This document shows, one piece after another, positions 1-64,000 of a stretch of 64,000 bases of DNA. Numbering within the stretch: the stretch's first letter is position 1; every line of letters begins with the position of its first letter. The notes under the pieces are model-generated. The model was given only the letters and a program-made list of their open reading frames with translations. It had not been told where the DNA came from and made no database searches. Source of the DNA: Siphonodentalium dalli (Eukaryota > Mollusca > Scaphopoda > Gadilida > Siphonodentaliidae); the NCBI GenBank assembly GCA_032622095.1, contig CP136066.1, forward strand, positions 145,481,559 through 145,545,558, given 5' to 3'. Position numbers and translations under genes: made by a program.

Positions 1-26
1 GCGTCGCAACTAGCATCTTAAAAGTC

Positions 27-531
27 TTAAAGGTACGGTTGGCCTTGGCGGTGGCTATCCTGTGAAAATATTTCCACCCGTCAAAAACCGCCACAAACAG
101 AAAGAACAACAAAATGTAGACAGACTTTGTCCGTATACAAATAAGAAATATCGCATAAACAGTATGTTATTGTCATATTTTTGACCATTGTTATGTAAAT
201 AAAAGCATAAAAAGTTACTTTTCTGGTGTTTGTTTATATTATGATGGTAAACATAAAGAGCGTTCTTTGTGGTTGAATTCCTGATATGGAACGAATAAAG
301 AGCGTTTATGCCATTTGTGTGTGATTAGCCAGCAGCATTGTGTTGTCTTCTGTAACACAATCAGGCTCTTGCTTAGGTAAAATATAGTAAATCTTTATGA
401 TAACATGCTGTTTACGCGATGGTGATGGTATATATGAACGAAACTGTATGCGTTTTAATGTTTTTCTGTTTACGGTGATTGGAACAAATATGAATATTTT
501 CAACAACTAAGGCCTTTAAATGTACCTTTAA
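27..531 (+). repeat. MITE-A copy 1, ~505-bp TTAA-flanked element
   Basis: This copy is bounded by TTAA at 27-30 and 528-531, with termini of the form TTAA-AGGTACGG and GTACCT-TTAA. Near-identical copies lie inverted at 11183-11684 and 51013-51514. The interior is itself partly self-complementary: the block around 150-175 matches the reverse complement of the block around 400-425. It carries two ATAAAGAGCGTT motifs (252-267 and 294-309). The TTAA borders resemble piggyBac-type target duplications, but the element has no coding capacity. Alternatively, copies 1 and 2 are the inverted terminal repeats of the DIRS-like element between them. Confidence 0.75.
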
Positions 532-762
532 TTGCTTACTAAAGTGTAGCAATTAGACTCACGTGACATTAAGTAATAAGATGGAAATGTTTTTGGGGAT
601 CGAATACAGAATTGTATCCCCAATAAAGAGTGGAGCGAATGCGAATGAATGATTCCCAAAAAGCCTGGATATAGTTTGTGAAATAAAGAAGTACCATATA
701 AGGAGGATACAGCAGATAATATATATATGTGGATCGAAACCCACAGGTATGGAAACAATATA

Positions 763-1347
763 TTATTGGACTGGATGGACATGTGCCATAGATAATTGAG
801 CAGCGCGTATGCGCCGCCTGTCAACATGAATGTATCGGGTGTAACAATCGGAAGTCCAACGGCCCATGACTTTGATAAGATGATCGTCTACACTAGCGCC
901 AGCACTTGATGACGCCGCCCCATGTCTAAAGCTATGTCCCGAATATCCTGCGTGGTTGATATCTAACAAGTTAAGTAGATATCGCAATTTATTCAGGAAC
1001 ATATCGCGTGTTAAAGCTGCACCATTCATGTCAACGAACAGAGCTGAAAGCGAAACGTCAACCGAGGGACCAGTCCGCAAGCGCAGATACCTAGGTATGT
1101 TGGTGACTGGACATATATCGTCATTTGTAGCGAATAAAAGTAATGTAACACCCCTTCTGAAGGGATCCGTTTTGGACGACTTTAACAAAAGAGTAAAATG
1201 GTCTCGCTCGTGGGCTAGCTGGACATCGTTCACACAAAGATGCAGCTGTGGATTGAACAAGCCTGTTGTAATTGTGAATTCGGAACAGCGCAAATATCCA
1301 AAAAATGCAAAACTGAATGCTGCAGATAACATGTGGTCGTCAAAATG
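763..1347 (-). pseudogene. DIRS-like tyrosine recombinase, C-terminal catalytic half
   Basis: This is the catalytic half of a tyrosine recombinase, which in this family inserts the circular DNA intermediate. The frame reads through a GYLRCSEF motif (first catalytic Arg), then GHSFRHGAA (the H-x-x-R box), then MGRWTSDCYTRYIH, which has the Trp/His position and the nucleophilic Tyr. All visible catalytic residues are present. The frame enters from the LINE junction at about 1347 with residues FDDHM before the first internal Met. The N-terminal half is 6.3 kb away at 7651-8190 on the same strand. The domain is therefore intact in sequence but separated by the LINE insertion, so it is scored as a pseudogene. 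Confidence 0.88.
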
Positions 1348-1506
1348 AAGATAAGATAAGATAAGATTTAATCGTTATAAGAAACCACAATGGTACATAA
1401 CGCTTTACACAAATAATGACAAAAGACAAGTGTACAAGTAAATAACAATATGAGGAACAAAAATAACAATATAACAATAGATAACTGTCACTTTGGTTAT
1501 CGTTAA

Positions 1507-4500
1507 TCATGTGGTGGACTGGTGCACAATATTGGAATAATCTCGAAGTATTGCTCGCTCTCTTTCGTGGAAAAGGTTAGTTATGAGTGTGATGAATCTT
1601 GTGGTTATCTCACTGTCGAACGTACCCACGAAAATGTCAGAAGCTACCTCGGTTGGTAGAATTGAATAATTGATGCCCGAAATTTGTTGGATGTCGTTGA
1701 AAAAACTTGTTCTGATAGTGGCGTAAGCTGGGCATATAAAGAGGAAATGATGTTCGTCCTCGGTCGCGTCAAGACAGATGGGACAGCAACGATGGTCGTT
1801 GGTAGATGTATCAGATTGTTTATCTTTTGACTTTGTGATATGTTTTCGATGTCGTGCTGTTTCAATCGATAATTTGTGAGAGCTAACGCGTAACTGTGTG
1901 AATTTTGACATATTAGTTCTACTGATATTTAACTGCAAATATGTCTCCATTTGAAAATCGTGTTTCGTCCTCCGGTAGAATGTGAGTTTTTTGTCTTTTC
2001 TCAATCGGGCACGCCACCAGTCAATGTAGCGGCCTTGCAATTGTGTTTTAATTGAGCGTAAAATGGCCGTTTTATTGAGAGTCGCCTGAGCTTGCCATAC
2101 CGGCCCAAAGCCTAGATGCTCTAAAATGGATGAAAAACTGGAAACCCAAGTCGACTGCTTTGTTGAGAAGGAATGTTTATAACATTGTGATGCTATTTCC
2201 CTGTGATCTAACTCAAGCAAATGGAACCAAAATTTTATTGCTCGAATGATTAACGAGATGTCCGCGGGGAATATACCAAGTTCGCCACGTGTCCCGATAT
2301 TGGAGCTGTATTTAGATAACCCGAGCAGCCTTTTGTTGAAATGTAGACTGAGTTTAGCATACGGTCGGTCATCATATAGATCCTCTAAAGCCCTTCCTGG
2401 TCGACAGTTGCCTATATTAAGACACATCGGTCCCCAAACCTCCGAACAATAGAGAGATATTGGCTCAATTGTGCTTGTAAACAGTTTACAACAAGTTGGT
2501 ATGTCAAGTTCGCTCAGTGGTAGTTTGCGCTCAAGGGCAAAAAGTGCCTTGCGTCCTTTATTGGTGAGCTGTTTATGGTCGAATTTACCCGCAGACGTTA
2601 TATTTACCCCCAGATAGCGGTATTCATTTACGACGTCCAATTCTGAGTCGTTTATTTTAAATTTCAGTTGCTTCAAGCGGTGTCCGGGTTTATTGAACAC
2701 CAATATTTTTGATTTGTTAATATTCACAGTTAATTGCCATTTGTTAAAGTATGATGCGATGACATCTAATGAATTTTGTAAGCCACTTTCACTACTCGAT
2801 AGTAGGACAATGTCATCAGCGTACATTAAACAGTTGATTATCGAATTTCCAACTGTTATGGGATCACATCCGTCATTAAATTCGGCTGGTAGATCATTAA
2901 GGTAGAGATTGAACATTTTCGGGCTCAAGATACACCCTTGTTTGACACCAATTGTCGTTTCAATTGGAGCCGTGAGCCCATCCCTTAGTTTTATGGAGAA
3001 TTGCGTTTTCGCATACATATCCCTGATTACACTAAGAAAATTTCCCGAAATGCCTTGTCTCTTCATCTTATAAAATAATCCCTCGCGCCACACGGTGTCA
3101 AATGCCTTTTTTAGGTCAATGAAACATGAGTAAACTCGTCGGCCTTCTCGGAAGGCTTGGTCCACAATAGTGTGAAGAGAAAATAGGTGGTCCGCTGTGC
3201 GGGACCCTTTTTTGAATCCGATTTGACATGGGTCCATTGTGTTCCCCTCTTCCAGAAAAGTATGCAGTCTGTTATCAAGTATTTTGCAGAAAAATTTTGA
3301 AAGGCAGCTCGATATGGCTATGCCTCTATAATTATTTGGGTCACTTGTGTCTCCACCCTTGTGAATGTACTTGAGCATGCTGTTTCGCCACGAGTCCGGG
3401 AAACTGCCAGTAGAAAGGACGCCATTAAACAGTTTTACATATATGGGTAAGAGCGGTGGTAATGATGCTTTAATCATTTCATTTGAGATGCGGTCTGGGC
3501 CACACGATTTATTATTCCCAAGAGTTCTGGCGGCATGTGTGATCTCCGACTCCGTAATCGGTTTATTGAGTTTACTGTTGTGCTCGGGTGCGCCCAGCGG
3601 GGGTAGGTCAGGTTTGCAATTTGGGGTTGAATTGGTGTTATTCATTAATTGGCGGAAGTAAGCAATCCATTCATTTGGAGAAATATTACCGCTTGGGTCC
3701 TGTCCCCTGGGCTCCCTCTCAGCTATTTCATCCAGAGTATCCCAGAAAGCTTTGGGGTTATCACTATCTAGTATACGAATTTTATCCACTAGGGCCTTTC
3801 TATAATCCCTTTGTTTACTTTTCAGTGCCCGCCTGTATTGTTTTTTGGCGGCATAAAAATCTTGCACTGATTTCTTCTCTCCCTTGGTTTTTCTGATAGT
3901 GCGCGCTTTTTGGTACATAGATCGTTTAAGTTCACGGCATTCGGCATCAAACCATTTTGTTTTGCGATCTGATTTAGCCTTTTGCGTAGTACGCGTACAT
4001 CTCGATCTGATGTCCATGTATTTTGCCCCACACTTTTGGATTGTTGCGTGCATCAGGCTAGTCAATGAATTAGCAAGCTCAGTTGGGTCATCAGTCTGAG
4101 TTGATGAATTGATAAGCTCCAGTTCCTTTCGGAAACTGTTAGCGAGGAGGGAATTCCATTTCACTGGCCTTTGGTGTGGGAGTAACGATGCCTGGGCGTT
4201 AACGTTTTTGAGTTTATGATAACTTGTCTTCCCTGTAAGTATTTGCAAACGGATTGGGCAGTGGTCTGAAAATGGGTGTAAATCCCCTACTGAAAAAATG
4301 AGAACTTTGGAGAGCAGTGATTCTTGAGCAAGGCACCAGTCCACCACTGATGATCCATTGTATTTGTGACAGGTGAATCTGCCCATAGAATCGCCAAGTG
4401 TGCGACCATTCAGGATTCTTAAATGAGCCGCAATACATAGTTCTGAGATTAGTTTTCCGTATGCATTGGTCTGCGATTGATCCTCTGAAGTTCGTGCCAG

Positions 4501-5088
4501 GGATATCTTGTCAGTGACATAACTTGTCGGTAACACAACGAACCCGTCATCATCATGAGGTATGTAATCTAACGTTTTCGTGTGTATACGACCATTCATG
4601 TCACCAAGAACCATGATATCACCAGTATTTTGGTATGCAGATAAATTCTGTTGTAATATATGGAATGGGTCGACGGTGGTATTACGTTTTCGACGAGCGA
4701 AAGTCGAGTTCTCAGGTGGGAAATATACAAAGAAGATATGAAGATCATTCGCAAGGTTGAAAAAATCAGCTCTGAGGGTCATTGAAATGAAATCGGTATT
4801 AACAAATGGATGGTATCGGACACCCTTTCGTAGCTTTGTGCGCACAAATACCGACAAGCGACCATGACCTTTCTTGCCACTTTTGGGGCGGCATACTGCC
4901 TTGTGGCTGAACCCCTCGAGACTTAGATTTTCTGCGTCGGTGGCCGAACAATGTGTCTCAGCAAGACATATTACGTCTCCTTTGAGCTGTTCTAAGAACG
5001 ACGGGTGGTCGAGTTTACAAACGCGTGTACGGCCCTCTTTGGCGTACATTCCATTGATATTATGGAAAGAAATAGCAATTTTGTGCAT
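1507..5088 (-). CDS. LINE-A ORF2: APE endonuclease-reverse transcriptase
   Basis: ORF2 nicks target DNA and reverse-transcribes the element RNA (target-primed reverse transcription). The 1193-residue frame has no internal stop. The N-terminal ~290 residues are an APE-type endonuclease, with the early FHNING and LAETH motifs, GDMNGR, and a closing SDHCPIRL. The RT domain occupies roughly residues 480-780, with FIDLKKAFDTVWR (motif A), GVKQGCILSP (motif B) and CLMYADDIVLLS (motif C, with both catalytic Asp). The C-terminal ~60 residues contain a C-x2-C-x8-H-x4-C knuckle (CCPICLDATEDEHHFLFIC). The start Met is followed immediately by endonuclease sequence, so it is plausible. Everything expected of an active ORF2 is visible, but activity is not shown. 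Confidence 0.93.
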   Translation of the reverse strand: MHKIAISFHNINGMYAKEGRTRVCKLDHPSFLEQLKGDVICLAETHCSATDAENLSLEGFSHKAVCRPKSGKKGHGRLSVFVRTKLRKGVRYHPFVNTDFISMTLRADFFNLANDLHIFFVYFPPENSTFARRKRNTTVDPFHILQQNLSAYQNTGDIMVLGDMNGRIHTKTLDYIPHDDDGFVVLPTSYVTDKISLARTSEDQSQTNAYGKLISELCIAAHLRILNGRTLGDSMGRFTCHKYNGSSVVDWCLAQESLLSKVLIFSVGDLHPFSDHCPIRLQILTGKTSYHKLKNVNAQASLLPHQRPVKWNSLLANSFRKELELINSSTQTDDPTELANSLTSLMHATIQKCGAKYMDIRSRCTRTTQKAKSDRKTKWFDAECRELKRSMYQKARTIRKTKGEKKSVQDFYAAKKQYRRALKSKQRDYRKALVDKIRILDSDNPKAFWDTLDEIAEREPRGQDPSGNISPNEWIAYFRQLMNNTNSTPNCKPDLPPLGAPEHNSKLNKPITESEITHAARTLGNNKSCGPDRISNEMIKASLPPLLPIYVKLFNGVLSTGSFPDSWRNSMLKYIHKGGDTSDPNNYRGIAISSCLSKFFCKILDNRLHTFLEEGNTMDPCQIGFKKGSRTADHLFSLHTIVDQAFREGRRVYSCFIDLKKAFDTVWREGLFYKMKRQGISGNFLSVIRDMYAKTQFSIKLRDGLTAPIETTIGVKQGCILSPKMFNLYLNDLPAEFNDGCDPITVGNSIINCLMYADDIVLLSSSESGLQNSLDVIASYFNKWQLTVNINKSKILVFNKPGHRLKQLKFKINDSELDVVNEYRYLGVNITSAGKFDHKQLTNKGRKALFALERKLPLSELDIPTCCKLFTSTIEPISLYCSEVWGPMCLNIGNCRPGRALEDLYDDRPYAKLSLHFNKRLLGLSKYSSNIGTRGELGIFPADISLIIRAIKFWFHLLELDHREIASQCYKHSFSTKQSTWVSSFSSILEHLGFGPVWQAQATLNKTAILRSIKTQLQGRYIDWWRARLRKDKKLTFYRRTKHDFQMETYLQLNISRTNMSKFTQLRVSSHKLSIETARHRKHITKSKDKQSDTSTNDHRCCPICLDATEDEHHFLFICPAYATIRTSFFNDIQQISGINYSILPTEVASDIFVGTFDSEITTRFITLITNLFHERERAILRDYSNIVHQSTT

Positions 5089-5420
5089 TTCAAAGACAAA
5101 TTGTCATGAGTATACTGAGGAATTGAGGAAACAGTGGTAACATTGTTAATTAGGGACTAGCTACCAGTCGTAGTATTTATTTACCGATGTAATTAAAGTT
5201 TTACAGCCAGCATGTGCTGGAAATTTGATCCGACAGCCTGAAGCTAAAGCCCATTCGACATATATATATATATATATTTTCTTTTTTTCTTTTATCGAAT
5301 GGCCTGTTTGTGTATCAATATAACATTGATAATGATTCTGAAAAATTAACATCTTCACACATTTCGGACAAATGAATGCACAATGTTAATATGAGACTGT
5401 TGATGTTTATAGGAAGTAAC

Positions 5421-7001
5421 TTACTGTGCACCACTCATAAGGATCCGTCGAAGTGCGCCAATTATCATGTTGTCACCGAATTTAGGTCCGGTGTCAGAAT
5501 ACTGTCGGTTATATGAGTTATATACAGAACCCTGATTATTGTAATGGTCCTTATTGTCTTGGCGCTGTCTTTGTGAATTATTCCCGGGGTAATGTTGGTT
5601 AGAACGGTCCATGCTCTCCTGGTGCAGCCTATGTGAATAATTCCTGCGGTATTGCTGATTGTAGCTAGGGCGATGTTGATCCCTGTTTCTGTGGTAGTGA
5701 CCATGTTTTCGCTGTTGTTGATGCTGCTGGGGATCACGGTGGGGTGGAGTATGTTGGTTTGATCGGGAATTATTGCTACTCGGTAGAAATGACATAGCGG
5801 ATATTAAATTTCCAGACAATCTTGCTGAACCTCGGGAGGCAGTTATGTGTCTCCCGTCCCTCTGGAAAAACTCTCGCCCGATTGTGCCTGTCTGGGAGGC
5901 AAAGTTGGAATTATCACTTATCCTAACATTGAGGAATTTCGATGCGAGCTCCTTTGCAATCATAGAATTGAACTTGGCAGATCGTGTACCCAGGTTTGGG
6001 TCTGACGGATCATCACTAGGTGTCACATTTGATACGATAACGGTGTTAAACTTCTTACTAGCGTCACTGACACACGATACGAAGTCATTTACGTGTGCCT
6101 TGATGTCATCGTCCGTTTGGCAGACATCCTTCTTCATGTTGTTGATTCCTACGTGGGTAATAAGTATTTCACCGTGTTCCTGATCTGATATTTGGCGACG
6201 TAATGAATCAATTGTGTACGTAAACTTTGACGTAACGTTACCCACACGATATCTCCGGAATAAATGTGTTGTGTCTATGTATTTACATATAGAGTCATGT
6301 AGGAAAACCACATTCGGTTTGTATAGTGATGGCTGTTTCGGCTTATTTTGACTATCCTCCACAGGGGTCTCGGGCACTTTTGATGTGTCCATATTAAATG
6401 GCATGTCACTATCCGACGAGATACCCGGACAACTCGCGACGAAGGGTGGTGTGGCAGGTGTAAGGCTCTGGGTGATATCCCCCGTGGTGTTTAACTGCAT
6501 TTCCGGGTTGTCGACACGATGAACATCTGGGTGGTTCTGTTGGACGCTATCCGTTAACTCGTCATGTCGGTGAATTGAGAGAGTATTCACCTCCGCCTCG
6601 TGCTGTCGTTTTAGATCAACAAGTTCGGCCCTCAGGCGGTTGATTTCATCTTTACATGTACCGCTACAACCGTTTTCTCTCATGGGGAGACGTTCCATTC
6701 GTGAGTTGGTCTCGTGTGCTACATCTTTAATGTCCACGACGGCCTTTTCAATGACAGAAAGTCGGGAGTCAACGGCGTCAAGCTTTGATATGATATCGCT
6801 GATTTGCCCTGTTGTTGTGCTCAAACTTTTTGCGCGTCGGGGTTTATCTTCAGTTGAAGCTACCTGTGTAGCGTCCGATTGTTCCTCGTCTATATCGGTG
6901 ATGGCGCTGGGGTTGTATGGGACCTGCTCATTAACCATCGCTTTCAGTAGCATGAACTCTTCGTCACACCATTGGCGATGGTAGTTGCCTTGGATTGTCA
7001 C
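5421..7001 (-). CDS. LINE-A ORF1: coiled-coil and esterase-like protein
   Basis: ORF1 proteins of this kind bind element RNA. The 526-residue frame begins with an aromatic, acidic segment (YHRQWCDEEF), followed by a heptad-rich segment at about residues 60-140 (a likely coiled coil, with a CSGTC motif inside it). An SGNH-hydrolase-like segment follows, with VVFLHDSICKYI (the GDS-type block, here HDS) and later THVGINNMKKD. The C-terminal ~120 residues are rich in Gln, Asn, His and Arg, a probable nucleic-acid-binding tail. Esterase-like ORF1 proteins are known from CR1/L2-type LINEs. ORF2 starts 332 bp downstream. The true N-terminus may lie in the overlapping upstream frame. Confidence 0.8.
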   Translation of the reverse strand: MTIQGNYHRQWCDEEFMLLKAMVNEQVPYNPSAITDIDEEQSDATQVASTEDKPRRAKSLSTTTGQISDIISKLDAVDSRLSVIEKAVVDIKDVAHETNSRMERLPMRENGCSGTCKDEINRLRAELVDLKRQHEAEVNTLSIHRHDELTDSVQQNHPDVHRVDNPEMQLNTTGDITQSLTPATPPFVASCPGISSDSDMPFNMDTSKVPETPVEDSQNKPKQPSLYKPNVVFLHDSICKYIDTTHLFRRYRVGNVTSKFTYTIDSLRRQISDQEHGEILITHVGINNMKKDVCQTDDDIKAHVNDFVSCVSDASKKFNTVIVSNVTPSDDPSDPNLGTRSAKFNSMIAKELASKFLNVRISDNSNFASQTGTIGREFFQRDGRHITASRGSARLSGNLISAMSFLPSSNNSRSNQHTPPHRDPQQHQQQRKHGHYHRNRDQHRPSYNQQYRRNYSHRLHQESMDRSNQHYPGNNSQRQRQDNKDHYNNQGSVYNSYNRQYSDTGPKFGDNMIIGALRRILMSGAQ

Positions 7002-7479
7002 TGATTTGGGTTGTTGGGTAAATGTTAACTGTGAATAAATTTATTTCGTCGTCCGCATGAACAACTCGATATATTTGAAAGGAGACGAGTTTCACTTTTG
7101 CTAGTTTAACGTCTTCCTGTTTGTTGCTAAGTTCCTCCGATCGTCTGCACTTGTAACCTGGTGTTACGGACAATTGACACATGTACCTGGTGTGTATTGT
7201 AGCGATCCATGCTACAGTCCGCCCAGGAGTGTTGAATATTCGGAATGAGCTCATCTTCGCCGCAGGCTTATACACCGTGACGTCGATCTCTTCGAATTTC
7301 GCTTCTCGCATATTCCCTGTTGGCTTCCGCGGTGTGTCGTCTTTGATGTCCAGAGTTTGCGTGAATTCCTTCGATAAGGTGTTGAGGCCGCCAGCTGGGA
7401 TCCCCTGGGGGAATAGATAGCCAACTCTCTTTGTCTGGTTATCCATTTTCGCTGCCTCGAAATCTGGTAACATAACCAA
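6964..7479 (-). CDS. LINE-A upstream frame, probable N-terminal part of ORF1
   Basis: A 171-codon frame upstream of ORF1 that overlaps it by 38 bases in another frame. I do not recognise the domain. Near its end it reads NLFTVNIYPTTQ. The ORF1 frame, read upstream of its first Met at the same place, gives SVTIQGNYHRQWCDEEF. Together these look like one continuous domain broken by a single frame change near 7010. The choice is between a programmed frameshift joining the two, a disabling indel in this copy, or a genuinely separate small protein. If it is an indel, the element is not fully intact. Confidence 0.55.
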   Translation of the reverse strand: MVMLPDFEAAKMDNQTKRVGYLFPQGIPAGGLNTLSKEFTQTLDIKDDTPRKPTGNMREAKFEEIDVTVYKPAAKMSSFRIFNTPGRTVAWIATIHTRYMCQLSVTPGYKCRRSEELSNKQEDVKLAKVKLVSFQIYRVVHADDEINLFTVNIYPTTQISDNPRQLPSPMV

Positions 7480-7650
7480 AAAATATCCAAATTAACTCCT
7501 CCAAGAACTTAGATTCTGGAATCCCGAAGTGGAGAATGGTCTCCGGTCGGAACGATCAGTAAGATCCCATTGAGTCCTCAATTCCTCAAGTAGAACTGTT
7601 TAAAAATCCATTTGAATTGGAGCTAAAGAATTTGCGTCTGAAGTTGTATC

Positions 7651-8190
7651 ACGTGAATTTGCGAATGAAAGCACCACTATTTAACAAACGACACAGGCGC
7701 TGCATAATATCGGTAGTGATCGGAAGGCGACGCGGTCTATTAGAAGGAACCTGTAGTCTTTTGATACCTCGAAGGAACGAGTGCAGTCGTATCAGATCCG
7801 TTTTGTCAGCACTGATGAATGGGCTTGAGCAATCACTTTTGATATAGAAGAACCTAATGCCGGCCAGATGTAGTTGGATAGTGCTATAGCACAGGTGTTT
7901 AATTCCATGGCAGAAAGCCGCATAATATATCAATGTGTCTTCTGTAATGGATGGCAGATGTGAACCAGAGCACCATTGAGTGCGGTATGACGGACAGAAA
8001 ATGATAAATTGGCTTAGTGCGGAAGAGTATGCCCGCTTCGTGGAATCGTTGATAGATGAATACCAGACGGTTGGCACAATCTTGTTTAAAACATTATCAG
8101 AGCTGACAGTTCCGGAATTGAAGTCGGCTGGAGATCGGTCGATGGTATCAAGTCGTGAAATTCCTGAAAGCGAGAAATACGATCTGCTAT
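7651..8190 (-). pseudogene. DIRS-like tyrosine recombinase, N-terminal half
   Basis: The core-binding half of the recombinase. It contains WYSSINDSTKRAYSSAL, typical of the N-terminal SAM-like helices that contact DNA, and ends at NSGAFIRKFT, where the LINE-A 5' end begins. The reading frame extends upstream of 8077 with no methionine, so it was probably part of a longer polyprotein or used an upstream start. The C-terminal half resumes at 1347. The two pieces are collinear on the minus strand. Confidence 0.82.
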
Positions 8191-8658
8191 TATGTTACAT
8201 TTACCAGGCACGTGTTCGGCATAAAACATGAAATTGTTTTAGCAGCGCACCATGTGAGTCGCCATACCAGTTTCATTATAAATGAATGTTTATAGGAGCT
8301 ACGGCCCTTCTGCAAGATGTTAACTGTGGCAGCGTTATCGCAATGGAATACAATTCGTTTGCGAACCCATAAGGGTCCACACAGTACGGCTGCAACAACA
8401 ATGGGGAAGATTTCTAACAAGGCCATAGAAGCTTTCGTGTCGGTGTCTGCACACATTGTTTAAACTCATCGGTCCAAATTCCCTGAAACCACATGTGTCC
8501 TTGGAAAATGCCACCAAACCCTCGTTTAGATGAACTATCAGTGTACAGGTGGAAGTCGGGAGCGTGAGTTATACTACGCTCCAGGAACAACGACACACCA
8601 TTCCATTCACTAATAAATTTGCACCACATACGCAGTTCGTGTCGACAGTCGGTTGTAA
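8190..8658 (-). pseudogene. DIRS-like RNase H domain, frameshifted
   Basis: RNase H removes the RNA strand during reverse transcription. Recognisable pieces fall in different frames. FHLYTDSSSKRGFGG carries the first catalytic Asp block, MALLEIFPIVVAA the conserved Glu helix, and VFHCDNAATVNIL the third Asp block. At least one frameshift separates the first block (ORF 8414-8629) from the last two (8190-8456). The upstream RMWCKFISEWNG segment is the RT-RNase H connection typical of DIRS elements. The Harbinger element lies directly upstream at 8665. Confidence 0.8.
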
Positions 8659-8664
8659 GTGTAA

Positions 8665-9388
8665 AGCTGGTTACACATGGGCGCGGCGCGGCCGACGCGG
8701 TTATCTAGCGAATAAACTTTTTGTCTTCGCCGCGTGAGTATGACGCTTTCACATGGCAGCGGCAGAATAATTATAAACGCCCGAAGTATTGTGTTTCATA
8801 ACATGATTTCTAGAATGGAGGCAGTGTCTGATGACACACTTGTTATAATAGCGCTGGCATATTTGTATCGACAACGGAAAAAGAAGAGAAATAGAAGGTT
8901 TTGGGTACACCCAATTAATAAGAAGAGATATTTACATGGTGTATTTAATCATTTATACCGTGAACTCTATTCAGATGAGGACAAATTTATACAATACTTT
9001 AGAACGCCAAGGGAACAGTTCGCACAGATACTTTTCTTCATCGAAGATGATATAAAGAAAGAATCAGGGTGCGGAAGCCAATCAGCCCACAACAAAGACT
9101 TGCGATATTTTTGGGGATTTCCCTTAAATTTAAGGTAGTATACTACAAAACCCGATGAATATGTGTGGAATGCTTTGATCTGACAGTGATTCGTCGCGCG
9201 ATCGCTCTGCAAAATGGCTCACGGTTCCATTGAAAATAATCGCGCCGCTCATTAAAAATGTCGCCGCGCGTAAATTGGCCGTGCCGCGCCAATGTGTAAG
9301 GTCCCGTGCTTCATGACTGCACAAACTCGATCGTCCGGCCGCGTCGGCCGCGCCGCGTCGGCCGCGCCGCGCCCATGTGTAAGCGGCT
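8665..9388 (+). mobile_element. PIF/Harbinger-type DNA element, 724 bp, internally deleted
   Basis: Terminal inverted repeats start AGCTGGTTACACATGGGCGC on the left and AGCCGCTTACACATGGGCGC (reverse complement of the right end). TAA directly flanks both ends (8662-8664 and 9389-9391), the 3-bp target duplication expected for PIF/Harbinger. The termini are very GC-rich (repeated CGGCCGCG units), in contrast to the surroundings. Inside is the N-terminal part of a Harbinger transposase (8734-9138). It is inserted in the DIRS-like element between RT and RNase H. Confidence 0.88.
8734..9138 (+). pseudogene. Harbinger transposase N-terminal fragment
   Basis: The frame of 134 codons contains RRFWVHPINKKR, a conserved N-terminal block of PIF/Harbinger (HARBI1-like) transposases, followed by LYSDEDKFIQYFRTPREQFAQIL. 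The DDE catalytic domain that should follow is missing, since full proteins are about 350-450 residues. After about residue 120 the frame runs into unrelated sequence and stops. The fragment therefore cannot be catalytically active. The first Met is uncertain, and an internal Met at about residue 24 fits the family better. Confidence 0.82.
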
Positions 9389-9391
9389 TAA

Positions 9392-10153
9392 CAAAGTGGT
9401 TCAGTTTTGTTTACTCGAGTAGACACAGTAATCAAATGTGATAGGAATGATCTGCCCGGTGGGATAACCCGGCATGCATAGTTGAGATGACCAAGAATCA
9501 CGAGAAGTTCGCGTTTTGTACATGTTGGCCTTTTCAGGAATGGTAAGATAAGAGATTTCAGACGTTCGCACTTATCTTCTGGTAAACGCACTTCCATGTT
9601 AACAGAATCTAAATACAATCCTAGGTACACAATGCACGTGGACGGACCCATTGTTTTGTGTTCGGCTAATGGAATATGTAGCTGCTGATCAAATTTTAAC
9701 CTAACCGGATCTCCCAAAAGTTAATATCACAAATAATGCGGATTGCATCATGAATACGAATATAGCACAGCGAATATTCCTCCTGGTCTATAAGATCATT
9801 AACACTTCAAACGGAAACATGATCATGCGGAGAACTTAGATCCACTATCAGCCGTTTTGTATTGGAATTTTTCCCAGTTGCCACGCACAGTGGGCTCACT
9901 ATATATGGAAAAATAGCGGCACATAAAAAAGGCCAATAACATAACCCTGCAACACTTCATGTGTAAGCAGTGCGGTCACTGCTGTTCTCCTCTGGAATAA
10001 CGTAGATTGGAAATTGCGGCACACATAGAAATGCGAAGGTAGACTCCGAACTGCACGAAGGCCACTTAACAGATAACACACAAGCACACGATCAGGATGC
10101 TCGGACACAAATAATTCCAATTGTGAAATTGATATCGGAGTGGACGCCACCAT
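9392..10153 (-). pseudogene. DIRS-like reverse transcriptase, core deleted
   Basis: Two RT segments remain. The N-terminal segment (9899-10153) has TPISISQLELFVSEHPDRVLV. It is followed, with a stop, by weaker matches to the fingers region (RLIVDLSSPHDHVS, near 9800-9860, then SVNDLIDQEEYSL). The C-terminal segment (9388-9717) has IVYLGLYLDSVNMEVRLPEDK and LLVILGHLNYACRVIPPGRS, the thumb and connection typical of DIRS RT. The palm with the catalytic aspartates is absent: sequence jumps from the fingers to the post-palm segment near 9720. A one-base insertion in the A run near 9410 shifts the frame just before the Harbinger element. Confidence 0.8.
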
Positions 10154-10181
10154 TTCAAGTCGAGTCGCACCATAAACAGGA

Positions 10182-10779
10182 CTACTGGCCAGTCATTTCC
10201 TTTGACCAATAGGGTGAACACAGAAATTTACGGGGTGGTTGCACAAACACTTGCCACACATGAAGAAATGGACACAATTTCCTGAAGCAGCCTCTTTCCC
10301 CATCGAAATTAAGACATATTTCCTTGCCATTATGAACACACCGAATTCGACGTTTCCTTTCTTTCGTGGGTGGTAGCTGTGCCCGGGTACCTGTGTCTGC
10401 TGCTGATCGTGGTGTGGCTGACTTAGACAGCAAATATAGGGGCAGAATTCTGAGTTGTGAGAGCTCTGGCTGCAGGATTTGCACTGGAGTCATTGCGTGA
10501 TATTGTGGTGAGATCGTTACCTACGCGTTGGTTTATATCAGCACCGTAATATGGACTAAGGAGCATGGCCAAATTAACATCCTTACCGGATAAAATGTTG
10601 TTCCTCACCAGCGGAGAAACATTATCCACATTACGGAAACTGTCGGGATGCATTCCCCGGGTGTCCAGTGTAGAGTGGTATGGCACCGACGGTTGAGTCT
10701 GTATTGTGGGTTCAGGTTGTGGCATATCGCCAACGAAATGTCCCCGAGGAGCGATTTGTCTCTGAATGTAAATATCCAT
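10182..10779 (-). pseudogene. DIRS-like gag with CCCH-type zinc finger
   Basis: Two overlapping frames (10423-10779, then 10182-10493) together resemble the gag of DIRS/Ngaro elements. The first half is Pro/Gln-rich and low in complexity. The second carries ICLNFDGERGCFRKLCPFLH, a C-x8-C-x4-C-x3-H finger with the expected aromatic spacing, probably for packaging element RNA. A frameshift separates the halves at about 10430-10490. The segment from 10836 to 11182 upstream is non-coding leader, with nothing further recognised. Confidence 0.7.
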
Positions 10780-11182
10780 ATGAAGTTTGGTGACGATCGG
10801 ATGTGGTCTGCATAGGGACCAGGGTTAGTCTCCACATGAACGGCAGTTACGCCACACCATCAAAATGAAACTTTCTCACACAAAAGGTAACAATCAAACT
10901 GACGCGGGTACGAGTTTACTATGAAGTGATGCGGGAAGAATGTAAGCAAACAACATGGTAGACTTCTCACAGAAACGCGATCCCCGCTGGCACATAATTA
11001 GGACGATAATTCAAAGAGATAAGGAACGCTGTTTGGGAGGCAAATGGTCTTCCCGTGTGGGAACCGTGCATGTCATTAGGTGACCTGGGTGATTGTGTTA
11101 GCTCTGTAATATAAAACTCTGAAAGTTACATGTACTTTCACCAAATTATATGACGATCTGTGTAAATATACTTGTGTCATGC

Positions 11183-11684
11183 TTAAAGGCACGTGCGGCC
11201 TTAATTGTCGAAAATATTCATATTTGTTCCAAACACCGTAAACAGAAAAACATTAAAACGCATACAGTTCCGTTCATATATACCATGACCATCGCGTAAA
11301 CAGCATGTTATCATAAAGACCTACTATATTTTACATAAGCAAGAGCCAGATTGTGTTACAGAAGACAGCACAATGCTACTGGCTAATCACACACAAATGG
11401 CATAAACGCTCTTTATTAGTTCCATATCAGGTATTCACCAACAACGAACGCTCTTTGTGTTTACCATCATAATATAAACAAACACCAGAAAAGTAACTTT
11501 CTATGCTTTTGTTTACATAACAATGGTCAAACATTTGACAATAACATACTGTTTATGCGATATTTCTTATTTGTATACGGACACAGTCTATCTACATTTT
11601 GATGTTCTTTCTGTTTGTGGCGGTTTTTGACGGGTGGAGATATTTTCACAGGATACCCACCGCCAAGGCCAACCGTGTCTTTAA
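11183..11684 (-). repeat. MITE-A copy 2, inverted relative to copy 1
   Basis: Bounded by TTAA at 11183-11186 and 11681-11684. It is the reverse complement of copy 1 with scattered substitutions. It abuts the gag-side end of the DIRS-like element, so the pair brackets the retroelement in inverted orientation. The region 11685-12046 beyond it is non-coding and nothing is recognised there. Confidence 0.75.
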
Positions 11685-12046
11685 GAGGAACTTCATGTAT
11701 ATTGATTTGGTGAACTGACAAAAAAAAAATCACATTTGACCCAAAATACGAGATGGGGAGCAAACTTGAGGCAAACAAAATTTGAGTTTGAATTTCGAAC
11801 AAGAATTTCTAATTTCAATTCAATTCGAAATTTGCCTATAGATGAAAATTCAGATTAAAATTCAAAGCTATCCATCGAGTAATTTCTCGACACCGAGCGT
11901 TAGTATGCTGGGTTCTCTTATGGAAAGTATCAGACATAACAATTGTCAGTTCGCTCCAGCTCCCTTAAGCATCACCCTCGCTTAAATAGTGGACTTCAAT
12001 CTAACTTCACGCGAATCTCCACCGAATTTCGAACTTCGATCTAACT

Positions 12047-12960
12047 TCACGAACCTATATTGCATTGGGTATCGTTTTTTTCCATTGATATGTGATTTTT
12101 GACGGTGCGATTTTTATCAAGAATAATTCCGAGGAATTGCATGGATTGAACTGGTCTAATGTATTCAATTCGTGTTAGTGGCTCAATTTTCAATTTTATT
12201 TTGAGACTATTCCATTTGATGTCATTATTAGTTGGGTGTAATAACACGTACTTACCTTTTGTTATACTGATAGCCAATTTATTGCTACAACATAAATTTT
12301 GAACTTTTTCAATTCTGAATTTACACGTTTTTTTTCCAATTTGGTGGTGGTCATTTCCCGAGATATGGAGGGTTGTGTCGTCTGCGAATTAAACTATTTT
12401 CAAACACGTGTTATAATTGGGCATATTGTTGACGTACAGTATATAAGGAAATGTATCGGTCCTGAAATGCATCCTTGAGGCACCCCACAGCTAATATTGA
12501 GCATAGTTTCTTTTTCATGTTCGATTTCAGCATATTGCTGCCTTCCCTATAAGTAACTCCTGAACCAATTCGTGGTTATGCTTCTAATAATGGTCAAGCT
12601 TTTGGATGAGTTTGTCATGACTGATAGAAACCTTTTGACAGCTCAATAAAGGTCGCTAATGTAGAGTATGGTGTCCATTGTGTCGTTATTCTCAACACTA
12701 TGATGTAATAGATGAGGTATAATGGGTGGGTCGTTGGGTGGTTTTCTCTAAATCCAAATTGTTTTTTGTGTAGAATATCAAATTTTGTTAAGCAAGAGTT
12801 TAAACGTTTTACCATAAGTTTTTCCGTAAGTTTAGAGAAAGCGGGAAGAATACTAAATGGTCTATAATGTTCAATATTTTTCCGGCACCATTTTTTTTAT
12901 TTTGGTACTACATTTTCTTTGTTTGAAACATAAATTTATTATGTATGGAAGCGCGTTCGT
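12047..12960 (-). pseudogene. LINE-B reverse transcriptase relic (CR1/L2-like)
   Basis: Fragments of a LINE RT are scattered over several frames with many stops. Recognisable pieces are FDILHKKQFGFRENHPTTHPL, FIELSKGF (motif A, Asp lost), SCGVPQG (motif B) and, near 12050-12280, GKYVLLHPTNNDIKWNSL with FLGIILDKN. The same pieces occur in the same order in LINE-C on the other strand at 16.2-18.9 kb, so both belong to one family. LINE-B is the older and more eroded copy. It lacks both ends. Confidence 0.75.
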
Positions 12961-12989
12961 ATGGGGCGCCGTTATTTTATTTATTCTCT

Positions 12990-13810
12990 ATTTTTACATC
13001 TGTTTATATCTTCTAGTGATTTAGAGATATATCCTAATGATTTAAAATATATCTGTTTGTGATTGGAAGTTATCTCTAAATTGACATGGTCGAGGAGATA
13101 TATCTTAATTCAATTAACAGATATCTCCAAATCATTAAGATATATCTTCTCGTGAATTAACATATATCTCCAATGCATTAGCAGATATCTGTTAATTCAT
13201 TTGCAGATACATGTATCACTAAATGGCATGATTGAGAGATATCTCTTAATTAAATTAACATATATCTGCTAGTGGTTTAGATATATCTGTTAATTTACGA
13301 GAAGATATCTCTTAATCATTTGGAGATATATGTTAATACTGCTGAATATAGAGAAACTAAACTAAACAAGACAAATTAGGAGATATCTCAAATTCGACAG
13401 TATTAACAGATATCTCCGCGTGAATTAACATATATCTCAAAATGATTTAGAGATATATGTTAGCTGTATTAAGAGATATCTCTAAACCATACATATTTAC
13501 AGATATCTTCAAATGAATTGACAGGTATATGTTAATGATTTGCACATCTGCTAGCTGAATTAACATATATTTGTAAATCATGTAGATTTGGAGGTAGCTG
13601 ATGGTGATTTAGAGATATATCATAACGAGTCAGCATATATCTGCTAGTGATTTAGAGGCATCTCCATATTCATATGGAGATATCGCCTTACCAATTGGAG
13701 ATATCTTCATAATAATTGGAGACATCTCCAAATTAATTGAAGTTATCTCCAAATGAATTGGAGATATCTGTAAAATAATTGAATATATCTGTAAATAGGG
13801 GATAAATAGA
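12990..13810. repeat. Degenerate array of GATATC/GATATATC palindromes
   Basis: About 800 bp in which a 10-12-bp palindromic core (AGATATATCT, GAGATATCTC and close variants) recurs roughly every 19-26 bases. The spacers are of the type AAATNATT, TTAATTNA or TGNTTTAG. Neighbouring units often read as inverted copies of each other because core and spacer are both near-palindromic. The borders are sharp: ordinary sequence ends near TTTTTACATCTG at the left, and the last unit is followed by GTAAATAGGGGATAAATAG. There is no open frame. It interrupts nothing that I can identify. Confidence 0.85.
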
Positions 13811-16239
13811 GGAACGGTGCCACATATGCGTTTGCTGTTCCATTGATAGTCCTTCTCATTAGCTTCATTGATTTTTTATTTGATAGTTTGGTGCATGTGT
13901 ATACAATCTCGGACACTGATTATTCGGAAAGGAAAATGTTCTTTTGGTTTTGTTTTGTCATACATGTGTAGTCAAATGGTTGAATATCCTGGTACTCTGA
14001 TATATTGTAGCGAAATATTCCTTAAATTATCCCGGATCAGAACCAAACTTCATATGGATCTTCGAGGTGACCTCTAGATGGGAGCCTCCTATGTTGACAG
14101 AAATTCGTTAAAAACATGGCCACCGGCAGCCGTCTTGTATTTCAAATTTGAATCCATCGACACAACCTGCAGCTCTCATTGTTGGATAATTGTTTTGAAA
14201 ATGTACAGGCATGTTTAGGATCACGTCTAGATGGGAGCTATCGAATTTGAACAATTTTCGATTAAAAATATGACCGCTGGCAGATATCTTCGATTTTACT
14301 CTTTGCATGACTAAATCCTTTGGCACAAACTACAGACCACACCCCTCATCCGATTGAAACCAAACTTTTTGGTGACCTATAGATGGGCGCCATCAAAATT
14401 TTTCGAATTTCATTGAAAACCATGACCGCCAGCAGCCATCTTGTATTTTACTTTATATACATCTCCTCATGTTGACATCTAGTATTACTTAGACAGTTAA
14501 AGATATATCATGGACTTATTCGGGTGCATGCAACTGACAAGTTAGTACTCAGGCGCTATGCCAATCTGGGGAATGTAGCATTCTACTAACGTCCCCGAAA
14601 ATTTGAAAGAAATCGGCCATACCACTCCACAGAAAACATCGTCTGAACTACGCTCTATTGTAAATATTTACATCTCGATTCGAGACGCAACTATCGGCGA
14701 TAAATTGACACATATGATTTCGCCACCGATCGTCATTGCATTTAATTAATATATAAGAATCAAGGTGTGTATAGTTATTTTGGATTACTATTTGTAAAAA
14801 ATAACGACTTTGAGCAAGATTATGCTTTAGTTCTATCCTATCAACCTACTGGAGTGTTTCACATCACTTTAAACTTTCCGCATTCCTAATCGCTCTATTG
14901 ACTGCAACACATGAAATTATCCCCATCCAAGTTGAGCTACAGTGGCATTGACACTTTCATGTTTCATCGAGAAATGAGTTGTGGTAATGGTTTTTGCTCT
15001 TCCTTTTCACTTTTAGTTTGGTACTTTGTGGTGTCTTCAGATCTATTTTCGTGGATATTTTGTAAACAATATGTTTTTGGAAAAAGGCATAGGGCCTACA
15101 GAGTTTGGAAATCCATGTTTCCGTTTTTTACGACCATCTTGGATTTTTTTTAAATGGCCGCCAAAAACATAAGCTTAACTTGGTTTTCCATTGTTTGGAA
15201 AATTATATGGATACACATACTCCAATAAGGGATACTAATCAATTGTAAATGCACCACTGATTGAGTTCTGATGGACTTGTAACATTTTCACATAACAGCG
15301 GCTCAAAAATGTTGAAAAAGTTATCAAAATTCTGGTTTTGTCCCAAAATGCACCAGCCAAGTGTCACGACACTCAGCGTGATGGCTCAAATTCATACTAT
15401 CAGTCCAGTGGATTAACACAAAATCGTGACTGTTCGGACTTAAGAGTGAAACTTGGGACACATGTTCTTTGAATCAAGCGAAATCCTTTCTGGTGGGGGT
15501 TCCCGGACAACCTGATACTATGTTAAGCCGCAAATCTGATTTCCATGCCAACGGTATATAGAACATTGGAGAAACAGAAAATATCTGTTTCTGTGAAACT
15601 AATTTTATTGTTTGATATTAGTTTGCATGTTGGTAGTGTAAGTGGTTGGCCACTTACTGATCTAAACTGCAAGAGACAGCGTGTTAACGGTTACCAAGTA
15701 AGGTCAAAGTCATTTGATAAAATGATTATTTGGGACAGGTAATTCTACGTACTGAAATTTCATATTGTGTTTGTTCAGCTGCCTAAATATAGAGCCGTAT
15801 ATGACCAACAATGTGGAAAGTTAACATATTTGGAGTTATAAACATACATTTATATTCCATATATAATCCTTTTTAACTCATTGTAATGAAGCATGTATGA
15901 GTTATGTATTTGTTTGAAGTTTAAATATGGGAATACTAAATCAATGTGACTAAATAAATTTCCGTACTGGCAACAACCTCATGTGGACGACCCCGTTGTT
16001 TAAAATAATTGGACTGTAGTTCGGTGTGGCACCACAGTACAAATTATAGGAATTCAATTTGCAGAACCAAGTGTTCAGTGTTAAATAGTATCTAAATAAA
16101 CAATTTACTATCGGTCTCAACTATTTTGTTTCTGTTGTGTGAGATATAAATTAGAGCACAACCGAGTCAGAAACTTATCACATGGAGTCCGGATTTCTCC
16201 CCTCGAATGGAATTCTATGGTACAGTACAGTATAAATAT
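13811..16239. other. Non-coding stretch with diverged ~190-bp repeat units
   Basis: From about 14030 to 14480 there are two to three diverged copies of a unit with the landmarks ACCAAACTTCAT, GACCTCTAGATGGGAGC, CATGGCCACCGGCAGCC and a final TCTAGTATTACTTAGA. The same family recurs at 24880-26130. The rest, 14481-16239, has no recognisable gene or element. Open frames there are short and without family features. Confidence 0.55.
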
Positions 16240-18865
16240 ATAAAGCGCGAATGGATGACACATGGACTAATCAAATCCTTTATTACTAAGCAAGAATTAT
16301 TATACTCTAATAAACTGAAGGCACCTTCAGAAAAGAAAAAAAAACTATTTAAATTATCGTCAATTATACAATACACTAATAAGGAAATGTAAAAATAATT
16401 ATTATTGCGATAGTCTAGAAAAATTTAGAATGATATAAAAAACACATGGAAAATTCTTTAAAATGCCATCAATAAAAATAAAAAATCATGCAACTACCCT
16501 CAGACATTTAATGATAACGATACAGAGCTATCTGACCCGAACATAATAGCCGAAAAATTCAACGACTACTTTTCAACAATCGGTCGAAACACCAGCAACT
16601 CTATACACACTGGAAATGACGCAAATTTCACTGATTATCTTCGAAATAGGCGAACAAACGAATTTGAAATCGAACCTACATCGATACAAGAAATAGTATT
16701 GACATGTTATACTATGAAAGGGAAAATGAGCAAAGATTACAACGGCATATCGACCGAACTTATGAAAGAGAGTATCTTCATAATAGCCCCACCACTTAAG
16801 CATATATTTAATCTATCGTTTGAACAGGGAATATTCCCACTGAAAATGAAAATTACCAAAGTAGTCCCCATTCCTAAAATAAATAACTCTAAGGAAATAA
16901 CAAACTATAGCCCAATCAGTATCATGCCATCGTTCTCTAAACTACTTGAAAAAATTATGCAAAAACGATCAGTAGACTTTCTAAATGAACATGAAATCTT
17001 GTATAAACACCAATATGGATTTAGATCAAATCACTCAACATTTCATCCGATTATGCACCTTCTAGACCATCTCGTTAAAAATAATGATACACCGACACGG
17101 GATTCCACCTTATCTGTATTTATTGATTTATCTAAAGCATTCGATACGATCGACCAGGACATACTGATATCGAAACTTGACCACTATGGCATCAGGGGTG
17201 TAGCAATGCCATGGTTCCATAGTTATTTTAATGAGAGGAGACAATACGTTGAATATAGTGGAAGTACTTCTAACCTTATGAATACTTCCTGTGGAGTCCC
17301 ACAAGACTCAATTCTTGGGCCGATTATTTTTTTAATATACGTGAATGATATGGTAAATTCTACAACAATGGACGTTTTATCGTATGCCGATGGCACTACA
17401 CTATTCACAAGCGGTAAAGATGGCGAACTAGTACAAAGTTATGTCAACAATGAATTAGCCAATGTATTTGAGCTGCTGTAATAAACTATCAATTAATATT
17501 AATAAAAGTAATTATATGCTTTTACACCCCCAAAACAATGACAACAAATGGAATACTTTGACATTAAAGCTAAATAACATTCAATTGAACCGGATAGGGA
17601 ATCTTGGGCGTGAATCCTCGACACGATTTCTAGGGATCCACATTGATGAGAACTTGACATTCAAAAAGCACATATCCATAAGCTGCTCCAAAATATCACA
17701 TGCAATCTATCGCATCAATAAGGTGAAACACTTTTTCCCAAGTAAATCTTTGAAAACATTGTACTATGCACTGATTCAAAGCCACTTAGTTTATGGTATC
17801 CAAATATGGGGTCATGTTCCAGAAGTCAAGAAAATATTCCTATTACAAAAACGAGCATTGCGTATACTATGCAATACGAAGTACAGGAGTCACACAGATC
17901 CACTCTTTAAAAGAGAGTAAATCTTGAAAATATATGACTTACACACTCTCAATTCCTCAATTTTCATGCATGACTGGGGTTATAATCGCCTGCCCACGTC
18001 TTTTGGAATGATGTACAACAAACGAGCAAAATCAACACCTAGACACCCGAATCCCGTACTATTAGAACTACCTAGAACTGACTGGTCAGGAAAACTACCA
18101 CACCACGCCTTCCCCACAACATGGAACAATATGGAAAAAGACTATACATCTTGCCAAAGCAGGCACACATTGAAGAAGCGTTTACAGATAGCCATGCTGA
18201 GAAATTACCCAGAAAATGTACGATGTAAAAACAAAGGATGTCCCGACTGTGCTCTTAAATAATACGAACATTCATTGTATTCTTCACACCGTTGTTCACA
18301 CTATCGCATTCTCGTTCCTAAAAATGCCCATATACTACCATACATCATAATACTACCGTACATCATTACGATTTCTCTAACAATGACTATGACCCTATAT
18401 TACTAGACATACATATAAACATTAGATATATGTACTGTTAATTTGAATTATCCCTAAACCTTACTCAACAACAAGATTTTCCGGCGATCTATATAGATTC
18501 CTCTTATATTTACTAAACTGAAGATGGCGTTATCTCTCGCGTAAATCCGTTGTAAAAAAAAAAAAATTTGTTCTTAAAATACCTGGATTGTCTCACAACC
18601 ACACCCATACTTGTTTGTGATATGCCCTGAATACTAGGTTCTAGATACTTTTATATGTATATGATATAGTCTGTACGTGTGCGTGGATATGAAATACAAG
18701 CCATCGATTCAATTATTTATAGTGATACTTGTTTTAGGGGGGTAGCAGGAAGACAGCCCGATAGGGCTAGGCTTACCCCCAACAATATACAACATTACCT
18801 TTTATGTGTTACTGCCATTGTATTATTCATGTGTATATTGTAAAATATTGTAAATAAATTATCCT
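16240..18865 (+). mobile_element. LINE-C: 5'-truncated CR1/L2-like retrotransposon
   Basis: The insertion begins inside ORF2 just upstream of the RT (REWMTHGLIKS at about 16246, a segment that normally follows the endonuclease). The endonuclease and ORF1 are missing, which is the usual 5' truncation. After the RT and C-terminal region (to 18262) a 3' UTR of about 600 bp follows. It includes a structured GC-rich element (GACAGCCCGATAGGGCTAGGC at 18753-18773) and ends in ATTGTAAATAAATTATCC at about 18865, as in CR1-type tails. An A-run at 18554-18566 lies in the UTR. Confidence 0.8.
16246..18262 (+). pseudogene. LINE-C reverse transcriptase with broken active site
   Basis: The RT has QYGFRSNHSTFHPIMHL, FIDLSKAFDTIDQDIL (motif A intact), SCGVPQDSILGP (motif B, the usual GVPQGS changed to GVPQDS) and LSYADGTTLF (motif C, the second catalytic Asp replaced by Gly). 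A stop at 17479-17481 is followed by continuation in another frame (17462-17920: KLSININKSNYMLLHPQNND, then FLGIHIDENLTFKKHI, then the HLVYGIQIWG thumb motif). An in-frame stop at 17918-17920 precedes the tail (17924-18262). Upstream frames (16207-16392 and 16500-16700) are also shifted. The enzyme cannot work. Confidence 0.85.
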
Positions 18866-18879
18866 ACTCCTTGTTCTAT

Positions 18880-19498
18880 TGATTCGTGAAACTTTCGTCT
18901 TCAGTGGAATCAATTGGGGCCGCAAAAGTCTCGGAAATATGTCATGCACTAATTGATAGCTGCTGCGTGGTGCGAGAGATGAGGGCTGGGAACCCACGAA
19001 AGAGTTTGTTCGAATAACAAAACACTGCATGTTAACCATTTCTGTCCAATTGGTACTCATCACATGACAGTCAAGGCTTACGATACTCGTTCAACTTACA
19101 CTGGAATGCCATGCATTCATGTAAAACACACTCATAACCACTTTATTGCGAGATTCGTTTCTATGAGCAAAGGCTCGAGTCAGAACTATATCTCATATTG
19201 ATTCCCGAATGCTTCCCGAGAAAGCTGTTGAGCGGTGCCTCTTGTTCTATTCAGCCGAGAAACTCCCGTCCTCATTGGAATCAATTGTGGGGCTTAAAAG
19301 TCTTGAGAACACGCGACTTGGTATGTAGGTTCGACCATCTAGTTTCCTAATAAACCTGACTTGCTTCTTGTGCTATTCAGACTTGGTATGTAGGTTCGAC
19401 CATCTAGTTTCCTAATAAATCTATCGTGCTTCTTGTGCTATTCAGACAAGAAACTCCCGCCAGTATGATCAATTGGGGGCTTAAAAGATTTGCTAGCT
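18880..19498. repeat. Diverged repeat units with an exact-type 63-bp tandem duplication
   Basis: Landmarks CTTGTTCTATT, GAAACT(T/C)(T/C)CGTC, GGAATCAATTG and AAAAGTCT occur at 18870-18935 and again at 19235-19305, with a third partial copy at 19428-19490. Inside, a segment beginning ACTTGGTATGTAGGTTCGAC is tandemly duplicated (about 19318-19380 and 19381-19443) with only a few differences, a recent local duplication. Confidence 0.7.
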
Positions 19499-20010
19499 GC
19501 TGACGCACAACTAGATCATGCCATGAATCTCTTCTATGGCTAACGCCCGTAGAGATCATATTCAACCAGTACAAAAGCTGGGAATTTTTGAAGTTTTGAC
19601 AGGGAACCTTATAATATCGAAAAAATAACACAGGGAATATATTTCTTTGTTATTATCTATTTCCTAATAATGTACTTCACTGTATGTGAAGGTCCCAACT
19701 CGCAATTTCAGGATTTAAGTGACTGAGCGATTTTGCTTTGCGTTCCTGACAATTATGGATTTTTTCCTGGGTAATTAATTGAATGTTTATTGCGATATCG
19801 GCTCACAAAAGTCACAGAAATGCATGCAATTTGGAGTTGGGACACTCACCTATACAATGAAGTACATTATTGAGGAACAGAAAATAACTAATAAATATAT
19901 TCCCCGCGCTACTTTTTCGACTTTGTAAGGTTCCCATGTTTTGTATTGGTGGAATATGATCTCTACGGGCGTTAGCCATAGTAGAGATTCATGGCATGAT
20001 CTATAACGCA
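19499..20010. repeat. Fold-back element with ~180-bp inverted arms
   Basis: The left arm, about 19500-19695 (landmarks TAGATCATGCCATGAATCTC, GGCTAACGCCCGTAGAGATC, AATAATGTACTTCA), is repeated in inverted orientation at about 19835-20010. The arms are clearly homologous but diverged by small indels. The 140-bp centre is unrelated sequence. No coding capacity and no clear target duplication. Confidence 0.75.
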
Positions 20011-20265
20011 CAACATTATTTGGAAATTAGAACATGAGACACCACTAACCACAATTGAATCGTTTAAGAAGATGTTCACATATACCTTACTCGTATTTAA
20101 ATTAGCGCAGTATTATTTTTCGCTCAGTTTTAAATTCGCGCACTTTGAATTCACACATCACGATGCTCGACTTCAAAATTGAGAATTTGTTTCGTAAATA
20201 TCATGTTTCAAATTGCAGTCGGTAACGGTTTTTAACCCCTCCCGAAGTTAACTGTTATTGAAAGA

Positions 20266-20600
20266 TACGCAATCTGATTTAGTGATCCTAAATTACTATT
20301 TCTTCGGCTTCTGGGGTAACAAATATTTGAATTGAGTCGAGGAACCCACCCATCAACGCTCAGGGTTTTCATATTTAGATTTTTAAATCTGTTATTTTTC
20401 ACTGCCTGGAATATTTGGCGGCCTGGCAAAAAATCCGCTGACATATTCCAGAAATAGTACATACGTGCGCGGATATTGTTACAAGAGGTCACGCGAGGTC
20501 CCGGCTCAATGCAACAGTGTATAATAGTGACGATCGTAAATTAATTTCGGAATATGACACGATGAAAAGTATCGGCAACAACAACAATACGGTATCTTGT
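20266..20600 (+). repeat. R1 repeat, partial copy
   Basis: Landmarks AAATTACTATTTCTTCGGCT, GGAACCCACCCATCAACGCT, TTATTTTTCACTGCCTGGAA and TTTGGCGGCCTGGCAAA also occur in the 50330, 51515 and 61030 copies. The full-length family appears to be bounded by TTAAAGGTACTCAATCCGATC and its inverse (seen at 51511-51535 and 61320-61345), suggesting a TTAA-flanked MITE. This copy has eroded ends. Confidence 0.65.
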
Positions 20601-20816
20601 GATAGTAACCGTTGACGTGCGGATATATAACTATACTTATTTACGAATCGGTAATCATGTTTTATTCATGCCAATGTACATGTTATATGGAACCATATTA
20701 TGTGTTCACATTTATGATAACACGTGTTGGGGAATTACAATTTGAACTAGGAGTCACCGTGGAAATTGTAAACCACACTCGCTCATCGCCAAACTGCCAA
20801 GAAAATCCTTTATTGT

Positions 20817-20890
20817 ACAGGGGGGGGGGGGTCGGAAAAAAATACAGGATACAAGGACCGGGTGGGTGGGTGTCTCCGAGCCCGGAATGC
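20817..20890. repeat. G-tract repeat (GGGTGGGTG/GGAAAAAA family)
   Basis: A run of eleven G (20820-20830), then TCGGAAAAAAA, then GGGTGGGTGGGTGTC. The same combination of a long G or C run, GGAAAAAA and GGGTGGGTGTC recurs at 23500-23600, 28290-28400 (and its copies near 35800 and 47700) and 48755-48905. Confidence 0.6.
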
Positions 20891-21170
20891 AGATTTTTTC
20901 TGATGTCATGCAATTTTTTTCCAAAATCATTTCTAAGACAAATTACAGCTTCAAAATGAATTGAAACAATCAGATTCATATAGTAGTGCATGATATAGCC
21001 CTATACAAGTGAGGGGGGCTCTATATTTTAATTTTTTGTCCATAATTTCTCCATTTAACAGTTGAAACCATGGGGTGGGTCCGGTTTTGGTCCAGGAAAA
21101 AAATTGTTTATCATGGCTTTTTAAACTTATTATACAGAGGTTACCTTAGACGCTAAGCTTACCTGCGTTT

Positions 21171-21303
21171 TTTGAGTGAATACCGGAAGTATCTCATGAG
21201 TGGTCATAGTGAGATACTGGAATCATCACGAGTGGCCTTTAGGCCATGACCACGAGTGATGATTCCAGTATCTCACTGTGATCGGTAATTCCGATATTCA
21301 CTA
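21171..21303. repeat. Fold-back hairpin of the CACTCGTGG family
   Basis: Arms of roughly 60 bases pair around 21240. The inner arms start GTGAGATACTGGAATCATCA and read identically from both sides for about 22 bases, with a short GGCCTTTAGGCC centre. The outer part (GTGAATA...CGGAA) also pairs, less perfectly. The central CACGAGTGG words are shared with the hairpin at 40960-41105. Confidence 0.8.
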
Positions 21304-23499
21304 AAAACACGAATGTTTTCATTTTATTATATGCGCTATTTACTAAAATAGATCGAGGAATTCATTCAAAATGTATGACCCATTAATTAGATTGATTTAC
21401 TGTCAAAAAGCCGAAATACCGTTGGCCTCATTTGTTTATATTAATGATATCAGTCACTATATTGAATAAACGATAAATAAAGTAAAGTGACCACGTGGTC
21501 GAAGTACATGGTCGATGTCGATAAATGACTACAGTGACTTAAGTCACATAATAACGTGTTGTTCACTGATTGGATCATTATTAAAAGGCTCCAGATTCAA
21601 TCTCAGAGCATCTAATATTCAAAATTTTCCGGGGGAGACCTCCTGACCCCCTCCCATACTTCCCCCTCAGGCCTTCGGCCTTTTTTATGAGAGCTACCCG
21701 CCACTCGCCTAGAATGATTTTAAGGGGAGCTCCTCATTGCTCATCAGTGATTTCCCACATGGAGACAAATGGATCCAAGGGGGGGGGGGGCGCCCCCCCC
21801 CCATATTTTCGCCAGAGCAAGGATTTTTTTGCGAGGTGATATATCAAATAGAAATATAGCAATTCTGAAAGTGGAGTCAAAATTTAGACATTTTCATCTA
21901 TATGTAAAGAACGAATGAATGATAAACATGAGTCGTCTACAGTGCACTCTATAGGTTATACAATGTAGTCCGATCAACGCCCGGGCTATAAAACGCACTG
22001 GCGGCAGTATCATCGTAAAGAGATTATCTAAAGGCACACACGCCATACTACTATGGTATACATGTACCGTATACATATAGTATATTTTCGAATTATATTA
22101 TAGAAATACATTGCTGGTTCGTTTTCAATGGTATATATGCATGGCATTTAAAATTGGTTATATCTTCCATCACATGTTGTGGCACCCTAATTGGACCGAA
22201 TGTGTGATAACAAGACATCTTCAGGTCACGACAAATACGCATCTTCCATTGCTTAATAAAAAAAGACTGACACGAGTCGGTCAAAGCATCGGTTTCCATG
22301 TATCCGTATCGTCATTAGACAGCTGATTGACTGAACATATATTTATTCATAACCCAAACATTTACACAGCAGATAATAATTTACATACAATATTTTAATT
22401 AACATTATGGATGCAACCAGAATGTAGATGAATAGGGGATTGGAATACTAGTTTATCAGTTCCGTGTCAGATATTTTTTGGTTAAAACTGTGTTTATACT
22501 AATAAAACAAGTACGTGATTGGAGTGTGATCTGACCACCCGTTTGGCTTGTATTGATGACATATTTTGCTGGTGTATCATGAAGCTGATGGCTATTAGAA
22601 GTAAAACTGAAAAAATTAGCATGGTTAATGGAGGGATTAAGAGGTTGGATAGATGCATTGTATTACCAGCCGAAACACATCTATACTAGTACTGACTAGA
22701 AGCCATGATTGCGAGTATTCATTCTGAATTACAAAATATTCTCCCATGCACCAGCCCAAAGCCTAGGCACCCGGTGATTCCGGGGGCTTATTCCGTGGGC
22801 ATGTCCGGCGCGCCAAAATCACCATGTCGCCCAGATAATTCACATTTGCACAGACTTTCAGAAGATAAGTTCACTGTTCAAAGAAGCTTTGATCTTTCAT
22901 CACTAACCTTCCATAGTATACCGTAATTGTACTGAAGGTTATTGTTACCCGTTCCATATATAGGCCTAATATAAAGCAATATATTACTGGGTCCAGAACA
23001 CAGGAAAACACGTCATTTTGAATGTAGTATACGAAAAATTTCCCCGGACCCCACTTACGATAAGGGGGTTAGACCCCACTCTCCTGCTCTTTCCCACTCG
23101 CTGCTTCGCGGCTCGGATGATGCTATGCATCATATATATAATAATACATAGCTCCCCCCTTTTCAAATTTCCTGGATCCGCCACGTACTAGGAGAGGATT
23201 GGAACTGTGTTTATTTAATCAAATTGATGGTGTTTTTACTTTACACATGCACACATTTTAACCTATTGCTAATAAGGGACACAACTATCCTGTTAAAGTG
23301 GGTATTTTACCTTTACTGTATAGCCATAAATATTTGTGTTTTTAAAGGTTTTGTTGGCATATTTTTCAGCCATGTGCTTTGTTTGTTTATTTTTTGTGGG
23401 TGTACTTGATCAGCGTTCTCTCAGTTCTGGTGCAGACACAATGAGAGACCCTTACCCTGCCAACGACACATTATTTAGTACAATTTACATGATTTTCAT
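21304..23499. other. Non-coding stretch, no gene recognised
   Basis: No coding region recognised. It contains a G12/C10 self-complementary tract at 21779-21802 (twelve G, then CG, then ten C). An open frame at 22705-22926 has no family features. Everything else looks like ordinary intergenic or intronic DNA. Confidence 0.6.
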
Positions 23500-23504
23500 C
23501 AATT

Positions 23505-23600
23505 TTGGGGGTGGGTGTCCCAGACCTGGGTGGAAAAAACTTACGGCCCCGGGTGGGTGTCCCAGATCTGGGTGGAAAAAACTTACGCTCCCGGGGTGGT
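23505..23600. repeat. Tandem pair of ~50-bp G-tract units
   Basis: Two adjacent copies of GGGTGGGTGTCCCAGA(C/T)CTGGGTGGAAAAAACTTACG, followed by a partial third. Belongs to the G-tract repeat family described at 20817. Confidence 0.7.
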
Positions 23601-23747
23601 GGGTTCACAAAACTGAAAATTGTGCCAATAAGAGTATTTCAATAGGAATGGGCATCACTGATTGGAAATCAAAATAGTAAAGTCACATCAGCAACCATCG
23701 ATAGGCTACAGGCTTCAGTCACTTCGTATTTTGCATAATTATACGTG

Positions 23748-23850
23748 TACTAGCTGAAACAGGATCCCGTCGGGAGTCTTTATTCAGCGTCGGGGGGGGG
23801 GGGGGGTCGCGCAAATGACAGACAGATCCGTCTCTTTGTTATTTCGGCCA
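23748..23850. repeat. Repeat with CTAGCTGAAACAG and a G-run, copy 1
   Basis: Landmarks ACTAGCTGAAACAG, CTTTATTCAGCGTCGGGG (G-run of ~15) and ATGACAGACAGATCC. A second copy is at 27251-27360, immediately before the giant repeat unit. The function is not recognised. The 23851-24554 stretch after it has no recognised feature. Confidence 0.6.
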
Positions 23851-24554
23851 ATTTGGCCGGTTACTTCATGTGACTTTTTCATCTGACGTGTGTGTCGGAT
23901 AATTGATCTGGAGGATTTATGTAAATGTTAGCCCAAACTACATTTCCAAGTAACGATGGTTTTGTTGTTTATTTTGAGGAATAATACCGCGTCAGATGAA
24001 TTCAGCCCAAATATGTTAACAGTTGTCGTGTCAAACATTCGGCAGTAGGTTAGCGTTATTTAGTATTTGTGGATGTCCTTTAACATGGGGAAAATAGACT
24101 ACTGCGCTTGAACGAGCATGTGAATTTGTCGTTTTTAATGTACAGCAACTTGATAATCAATAACAGAGGCATTCTCTGTCAAATATGGTCGCTCTATTTA
24201 CGGTATTAATTGCGGAACTTTCTAAAGTAAACTACGCGTAAACGGATACATACGGTAAATTCTAGAATGTGCCGGAATCGGCCTAATCGCCCCAGGGCCA
24301 ACTCGCCCAGTCGACGTGTGTCAATTCGGTACCTACTATAACATGTACCCGAGTCCGATACGGAATAAAAGATGTATACGGGTGTTATATAGCGTTTGGT
24401 CCGTTGTTTCTCAATGAATATTATTGAAATTTGGTGTATATGTCCGGGCTGGGACATGGAATACAACAACGTTTGAATTGTTTTTAAATTTACAAATTTG
24501 TTGATTTTATTCAATTTGTTTTCGTTCTGAAAACACACTATAAAGTGTATATAA

Positions 24555-24865
24555 TATAATAACGAACACGAGACATACATAATTTATAAACTGTTAACAA
24601 AAGATATCAAATTCAATACATGACAAAGATGACTCAGTGGAGTTTATAAAGTGAACATAAAAACATTGAGGTAAGCATCTTTTTAAGGAATGCAACTTTA
24701 TTTAATGATAATAAACACATAAATTAAAATAACAAACATGAGACATACATGATTTATAAACTGTTAACAAAAGATATCAAACTCAATACATGACAAAGAT
24801 GACTCAGTGAAGTTTATAAAGTGAACATAAAAATATTAAGGTAAGAATCTTTTTAAGCATTACTA
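24555..24865. repeat. Tandem duplication, period ~174 bp
   Basis: The segment with ACATGAGACATACATGATTT and GTTAACAAAAGATATCAAA, ending TTAAGGTAAG(C/A)ATCTTTTTAAG, occurs twice with about ten substitutions. The copies are separated by an unrelated ~40-bp filler. Confidence 0.75.
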
Positions 24866-24879
24866 AACCGTTTAGCACA

Positions 24880-26130
24880 GACCACAGTCCACTTCACTCA
24901 TCCGATCATCACCAAACTTCATATTTATCTTGATATTGATCTATCAGATGAGAGCTATCAAATATTTTTTTAATTTCATAGGAAAAAATGGTCGCCAGCG
25001 GCCATATTGCATTTACGTTATATTTTATCGCGTCATGTCGATATCTAGTATTACTTAGAAATTTCACCTTTCCAGATTCATAATTGCTCCATTGACTGTA
25101 ACAGATGAAATTATTCCCCTCTTCGGATAGAGTGTCACTGAAACTTTATTTTGTCAGACTGTCTGTATAATCACTGATTATATATGGCAATAATCTGTAA
25201 TAAGATGTAGCACTATTTTATTTTATATTTACATGCAGTGCTGTTTTTATACATCAATTCTAATCCCCCTAGATCATCATGTGATCGATCATACATCGCG
25301 CGAGGACCTGGTTGAATTAAGGGGGGTTTTATGGATCACTTCTGTCCTCAAGCTAGATTATACTTATGACATTTAATGGCATGTTTCTAACGTGGAGGGT
25401 TAGATATGCTTGAGAAACCACCACTCTTTAATTCACACCAAGTTCTCAGCTGTCATGTTCGGATATTAGAACCCATAGCCATGATATATGGTTTATTTTG
25501 TGTATACTAGTAATATAGTTATTTTCAGTACCTTTATATACCAGTACTGTGTATAACAATGCATATAAATTAATCCATGTATACATGTATATTGATTCAA
25601 CGGATTCAGTGGTTTTGTCCATCAGTCTATCAAATTTGCGGGGAAAACATGGCTACAAGCAGTACACCCTGCTAAATTTCGAATTTGAATCAATTGGCGC
25701 ACCCTGCAGCCAGCTTTTATTGGAGAACTTTTTCTTATGTGGATATTTTGGGTCACCGCTAGATGTGAGCCATATTTTGTTCTCAAACTGTCCTTGTGAA
25801 GACATCACTGCCAGCGGTGATCTTCAATTTTACTATTTTTATGGCTAAATAATTTGGTTGATCCTACAGACGACACCCCTTGTCCGATCGTCATCAGATT
25901 CCACAATTATCTTCTGGACAACCAGGGTGAGAGTAATCTAATTTTCCCGAATTTCGTTAAAAAACATTACCACAGGCAGCAATTTGGTATCTTACTCTTT
26001 GATCCTCTTTTGCATGACTGAATTGTTTAGCAACTGTACAGACATATCCCTCATCTGGTTTTTATATACATGTATATCTCTTCATGCGGATAGCCAGTAT
26101 TACGTAGGTACTCCAACTTTCTGCATTCCT
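24880..26130. repeat. Diverged ~190-bp repeat family, second cluster
   Basis: Two sub-blocks (24880-25080 and about 25640-26110) share ACCAAACTTCAT, AGATG(A/T)GAGC, GCCAGCGG(C/T) and CTAGTATTACTTAGA with the 14030-14480 cluster. Intervening sequence (25081-25639) has no recognised feature. Reading frames across it are accidental. Confidence 0.55.
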
Positions 26131-26339
26131 GTCATCATTTGAAATATAAATATTTACCTGATACTTCCACCCTTCAAAATTTGTTTCGTCGTATCTATTT
26201 TAATGACCCGTATGGTAATATTGATACAGATATATTTGTCAAACATTTCTTTGTACAATATACAGGTATTTAGTTTGTAACTAAATCTAGAAATATATAA
26301 TAGTAGCTCGTGGACCCCACTTCGTCCGGGATGTTCCCC

Positions 26340-27060
26340 TCTGATTTTCGGAGAAATGCGCGATTTAACCTTGAATTGACTATTTTAAAGGTGAAGGTCA
26401 TGTCGGGGTCACGATTTGACCCGTCCAAAACACTCCCCGGACAAAAGTCACGACAAAAGTACCCGTCGAAATCCGCCCGGCTTTATACCCGATTTGACCT
26501 TGAATTGACAATTTTGAATGTCAAGATCAGGTCATGGTCATGATTTGACCCACTCGAAACACTCCTGGGACAAAAGTAACAGTAGGTATCAAATTTCGTT
26601 GAAATACTTCCGTTTTACCAGATTTGACCTTGAATTGATCTTTTTGAATGTCAAAGTCAGGTCGGGATCAAGATTTGACCCGTCCAAAATACTCCCTGGA
26701 AATAATTACCCCTAGGTATCAAATTTCGTCAAATCTGTCCGGCAGTTTTCCCGGCCATAGCTAACAGACAAACAGACAGACAAATGTCCAAAATATATAT
26801 TAAACTAGCTGATGTACTCGACTTCGTTCGGGCTAGTTAGGGATTTTTTTTGTGATCGCCTCCATCTGGACAGTACCCAGTATATACAGCGTCTGGCCAA
26901 ACTATTGTTCAATTGGTCCAGAAACATGCCTATATCAGCACGTTCGAGAACATGGTCCCACGTGAAATTGGACCCGTCCATATTGCTCCCGGGATCGAAG
27001 TAGTCCTACACACAAATTTTTAGTCGGATCGGTCAAGGTCCAGAAACATGCCTATGAGCG
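26340..27060. repeat. Tandem array of ~130-bp GATTTGACC units plus related tail
   Basis: Three adjacent units start GATTT(A/G)ACCTTGAATTGA at about 26360, 26490 and 26620. Each contains GATTTGACCC(G/A)(T/C)(C/T)C(G/A)AAA(C/A)(A/T)CTCC and, in the last two, GGTATCAAATTTCGT. The array ends in a short repetitive tail, AACAGACAAACAGACAGAC (26764-26782). From 26810 a second related block has GGTCCAGAAACATGCCTAT twice. The arrangement is typical of the satellite-like tails of small transposons. A (CATA)n microsatellite follows at 27125-27165. Confidence 0.7.
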
Positions 27061-27250
27061 AGGTCAAGTTGACACGTTAAATACCAAATTCGAGCAGTGT
27101 TAGAGTCTATAACACATACACACATGCATTCACGCATACACACATACATACATACATACAGACAGGTGTTTCAAAATGTATAATCGATAGCTACAACAAT
27201 TCTATGGTAGATAGTTCACGGCCGACCTGATGCATGCATCTTAGTTTTCT

Positions 27251-27395
27251 TGTATATACTGACTAGCTGAAACAGACTTCCTTCTGGAGCCTTTATTCAG
27301 CGTCGGGGGGGGGGCTGTGGCGTCTGTGTGCGCTTCGCGTACATGACAGACAGATTCTTCTCTTATATATATTGATCATATTATTATGCTACTTC
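27251..27395. repeat. Repeat with CTAGCTGAAACAG and a G-run, copy 2
   Basis: Second copy of the 23748-23850 repeat, including GACTAGCTGAAACAGA, TTTATTCAGCGTCGGGGGGG and ATGACAGACAGATTC. It forms the left border of the giant unit that starts at 27396. Confidence 0.6.
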
Positions 27396-27537
27396 AATAT
27401 ATCAGAAGATAGTGGGTCTCTTTGGGTCCAATCGTAAAATTGGGCATAAGTGTATTTTGAGTATGTTAGTACTATAGTACTATATATTTGAGAATCGTTG
27501 ATAAAAATGGGCGTAAGTATATTTTCGATATGGGCGT

Positions 27538-27702
27538 GTCCAAAAACTTCCAAAATTTCAAAAACTTCAAAAAATTCAAAAACTTCAAAAAATTCTAAAA
27601 TTTCAAAAATTTCAAAAATTTCTAAAAATTCAAAAACTTCAAAAATTTCAAAAACTTCAAAAATTTCAAAAATTTCAAAAAAATTCAAAAATTTCAAAAA
27701 CT
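27538..27702 (+). repeat. TTCAAAAA array
   Basis: About 165 bp of TTCAAAAA-type words (TTCAAAAATTTCAAAAACTTC and variants), period 9-12. It occurs again at 29280-29360 in the same unit, at 35030-35195 and 36758-36840 in unit 2, inverted at 46655-46800, and as a related array at 53520-53700 and 60655-60790. The open frames that read through it as Lys/Ser/Phe repeats are products of the repeat. Confidence 0.85.
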
Positions 27703-28369
27703 TGATTCAGATTGGTCAGGATTGGTTAGGAATTTTATAACGTTCACAGTTTATCTTGTATGAATTCACGAATCTTGTATGAGTTCAGAAAATGCATTAT
27801 TTATATTGGACTGCTCAAGTGTAGCATGTGAGAGTAAAGCATATAATAAAAAAACAAACCTACACTTTTAGTAGAAACCTGTATTAACTCATTCATGACT
27901 ACAGGAGATTGTGAATTATTACCATTTTCTATCTCTTTTGTCACATATGAGATAATTGTGTTATCCACTCACAAGTCTAGGTATGTTACATGTTTTTTTC
28001 TTTATACATCAGTGTATACATCAGTGTTTAATGTCCATGTTTGACCAGATTTGGCATTAAATTTATTTCTTTAAAGTTATCCTTATTTGATGTTAATTAC
28101 ATAGAATACTGCATGGGCGATTCAGCTGCATTAAGAATACTTTCCCTTGTCCTAAAGAGGCACACACCAACATACAATGGCCCTAGCGTGTTTAGTGTTG
28201 CTGCAGTTCCTTATTATTGATTTCTTAGTGTTACAAAGCAGTACAAACTAGTAAAAATCTAATAAAAGGTGTGAAGGAAAAAAACTAACTATGTCACGGA
28301 AAAAATTGCTTTGGGCTTATTTTGACACCCACCACCCCCAGCATACGTGTCGGAAAAAAAATTCTAACA

Positions 28370-28393
28370 CCCCCCCCCCCCCCCCCCCCCCCC
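28370..28393. repeat. C24 homopolymer, variable between copies
   Basis: Twenty-four C here, eleven at 35862-35872 in unit 2, and about thirty G at the matching place in the inverted arm (47692-47721). The difference of 13 exactly accounts for the offset change between units 1 and 2. Such a tract is prone to slippage and sequencing error. Confidence 0.85.
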
Positions 28394-29233
28394 GGCCAAC
28401 CCGGAACTAATTGCAACTTTTGGTATACTTGATAACTGCATTTCTACTGCATTACAATATGTTTATTTTTATAGAAAAATCTAATTAGAAAAAAGTTGAT
28501 AAATTTGTGTTTCCATGGTAACGATGGCTAATAATCGGGTAATTTTACATTAAATTGTGTGTATCGTGAATAATTGAATAACTATACCTGAAAGTTTACA
28601 ATGGTTTATGGAAGCACATGCAATGGCCGACATATCCATGATCGCCTTGAAATGTCAAGGTCCACTTGTTCAAAACTGATTTCTACGATAGTGTTATCTC
28701 TCACTATATTACATTAAACTCAATCTAACGACGTCTATTAATTTTCACAGAAACAATAATAAATCGTTTTCCTCTATTGAAAAATACTTTTATGATCGAG
28801 TTCTTCCCCATTGATTAATATTGACATTGTATATTAGTTTGGAAAAGACGAATATTGATTTTTAAGTGACTTACTTTAAGTTGAAATTGACTTATTGGCT
28901 GCTTATCTGATATATAATAAATTTAATTAAATAAATAACAAGAAAATAAATACGCTCAATATGGGCCTATTTCAGCACCAGATGTACGCTCTTAATAGAT
29001 GTGTTTTCACTGTGACCCGTGCCACCCAACAGAATAACGGGTATAAGTCCACTATGGGTTTATATCCGAACGAAATAAGTCCAATATGAACCAATGCCAA
29101 TATTTAGGTCCAATATGAACCTATTTTCCCGAGGATATAAGAAGATAGTGGGTCTCTTTGGGTCCAATCGTAAAATTGGGCATAAGTGTATTTTGAGTAT
29201 GTTAGTACTATAGTACTATATATTTGAGAATCG

Positions 29234-29527
29234 TTGATAAAAATGGGCGTAAGTATATTTTCGATATGGGCGTGTCCAAAAAATTTCAAAAACTTCAAAA
29301 ATTTCAAAAACTTCAAAAATTTCAAAAATTTCAAAAAACTTCAAAAACTTCAAAAATTTCAATATAATGAAGATGACGAGCAACCAATTTTCGACTGGCC
29401 TGAGGCATTACGTTATGGAATGAATAACGACAGCGGATCAGAGAGCACATCAGAGAGTGGATCAGAGAGCGGATCAGACAATTGGTCTTCTGAAAGTTCA
29501 TATCGGGACATAGAAGCCGATTTTTGA
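29234..29527 (+). CDS. Hypothetical small frame: FK repeat plus acidic Ser-rich tail
   Basis: Not recognised. After the low-complexity FKN repeat the frame reads QYNEDDEQPIFDWPEALRYG, then a run of SGSES/SESGS words, and stops at TGA (29525-29527). The same frame stays open for another 55 codons after the stop (to 29692: TCSECHSYQH, then LEDWDLEIELMEEYTYLLDS, ending DDSVNWD). The matching frame in the inverted arm (46483-46857) has an extra T in the T-run just before the stop. Possible coding remnants are the acidic parts. The Phe/Lys part comes from the repeat. An identical copy lies at 36713-37006. Confidence 0.35.
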   Translation: MIKMGVSIFSIWACPKNFKNFKNFKNFKNFKNFKKLQKLQKFQYNEDDEQPIFDWPEALRYGMNNDSGSESTSESGSESGSDNWSSESSYRDIEADF

Positions 29528-29692
29528 AGTACTAGCTCACAATCATCTTTTACCTGTTCAGAATGTCACAGTTACCAACACCAGCTCGAGGATTGGGACC
29601 TGGAAATTGAACTTATGGAGGAGTACACATATCTGTTGGACAGTGCCTATTCATCCGAAGAAATGTCTGACGATTCTGTCAACTGGGATTAA
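29528..29692 (+). pseudogene. Hypothetical acidic frame ending DDSVNWD
   Basis: Continues the preceding frame beyond its TGA and has no early Met. It includes CSECHSYQH (a possible C-x2-C-H-x3-H cluster), two Leu/Glu-rich segments and YSSEEMSDDSVNWD before TAA. A shortened version of the end (YLLDSVYSSEDMSDSVNWN) occurs at about 30225-30280, and both recur in unit 2 and in the inverted arm. An AATAAA lies ~60 bp downstream of each. Repeated preservation of the end suggests it was once coding. Confidence 0.35.
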
Positions 29693-30642
29693 AAATTAAC
29701 ACTTTAAATATTGTATATCCTACCATATGTGAACTTGAATTATGTCATCACCAATAAATACATATATAATCGATTATCTTTTCAATAATAATATCTCGCT
29801 GGGTTCTATCGTGGTAAAAATCTTTTGTTTGACAAGAGATTTTCCACTCAATGTTTGTCACAGACCTACGTCATAATACTCCCCTCCCCTCCTCTCCTAT
29901 CCCAACCACCTTCACATCACTTACCCGCACCTATTCATGCGCGTACACAATGTGTACGTGTCGGCGCACAAGACATCCAAATAAGGAGTATTAGCTCATA
30001 GTAAAGCAACGCTCTTTATTCATCTTTCAGCATAAATTGCATCCGTGTATTATCGCGAATTATTGGAAGAGCGTACGTTTATAGAGTTATTGTTCTTAGA
30101 ACGAGAATCGTTAGTCGGTTATTTTAAAAAGCGTTGCTAAAAAAGGGGTCGAGGACCCCGCCCCCACCCTGTTTTAGGGAAGTTACTCGGATCTGTATTT
30201 TGAGTAACAGATGAATATTCCTACCTACTGGACAGTGTCTATTCATCCGAAGACATGTCTGATTCTGTCAACTGGAACTAGCATCAGTTATGACACTCTT
30301 ATGTTGTATATCCTACCATATGTGAACTTGAATTATGTCATCACCAATAAATACATGTATAATCGATTATCTTTTCAATAATAATATCTCTCTGGGTTCT
30401 ATCGTGGTAAAAATCTTTTGTTTGACAAGAGATTTTCCACTCAATGTTTGTCACAGACCTACGTCATAATACTCCCCTCCCCGACACCCCTACCCCAACC
30501 ACCTTCACATATCAACTCACTTACCCGCACCTATTCATGCACGTATATATTGTACAATGTGTACGTGTCTGAGCACAAGACATCCAAATAAGGAGTATTA
30601 CCTCATAGTAAAGCAATGCTCTTTATTCATCTTTCAACATAA

Positions 30643-30831
30643 ATGGTATCCGTGTATTATCGCGAATTATTGGAAGAGCGTACGTTTATAGAGTTATTGT
30701 TCTTAGAACGAGAATCGTTAGTCTTCTATCGTGGTAAAAATATTTTGTTTGGCAAGAGATTTTCCACAATAATCTCAGCTGCTTATCGCGTTAATGCTAA
30801 TACGTCACATAATCTTATCACACGTACATAA
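30643..30831 (+). CDS. Hypothetical 62-codon frame with VYYRELLEE
   Basis: Not recognised. It starts MVSVYYRELLEERTFIELLF, is Leu/Glu/Arg-rich, and follows a GCTCTTTATTCATC motif by about 25 bases. A second version upstream (about 30052-30140) has the same VYYRELLEE stretch without Met and ends GYFKKRC. Copies lie at 38122-38310 and 45188-45376 (inverted arm). The VYYRELLE word is also kept in the second, diverged palindrome at about 54028-54052. Conservation across two families is the only argument for coding. Confidence 0.35.
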   Translation: MVSVYYRELLEERTFIELLFLERESLVFYRGKNILFGKRFSTIISAAYRVNANTSHNLITRT

Positions 30832-30941
30832 TAGCAGCTTATCGAAATATGCATACATGCGCTCAAATAATATGTACACGCTGTAACACGCAACCCTTGA
30901 AGTTACTTTGATGTTATTGTTATTTTGAACAAACTGAAAAC

Positions 30942-31133
30942 ATGATGATGCAAGAAATTTTCTATTTGTTATGCTTATCGCTGTACCAATTGATTGTATG
31001 TAATCAACGACAAAATGACCAACACGCCGAGAATGATTCATACCATGCTGATGATAAACACTGGAATATATGTATTCATACTGATGGTGACATTGGCCAA
31101 GATGACAGCGACTCGGACTGGGATGAAAAATGA
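30942..31133 (+). CDS. Hypothetical 63-codon frame: hydrophobic N-terminus, His/Asp-rich tail
   Basis: Not recognised. It starts MMMQEIFYLLCLSLYQLIVC, which looks like a signal peptide or single membrane segment. It continues polar (NQRQNDQHAENDSYHADDKH, then WNICIHTD) and ends GQDDSDSDWDEK. Eight copies of this frame exist in the window (also 31460, 38421, 39923, 41736 on plus; 43274, 44559, 45077 on minus), and none has an internal stop. Each is preceded by TGATGTTATTGTTATTTTGAA. An AATAAA follows ~60 bases downstream in this form. Whether it is translated is unknown. A long antisense frame also exists (30805-31161). Confidence 0.45.
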   Translation: MMMQEIFYLLCLSLYQLIVCNQRQNDQHAENDSYHADDKHWNICIHTDGDIGQDDSDSDWDEK

Positions 31134-31459
31134 ACACTTTAAATATTGTATATCCTACCATATGTGAACTTGAATTATGTCATCACCAATAAATGCATGA
31201 ATAATCGATTATCTTTTCAATAATAATATCTTTCTGGGTTCTATCGTGGTAAAAATCTTTCTACAATTGATTGACAAGAGATTTTCCACAATAATCTCAG
31301 CTGCTTATCGCGTTAATGCTAATACGTCACATAATATCATGACACGTACATATTAGCAGCTTATCGAACTATGCATACATACGCTCAAATAATATGTACA
31401 CGCTGTAACACGCAACCCTTGAAGTTACTTTGATGTTATTGTTATTTTGAACTGAAAAC

Positions 31460-31675
31460 ATGATGATGCAAGAAATTATCAATTTGTTATGCTTATCGCT
31501 GTACCAATTGATTGTATGTAATCAACGACAAAATGATCAACACGCCGAGAATGATTCATACCATGTTGATGATAAACACTGGAATATATGCATTCATACT
31601 GATGGTGACATTGGCCAAGATGACAGCGACTCGGACCAGTCCATCAGACGCCATCCCGTCTATTCCATCATATAA
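31460..31675 (+). CDS. Hypothetical 71-codon frame, second form of the MMMQEI family
   Basis: Same first ~58 residues as the frame at 30942 (Val for Ala and Asn for Tyr changes), but the end DSDWDEK is replaced by DSDQSIRRHPVYSII. It is followed about 60 bases later by AATAAAGAGCGTTTATT (31735-31751), which contains a potential poly(A) signal. Copies are at 39923-40138 and, inverted, 44344-44559. Confidence 0.4.
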   Translation: MMMQEIINLLCLSLYQLIVCNQRQNDQHAENDSYHVDDKHWNICIHTDGDIGQDDSDSDQSIRRHPVYSII

Positions 31676-32372
31676 TTGTCTCCACAATGTTTTACCTGAA
31701 ATAATTTGACGTCATTGCTCTTACATAAATAATAAAGAGCGTTTATTCTTTACTTCTCTATCACGATGCAGTTATTGAGCATCGTGTATCGCTATTTCAC
31801 CAGAGGTCACACGTTAGACCGTGTACACGTATATACATACGTAACATCAGACTAAACAAAGCTGATATGTTTCGATTGTTTGCGATTGTGACTGTAAATA
31901 GGTCTATCGAGTATATGGCATATAGCGCCACTTACCCACACCTATTCGTGCGCGTACACATTGTACCTTGGTATGTCAATGGATTGCTGGAAATCAACAA
32001 AATGTTAAAGAAACACAATAAACGCACTGGTGTTTGAATATTAAAGGAACACAATGCACTCTAAAGGGACACAAGACACTCATTATGAATGAATGTTTAC
32101 AATACAAGCGCAGTGGTTGAAAGTTAAAATGACACAGAACAATATTTAAAGTTCAAATTTTCGGGCTCTTAATGCGCCTTTTATCATTACGTATCGTTTC
32201 TCACTCTACAATTCCCAATAATCCACTCACTCTCCACCCGCTTATAGATATATAACGAAAACGAGAATATCATGTTGATGAAGTTTATTGAATATATCAG
32301 AAGATAGTGGGTCTCTTTGGGTCCAATCGTAAAATTGGGCATAAGTGTATTTTGAGTATGTTAGTACTATAG

Positions 32373-33718
32373 TCTATCTATCTATCTATACTATATATTT
32401 TGAGACTTCGTATATATGTGTGTATGTGTGTGTGTGTGTACTTCATAGAATCCAAAACGCGTGTACAGATTGAGCTCAAACTTCCTATGTAAGTGTCAAA
32501 TCCCACCGACACGACCGTGGTCGCGGTTTAGATAAGCTCAGATCACCCGTTCTCCAATCTCAAATCACCGCAAAGGCACGGCGTGGGTTAATCAAGTGAT
32601 TATTTAATGAGCGTTTGTTTTTGACGCATCTCTATAAAGAGCGTCTGATTGCCATTCAACGTTATTTGCATCTGCAGAGAGATATACGGAACATACATTA
32701 AATTTAAAAAACATTTGTTTCTGACCAACCCTGCGAGCACAAATGGCGCGCTTTGTTTTTACAGTATATAGTTATATACCGAAATCATCCCAGATAATCA
32801 CGAATATAGCATCAGATTTCTCCCCAGATATATCGTTATAAAGCTACTGGAATCTGCCAATCTACGGGAAATTCCAGGGAATGCCGACTGAGCTCAAACT
32901 TGCTACCCACGGGAAGTGCCATATATATGAGTGTGTCCTTTATAGACTCGAACCGATTGAGCTCAAACTTGCTAAATAAGAAAATAGCCCCCAAGCCGTA
33001 AATATCAACAACAACGATATTGCTACCTACGGGGAGCAACGTTATTAGCATCTGCAGAATTAAGCAGAGAGAAAGTGCTTTCCTATTTTTAGAACGCAAC
33101 ACATGTTTACGTCGCGTTGGTGATTGAGGTTCACAACGGGGTTAATTGACTGTCCGCTCTTTGCGACGATGAGGTTCACGGCGGGGACTATTGACCAACA
33201 CTCACAGTTTCGTCTTTTGCATCAGATACCAACACCTCGACCGATCGGGACGAAACTTGGTACGTGAGTGTAGTTTGACCAGGTGGTCGTCGCTGTCGTA
33301 TTGGCGAGCCTGTGTGACGCCCGTGCAGCGCATGCGCAGACGAGATATCGGAAACGGGTGGAGCTATCGACTTGAAATTTGGTATGTGAATGTATCTTGC
33401 GCCGGGTACAAATTTTATCGGGTCGCCGAGCCCGTGCGACACCCGTGCAGCGCATGCGCAGACGAGATCTCGGAAACGGGTGGAGCTATCGACTTGAAAT
33501 TTGCTATGTGAATGTATCTTGCGCCGGGTACAAATTTTATCTGGTCGCCGAGTCCGTGCGACATCAGCTTCGCGCATGCGCAGACCAGATCTCGGAAACG
33601 GGTGGAGCTACCGGGTACAAATTTTTCTTATTGAAACGCGTGGAGCTAAAAATTAAAAACAAATATTAAAAAAATGTCATGTTTCGGACAAGCCGCCGGT
33701 GGCGGGCTAACCTGCTAG
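32373..33718 (+). mobile_element. Non-autonomous Helitron, copy 1
   Basis: Starts TCTATCTATC...ACTATATATTTTGAGAC and ends AAGCCGCCGGTGGCGGGCT, a short GC hairpin, followed ten bases later by CTAG, as expected for a Helitron 3' end (hairpin then CTRR). The next base is T. There is no terminal inverted repeat and no target duplication. The inside has 122-bp tandem units (starts at about 33341, 33463 and 33585) containing CGGAAACGGGTGGAGCTA. No helicase or Rep frame is present. The (TCTA)n at the start is a local expansion absent in copy 2. Confidence 0.82.
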
Positions 33719-34969
33719 TCTATACTATATATTTTGAGACTTCGTATATATGTGTGTATATATATATGTGTGTGTGTACTTCATAGAATCCAAAACGCGT
33801 GTACAGATTGAGATCAAATTTCGTATGTAAGTGTAAAATCCCACCGACACCGCCGTAGATGTGTTTTCGAGAAGCTCTGAGCACCCTTTATCCACTCCCA
33901 GTCATCGAAATCAGCTCAAACGGCACGGCCGGGGTTAATAACGTCATTATATATATATATGAAGTCAGAGTCTCCAAAGTTATACTGGAACAAACACGTG
34001 TTTACGTCGTCTTGGGGGTCCACGATGGGAGTCTGACTTCAATGCAATGTTATCGCTCGAAACACGTGTTTACTTCGTGTTGAGGTTCACGATGGGAGTC
34101 TGACAATTGTTATCGCTCGAAATAGTACATTAGGATGTTATCGCTCGAAACACGTGTTTACTTCGTGTTGAGGTTCACGATGGGAGTCTGACAATTGTTA
34201 TCGCTCGAAATAGTACAACGGCTGGACAGATTGAGCTCAAACTTCCCATCTAGAGGTAAAACTCACGTACGATGTCGTCCACGCGTTTTCCAGAAGCTCC
34301 GAGCACCCGTACTCCACTCCCAGTCATTAAAATCAGCTCAAACGGCACGGCCGGGGTTAATAACGTCATTATATATATATATGAAGTCAGAGTCTCCAGA
34401 GTTATACGGGAACAAACACGTGTTTACGTCGTCTTGGGGGTCCACGATGGGAGTCTGACTTCAATGCAATGTTATCGCTCGAAACACGTGTTTACTTCGT
34501 GTTGAGGTTCACGATGGGAGTCTGACAATTGTTATCGCTCGAAATAGTACATTAGGACGAGTACGAAATGCATTTATCTCGATTAAAAAGGCAGATCTCG
34601 GAAACGGGTGGAGCTATCGACTTGAAAATTGCAATGTGAATGTATCTTGCGCCGGGTACAAATTTTATCGGGTCGGCGAGCCCATGCGACGCCCGTGCAG
34701 CGCATGCGCAGACGAGATATCGGAAACGGGTGGAGCTATCGACTTGAAATTTGCTATGTGAATGTATCTTGGGCCGGGTACAAATTTGATCGGGTCGCCG
34801 AGCCCGTGCGAAGCCAGCTTCGCGCATGCGCAGACCAGATCTCGGAAACGGGTGGAGCTACCGGGTACAATTTTTTCTTATTGAAACGCGTGGAGCTAAA
34901 AATTAAAAAAAAATATATATATAAATGTCATGTTTCGGACAAGCCGCCGGTGGCGGGCTAACCTGCTAG
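33719..34969 (+). mobile_element. Non-autonomous Helitron, copy 2, head-to-tail with copy 1
   Basis: Starts TCTATACTATATATTTTGAG directly after the CTAG of copy 1 and ends with the same hairpin and CTAG at 34966-34969. It is 1251 bp. It contains a duplicated block (CGAAACACGTGTTTAC(T/G)TCG...GATGGGAGTCTGAC, up to five times between about 33990 and 34530) and two to three of the ~120-bp GGGTGGAGCTATCGACTTG units. Host sequence resumes exactly at 34970, equivalent to 27478 in the uninterrupted unit 1. Confidence 0.82.
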
Positions 34970-37900
34970 TACTATATATTTGAGAATCGTTGATAAAAAT
35001 GGGCGTAAGTATATTTTCGATATGGGCGTGTCCAAAAACTTCCAAAATTTCAAAAACTTCAAAAAATTCAAAAACTTCAAAAAATTCTAAAATTTCAAAA
35101 ATTTCAAAAATTTCTAAAAATTCAAAAACTTCAAAAATTTCAAAAACTTCAAAAATTTCAAAAATTTCAAAAAAATTCAAAAATTTCAAAAACTTGATTC
35201 AGATTGGTCAGGATTGGTTAGGAATTTTATAACGTTCACAGTTTATCTTGTATGAATTCACGAATCTTGTATGAGTTCAGAAAATGCATTATTTATATTG
35301 GACTGCTCAAGTGTAGCATGTGAGAGTAAAGCATATAATAAAAAAACAAACCTACACTTTTAGTAGAAACCTGTATTAACTCATTCATGACTACAGGAGA
35401 TTGTGAATTATTACCATTTTCTATCTCTTTTGTCACATATGAGATAATTGTGTTATCCACTCACAAGTCTAGGTATGTTACATGTTTTTTTCTTTATACA
35501 TCAGTGTATACATCAGTGTTTAATGTCCATGTTTGACCAGATTTGGCATTAAATTTATTTCTTTAAAGTTATCCTTATTTGATGTTAATTACATAGAATA
35601 CTGCATGGGCGATTCAGCTGCATTAAGAATACTTTCCCTTGTCCTAAAGAGGCACACACCAACATACAATGGCCCTAGCGTGTTTAGTGTTGCTGCAGTT
35701 CCTTATTATTGATTTCTTAGTGTTACAAAGCAGTACAAACTAGTAAAAATCTAATAAAAGGTGTGAAGGAAAAAAACTAACTATGTCACGGAAAAAATTG
35801 CTTTGGGCTTATTTTGACACCCACCACCCCCAGCATACGTGTCGGAAAAAAAATTCTAACACCCCCCCCCCCGGCCAACCCGGAACTAATTGCAACTTTT
35901 GGTATACTTGATAACTGCATTTCTACTGCATTACAATATGTTTATTTTTATAGAAAAATCTAATTAGAAAAAAGTTGATAAATTTGTGTTTCCATGGTAA
36001 CGATGGCTAATAATCGGGTAATTTTACATTAAATTGTGTGTATCGTGAATAATTGAATAACTATACCTGAAAGTTTACAATGGTTTATGGAAGCACATGC
36101 AATGGCCGACATATCCATGATCGCCTTGAAATGTCAAGGTCCACTTGTTCAAAACTGATTTCTACGATAGTGTTATCTCTCACTATATTACATTAAACTC
36201 AATCTAACGACGTCTATTAATTTTCACAGAAACAATAATAAATCGTTTTCCTCTATTGAAAAATACTTTTATGATCGAGTTCTTCCCCATTGATTAATAT
36301 TGACATTGTATATTAGTTTGGAAAAGACGAATATTGATTTTTAAGTGACTTACTTTAAGTTGAAATTGACTTATTGGCTGCTTATCTGATATATAATAAA
36401 TTTAATTAAATAAATAACAAGAAAATAAATACGCTCAATATGGGCCTATTTCAGCACCAGATGTACGCTCTTAATAGATGTGTTTTCACTGTGACCCGTG
36501 CCACCCAACAGAATAACGGGTATAAGTCCACTATGGGTTTATATCCGAACGAAATAAGTCCAATATGAACCAATGCCAATATTTAGGTCCAATATGAACC
36601 TATTTTCCCGAGGATATAAGAAGATAGTGGGTCTCTTTGGGTCCAATCGTAAAATTGGGCATAAGTGTATTTTGAGTATGTTAGTACTATAGTACTATAT
36701 ATTTGAGAATCGTTGATAAAAATGGGCGTAAGTATATTTTCGATATGGGCGTGTCCAAAAAATTTCAAAAACTTCAAAAATTTCAAAAACTTCAAAAATT
36801 TCAAAAATTTCAAAAAACTTCAAAAACTTCAAAAATTTCAATATAATGAAGATGACGAGCAACCAATTTTCGACTGGCCTGAGGCATTACGTTATGGAAT
36901 GAATAACGACAGCGGATCAGAGAGCACATCAGAGAGTGGATCAGAGAGCGGATCAGACAATTGGTCTTCTGAAAGTTCATATCGGGACATAGAAGCCGAT
37001 TTTTGAAGTACTAGCTCACAATCATCTTTTACCTGTTCAGAATGTCACAGTTACCAACACCAGCTCGAGGATTGGGACCTGGAAATTGAACTTATGGAGG
37101 AGTACACATATCTGTTGGACAGTGCCTATTCATCCGAAGAAATGTCTGACGATTCTGTCAACTGGGATTAAAAATTAACACTTTAAATATTGTATATCCT
37201 ACCATATGTGAACTTGAATTATGTCATCACCAATAAATACATATATAATCGATTATCTTTTCAATAATAATATCTCGCTGGGTTCTATCGTGGTAAAAAT
37301 CTTTTGTTTGACAAGAGATTTTCCACTCAATGTTTGTCACAGACCTACGTCATAATACTCCCCTCCCCTCCTCTCCTATCCCAACCACCTTCACATCACT
37401 TACCCGCACCTATTCATGCGCGTACACAATGTGTACGTGTCGGCGCACAAGACATCCAAATAAGGAGTATTAGCTCATAGTAAAGCAACGCTCTTTATTC
37501 ATCTTTCAGCATAAATTGCATCCGTGTATTATCGCGAATTATTGGAAGAGCGTACGTTTATAGAGTTATTGTTCTTAGAACGAGAATCGTTAGTCGGTTA
37601 TTTTAAAAAGCGTTGCTAAAAAAGGGGTCGAGGACCCCGCCCCCACCCTGTTTTAGGGAAGTTACTCGGATCTGTATTTTGAGTAACAGATGAATATTCC
37701 TACCTACTGGACAGTGTCTATTCATCCGAAGACATGTCTGATTCTGTCAACTGGAACTAGCATCAGTTATGACACTCTTATGTTGTATATCCTACCATAT
37801 GTGAACTTGAATTATGTCATCACCAATAAATACATGTATAATCGATTATCTTTTCAATAATAATATCTCTCTGGGTTCTATCGTGGTAAAAATCTTTTGT

Positions 37901-38822
37901 TTGACAAGAGATTTTCCACTCAATGTTTGTCACAGACCTACGTCATAATACTCCCCTCCCCGACACCCCTACCCCAACCACCTTCACATATCAACTCACT
38001 TACCCGCACCTATTCATGCACGTATATATTGTACAATGTGTACGTGTCTGAGCACAAGACATCCAAATAAGGAGTATTACCTCATAGTAAAGCAATGCTC
38101 TTTATTCATCTTTCAACATAAATGGTATCCGTGTATTATCGCGAATTATTGGAAGAGCGTACGTTTATAGAGTTATTGTTCTTAGAACGAGAATCGTTAG
38201 TCTTCTATCGTGGTAAAAATATTTTGTTTGGCAAGAGATTTTCCACAATAATCTCAGCTGCTTATCGCGTTAATGCTAATACGTCACATAATCTTATCAC
38301 ACGTACATAATAGCAGCTTATCGAAATATGCATACATGCGCTCAAATAATATGTACACGCTGTAACACGCAACCCTTGAAGTTACTTTGATGTTATTGTT
38401 ATTTTGAACAAACTGAAAACATGATGATGCAAGAAATTTTCTATTTGTTATGCTTATCGCTGTACCAATTGATTGTATGTAATCAACGACAAAATGACCA
38501 ACACGCCGAGAATGATTCATACCATGCTGATGATAAACACTGGAATATATGTATTCATACTGATGGTGACATTGGCCAAGATGACAGCGACTCGGACTGG
38601 GATGAAAAATGAACACTTTAAATATTGTATATCCTACCATATGTGAACTTGAATTATGTCATCACCAATAAATGCATGAATAATCGATTATCTTTTCAAT
38701 AATAATATCTTTCTGGGTTCTATCGTGGTAAAAATCTTTCTACAATTGATTGACAAGAGATTTTCCACAATAATCTCAGCTGCTTATCGCGTTAATGCTA
38801 ATACGTCACATAATATCATGAC

Positions 38823-39798
38823 CAGTGTTCGCGCTGTCGGTAGCCAAATTAGCCAATGGCTAATCTTTTTCGAATTTGGCTAATACAAATTTCATTTGGC
38901 TAAACTTTTGGCTATAATTTTTTTGACCCCAAATGGAGACTGAAAGCATGGAGTCAGAAAGCTAATTAATAAAAGCGCTCAATAGATCGACATTCAAGAC
39001 GAAGATAGGTGACGAAAGTATTTCATTATTTTCGTACTTATGAAATACCGTTCCGTAGCAGCAAAAGGTAAGCTCTAACATTTAGTGATGTGAACGATCT
39101 AGTCCGAAAACAACGAAAGTGGGAATATATCGCCGACTGTACAAAGGGAAACCCGATTGCGGACAGTACAAAGGGAAAGCCGATCGACAACTCTATCAAC
39201 CAAGCGATCACAAAGTGATATGCAATCATATTTAGTGTTTTAATCTGGAGAAAGATTACGTCACTCTGCTCGAAACAGCAAAAGGTTATTATTTTACATT
39301 TAATCCCCTAATCCCCCCATTGTCTGTCTGGTCACTCACGGGGCCTCTGCACAATGCATATTTATGATGACATTGTATTTATGACCGTCGAGGTTTATGA
39401 GCACCAAGTGTAAGACAATAGCTTAATCAGCCAAATGTGAATCACGACAGATATTTTGTGGCTATTTGTCCTCAATATCGATACAGTCAAAATAATATGC
39501 ATGCTTTTATGACAGATTGTAATTTGATCATTGCGTAACAATATTAAGTTATTAGTTTCCAGATGTCACTTAGATATTTTCGCAAGGATAAATATTTAAT
39601 GATTTAAAAAAAGATATTGATATAAAACAAAACAAAAATTAAGGACAATCCCGACCAGAAAACGATGATTTAATTTGGCCAAAGTTTTTTTTAATTTGGC
39701 CAAAAAACATTTGGCTAAAGTTTTTTTCATTTGGCTAATAAAATTTTCATTTGGCTAAACTTTTGGCTAAAGTTTTTTTCAGCCCAGCGCGAACACTG
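38823..39798. mobile_element. Non-autonomous hAT element with verified 8-bp target duplication
   Basis: Inverted ends CAGTGTTCGCGCTG (left) and CAGCGCGAACACTG (right). Flanked by ATCATGAC on both sides (38815-38822 and 39799-39806). Unit 1 has the empty site with one ATCATGAC (31336-31343), so insertion and duplication are proven by comparison. Both subterminal regions are packed with TTTGGCTAA words in alternating spacing, probable transposase-binding sites. No transposase frame. Length 976 bp. Confidence 0.93.
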
Positions 39799-40795
39799 AT
39801 CATGACACGTACATATTAGCAGCTTATCGAACTATGCATACATACGCTCAAATAATATGTACACGCTGTAACACGCAACCCTTGAAGTTACTTTGATGTT
39901 ATTGTTATTTTGAACTGAAAACATGATGATGCAAGAAATTATCAATTTGTTATGCTTATCGCTGTACCAATTGATTGTATGTAATCAACGACAAAATGAT
40001 CAACACGCCGAGAATGATTCATACCATGTTGATGATAAACACTGGAATATATGCATTCATACTGATGGTGACATTGGCCAAGATGACAGCGACTCGGACC
40101 AGTCCATCAGACGCCATCCCGTCTATTCCATCATATAATTGTCTCCACAATGTTTTACCTGAAATAATTTGACGTCATTGCTCTTACATAAATAATAAAG
40201 AGCGTTTATTCTTTACTTCTCTATCACGATGCAGTTATTGAGCATCGTGTATCGCTATTTCACCAGAGGTCACACGTTAGACCGTGTACACGTATATACA
40301 TACGTAACATCAGACTAAACAAAGCTGATATGTTTCGATTGTTTGCGATTGTGACTGTAAATAGGTCTATCGAGTATATGGCATATAGCGCCACTTACCC
40401 ACACCTATTCGTGAGCGTACACATTGTACCTTGGTATGTCAATGGATTGCTGGAAATCAACAAAATGTTAAAGAAACACAATAAACGCACTGGTGTTTGA
40501 ATATTAAAGGAACACAATGCACTCTAAAGGGACACAAGACACTCATTATGAATGAATGTTTACAATACAAGCGCAGTGGTTGAAAGTTAAAATGACACAG
40601 AACAATATTTAAAGTTCAAATTTTCGGGCTCTTAATGCGCCTTTTATCATTACGTATCGTTTCTCACTCTACAATTCCCAATAATCCACTCACTCTCCAC
40701 CCGCTTATAGATATATAACGAAAACGAGAATATCATGTTGATGAAGTTTATTGAAATTTAATCGTTGTCTGAATCTACAGCCCATACATTATTTT

Positions 40796-41113
40796 ATTGT
40801 ATACTTGCCCATGAATTATAAGGTTTTAGCAGTGAGATATAAGTGATATCCCACTAGTGAGATATAAGTGATATCCCACTGGTGAAATTTCTGATGTATT
40901 GACATGCATTGGGGGTCATAGGCAAGTAACTAAAGTATATAATAAACAGAATATCCACACTTTTTCAGTGGATATGGGTTAAATCTCATTCGTGATGACA
41001 AAACATTTGAATTTCCACTCGTGGCTAAAGCCACTCGTGGAAATTCAATGTTTTGTCATCACTCATGAGATATAACCCATATCCACTGAAAAAGTGTGGA
41101 TATCCTCTATATA
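40796..41113. mobile_element. Fold-back insertion, CACTCGTGG hairpin family
   Basis: Present in the left palindrome arm but absent at the matching place in the right arm (near 43695), where ACGGATATAATAATGTATGG is continuous. Its right half is a near-perfect hairpin (40961-41105) with ~65-base arms around GTGGCTAAAGCCAC. The left half has two copies of GTGAGATATAAGTGATATCC. The ends are within a few bases because the target is AT-rich. It breaks the small VKLTKHGYNN frame seen intact at 43655. Confidence 0.85.
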
Positions 41114-41244
41114 TCCGTGTTTGGTCAGTTTGACCATTTTCTTCATGATCATGTTATGTGTGGGTGATGTTTTCATTCGATGCTGATATTCTATTAATCG
41201 TTCTTAACTTTTGAGAAAGAGGAACAACAACGCCGATGATGACG

Positions 41245-41438
41245 ATCACAACAACAACAACAACACCACCACCACCAACAACAACAACACCACCACCACC
41301 AACAACAACAACAACACCACCACCAACAACAACACCAACAACAACAACAACAACACCACCACCACCAACAACACCACCACCAACAACAACAACAACAACA
41401 TCAGCCACAACAACAACTACAACATCTACTTTTTTGGG
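41245..41438. repeat. (AAC/ACC)n microsatellite
   Basis: About 190 bp of AAC and ACC triplets. The matching tract in the right arm is shorter (GTT/GGT, about 43592-43650). Frames through it (Asn/Thr, Pro/Thr, Val/Gly) are repeat products. A short GCC/CCG run follows at 41456-41480. Confidence 0.9.
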
Positions 41439-41529
41439 GGGCAAATAACATGACACCGCCGTTGCCGCCGCCGCCGCAGTAAAATAACATGACATGTGGT
41501 ACATAATACAATTTTTTTTATTATATTAA

Positions 41530-41691
41530 CTATTCACTGTCACTTTCGTCCGAATTGTCATCACTTTCGTCAGAAGTGTCATTTGTTTCGTCCATGTATT
41601 TTTCTAGCATCGGTTTGTACTTTAATATTGACATTTTCACTGCATCACGATCTTCATAACCATTATTCAAATATTTGTCGACTGTATCCAT
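41530..41691 (-). CDS. Hypothetical 53-residue acidic protein, intact copy
   Basis: Not recognised. The frame starts MDTVDKYLNNGYEDRDAV, has a short basic-hydrophobic middle (SILKYKPMLEKYM) and ends with a tail made only of Asp, Glu, Ser, Asn and Thr (DESDDNSDESDSE). The mirror copy at 43319-43480 on plus keeps every position except a few substitutions, one of which is a stop at codon 21. Both lie within the palindrome, in the part not included in unit 1. It is too short for statistical proof of coding, but no indels occur between the two copies. Confidence 0.45.
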   Translation of the reverse strand: MDTVDKYLNNGYEDRDAVKMSILKYKPMLEKYMDETNDTSDESDDNSDESDSE

Positions 41692-41735
41692 GACTCTGAG
41701 TTACTTTGATGTTATTGTTATTTTGAACTGTAAAC

Positions 41736-41966
41736 ATGATGATGCAAGAAATCTTCAATTTGTTATGCTTATCGCTGTACCAATTGATTGTTTATAATCA
41801 ACGACAAAATGACCAACACGCCGAGAATGATTCATACCATACTGATGATAAACACTGGAATGTATGCATTCATACTGATCGTGACAATGGCCAAGATGGC
41901 AGCGACTCGGACCAGTCCATCAGACGCCGTCCATATAATTTCTCCACAATTTTTTACTTGAAATAA
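41736..41966 (+). CDS. Hypothetical 76-codon frame, MMMQEI family, inner copy
   Basis: Same N-terminal half as the frame at 30942, with Tyr for Cys at position 20 and IHTDRDNGQDGSDSDQSIRRRPYN at its end, then a shifted extension. The mirror copy at 43038-43274 on minus differs mainly in the last residues (frame change after RRPYN). An AATAAAGAGCGTTTATT motif follows at 41993-42009. Confidence 0.4.
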   Translation: MMMQEIFNLLCLSLYQLIVYNQRQNDQHAENDSYHTDDKHWNVCIHTDRDNGQDGSDSDQSIRRRPYNFSTIFYLK

Positions 41967-42117
41967 TTTGAATGTCATTACTCTTACATAGATAATAAAG
42001 AGCGTTTATTCTTTACTTCTCTATCACGATGAAGTTATTGAGCATCGTGTATCGCTATTCCACCAGAGGTCACATGTTAGACATTGTACACGTATATACA
42101 TACGTAACATCAGAGCA

Positions 42118-42898
42118 AGAAGAGGGGATAGGGAAAAAAGCAAATGTGCAAGAGGGCAGAGGGAAAAAGAGCAAAAGAGCAAGAGAAGAGTAGAAAAAGA
42201 GCAAGTGAGCAAGAGAAAAGAGCAAAAGAGCAAGAGAAGAGGAGAAAAAGAGCAAGAGAAAAGAGAAAAAGAGCAAGAGAAGGGGAGAAAAAGAGCAAAA
42301 GAGCAAGAGAAAAGAGCAAAAGAGCAAGAAAAGAGGAGAAAAAGAGCAAAAGAGCAAGAGAAAAGAGCAAAAGAGCAAGAGAAGAGGAGAAAAAGAGCAA
42401 GTGAGCAAGGGAAAAGAACAAAAGAGGAGAAAAAGAGCAAGTGAGCAAGGGAAAAGAGCAAAAGAGCAAGAGAAGAGGGGAAAAAGAGCAAGTGAGCAAG
42501 GGAAAAGAGCAAAAGAGCTCTTGCTCTTTTTTCCTCACCTCTTGCTCTTTTGCTCTTTTTTCCCTCTTCTCTTGCTCTTTTGCTCTTTTCCCTTGCCCAC
42601 TTGCTCTTTTTCTCCTCTTCTCTTGCTCTTTTGCTCTTTTCCCTTGCTCACTTGCTCTTTTTCTCCTCTTCTCTTGCTCTTTTGCTCTTTTCTCTTGCTC
42701 TTTTGCTCTTTTTCTCCTCATCTCTTGCTCTTTTCTCTTGCTCACTTGCTCTTTTTCTCCTCTTCTCTTGCTCTTTTGCTCTTTTGCTCTTTTCTCTTGC
42801 TCACTTGCTCTTTTTCTCCTCTTCTCTTGCTCTTTTGCTCTTTTTCCCTCTGCCCTCTTGCACATTTGCTTTTTTCCCTATCCCCTATTCTTGCTCTG
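42118..42898. repeat. Polypurine/polypyrimidine GAGCAA array at the palindrome axis
   Basis: The left half (about 42118-42517) is almost pure A/G, made of GAGCAAGAGAA, GAGCAAAAGAGC and GAGCAAGTGAGC words. The right half (42518-42898) is the inverse, almost pure C/T. The axis is the GAGCTC at 42515-42520. The halves are of similar but not identical unit order. Long open frames in several frames and both strands are repeat products (Lys/Arg/Glu on one strand, Leu/Phe/Ser on the other). The structure could form hairpins or triplex DNA. Confidence 0.9.
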
Positions 42899-43037
42899 AT
42901 GTTACATGTGTATATACGTGTACAATGTCTAACATGTGACCTCTGGTGGAATAGCGATACACGATGCTCAATAACTTCATCTTGATAGAGAAGTAAAGAA
43001 TAAACGCTCTTTATTATCTATGTAAGAGTGATGACAT

Positions 43038-43274
43038 TCAAATTATTTCAAGTAAAAAATTGTGGAGACAATTATATGGACGGCGTCTGATGGACTGGTC
43101 CGAGTCGCTGCCATCTTGGCCATTGTCACGATCAGTATGAATGCATACATTCCAGTGTTTATCATCAGTATGGTATGAATCATTCTCGGCGTGTTGGTCA
43201 TTTTGTCGTTGATTATAAACAATCAATTGGTACAGCGATAAGCATAACAAATTGAAGATTTCTTGCATCATCAT
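43038..43274 (-). CDS. Hypothetical 78-codon frame, MMMQEI family, inverted inner copy
   Basis: Mirror of the frame at 41736. It ends IRRRPYNCLHNFLLEII. The sequence after RRPYN is in a different frame from the left copy, so the true end is probably near there. Confidence 0.4.
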   Translation of the reverse strand: MMMQEIFNLLCLSLYQLIVYNQRQNDQHAENDSYHTDDKHWNVCIHTDRDNGQDGSDSDQSIRRRPYNCLHNFLLEII

Positions 43275-43318
43275 GTTTTCAGTTCAAAATAACAATAACA
43301 TCAAAGTAACTCCGAGTC

Positions 43319-43480
43319 ATGGATAAAGTCGACAAATATTTTAATAATGGTTATGAAGATCGTGATGCAGTGGAAATGTAAATATTAAAGTACAAACCGA
43401 TGCTAGAAAAATACATGGACGAAACAAATGACACTTCTGACGAAAGTGATGACAATTCGGACGAAAGTGACAGTGAATAG
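43319..43480 (+). pseudogene. Mirror copy of the 53-residue acidic frame, stop at codon 21
   Basis: Aligned without gaps to 41530-41691 on minus. A TCA-to-TAA change at 43379-43381 breaks it after MDKVDKYFNNGYEDRDAVEM. The acidic end (DESDDNSDESDSE) is unchanged. Confidence 0.5.
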
Positions 43481-43654
43481 TTAATATAATAAAAAAAAAT
43501 TGTATTATGTACCACATGTCATGTTATTTTACTGCGGCGGCGGCAACGGCGGCGGCAACGGCGGTGTCATGTTATTTGCCCCCCAAAAAAGTAGATGTTG
43601 TTGTTGTGGTTGTTGTTGTTGGTGGTGTTGTTGTTGTTGTTGGTGGTCATGATC

Positions 43655-43726
43655 ATGAAGAAAATGGTCAAACTGACCAAACACGGATATAATAATGTAT
43701 GGGCTGTAGATTCAGACAACGATTAA
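43655..43726 (+). CDS. Hypothetical short frame VKLTKHGYNN...DSDND
   Basis: Reads MKKMVKLTKHGYNN, then VWAVDSDND, then TAA, followed within ten bases by AATAAA. A longer version in the spacer of the second palindrome (57364-57477, minus) has EWAADEAMRKFKKLLEVNLTVEDSDND in place of the last part, so this copy has an in-frame internal deletion. It is the only sequence besides the motifs and arrays that is shared by both palindromes with its frame preserved. Function unknown. Confidence 0.4.
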   Translation: MKKMVKLTKHGYNNVWAVDSDND

Positions 43727-44343
43727 ATTTCAATAAACTTCATCAACATGATATTCTCGTTTTTGTTATATATCTATAAGCGGGGGGAGAGTGAGTGGAT
43801 TATTGGGAATTGTAGAGTGAGAAACGATACGTAATGATAAAAGGCGCATTAAGAGCCCGAAAATTTGAACTTTAAATATTGTTCTGTGTCATTTTAACTT
43901 TCAACCACTGCGCTTGTATTGTAAACATTCATTCATAATGAGTGTCTTGTGTCCCTTTAGAGTGCATTGTGTTCCTTTAATATTCAAACACCAGTGCGTT
44001 TATTGTGTTTCTTTAACATTTTGTTGATTTCCAGCAATCCATTGACATACCAAGGTACAATGTGTACGCGCACGAATAGGTGTGGGTAAGTGGCGCTATA
44101 TGCCATATACTCGATAGACCTATTTACAGTCACAATCGCAAACAATCGAAACATCAGCTTTGTTTAGTCTGATGTTACGTATGTATATACGTGTACACGG
44201 TCTAACGTGTGACCTCTGGTGAAATAGCGATACACGATGCTCAATAACTGCATCGTGATAGAGAAGTAAAGAATAAACGCTCTTTATTATTTATGTAAGA
44301 GCAATGACGTCAAATTATTTCAGGTAAAACATTGTGGAGACAA

Positions 44344-44559
44344 TTATATGATGGAATAGACGGGATGGCGTCTGATGGACTGGTCCGAGTCGCTGTCATC
44401 TTGGCCAATGTCACCATCAGTATGAATGCATATATTCCAGTGTTTATCATCAACATGGTATGAATCATTCTCGACGTGTTGATCATTTTGTCGTTGATTA
44501 CATACAATCAATTGGTACAGCGATAAGCATAACAAATTGAGAATTTCTTGCATCATCAT
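44344..44559 (-). CDS. Hypothetical frame, MMMQEI family, inverted copy (DSDQSIRR form)
   Basis: Mirror of the frames at 31460 and 39923, with Leu for Ile and Val for Ala changes near the N-terminus and at position ~28. No stop. Confidence 0.4.
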   Translation of the reverse strand: MMMQEILNLLCLSLYQLIVCNQRQNDQHVENDSYHVDDKHWNICIHTDGDIGQDDSDSDQSIRRHPVYSII

Positions 44560-44891
44560 GTTTTCAGTTCAAAATAACAATAACATCAAAGTAACTTCAA
44601 GGGTTGCGTGTTACAGCGTGTACATATTATTTGAGCGTATGTATGCATAGTTCGATAAGCTGCTAATATGTACGTGTCATGAGATTATGTGACGTATTAG
44701 CATTAACGCGATAAGCAGCTGAGATTATTGTGGAAAATCTCTTGTCAATCAATTGTAGAAAGATTTTTACCACGATAGAACCCAGAAAGATATTATTATT
44801 GAAAAGATAATCGATTATTCATGCATTTATTGGTAATGACATAATTCAAGTTCACATATGGTAGGATATACAATATTTAAAGTGTTCATTT

Positions 44892-45077
44892 TTAATCCCA
44901 GTCCGAGTCGCTGTCATCTTGGCCAATGTCACCATCAGTATGAATACATATATTCCAGTGTTTATCATCAGCATGGTATGAATCATTCTCGGCGTGTTGG
45001 TCATTTTGTCGTTGATTACATACAATCAATTGGTACAGCGATAAGCATAACAAATAGAAAATTTCTTGCATCATCAT
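44892..45077 (-). CDS. Hypothetical frame, MMMQEI family, inverted copy (DSDWD form)
   Basis: Mirror of the frames at 30942 and 38421, identical to DSDWD, where a base change makes an earlier stop (DWD instead of DWDEK). Confidence 0.4.
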   Translation of the reverse strand: MMMQEIFYLLCLSLYQLIVCNQRQNDQHAENDSYHADDKHWNICIHTDGDIGQDDSDSDWD

Positions 45078-47689
45078 GTTTTCAGTTTGTTCAAAATAAC
45101 AATAACATCAAAGTAACTTCAAGGGTTGCGTGTTACAGCGTGTACATATTATTTGAGCGTATGTATGCATAGTTCGATAAGCTGCTATTATGTACGTGTG
45201 ATAAGATTATGTGACGTATTAGCATTAACGCGATAAGCAGCTGAGATTATTGTGGAAAATCTCTTGCCAAACAAAATATTTTTACCACGATAGAAGACTA
45301 ACGATTCTCGTTCTAAGAACAATAACTCTATAAACGTACGCTCTTCCAATAATTCGCGATAATACACGGATACCATTTATGTTGAAAGATGAATAAAGAG
45401 CGTTGCTTTACTATGAGGTAATACTCCTTATTTGGATGTCGTGTGCTCAGACACGTACACATTGTACAATATATACGTGCATGAATAGGTGTGGGTAAGT
45501 GAGTTGAGATGTGAAGGTGGTTGGGGTAGGGGTGTCGGGGAGGGGAGTATTATGACGTAGGTCTGTGACAAACATTGAGTGGAAAATCTCTTGTCAAACA
45601 AAAGATTTTTACCACGATAGAACCCAGAGAGATATTATTATTGAAAAGATAATCGATTATACATGTATTTATTGGTGATGACATAATTCAAGTTCACATA
45701 TGGTAGGATATACAACATAAGAGTGTCATAACTGATGCTAGTTCCAGTTGACAGAATCAGACATGTCTTCGGATGAATAGACACTGTCCAGTAGGTAGGA
45801 ATATTCATCTGTTACTCAAAATACAGATCCGAGTAACTTCCCTAAAACAGGGTGGGGCGGGGTCATCGACCCCTTTTTTAGCAACGCTTTTTAAAATAAC
45901 CGACTAACGATTCTCGTTCTAAGAACAATAACTCTATAAACGTACGCTCTTCCAATAATTCGCGATAATACACGGATGCAATGTATGCTGAAAGATGAAT
46001 AAAGAGCGTTGCTTTACTATGAGCTAATTCTCCTTATTTGGATGTCTTGTGCTCAGACACGTACACATTGTGTACGCGCATGAATAGGTGCGGGTAAGTG
46101 ATGTGAAGGTGGTTGGGATAGGGGAGGAGGGGAGGGGAGTATTATGACGTAGGTCTGTGACAAACATTGAGTGGAAAATCTCTTGTCAAACAAAAGATTT
46201 TTACCACGATTGAACCCAGCGAGATATTATTATTGAAAAGATAATCGATTATACATGTATTTATTGGTGATGACATAATTCAAGTTCATATATGGTAGGA
46301 TATACAATATTTAAAGTGTTCATTTTTAATCCCAGTTGACAGAATCGTCAGACATTTCTTCGGATGAATAGGCACTGTCCAACAGATATGTGTACTCCTC
46401 CATAAGTTCAATTTCCAGGTCCCAATCCTGGAGCTGGTGTTGGTAACTGTGACATTCTGAACAGGTAAAAGATGATTGTGAGCTAGTACTTCAAAAAATC
46501 GGCTTCTATGTCCCGATATGAACTTTCAGAAGACCAATTGTCTGATCCGCTCTCTGATCCACTCTCTGATATGCTCTCTGATCCGCTGTCGTTATTGATT
46601 CCATAACGTAATGTCTCAGGCCAGTCGAAAATTGGTTGCTCGTCATCTTCATTATATTGAAATTTTTGAAGTTTTTGAAATTTGGAATTTTTTGAAGTTT
46701 TTGAAATTTTTGAATTTTTTGAATTTTTTGAAATTTTTGAAATTTTTGAAATTTTTTGAAATTTTTGAAGTTTTTGAAATTTTTGAAGTTTTTGAATTTT
46801 TTTGGACACACCCATATCGAAAATATACTTACGCCCATTTTTATCAACGATTCTCAAATATATAGTACTATAGTACTAACATACTCAAAATACACTTATG
46901 CCCAATTTTACGATTGGACCCAAAGAGACCCACTATCTTCTTATATCCTCGGGAAAATAGGTTCATATTGGACCTAAATATTGGCATTGGTTCATATTGG
47001 ACTTATTTCGTTCGGATATAAACCCATAGTGGACTTATACCCGTTATTCTGTTGGGTGGCGCGGGCCACAGTAAAAACACATCTATTAAGAGCGTACATC
47101 TGGTGCTGAAATAGGCCCATATTGAGCGTATTTATTTTCTTGTTATTTATTTAATTAAATTTATTATATATCAGATAAGCAGCCAATAAGTCAATTTCAA
47201 CTTAAAGTAAGTCACTTAAAAATCAATATTCGTCTTTTCCAAACTAATATACAATGTCAATATTAATCAATGGGGAAGAACTCGATCATAAAAGTATTTT
47301 TCAATAGAGGAAAACGATTTATTATTGTTTCTGTGAAAATTAATAGACGTCGTTAGATTGAGTTTAATGTAATATAGTGAGAGATAACACTATCGTAGAA
47401 ATCAGTTTTGAACACGTGGACCTTGACATTTCAAGGCGATCATGGATAATTATGTCGGCCATTGCATGTGTTTCCATAAACCATTGTAAACTTTCAGGTA
47501 TAGTTATTCAATTATTCACGATACACACAATTTAATGTAAAATTACCCGATTATTAGCCATCGTTACCATGGAAACACAAATTTATCAACTTTTTTCTAA
47601 TTAGATTTTTCTATAAAAATAAACATATTGTAATGCAGTAGAAATGCAGTTATCAAGTATACCAAAAGTTGCAATTAGTTCCGGGTTGG

Positions 47690-47722
<33 letters not shown>

Positions 47723-48379
47723 GTGTTAGAATTTTTTTTCTGAAACGTATGCTGGGGGTGGTGGGTGTCAAAATAAGCCCAAAGCAATTTTTTCCGTGAC
47801 AAAGTTAGTTTTTTTCCTTCACACCTTTTATTAGATTTTTACTAGTTTGTACTGCTTTGTAACACTAAGAAATCAATAATAAGGAACTGCAGCAACACTA
47901 AACACGCTAGGGCCATTGGATGTTGGTGTGTGCCTCTTTAGGACAAGGGAAAGTATTCTTAATGCAGCTGAATCGCCCATGCAGTATTCTATGTAATTAA
48001 CATCAAATAAGGATAACTTTAAAGATATAAATTTAATGCCAAATCTGGACATTAAACACTGATGTATACACTGATGTATAAAGAAAAAAACATGTAACAT
48101 ACCTAGACTTGTGAGTGGATAACACAATTATCTCATATGTGACAAAAGCGATAGAAAATGGTAATAATTCACAATCTCGTGTAGTCATGAATGAGTTAAT
48201 ACAGGTTTCTACTAAAAGTGTAGGTTTGTTTTTTATTATATGCTTTACTCTCACATGCTACACTTGAGCAGTCCAATATAAATAATGCATTTTCTGAACT
48301 CATACAAGATTCATGAATTCATACAAGATAAACTGTGAACGTTATAAAATTCCTAACCAATCCTGACCAATCTGAATCA

Positions 48380-49750
48380 ATTGGAATCAAGAGGAATAAC
48401 TCTATCCTGTTTGTCATATTTTGTCAAAATTTTATTGTAAACTTTGGAAGCTCAGTATTTTGTGAGAAATTAAAGCTTTTTTCTTTCTTGGACACTCAGC
48501 TATATTGTTTTTACTGTGATTTTGCCAAGTGTCGGAATGATCAGCTTGGGGTATTTTAATGTACTCACCATTATTTGTGCTCTGGATCGGTAAGCAGACT
48601 ATTCAACCACCTACATGTTACTAGGGACAAAATCCACTGCAGTCAAGAATATACTGCTAGAGACCAGTCCTGCTGTTCATTACTAGATTCACTGAATCTC
48701 AATGTATGAGGTTTTGTCCTGGTTTTCTCTGTATGTTTGTGTTTTGCGTTCCACAAGGGGTGGGTGTCAAAACATGGCTGGAAAAAACTCTATGAAATGG
48801 AAAAAATTTGGGGTCGGGAGTGGGTGGGTCCAAAAAGTGGTCATCGGCAAAAAAGTAGCATACGTGTCTGGAAAAAATTTCCGACCCCCCCCCCCCGGGT
48901 TGGCCCACTTCTTCGACCAGATCGCCTGTACTACTATATTTCACCAGGCCTTAGACCATTGTGGTGGATTCAAATAGCCCCACAAATCGTATATACACAA
49001 TACCTGATTACTTTGTCTCAACCAGTTGATCATCAACGTCAACTCATACCAATTTCGGTCTTATATTCAAGTGAACGTGAGGTCAACGACCCTTTTTTCT
49101 CATAACCTAAAATACCTATATTTGAATATATGACAATTGGGAATAGCATCTGAGTAAAATGTGGACCTGAAATCACATATAAACTGATATTTCGTCTCAC
49201 TCAGAAATGGCGTCTTCTGATTTGCCAAGAGCTGCATGTGTTCTATTTGGTGTAGTGTCGTGCTAAATTTAGCACACACAGTGGCAACAATCTCCAGAAC
49301 ATAATTATATACAGAAATATGTCCATCAATTTACAAAAGCGTTTCTAAATGAAATTAAAACTTTACACCAAACAATTTATTCGCAGGAACGACGTCAACT
49401 TGCGAAGTGGAAACATTCGGTTGAATTCACATTGTGATACAGTTTCGGGTTTGCGTGAATTCATTTATTGAACTAGATTTCAACACATTCTTGCGACGAG
49501 TATGTTTCTCTTAAACTGTTTATCGGTAAGTGGATAATCATATTTGTAAAATGGGTTGTACTTGATTTCTGTTAACGTCTTATGAAGGCCATTTGAACAT
49601 CAGTTCGTGTTGGTAGGATACGGTTATGTAGTATGCATAACGGTTGTTATTAATTGTTCGGTGAAATATTAACATAATATATGAATTTCGCGTTCCATGT
49701 GTATTGATAAAATACATTGTGGTTAAACATAGTTACATTTCCATTCATAG
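48380..49750. other. Unique-looking stretch with one G/C-tract repeat
   Basis: No gene recognised. 48755-48905 holds a copy of the G-tract family: GGGGTGGGTGTCAAAACATGG, then GCATACGTGTCTGGAAAAAA, then a C-run (48885-48897) and GGGTTGGCCCAC. The same ending occurs inside the giant units near 28340-28400. 48906-49750 has no recognised feature. Confidence 0.55.
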
Positions 49751-49847
49751 TGCACCAGCTCAACCACCTCAACAACAACATCGACCACAAGTACAACAAT
49801 ATCGACAACAAGCACAATCACGTCAACGACGACCATTCAACCAACAG
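49751..49847 (+). CDS. Possible internal exon, Gln/Pro-rich
   Basis: A 97-bp open segment reads APAQPPQQQHRPQVQQYRQQ, then AQSRQRRPFNQQ. It is preceded by a pyrimidine-rich stretch ending TTCCATTCATAG and followed by GTATAC, so both splice borders are possible. The AACAACAACA content is much weaker than a microsatellite and the codons vary. It could be an exon of a gene whose other exons are outside the repeats, perhaps the gene ending at 63.7 kb, or merely a decayed CAA repeat. 97 bp leaves a frame phase of 1. Confidence 0.3.
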
Positions 49848-50329
49848 GTATACATATTTCTATTAATCAGATATGACAGTTTTGTCGGCCGTTTATCGAA
49901 CTATGTGCATATCGCTTCAAATTTCACTTCAACCGAGTAATATCATTTTACGACATCACACATCCGAGTAATATCGTTTTACGATATGGCGGAAATCTAC
50001 TTCACTGCTAAATTGATGTGTAAATATCGATTTTTTAAATGTCACTCAGTTGGAAGAGTTGTCAGTTACTAAGAGTTGATTTAATTCATAAAAAGGGTAT
50101 TACTTTTTTTGAATACGTAAGATGTTTTTATTACAGTATTTTACCCTTTTATCTGGCCGCACTTCAATTGTGAAGATCGAAAGCTTTATTGAAATAGTCA
50201 ATTGTACATCTATAAAAAGAACAACATATTTATCGGTAATTTAAGCTGGCACAATCTAACATCGTTGACTCAGAATTATTATTTTATATCACCGGGTCGG
50301 AATGCATGAACAAAGTGCAGACCATATCG

Positions 50330-50740
50330 TTAAAGATGCATAATTCCATTTAACGCCCATAAATTACTATTTCTTCGGCTTCGGGGGTAAACAATATTAG
50401 ACTGGAGTCGATGAGCTCAACCATCAAAGCCCAGAGTGATCAGACTTCGTGTTTGAAATCTGTTATTTTTCACCACCTCGAATATTTGGCGGCCTGGCAA
50501 ATATTCGACGAATGCCGGCCGGCATACTCTCGATACCAAATTGCGTTGAACAAAATGTTGGTATATATAATACTTTTGGGACAATGTTCTACTATAGTTG
50601 ACAGTGATTAGCATTATTTTTCGGCAATTAATCGATTCTGATAACTGAAGCGGCATTTCAAGAAATGTTGTTGTTGTTGTTTTTGTTTTTGGAGTCTGCT
50701 GATATGGGGACAATCGAATCGGATATTGTACATTTGAAGT
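50330..50740 (+). repeat. R1 repeat, nearly full copy
   Basis: Same landmarks as the 20266 copy (AAATTACTATTTCTTCGGCT, TATTTTTCACCACCTCGAAT, TTTGGCGGCCTGGCAAATAT). It then continues into TGAACAAAATGTTG, TATAGTTGACAGT and AAGAAATGTTGTTGTTGTTG, which match the 61030 copy. The ends are eroded. 50741-51012 has no recognised feature. Confidence 0.7.
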
Positions 50741-51012
50741 TTCCTCTCCGTTTTCACGCCAATTCGTAAACAATTTCCGAGCCAATTTTCCGATCACCAG
50801 GAAAATGGAACAACCAGGATCACACTGCTCAACCGAATCTTAGTGATATGTTACCGTGGCCGTAATCAGCTCAGAGGTTGTGTCAGCTCTTCAAAATCTG
50901 TCTAGATCAGATTATCCACATACCTTCAATTATCGTATAGGTCTAATCAGACAACGTTATAACACATATGGCCTCAGTTACTCCACAATTCTCTCTCACT
51001 GATCCCATAAGT

Positions 51013-51514
51013 TTAAAGGCACGTGAGGCCTTAGTTGTCGAAAATATTCATATTTGTTCCAATCACCGTAAACAGAAAAACATTAAAACGCATACAGTTT
51101 CGTTCATATATACCATGACCATCGCGTAAACAGCATGTTATCATAAAGATTTAGTATATGTTACCTAAGCAAGAGCCTGATTGTGTTACAGAAGACAGCA
51201 CAATGCTGCTGGCTAATCACACACAAATTGCATAAACGCTCTTTGTTCGTTCCATATCAGGAATTCACCAACAAAGAACGCTCTTTATGTTTACCATCAT
51301 AATATAAACAAACACCAGAAAAGTAACTTTTTATGCTTTTGTTTACATAACAATGGTCAAATATATGACAATAACATACTGTTTATGCGATATTTCTTAT
51401 TTGTAGACGGACAAAGTCTGTCTACATTTTGTTGTTCTTTCTGTTTGTGGCAGTTTTTGACGGGTGGAAATATTTTCACAGGATACCCACCGCCAAGGCC
51501 AACCGTACCTTTAA
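51013..51514 (-). repeat. MITE-A copy 3
   Basis: Flanked by TTAA (51013-51016 and 51511-51514), same orientation as copy 2, no retroelement nearby. This shows that the element can exist on its own. Directly followed by an R1 terminus. Confidence 0.8.
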
Positions 51515-51665
51515 ATGTACTCAATCCGATCAGACGCTCCTAAATTACTATTTCTTTGGCTTCGGGGGTAAAAAAATATTTGATTCTAGTTGAGGAACCC
51601 ATCCATCAAAGCTAAGAGTGATCAGATATCGATTTTTTAATTTGGTTATTTCTCGAGATGTGTAA
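51515..51665 (+). repeat. R1 repeat, 5' part
   Basis: Starts with the R1 terminus (ATGTACTCAATCCGATCAGACG) directly at the end of MITE-A copy 3 and continues through AAATTACTATTTCTTTGGCT and GGAACCCATCCATCAAAGCT, then diverges near 51660. MITE-A appears inserted into, or next to, its TTAA end. Confidence 0.65.
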
Positions 51666-53450
51666 TAATATGTGACCCCGAAACACGTGGTCAAACGGAG
51701 GGTCTTTGACAGAATTGACCCTACCGCAATTAGCTGTGTGAGCCAATGAGATAATTGCATTATACAGTCTGGAGCAATGGTCGCTTCTGCGAACAGGCGG
51801 TTAGACAAAAAGACTCATTGTACCGGCTTACTCTATGTCGCTTTGATTTTGTTTTGTATAAAAGAGTATTGGTTTCAATTAAGTTGACACAATATAATAA
51901 TATAACAGTAACAGAATCCGAAAGCTTCGCCCTATGGGCTTTTTGGATTAGTAAATTATGAAATGTCACGCTGAGCCAGAGAGATGACAAATGGAAATAT
52001 GATGAGGGGATTATGCAGGGCTAGATAAGCTTATTAGTTAAAACTATCAAATCAAACTATGTACACATTTGAGATAATGGACCACATAGTGTTATAATCT
52101 CCAAGGGATTATTTGTTGGGGAAAGAGGGACACTAAAATGGCCAAAGTATATGACAGCACCTGTTAAATTCACCTGTTGTCGATTAATACAGGTTGATTA
52201 GGGCGCCTCTTCCTGGTAGCTTTCGGATTTGTGATGGTTAGATTTGGTACATTATACAGCATTTATTGGTATATTTTGTGAATAAATGGTATTCATGGCA
52301 TTTATACGTGGACTTACATACACAAACATTATGACAGACCAATGGAATATTAGGGAACTGTGATATGAAAACTAATTTCTCAATATACTGAAACATGTTT
52401 GTTCTATACGCGTAATGTGCCAATTATGAAGATTATTAATTGTTATTATAACATTTTATTTTTTTTAATTTAAATGCCTTTATTAATTCCTTAGATATAT
52501 AAGTCACGTTTTTACATAGCCCATACACACCCACGTGGCAGGGATAAGGGCGTTCTTTTTGTCTGAAATAAAAGGATTATTATATATTTGTACTGATGTT
52601 GTTCCACAACGTCCTTCTTGGTAATAGGGTGGTCTGCTCTACGTCATTGTGGGAAAATTATTGCAGGTTACAACACACAGAGGTTCCATACATACGGCAA
52701 ACAGTCCCTATATTATTCTAGGACATATATAAATACTATATAGCAATATATGCCGTATGTATTGGAACCTATGTATATGGCATTGCCCCCACTTTCTGTA
52801 TAGGCGTGGTATTTTCAAATTCTAAATTAGTGACTAAGGAGTTAATAAAGGAAAAACAAATATCAGATGCTTTGGTTTATCGGGAAGGATGGTGGGCTGC
52901 TACGTACGTACAGATAGATAGTTTAGTCAAAGAGGTTGAAGGCGGTCGATGACAAAACCATCTCCATATATTATCAATACGTTCACGTTCTTAAGTCCAG
53001 TATAGGATCCAATATTGCCCATCTATTAGAATATGTATCATTATCCAGAAAAAAACAATCAGTTATCCAGAAAAAAACAATCAATTATGACATGGAACAC
53101 TTTTTGATACCAGTATGGTGCATATTCGAATAAGTACAAAAAACTGACTACAACGGATGAAAACATACAAGTCCTCGAATTTTTATCGAAATAGGGAAAT
53201 TGTATGGTACACCATCGATAAATTGATAGATCGTGCGTCTATTGTGAAGAGATATATTATAATACCATTGAATATTTATTATGTGTTACATATCCAGGTT
53301 GACAAGAACAGTGAATATCCGAAATTATCGAACAATTTATCTCAAAATCGACGCCATGTGCAGGTTCATTTTTCATCATGCTTCGGTGGTAATTTGCCCC
53401 AATAAAGAGCTTGTCGTCGCAAATAAACATTGAAACTGAATGTATGTAGC
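51666..53450. other. Non-coding stretch with a small hairpin
   Basis: Nothing gene-like recognised. At 52681-52770 a ~90-bp inverted repeat begins AGGTTCCATACATACGGCA, and its right arm is the inverse with one inserted base. This is a possible miniature TIR element. A short tandem repeat (CAGTTATCCAGAAAAAAACAAT) occurs twice near 53040-53080. Confidence 0.55.
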
Positions 53451-56400
53451 CTAGAAGAATAGGCGTCTCGTTGCCTTCACATCTAAAAATAGAATCTTTG
53501 GGGTCTAAAATTGGTTGTACTAAAATATTCCCAAAATTTCAAAAACCCAAAAAATATCAAAACCCCAAAACAAATTTCAAAACTTCCAAAAATTATTTTT
53601 TCCAAAAAATTTCAAAATCCCAAAAAATTTTAAAACCCCAAAATTTCAAAAGAAAAAATTTCAAAACCCTCAAAATTATTTCTCTAAAAAAAGTGTAAAT
53701 AAAAAATTTATAACGAGTTTTCGGTTTCTGATAATCTCGATATTAAAAAAATGTCGAATGTTAAATTATTTGCGCGTAATATATTTCGTTATTTTTTTTT
53801 GTTCAACCAATGTTTCAATGTATTTATTAATCGATGTTTAGAAAATAGCTTTATTGGACATTGTGACCATCGATATGAATGCATACATTCCAGTGTTTTA
53901 TCGGACGCAGTTCATATAATTGTCATACCTGAAAATAGACACCATTACTTTTACATAAATAATAAAGAGCGTTTATTCTTTACACTCTCTCTATCCCAGA
54001 TGAAGTTATTGAGTATATGACAGGTGTGTATTATCGTGAATTATTGGAAGTATTGAGATGTACTATGTTGAATCACTAACGGTCGAAAATTGTAATGTGA
54101 AATTACAACCCTCCAGAATGAATTGTCATATTCGCTGTACACGCAATCACACACGCGACATTGGTGGTAACAATGTGTCTTTCACACCTTTGCTTTACCA
54201 AATGAATTATATTATTTCCCCGGTCACAGTTATATGCTATTCAGAAAACATATCGATTTAATGTCTGAACAAACGGGTTAGTATCAATTAAGGTTGATAA
54301 ACTGTGTCATTCACACGATAATTAGTTAGCCAAAACATGCATACATATTACGTCAGGTCGTGAGACACTCAATTATAGAAATTGCTTTGATGACATTGTT
54401 ATAACAACATTACGTAATAACCCCTTATCACTCCATTCACACTTACGATCATATGCCGAAAACTCCAGGTAGCACCGATGATGTAACATTATATCACTGC
54501 TATTGTACCAATGATAGGTTCAGACATGTTCGATGTTTAGAAATAGATATTAACAATTGTTAAATGTGCAGGTGTTCTCAGCGGGGGGAACACAGGGTTA
54601 CGTAATAATAACCAGTTAAACAACTAATGTTGCCTCGTCCGTACAAAACCAATTATCGGCCTATTCATACATTACGTTCATATATATAATCTTATATAAT
54701 GTTACGTCATCCCGGCTTGCATATGTTCGGGATTTTATGGTATAAAAATATAGATTACTAAGCTGTATTCCATATAGTGAATAGACGCCGTTGTAATCAC
54801 TACTCAGGACTTGTCGAAAAATGGCTGAAGAAATAATGACACCTCTGACTTTAATGTCTGAACAAACGGGTTAGTATCAATTAAGGTTGATAAACTGTGT
54901 CATTCACACGATAATTAGTTAGCCAAAACATGCATACGTCCAGGACACTCAATTATAGAAATTGCTTTGATGACATTGTTATAACAACATTACGTAATAA
55001 CCACTTATCGCCCCACATTCATACTTACGCTTTGGACATTTTATCAGTTTATCACGTGATCACTAAATGTGGCAATCGGGTATCCACCGATGCCTGCAAT
55101 ATATTATTTATAATAATTGGACTCATTGATCTCACGTGAATAATACTCTTAGTTGTTCCAATAAAATAGTTATCAAATTCGATCACCAATAGATTTGACT
55201 GTGGAATGTAATGACCTTTAACTTATTTATCGATCTAAAGGGACACTCATTATGAATGAATGTTAACAATACAAGCGCACGAACGAAGAGCGTTGAACAT
55301 ATACGAAATTACTACACGAATGAATTGAACCTTGAAATTTATATTTCACATCTTACCAACAACAGCTACAGACATAATCATAGTATTATACTGTCTTGCA
55401 TGTACACACGCTATGACATCATTAAAGGTGGACAATCCACTCACGGTGTGACAACAGATACGGACATAGGCATAGTGTTATACAGTCTTCTATGTACCCA
55501 CGCTATGACACCATTAACGTACATTGGATGTTAGGTCTATGACTCTTGAGTATGCACCAATCAATGAGCAAATGAGCAATAAAAATGAGCAAATGAGCAA
55601 AAAAATGAGCAAATGAGCAAGAAAATGAGCAAATGAGCAATAAAAATGAGCAAATGAGCAAAAAAATGAGCAAATGAGCAAGAAAATGAGCAAATGAGCA
55701 ATAAAAATGAGCAAATGAGCAAAAAAATGAGCAAATGAGCATAAAAATGAGCAAATGAGCAAGAAAATGAGCAAATGAGCAAGAAAATGAGCAAATGAGC
55801 AATAAAAATGAGCAAATGAGCAAAAAAATGAGCAAATGAGCATAAAAATGAGCAAATGAGCAAGAAAATGAGCAAATGAGCAAGAAAATGAGCAAATGAG
55901 CAATAAAAATGAGCAAATGAGCAAAAAAATTAGCAAATGAGCAAGAAAATGAGCAAATGAGCAATAAAAATGAGCAAATGAGCAAATAAATGAGTAAATG
56001 AGCAAAAAAATGAGCAATAAAATGAGCAAATGAGCAATAAAAATGAGCAAATGAGGAAAAAAATGGGCATACCTGTATGTAGGCCTACCAGTGGATGAAT
56101 AGTCTGCCGGAGAAGTACTGTGTAGACAGGTCTTGTCGGTAAGAGAGTCAGACGATAAGTGAAGGCTCGGCTATTAAAACATAGTAATGCGATAGCGAAC
56201 ATCAAACGAGTCTGCGCACGCATATCTGTCAAAGGATACAATGGCAGTCATTGGTCAATTTATCCCCGGTGTCAGCTCAGTACCCAATCGGGACGAAGCC
56301 GAAGGTCAACTCATTTTTTTTGCTCATTATAGTACGTCACTTGGACATTTTATCAGTTTATCACGTGATCACTAAATGTGGCAATCGGGTATCCACCGAT

Positions 56401-56843
56401 GCCTGCAATTTATTATTTATAATAATTGGACTCATTGATCTCACGTAAATAATACTCTTAGTTGTTCCAATAAAATAGTTATCAAATTCGATCACCAATA
56501 GATTTGACTGTGGAATATAATGACCTTTAACTTATTTATCGATCTATGTTAGAACATGGTCTTAACAAAAAACTTGACCATAACAAAAATTACCTTACAT
56601 TTATGCATGAATCTAATTAGACCATACGTAAATATTGTCAGCTTATCGTCTGATGAGCAAATCCGATGTTTATCAAAAATAGTGCAACTTCCAGTTGGTA
56701 ATTACTCTTACGAATGAAGAGCGTTGAACATATACGAAATTACTACACGAATGAACTGAAATTTATATTTTCACATCTTACCAACAACAGATACAGACAT
56801 AGTCATAGTGTTATACTATCTTACATGTACCCATGCTATGACA
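53451..56843 (+). repeat. Second palindrome, left arm (3.4 kb)
   Basis: Paired positions sum to about 114322 throughout (for example 53471 with 60853, 54058 with 60264, 55256 with 59066), so the arms are collinear and almost free of indels. Content from the outside: the CTAGAAGAATAGGCGTCTCG border, a TTCAAAA array (53530-53690), a region similar to the KHWN block of the first palindrome (53840-53930), AATAAAGAGCGTTTATT (53961-53977), and VYYRELLE (54028-54052). Then come two copies of a ~100-bp block (TGTCTGAACAAACGGGTTAG at about 54262 and 54855), a GAGCAA array (55560-56050) and CATGCTATGAC blocks. Confidence 0.92.
55563..56052. repeat. ATGAGCAA array, left arm
   Basis: About 490 bp of AAAATGAGCAAATGAGCAA units, period 20-22, with A-run length and AAG/AAT variants. 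Inverse copy at 58263-58760. Same word family as the GAGCAA array at the axis of the first palindrome. Long Leu/Ile/Cys/Ser/Phe frames across it in three frames are repeat products. Confidence 0.9.
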
Positions 56844-57478
56844 TCATTCGAAGGGGCAATACACTCAAAAAGTTAAAGTGACACGAAACAAGGGACGTGA
56901 TGTAATATTGGTGTTTGAATCTTAAAGGAACACAAGACACTCTAAAGGGACACTCATTATGAATGAATGTTAACAATACAAGCGCACGAATGAAGAGCGT
57001 TGAACATATACAAAATTACTACACGAATGAATTGAACCTTGAAATTTATATTTCACATCTTACCAACAACAGCTACATGCATTATCATAGGGTTATACTG
57101 TCTTGCATATACACACGCTATGACATCATTAAAGGCGGACAATCCACTCACGGTGTGACAACAGATACAGACATAGGCATAGTGTTATACAGTCTTCTAT
57201 GTACCAATGCTATGACATAATTAAAGGGGGATAATACACGCACGGTGTGGAATGTTAAAGTGACACGCGGTAAGGGACGTGATGTAATATTGGTGAAACC
57301 CCCTCCCCACTTATAGATATATAACGAAGACGAGAATAACATGTTGATGAAGTTTATTGAAATTTAATCATTGTCTGAATCTTCGACCGTTAGATTTACT
57401 TCTAAGAGTTTCTTGAATTTTCTCATCGCTTCATCTGCAGCCCATTCATTATTATATCCGTGTTTGGTCAGTTTGACC
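56844..57478. repeat. Second palindrome, spacer
   Basis: Not inverted-repeated. It contains a direct repeat of 55228-55500 (about 56940-57210: ACACTCTAAAGGGACACTCA through AGTCTTCTATGTACC). It also has two copies of AAAGTGACACG...AAGGGACGTGATGTAATATTGG (56875-56915 and 57255-57295). From 57305 on, a block matches the first palindrome near 43650-43745 (AACATGTTGATGAAGTTTAT, then CATTATTATATCCGTGTTTG). Confidence 0.8.
57364..57477 (-). CDS. Hypothetical acidic-tailed frame VKLTKHGYNN, longer form
   Basis: 37 codons open to the arm border: VKLTKHGYNNEWAADEAMRK, then FKKLLEVNLTVEDSDND and TAA, followed by AATAAA 7 bases later. It has no Met because the arm junction cuts off the start. The short form is at 43655-43726. 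Not recognised. The amphipathic helix (DEAMRKFKKLLE) followed by a short acidic end makes coding plausible. Confidence 0.4.
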   Translation of the reverse strand, partial: VKLTKHGYNNEWAADEAMRKFKKLLEVNLTVEDSDND

Positions 57479-60400
57479 CTTCATAGCATGGGTACATGTA
57501 AGATAGTATAACACTATGACTATGTCTGTATCTGTTGTTGGTAAGATGTGAAAATATAAATTTCAGTTCATTCGTGTAGTAATTTCGTATATGTTCAACG
57601 CTCTTCATTCGTAAGAGTAATTACCAACTGGAAGTTGTACTATTTTTGATAAACATCGGATTTGCTCATCAGACGATAAGCTGACAATATTTACGCATGG
57701 TCTAATTAGATTCATGCATAAATGTAAGGTAATTTTTGTTATGGTCAAGTTTTTTGTTAAGACCATGTTCTAACATAGATCGATAAATAAGTTAAAGGTC
57801 ATTATATTCCACAGTCAAATCTATTGGTGATCGAATTTGATAACTATTTTATTGGAACAACTAAGAGTATTATTTACGTGAGATCAATGAGTCCAATTAT
57901 TATAAATAATAAATTGCAGGCATCGGTGGATACCCGATTGCCACATTTAGTGATCACGTGATAAACTGATAAAATGTCCAAATGACGTACTATAATGAGC
58001 AAAAAAAATGAGTTGACCTTCGGCTTCGTCCCGATTGGGTACTGAGCTGACACCGGGGATAAATTGACCAATGACTGCCATTGTATCCTTTGACAGATAT
58101 GCGTGCGCAGACTCGTTTGATGTTCGCTATCGCATTACTATGTTTTAATAGCCGAGCCTTCACTTATCGTCTGACTCTCTTACCGACAAGACCTGTCTAC
58201 ACAGTACTTCTCCGGCAGACTATTCATCCACTGGTAGGCCTACATACAGGTATGCCCATTTTTTTCCTCATTTGCTCATTTGTATTGCTCATTTGCTCAT
58301 TTTATTGCTCATTTTTTTGCTCATTTGCTCATTTATTTGCTCATTTGCTCATTTTTATTGCTCATTTGCTCATTTTCTTGCTCATTTGCTAATTTTTTTG
58401 CTCATTTGCTCATTTTTATTGCTCATTTGCTCATTTTCTTGCTCATTTGCTCATTTTCTTGCTCATTTGCTCATTTTTATGCTCATTTGCTCATTTTTTT
58501 GCTCATTTGCTCATTTTTATTGCTCATTTGCTCATTTTCTTGCTCATTTGCTCATTTTCTTGCTCATTTGCTCATTTTTATGCTCATTTGCTCATTTTTT
58601 TGCTCATTTGCTCATTTTTATTGCTCATTTGCTCATTTTCTTGCTCATTTGCTCATTTTTTTGCTCATTTGCTCATTTTTATTGCTCATTTGCTCATTTT
58701 CTTGCTCATTTGCTCATTTTTTTGCTCATTTGCTCATTTTTATTGCTCATTTGCTCATTGATTGGTGCATACCCAAGAGTCATAGACCTAACATCCAATG
58801 TACGTTAATGGTGTCATAGCGTGGGTACATAGAAGACTGTATAACACTATGCCTATGTCCGTATCTGTTGTCACACCGTGAGTGGATTGTCCACCTTTAA
58901 TGATGTCATAGCGTGTGTACATGCAAGACAGTATAATACTATGATTATGTCTGTAGCTGTTGTTGGTAAGATGTGAAATATAAATTTCAAGGTTCAATTC
59001 ATTCGTGTAGTAATTTCGTATATGTTCAACGCTCTTCGTTCGTGCGCTTGTATTGTTAACATTCATTCATAATGAGTGTCCCTTTAGATCGATAAATAAG
59101 TTAAAGGTCATTACATTCCACAGTCAAATCTATTGGTGATCGAATTTGATAACTATTTTATTGGAATAACTAAGAGTATTATTCACGTGAGATCAATGAG
59201 TCCAATTATTATAAATAATATATTGCAGGCATCGGTGGATACCCGATTGCCACATTTAGTGATCACGTGATAAACTGATAAAATGTCCAAAGCGTAAGTA
59301 TGAATGTGGGGCGATAAGTGGTTATTACGTAATGTTGTTATAACAATGTCATCAAAGCAATTTCTATAATTGAGTGTCCTGGACATATGCATGTTTTGGC
59401 TAACTAATTATCGTGTGAATGACACAGTTTATCAACCTTAATTGATACTAACCCGTTTGTTCAGACATTAAAGTCAGAGGTGTCATTATTTCTTCAGCCA
59501 TTTTTCGACAAGTCCTGAGTAGTGATTACAACGGCGTCTATTCACTATATGGAATACAGCTTAGTAATCTATATTTTTATACCATAAAATCCCGAACATA
59601 TGCAAGCCGGGATGACGTAACATTATATAAGATTATATATATGAACGTAATGTATGAATAGGCCGATAATTGGTTTTGTACGGACGAGGCAACATTAGTT
59701 GTTTAACTGGTTATTATTACGTAACCCTGTGTTCCCCCCGCTGAGAACACCTGCACATTTAACAATTGTTAATATCTATTTCTAAACATCGAACATGTCT
59801 GAACCTATCATTGGTACAATAGCAGTGATATAATGTTACATCATCGGTGCTACCTGGAGTTTTCGGCATATGATCGTAAGTGTGAATGGAGTGATAAGGG
59901 GTTATTACGTAATGTTGTTATAACAATGTCATCAAAGCAATTTCTATAATTGAGTGTCTCACGACCTGACGTAATATGTATGCATGTTTTGGCTAACTAA
60001 TTATCGTGTGAATGACACAGTTTATCAACCTTAATTGATACTAACCCGTTTGTTCAGACATTAAATCGATATGTTTTCTGAATAGCATATAACTGTGACC
60101 GGGGAAATAATATAATTCATTTGGTAAAGCAAAGGTGTGAAAGACACATTGTTACCACCAATGTCGCGTGTGTGATTGCGTGTACAGCGAATATGACAAT
60201 TCATTCTGGAGGGTTGTAATTTCACATTACAATTTTCGACCGTTAGTGATTCAACATAGTACATCTCAATACTTCCAATAATTCACGATAATACACACCT
60301 GTCATATACTCAATAACTTCATCTGGGGTAGAGAGAGTGTAAAGAATAAACGCTCTTTATTATTTATGTAAAAGTAATGGTGTCTATTTTCAGGTATGAC

Positions 60401-60872
60401 AATTATATGAACTGCGTCCGATAAAACACTGGAATGTATGCATTCATATCGATGGTCACAATGTCCAATAAAGCTATTTTCTAAACATCGATTAATAAAT
60501 ACATTGAAACATTGGTTGAACAACAAAAAAATAACGAAAGATATTACGCGCAAATAATTTAACATTCGACATTTTTTAAATATCGAGATTATCAGAAACC
60601 GAAAACTCGTTATAAATTTTTTATTTACACTTTTTTTAGAGAAATAATTTTGAGGGTTTTGAAATTTTTTTCTTTTGAAATTTTGGGGTTTTAAATTTTT
60701 TTGGGATTTTGAAATTTTTTGGAAAAAATAATTTTTGGAAGTTTTGAATTTTTTTTTGGGGTTTTGATATTTTTTGGGTTTTTGAAATTTTGGGAATATT
60801 TTAGTACAACCAATTTTAGACCCCAAAGATTCTATTTTTAGATGTGAAGGCAACGAGACGCCTATTCTTCTT
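57479..60872 (-). repeat. Second palindrome, right arm (3.4 kb)
   Basis: Inverse of 53451-56843. Differences are few: mostly A-run lengths in the TTCAAAA array, a TGTATTGCTC variant near 58282, and isolated substitutions. The outer border CGAGACGCCTATTCTTCTTAG mirrors the left border. Confidence 0.92.
58263..58760. repeat. TTGCTCAT array, right arm
   Basis: Inverse of the array at 55563-56052, with essentially the same order of unit variants, so the two arrays have not been rearranged separately since the arms formed. Confidence 0.9.
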
Positions 60873-61345
60873 AGCCTTCACTAAAGTACTTGTATCCTTG
60901 CTGTCGCGATTTCAATGAAGTGCCAGTCGAATTGAAGAACAATCCAGCGAAATCTGGTGGTAGTCCACCAAATTTGAAACACGTCGTTCCTTGTTGTCAG
61001 ACATATCGGCGTGTGATGTCTAACCTGCTATAATTCAGTCTTGCAATTTATGGCAGGCGTGGTTATCGCCGCTGGGCAGTAGCGTGAATTGCGGATGAAG
61101 ATGGATAACTCTAAAATCAAGTGTCAATTGTCGTGATACTTTAGTGATAATACGGCCATATTTTGTTGAACAAAATGTTGATAAATAACACGTTTTGGGA
61201 AATTTGATACCATAGTTGACAGTCACAGTGGTTACATTATGTTGTTGCAATAAATCAATTCTAACAAAAGCGTATTTTGAAGAAATGTTGTTGTTGTTGT
61301 ATCTTGTTGGTATGTGGACCGTCTGATCGGATTGAGTACCTTTAA
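60873..61345 (+). repeat. R1 repeat, 3' part, after short unique sequence
   Basis: From about 61130 it matches the 3' half of the 50330 copy (TGAACAAAATGTTG, CATAGTTGACAGTCA, GAAATGTTGTTGTTGTTG). It ends with the R1 terminus CTGATCGGATTGAGTACCTTTAA (61322-61344), the inverse of the terminus at 51511. 60873-61129 is not recognised. Confidence 0.65.
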
Positions 61346-61455
61346 GTAATAACTTTATTTATCTGTCTCATATTCTCACTTTTATTTTTATTTCGTATAA
61401 CTTATTACTGACACACGATCGAACGAGCCCACTATGTGAGTTGATGCGCGGTTAA

Positions 61456-61786
61456 CCCTTTACCCAACAGAACGGCCCTGTGCCAATGCATTCTCTTATA
61501 TATGCGAGTCGACCATAGGTCGCCTCGCATATATAAGAGAATGCATTGGCTTAACACATTAAAAATTATAAAATTGTTAAAGAATGTAAGAAAAAATGGT
61601 AAAAAGATTTTAAAAAGTTTTTAAGAGAATGCATTGGCACAGGGCATAATTGTAACCATCACAATGTGGTCAATGAGCCGGTTCCAGTGATATCCATATT
61701 TGTATGGTTTTATTGAGACAGACCCAAGATAATTTAGGCTGTTGCAGCTTTATTTGGCCGTTTTGGCCGGTTTGTTGGGTAAAGGG
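61456..61786. mobile_element. piggyBac-like MITE, 331 bp
   Basis: Inverted ends CCCTTTACCCAACAGAACGG and CCCTTTACCCAACAAACCGG (inverse of the right end), each directly bordered by TTAA (61452-61455 and 61787-61790). TTAA duplication with CCC...GGG ends is the piggyBac signature. Inside, GCCAATGCATTCTCTTATAT forms a hairpin with its inverse (about 61482-61550). A further inverse copy lies near 61622-61650. No transposase. Confidence 0.88.
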
Positions 61787-61994
61787 TTAAAATAAATAAA
61801 TGCTAACTGTTCTGAAATACGTCGGACTAAAATCAAGCAAACTCGCGTGGTGGAGTCGTTCACACGACAACCAGAGAAGACCCACATAAGCTATAACATA
61901 GCATGTTGTCGAACTCCCTCCATAACATATATGTTTATTAAATTGTAATCACTTTGTTATGAACTATATGGATTAAATAATGTTTATACACTAA

Positions 61995-62395
61995 GGGTAC
62001 GTTCATATGCTGGTAAGTTAGCACGGTATGCTTTGCAGGCATTTCATCATAGAAAACCACATGGTGCCAGAATATGAACGGAATCAAATAACATGCATCT
62101 TTACCAACAAGAGAAGTAAAATATCTGTAGTTCCACATGTAGCGGTGTTACTGGCATTTGCCTTCAAATAACTGTATGATTGATGTTTACTAGATAAGTC
62201 CATGCTTTTTTGCAGGCAAATTGTGGAAGCATCTCTACATGTTAAACTACAGAGATTTTACTTCGCACGTAGTTAGCTGTGCTACAGATCCATTTTATAT
62301 CCTTGTTTCCGTTCATATTCTGGCGTCATATCGTTTGCTAAGACGAAATTCCTGCAAGCCATATCGTGCAAACTTGCCAGTGTATGAACGTACCC
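61995..62395. mobile_element. TIR element with TAA duplication, 401 bp
   Basis: Inverted ends GGGTACGTTCATA. Arms of about 130-150 bases are recognisable though diverged (GCTTTGCAGGCATTTC against GCTTGCAGGAATTTC, CCAGAATATGAACGGAA near both inner edges). TAA at 61992-61994 and 62396-62398 fits the 3-bp duplication of PIF/Harbinger. No coding frame. Confidence 0.8.
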
Positions 62396-62813
62396 TAACC
62401 GAATCGCGACCTGTCAGTGTTAACGTCGTAAAAATGCTTATTTTAAAAGTTGATATATATGACCCCCGAAACGTCAAATGAGAGGGTTCATATGTTATAT
62501 ATCATTATTGTCTGGTAATGAAAACGTGTTATGATATTTATCTACAATAGTACGTTTAAGAGATAGATGTTGCAATATACACACACACATACGTCATAGC
62601 TAAATATATAGTGTACCGTTCTAAAGTAGTAACATTTCGGTCCCAGCCGTTACGTTTTAGGAAAATCTTAGCTCAATTGAGCGTAAATGTTTTTCCCATC
62701 GGTGGAAATGTTTGTCTCTTGATCTTTTATGGGGTTCATGTTGGATATTCCAAATAATAAGGCACTCTAGCCACGCCCTTGCCTACATAAGTTTCATGTT
62801 ATTTGTACTGCAG

Positions 62814-63509
62814 ATTGCACCGAGCTGTTGGCTTCCGGCTTCTCTTCGGATGGCGTATACCAAGTGAATATAAATGGGTCCGATGTTAATATAGTTTGTG
62901 ATATGACGACTGATGGCGGCGGCTGGACGGTGTTTCAGCAGAGATTGGACGGAGTCGTTGATTTCTACAGGAACTGGGCTGAGTACGTCAACGGATTCGG
63001 CAATTACGTCGCTCCAACTGGGAGCTTCTGGTTAGGCCTGGAACTGATACACCAAATGACGTCAATCCACCCGACTGAGTTATATATAGAGATGAGGCCA
63101 CCAGATGACACACTGTTGTTTGCGAGGTATTCAGCCTTCAGCTTGAAAGACGCGGAAAGCGATTACGTCATTTCAGTCTTTAACTACAGTGGAAATGCTG
63201 GTGATTCCATGACGTATCATAGTGGGAAGAAGTTTAGTACTTCTGATAAAGACAACAGCGTAAGCCATGCGGGATGTTCCGAGGCTTGTGCTACCCGATA
63301 TGGGGGGTCGTGGTGGTACGACTGTTGCTACAGAAATAATCTGAACGGGAAGTACATTGACATGGATAGCGCCAAGATGGTAAGATGGTTTGATAGTGCT
63401 AACTACGGCTCTCAAAGCATGACATATACGAAAATGATGTTCCGAAGATCCACGGATGCGACAGTTCCACAAGAACCTGCTTGTATCAATACCCAATCAG
63501 CATACAGCG
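62814..63509 (+). CDS. Fibrinogen C-terminal domain exon of a FReD (ficolin/tenascin-type) gene
   Basis: Secreted fibrinogen-related proteins act as lectins in innate recognition or as matrix proteins. The exon starts after TTTGTACTGCAG and ends at GCG|GTAAGA, phase 1 at both ends. It reads DCTELLASGFSSDGVY at its start, then GGGWTVFQQRLDGVVDFYRN, GSFWLGLELIHQM, and TSDKDNSVSHAGCSEAC (the calcium-loop and Cys region), followed by SWWYDCCYRNNLNGKY and YTKMMFRRS. That is a complete domain of about 220 residues, including the cysteine pairs. The upstream exons (signal peptide and any collagen or coiled-coil part) are not in the window or not recognised. No stop or frameshift, so it is probably a functional gene. 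Confidence 0.92.
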
Positions 63510-63684
63510 GTAAGATGATGCAAACACATTATATAACTATATATAAAAGAACATGGCTCATTTGAACCCCCAAATTTGATCGTTGTTATTTTGAAGGAGT
63601 GATAATATAGTTCGACAAATACACAGCATTCCGATTTATACGCATTATAGTTTATATATTCCAGTTGATTTCAATGTTTCGCAG

Positions 63685-63719
63685 GGAAAAGAGACCATCA
63701 CTGTCAATATTTACCATAA
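63685..63719 (+). CDS. Predicted terminal exon of the FReD gene
   Basis: After a pyrimidine-rich stretch ending TTTCGCAG, joining in phase to the previous exon gives the short end GKRDHHCQYLP and TAA (63717-63719). The extra Cys could pair with one of the C-terminal extension (PACINTQSAYS). If the intron is not removed, the frame instead reads through the donor and stops at 63563-63565. The short-exon model is my inference from splice signals only. Confidence 0.5.
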
Positions 63720-63992
63720 CGGAAATATAGACTGAAGAGATATGGGACCCGACTTTCTGTTGAACATAATTAGTTTTGCTGTGTCATGTAAAGTTGGTAC
63801 ATTGTATATAGATGTAAGAGCAGTTAACGTATTTGTAGGCTTATTTGATCCCCGCGGAACCGGAAATAATTTGAGACACAAATTAAGCTGCCATGCCGAA
63901 TTAACATTTTAAAGTGAAATGAAACATGCCACTGGTGTGCTCAAATGCGCATATAGAAAATGACACATGGACAGGACGGAAACCAGAATTTA

Positions 63993-63998
63993 AATAAA
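63993..63998 (+). terminator. Candidate poly(A) signal AATAAA of the FReD gene
   Basis: First canonical AATAAA after the predicted stop, 274 bases downstream. The cleavage site would lie beyond the window edge. Confidence 0.4.
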
Positions 63999-64000
63999 CT

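What the first reader, a model, noticed from the sequence alone, without database searches (positions are those of the whole stretch)
27396..60872. Two related multi-kilobase palindromes: a candidate undescribed family of giant fold-back elements
The first palindrome (about 35200-48379, axis 42517) and the second (53451-60872, axis about 57161) share, in diverged form, the same parts: a TTCAAAA-type array near the outer edge, a KHWN/CIH block, AATAAAGAGCGTTTATTCTTTAC followed by ATGAAGTTATTGAG, a VYYRELLE frame, the GGTGTTTGAAT-TTAAAGGAACACAA block, a GAGCAA array, and an inner VKLTKHGYNN...DSDND frame. Two independent palindromes with one parts list argue for a mobile or self-amplifying element rather than a chance inverted duplication. 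I recognise no transposase, integrase or polymerase in either.
Basis: partly seen in the sequence, partly recalled or inferred. Interest (0 to 1): 0.88.

Follow-up and report, generated by a model that had tools for sequence, protein, structure and literature searches.

The report
Giant palindromic satellites of Maverick transposons
The two giant mirror-image stretches are copies of a mobile DNA parasite that borrows the ends, and very likely the copying and inserting enzymes, of virus-like Maverick (Polinton) elements in the same genome, and many other copies carry their own DNA-packaging-type ATPase gene in both halves.

Summary
Both palindromes are real mobile elements, ending in AGAAGA...TCTTCT and flanked by 6-bp target duplications (TAGCCT; TATATC). 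Of 38 elements examined, 33 have an exact 6-bp duplication, 4 need a 1- or 3-nt terminal extension, 1 has none. Palindrome 2 has the ends of Polinton/Maverick elements (734+729 such ends genome-wide, 28 in the reversed-pattern control); the 16-kb ones carry integrase and protein-primed DNA polymerase. Palindrome 1 has a related, diverged end. The palindromes are non-autonomous. One genomic copy (L039) is the left end of a Maverick duplicated head to head, with a 136-nt loop and 4-nt microhomology; palindrome 1 is the mirror duplication of a linear 5.6-kb satellite. This fits snap-back synthesis during protein-primed replication, as in defective viral genomes. Many relatives encode a zinc-finger protein with a packaging-type ATPase, 31% identical to the helper's, often in both arms; the window copies have lost it. 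Best reading: satellites of Mavericks, possibly redirecting packaging. Mobility and Maverick origin of the ends are strongly supported, snap-back well supported, packaging only inferred.

The parts
53447..53452 (+). 6-bp target duplication TAGCCT, left of palindrome 2
53453..60871 (.). palindrome 2: complete non-autonomous palindromic element, 7419 bp
   Evidence: ends AGAAGAATAG...CTATTCTTCT and TSD; arms 99.5% identical
53453..54849 (+). left arm, outer part: Maverick right-end sequence (TIR plus about 300 bp beyond it, reaching the first 19 residues of the right-end open frame)
   Evidence: 88% to A1 14795-16202; tblastn
59473..60871 (-). the same Maverick right-end sequence in the right arm, mirrored
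53533..53675 (+). subterminal TTCAAAA-type array, within the stretch that matches the Maverick TIR
55563..56069 (+). AATGAGCAA array, left arm
58253..58759 (-). the same array, right arm
56075..57160 (+). inner arm core; full-length 99-100% matches at 40 scored places of 2202 candidates, the window's own included, many in opposite-strand pairs
56842..57480 (.). asymmetric spacer between the arms (639 nt)
57367..57543 (-). remnant of the C-terminal part (VKLTKHGYNN...DSDND) of a satellite zinc-finger protein
   Evidence: tblastn
60872..60877 (+). 6-bp target duplication TAGCCT, right of palindrome 2
27398..27403 (+). 6-bp target duplication TATATC, left of the outermost end of palindrome 1
27404..46941 (.). 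palindrome 1 between its outermost terminal repeats (19.5 kb, secondarily rearranged)
   Evidence: TIR starts at 27404, 29140, 32299, 36619 (+) and 46941 (-); TSD
36619..46941 (.). core palindrome 1, axis 42517/42518; both arms resemble an L040-like satellite, 1595-5564, mirrored
27702..29139 (.). mirror copy of right-hand flanking DNA inside the left arm; second copy at 35194-36618
   Evidence: inverted match to 46942-48380
46942..48380 (.). right-hand flank of palindrome 1 (begins with the TSD); its outer 650 nt are a repeat found elsewhere at 93-95%
42165..42861 (.). GAGCAA arrays meeting head to head at the axis of palindrome 1
41111..41212 (-). remnant of the zinc-finger protein's C-terminal part, left arm of palindrome 1
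43649..43714 (+). remnant of the same protein, right arm of palindrome 1
46942..46947 (+). 6-bp target duplication TATATC, right of palindrome 1

Best explanation
The palindromes are non-autonomous satellites of Polinton/Maverick elements. They carry the helper's terminal inverted repeats (palindrome 1 a diverged form), so the helper's protein-primed DNA polymerase and integrase can copy them and insert them with 6-bp target duplications. The palindrome arises when a strand displaced during replication folds back at a short inverted match and is copied to its own end (snap-back), giving two identical arms that each end in a working terminus. Linear satellites and, in one case, the helper itself have been palindromised in this way; repeated folding and copying keeps the arms of one copy alike while copies drift apart. 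Many copies encode a zinc-finger/packaging-type ATPase, often in each arm, which may favour packaging of satellite DNA into helper capsids. Shown by sequence: termini, TSDs, shared ends, helpers, turn-back junctions, intact genes. Inferred: dependence in trans, the snap-back step, packaging.
For: (1) TSDs and borders: 33 of 38 exact, 4 with a 1- or 3-nt terminal extension, 1 none; left and right flanks of different elements agree in 8 of 1406 combinations. (2) Outer arms of palindrome-2-type copies are 80-94% identical to Maverick ends (13 of 14; the other, L039, 97%). (3) Helpers: 10 of 47 TIR pairs are 16.06-16.56 kb apart. The one scanned with Pfam has rve+chromodomain integrase and DNA_pol_B_2 above cut-off, and an ATPase and an adenovirus-type protease by weaker matches. 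PolB hits fall inside two of the ten 16-kb intervals, the search scoring 69 of 1596 candidates; 40 of 40 scored integrase-region hits (485 candidates) are 99-100% identical. (4) Turn-backs: L039 = A2 216-4791 joined head to head to 4927-215, 97%, microhomology GGCG, 136-nt loop; of 40 scored places (937 candidates) only L039 spans the junction. Each arm of palindrome 1 matches the linear element L040 from 1595 to 5564. Both arms of palindrome 2 carry right-end-specific Maverick sequence. (5) The two ends of one copy are each other's nearest relative in 12 of 14 pal2-type non-autonomous elements, against 4 of 10 16-kb elements. (6) One extra AGA triplet at one end in 3 of 38 elements, as expected of a jump-back start at AGA-AGA (mechanism recalled from adenovirus). 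(7) ATPase: 150 of 150 scored hits (3071 candidates, best first) identical over 212 aa with no stop, 96 of them in 48 divergent pairs.
Against: No replication intermediate, virion or transcript was seen. Arm identity alone could be kept by gene conversion. TIRs of 16-kb copies are also alike (98.5-99.7% in 8 of 10), so the arm contrast is modest. L039 is the one clear helper-derived junction; turn-backs of the other families are blurred by arrays and later change. Seven of 19 copies examined have inverted partners over only 10-72% of their length. L044 has no TSD. Selection on the ATPase rests on 11 synonymous and 17 non-synonymous changes among seven copies (one-sided p = 0.025), some pairs reach dN/dS 0.65 and one 1.61, L038's second arm and L044 contain stops, and the 150 identical hits are the best of 3071 candidates. 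For palindrome-1-type ends the likeness to A1/A2 ends is confined to the array (about 70-75%); no 16-kb helper with such ends was seen among the 22 places, and the M3 locus shares about 600 bp at 94% but its end was not located.
Confidence: 0.8

Rival explanations
1. The palindromes were made or equalised after insertion: ordinary Maverick derivatives suffered inverted duplication in the chromosome, and gene conversion between arms keeps them alike.
For: Palindrome 1 shows such a secondary event: right-hand flanking DNA stands mirrored in the left arm. Arms of one copy are very alike.
Against: TSDs flank the whole palindrome with different DNA on either side in nearly all copies examined, so it was inserted as a unit. 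Inner-arm sequences recur in opposite-strand pairs at many sites. Arm identity differs between copies (96.2-99.9% in the 12 largely palindromic ones), as expected if arms drift after insertion.
Confidence: 0.1
2. The palindromes formed by recombination or end joining between two opposite-facing element copies before integration, with no snap-back.
For: Any joining of two like ends before integration gives the same product; the L039 junction has only 4 nt of microhomology.
Against: A 136-nt loop with short microhomology is what intrastrand fold-back predicts; the likeness of the two ends of a copy (12 of 14) would have to arise anew for each copy. Palindromes from a linear satellite and from the helper point to a recurrent process.
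Confidence: 0.2
3. A classical fold-back family (FB, Galileo, FARE type) moved by a cut-and-paste transposase, unrelated to Mavericks.
For: Long inverted repeats with internal tandem arrays, as in known fold-back elements (recalled).
Against: Ends of the palindrome-2 type are 80-94% identical to those of elements with Maverick genes; TSDs are 6 bp, not the lengths recalled for those families; L039 carries a Maverick integrase, 99.5% to that of A1, in both arms.
Confidence: 0.03
4. Assembly artefact: fold-back reads or collapsed haplotypes.
For: Long palindromes are a known read artefact (recalled); no reads were available.
Against: The palindromes examined have different flanks left and right joined by a short TSD, and the family recurs at many loci with its own sizes and spacers.
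Confidence: 0.02

Closest known systems
Polinton/Maverick self-synthesizing transposons (polintoviruses)
   Same: Long TIRs, 6-bp TSD, AG...CT termini; outer arms of the palindrome-2 type 80-94% identical to ends of 16-kb elements in this genome that carry integrase, protein-primed polymerase and weaker matches to ATPase and protease
   Different: The palindromes lack polymerase, capsid, protease and, except L039, integrase; 4-12 kb; mirror-symmetric; many carry a different ATPase joined to zinc fingers
Palindromic or snap-back defective genomes of adenoviruses and of protein-primed linear plasmids (recalled; searches listed 0, 1 and 1 papers, neither title on this subject)
   Same: Head-to-head duplication of one genome end with both termini functional; protein priming at short terminal repeats
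   Different: Here they are integrated, inherited and amplified in a genome, and many carry genes of their own
Capsid-parasitising satellites such as P4 and PICI of phages, and virophages (recalled)
   Same: Small element with the helper's recognition ends and a packaging-type gene of its own
   Different: Packaging into helper particles not shown; the helper is an integrated Maverick; the element is a palindrome
Fold-back transposons FB, Galileo, FARE (recalled)
   Same: Very long inverted repeats containing tandem arrays
   Different: TSD length and source of ends differ; no transposase of that kind was seen

Membership tests
Polinton/Maverick (as non-autonomous member) | 6-bp target site duplication | tested here: met
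   33 of 38 exact, 4 with terminal extension, 1 none; PMC12220804 gives 5-6 bp TSDs for Polinton-like viruses (passage); the 6-bp rule for Polintons is recalled
Polinton/Maverick (as non-autonomous member) | long terminal inverted repeats shared with autonomous elements | tested here: met
   palindrome-2 type: 80-94% to A1/A2 ends over 0.4-1.4 kb in 13 of 14 copies, 97% over 4.7 kb in L039. Palindrome-1 type: only the array, about 70-75%
Polinton/Maverick (as non-autonomous member) | termini 5'-AG...CT-3' (recalled) | tested here: met
[quoted passage not shown]
   no polB hit of 60 aa or more at E 1e-6 in 19 copies; best polB hit in the window region E 0.37; present in the 16-kb elements
Polinton/Maverick (as autonomous member) | retroviral-type integrase | tested here: not met
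   only L039 of 19 copies has it, in both arms
Polinton/Maverick (as autonomous member) | capsid, protease and packaging ATPase genes | tested here: not met
   no hit of 60 aa or more to the presumed capsid or the protease frame in 19 copies; all or part of a distant ATPase in 8 (L029-L031, L038, L041-L044), the helper's own in L039; none in the two window palindromes
Fold-back transposon family (FB/Galileo/FARE) | 7-9-bp TSD (recalled) | tested here: not met
   6-bp TSD
Fold-back transposon family (FB/Galileo/FARE) | cut-and-paste transposase of the family (recalled) | not tested
   no search with those transposases was made; the ends belong to Mavericks
Snap-back defective genome | head-to-head duplication of one genome end with turn-back at short homology | tested here: met
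   L039: 4 nt, 136-nt loop; palindrome 1 from an L040-like linear element, junction itself blurred by the GAGCAA array
Snap-back defective genome | hairpin or palindromic replication intermediate | not testable with these tools
   genome sequence only
Capsid-parasitising satellite | packaged in helper particles | not testable with these tools
   only the gene is seen: Pox_A32 at 25.2 bits, cut-off 22.8

The most novel reading that the evidence does not exclude
A class of satellite in an animal-type genome: mirror-symmetric DNA elements that live on integrated Maverick viruses, are regenerated by snap-back replication in each cycle, and encode, often in both arms, a zinc-finger packaging ATPase of their own that steers helper capsids to satellite DNA, perhaps by recognising GAGCAA arrays; the P4/PICI way of life on a eukaryotic, integrated helper.
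Probability: 0.35. Interest if true: 0.92.

Novelty: new variant of a known kind. Interest (0 to 1): 0.8.

Why it matters
Protein-primed replication of Polintons is, as far as I recall, inferred from their polymerase; integrated palindromes with a readable turn-back junction, and ends that slip by exactly one AGA triplet, would be traces of it in a genome. If the ATPase reading holds, Mavericks have parasites of their own, which bears on whether they make particles worth stealing. The case also gives one source of multi-kilobase palindromes in large genomes and a simple signature for annotators (AGAAGA ends, 6-bp TSD, mirror arms).

Tried and rejected
Rejected: independent fold-back family (Maverick ends found); assembly artefact (TSDs with different flanks); origin by host inverted duplication (inserted as units); second polymerase lineage as donor of the satellite ATPase (its own ATPase is only 28.7% identical). 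An 8-nt microhomology first read at the L039 junction was wrong: the exact match is 4 nt, GGCG. One search (PDB by sequence) gave two hits for the ATPase, at E 0.28 and 0.3, and (PHROGs) none. Structure prediction and fold search were not used. The host was not identified; a fibrinogen domain and non-LTR elements suggest an animal. Literature: searches, listings only (25 of 44 papers listed in 39, 12 of 83 in 76, otherwise all hits). I saw no title or start of abstract on palindromic Polintons or satellites of Mavericks; the library lacks most subscription journals, and the founding paper and a review that I asked for are not held. Passages, not whole texts, were seen of PMC4028283, PMC6431247, PMC2836005 and PMC12220804. 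The script missed the right end of A2; its TSD (ATTCTC both sides) is taken. Rows dropped: the five elements with palindrome-1-type ends, and the 300-bp end pieces L001-L020 (two of those ten elements are in as L027 and L039); the second arms of L031 and L038. The pairs were not tallied. The 11 copies L028-L038 were hand-picked from the 35 pairs under 10 kb's listed places, by ends and size.
Full report
What was checked. The window lies at G000:C6:145481559-145545558 in a 2.23-Gb genome of 9 contigs. Palindrome 2 has arms 53453-56841 and 57481-60871, 99.5% identical; the main segments of palindrome 1 are inverted over 35194-48380 with the axis at 42517/42518.

Borders. The outer arm of palindrome 2 (window 53380-54580) was sought in the whole genome (40 scored of 2380 candidates, the window's two arms included). 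Of 40 main rows, 30 begin at query base 69-74, the border of the palindrome, and 32 form 16 plus/minus pairs 5.7-16 kb apart; identities are 89-99% outside the query itself. The flanks of ten such pairs and of the window copy show ends AGAAGAATAG...CTATTCTTCT and 6-bp direct duplications. Over all elements examined, 38 including both window palindromes, 33 have an exact 6-bp TSD (32, and A2), 3 have one with an extra AGA at one end, 1 with an extra A, and L044 has none. Left and right flanks of different elements agree in 8 of 1406 combinations (this control allows no extension). Palindrome 1 uses a related end, AGAAGATAGTGGGTCTC, at 27404, 29140, 32299, 36619 (+) and 46941 (-); the outermost pair is flanked by TATATC. 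A longer form of this end occurs at only 11+11 places, control 0+0.

Whose ends. The pattern AGAAGAATAGGCGTCTCGTT (up to 3 mismatches) occurs 734+729 times against 15+13 for the reversed control. The 100 listed places give 47 plus/minus pairs: 36 of 3.9-11.6 kb, 10 of 16.06-16.56 kb and one of 20.6 kb. A 16.2-kb copy (A1), read in three separate pieces, has an integrase with rve and chromodomain and DNA_pol_B_2 above their cut-offs, an adenovirus-type protease just below (20.0 bits, cut-off 21.3), and an ATPase frame with P-loop whose Pfam matches, Pox_A32 among them, are all below cut-off. Its 386-aa frame is called capsid from its place and size only (recalled; no Pfam hit). DNA_pol_B_2 hits lie inside two of the ten 16-kb intervals. 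These are Polinton/Maverick elements; the gene set agrees with PMC4028283 (passages). They are young: the 40 scored hits of one integrase region are all 99-100% identical.

What the palindromes are made of. Of 18 copies fetched whole plus palindrome 2, 12 of 19 have inverted partners over at least 85% of their length; of the 11 hand-picked by ends and size (L028-L038), 8 do. Outer arms of the palindrome-2 type are Maverick ends, 80-94%. L039 is the clearest case: both 4.7-kb arms are the left end of Maverick A2 at 97%, and each arm holds an integrase and an ATPase frame 99% identical to those of A1. The forward arm follows A2 to 4787, the reverse arm starts at 4927, sharing GGCG; of 40 scored places only L039 itself spans the junction. 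Palindrome 1 is explained in the same way: L040, a linear element of 5564 bp with TSD CCTAAG, has end repeats of 1.5-1.6 kb and a body (1594-4051) without an inverted partner beyond 44 nt. Each arm of palindrome 1 matches it in mirror image between 1595 and 5564, covering 3297 and 3111 nt at 89-90% in the chain, with further 96% segments. In palindrome 2 both arms carry right-end Maverick sequence about 300 bp beyond the TIR, down to the first residues of the right-end open frame.

Arms within and between copies. Using the outer 950 nt, the two ends of one element are each other's best match in 12 of 14 non-autonomous elements with palindrome-2-type ends (not L029, L033) and in 4 of 10 16-kb elements; but the ends of 16-kb elements are also alike, 98.5-99.7% in 8 of 10. 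The inner-arm core 56075-57160 matches 99-100% at all 40 scored places, the window's own included. So copies are recent, and the two arms of a copy share its history.

The satellite's genes. Eight of the 19 copies (L029-L031, L038, L041-L044) hold all or part of an ATPase domain. The L030 protein matches Pox_A32 at 25.2 bits (cut-off 22.8) and has C2H2 fingers on either side, one class of them just under its cut-off (24.0, cut-off 25.2). Open frames are 518-595 aa in L030, L038 and L042. The domain is 30-31% identical to the ATPase frames of Mavericks A1 and A2. In the genome 150 of 150 scored hits (of 3071 candidates, best first) are identical over 212 aa without a stop, in open frames of 314-657 aa; 96 of the 150 stand in 48 divergent pairs, with one same-strand pair. 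Seven ATPase copies show 11 synonymous and 17 non-synonymous changes, fewer non-synonymous than neutral (p = 0.025): a weak sign of selection, with some pairs against it. L038's second arm and L044 contain stops. The window copies keep only C-terminal remnants. A GAGCAA array is present in ten of the 19 copies and sits at the axis in L042 as in palindrome 1.

How it works. Inferred: the helper polymerase starts on the terminal repeats by protein priming; a displaced or broken strand folds at a short inverted match and is copied back to its own terminus; the product has two good ends and is inserted by the helper integrase. The AGA-AGA terminus, with one extra triplet in 3 of 38 elements, suits a jump-back start as recalled for adenovirus. 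That palindromes exist both with the ATPase gene reading outward (L030, L031, L038) and inward (L042) suits folding at either end of a linear satellite such as L044, where one ATPase copy was found. Packaging by the satellite's ATPase is a proposal only.

Later damage to palindrome 1. Right-hand flank 46942-48380 reappears mirrored at 27702-29139 and 35194-36618, and 27475-31343 is directly repeated at 34967-38822: most simply (inference), repair of a broken left arm copied from the right arm and its flank, followed by a direct duplication.

Limits. One genome, no reads, host unnamed; best-candidate searches give lower bounds and favour close copies. A 16-kb helper with palindrome-1-type ends was not found, nor sought beyond. 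Literature was searched by words only, in an open-licence library.

Noticed in passing
G000:C2:199640860-199661413: A 20.6-kb interval bounded by one pair of palindrome-2-type ends holds five listed copies of the zinc-finger gene in the order -,+,+,-,+, as if two palindromes had joined or nested.
   Followed up: no
G000:C8:142624500-142645500 (L064, L065): A second polymerase lineage (frames of about 1312-1330 aa) with integrase, capsid-frame, protease and ATPase homologues about 28-34% identical to those of the main Mavericks.
   Followed up: partly
window 1507-5088 (-), 16699-17481 (+): Reverse transcriptase frames of non-LTR type, the first with an endonuclease domain.
   Followed up: no
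window 763-1332 (-): Weak match to a tyrosine recombinase (Phage_integrase, 20.7 bits, cut-off 27.1), perhaps a Crypton or DIRS relic.
   Followed up: no
window 62828-63565 (+): Fibrinogen C-terminal domain, E 4.6e-53, a likely host gene or exon.
   Followed up: no
window 25-515, 11183-11686, 51013-51514: A repeat of about 490 bp present three times in the window at 94-97%.
   Followed up: no
window 32293-34966: Stretch between the direct duplicates of palindrome 1: 75 bp of the terminal repeat from 32299, then 122-bp and 88-bp tandem repeats.
   Followed up: partly
loci L001/L002, L056/L057, L058/L059: Element ends longer by exactly one AGA triplet, on one side only.
   Followed up: partly
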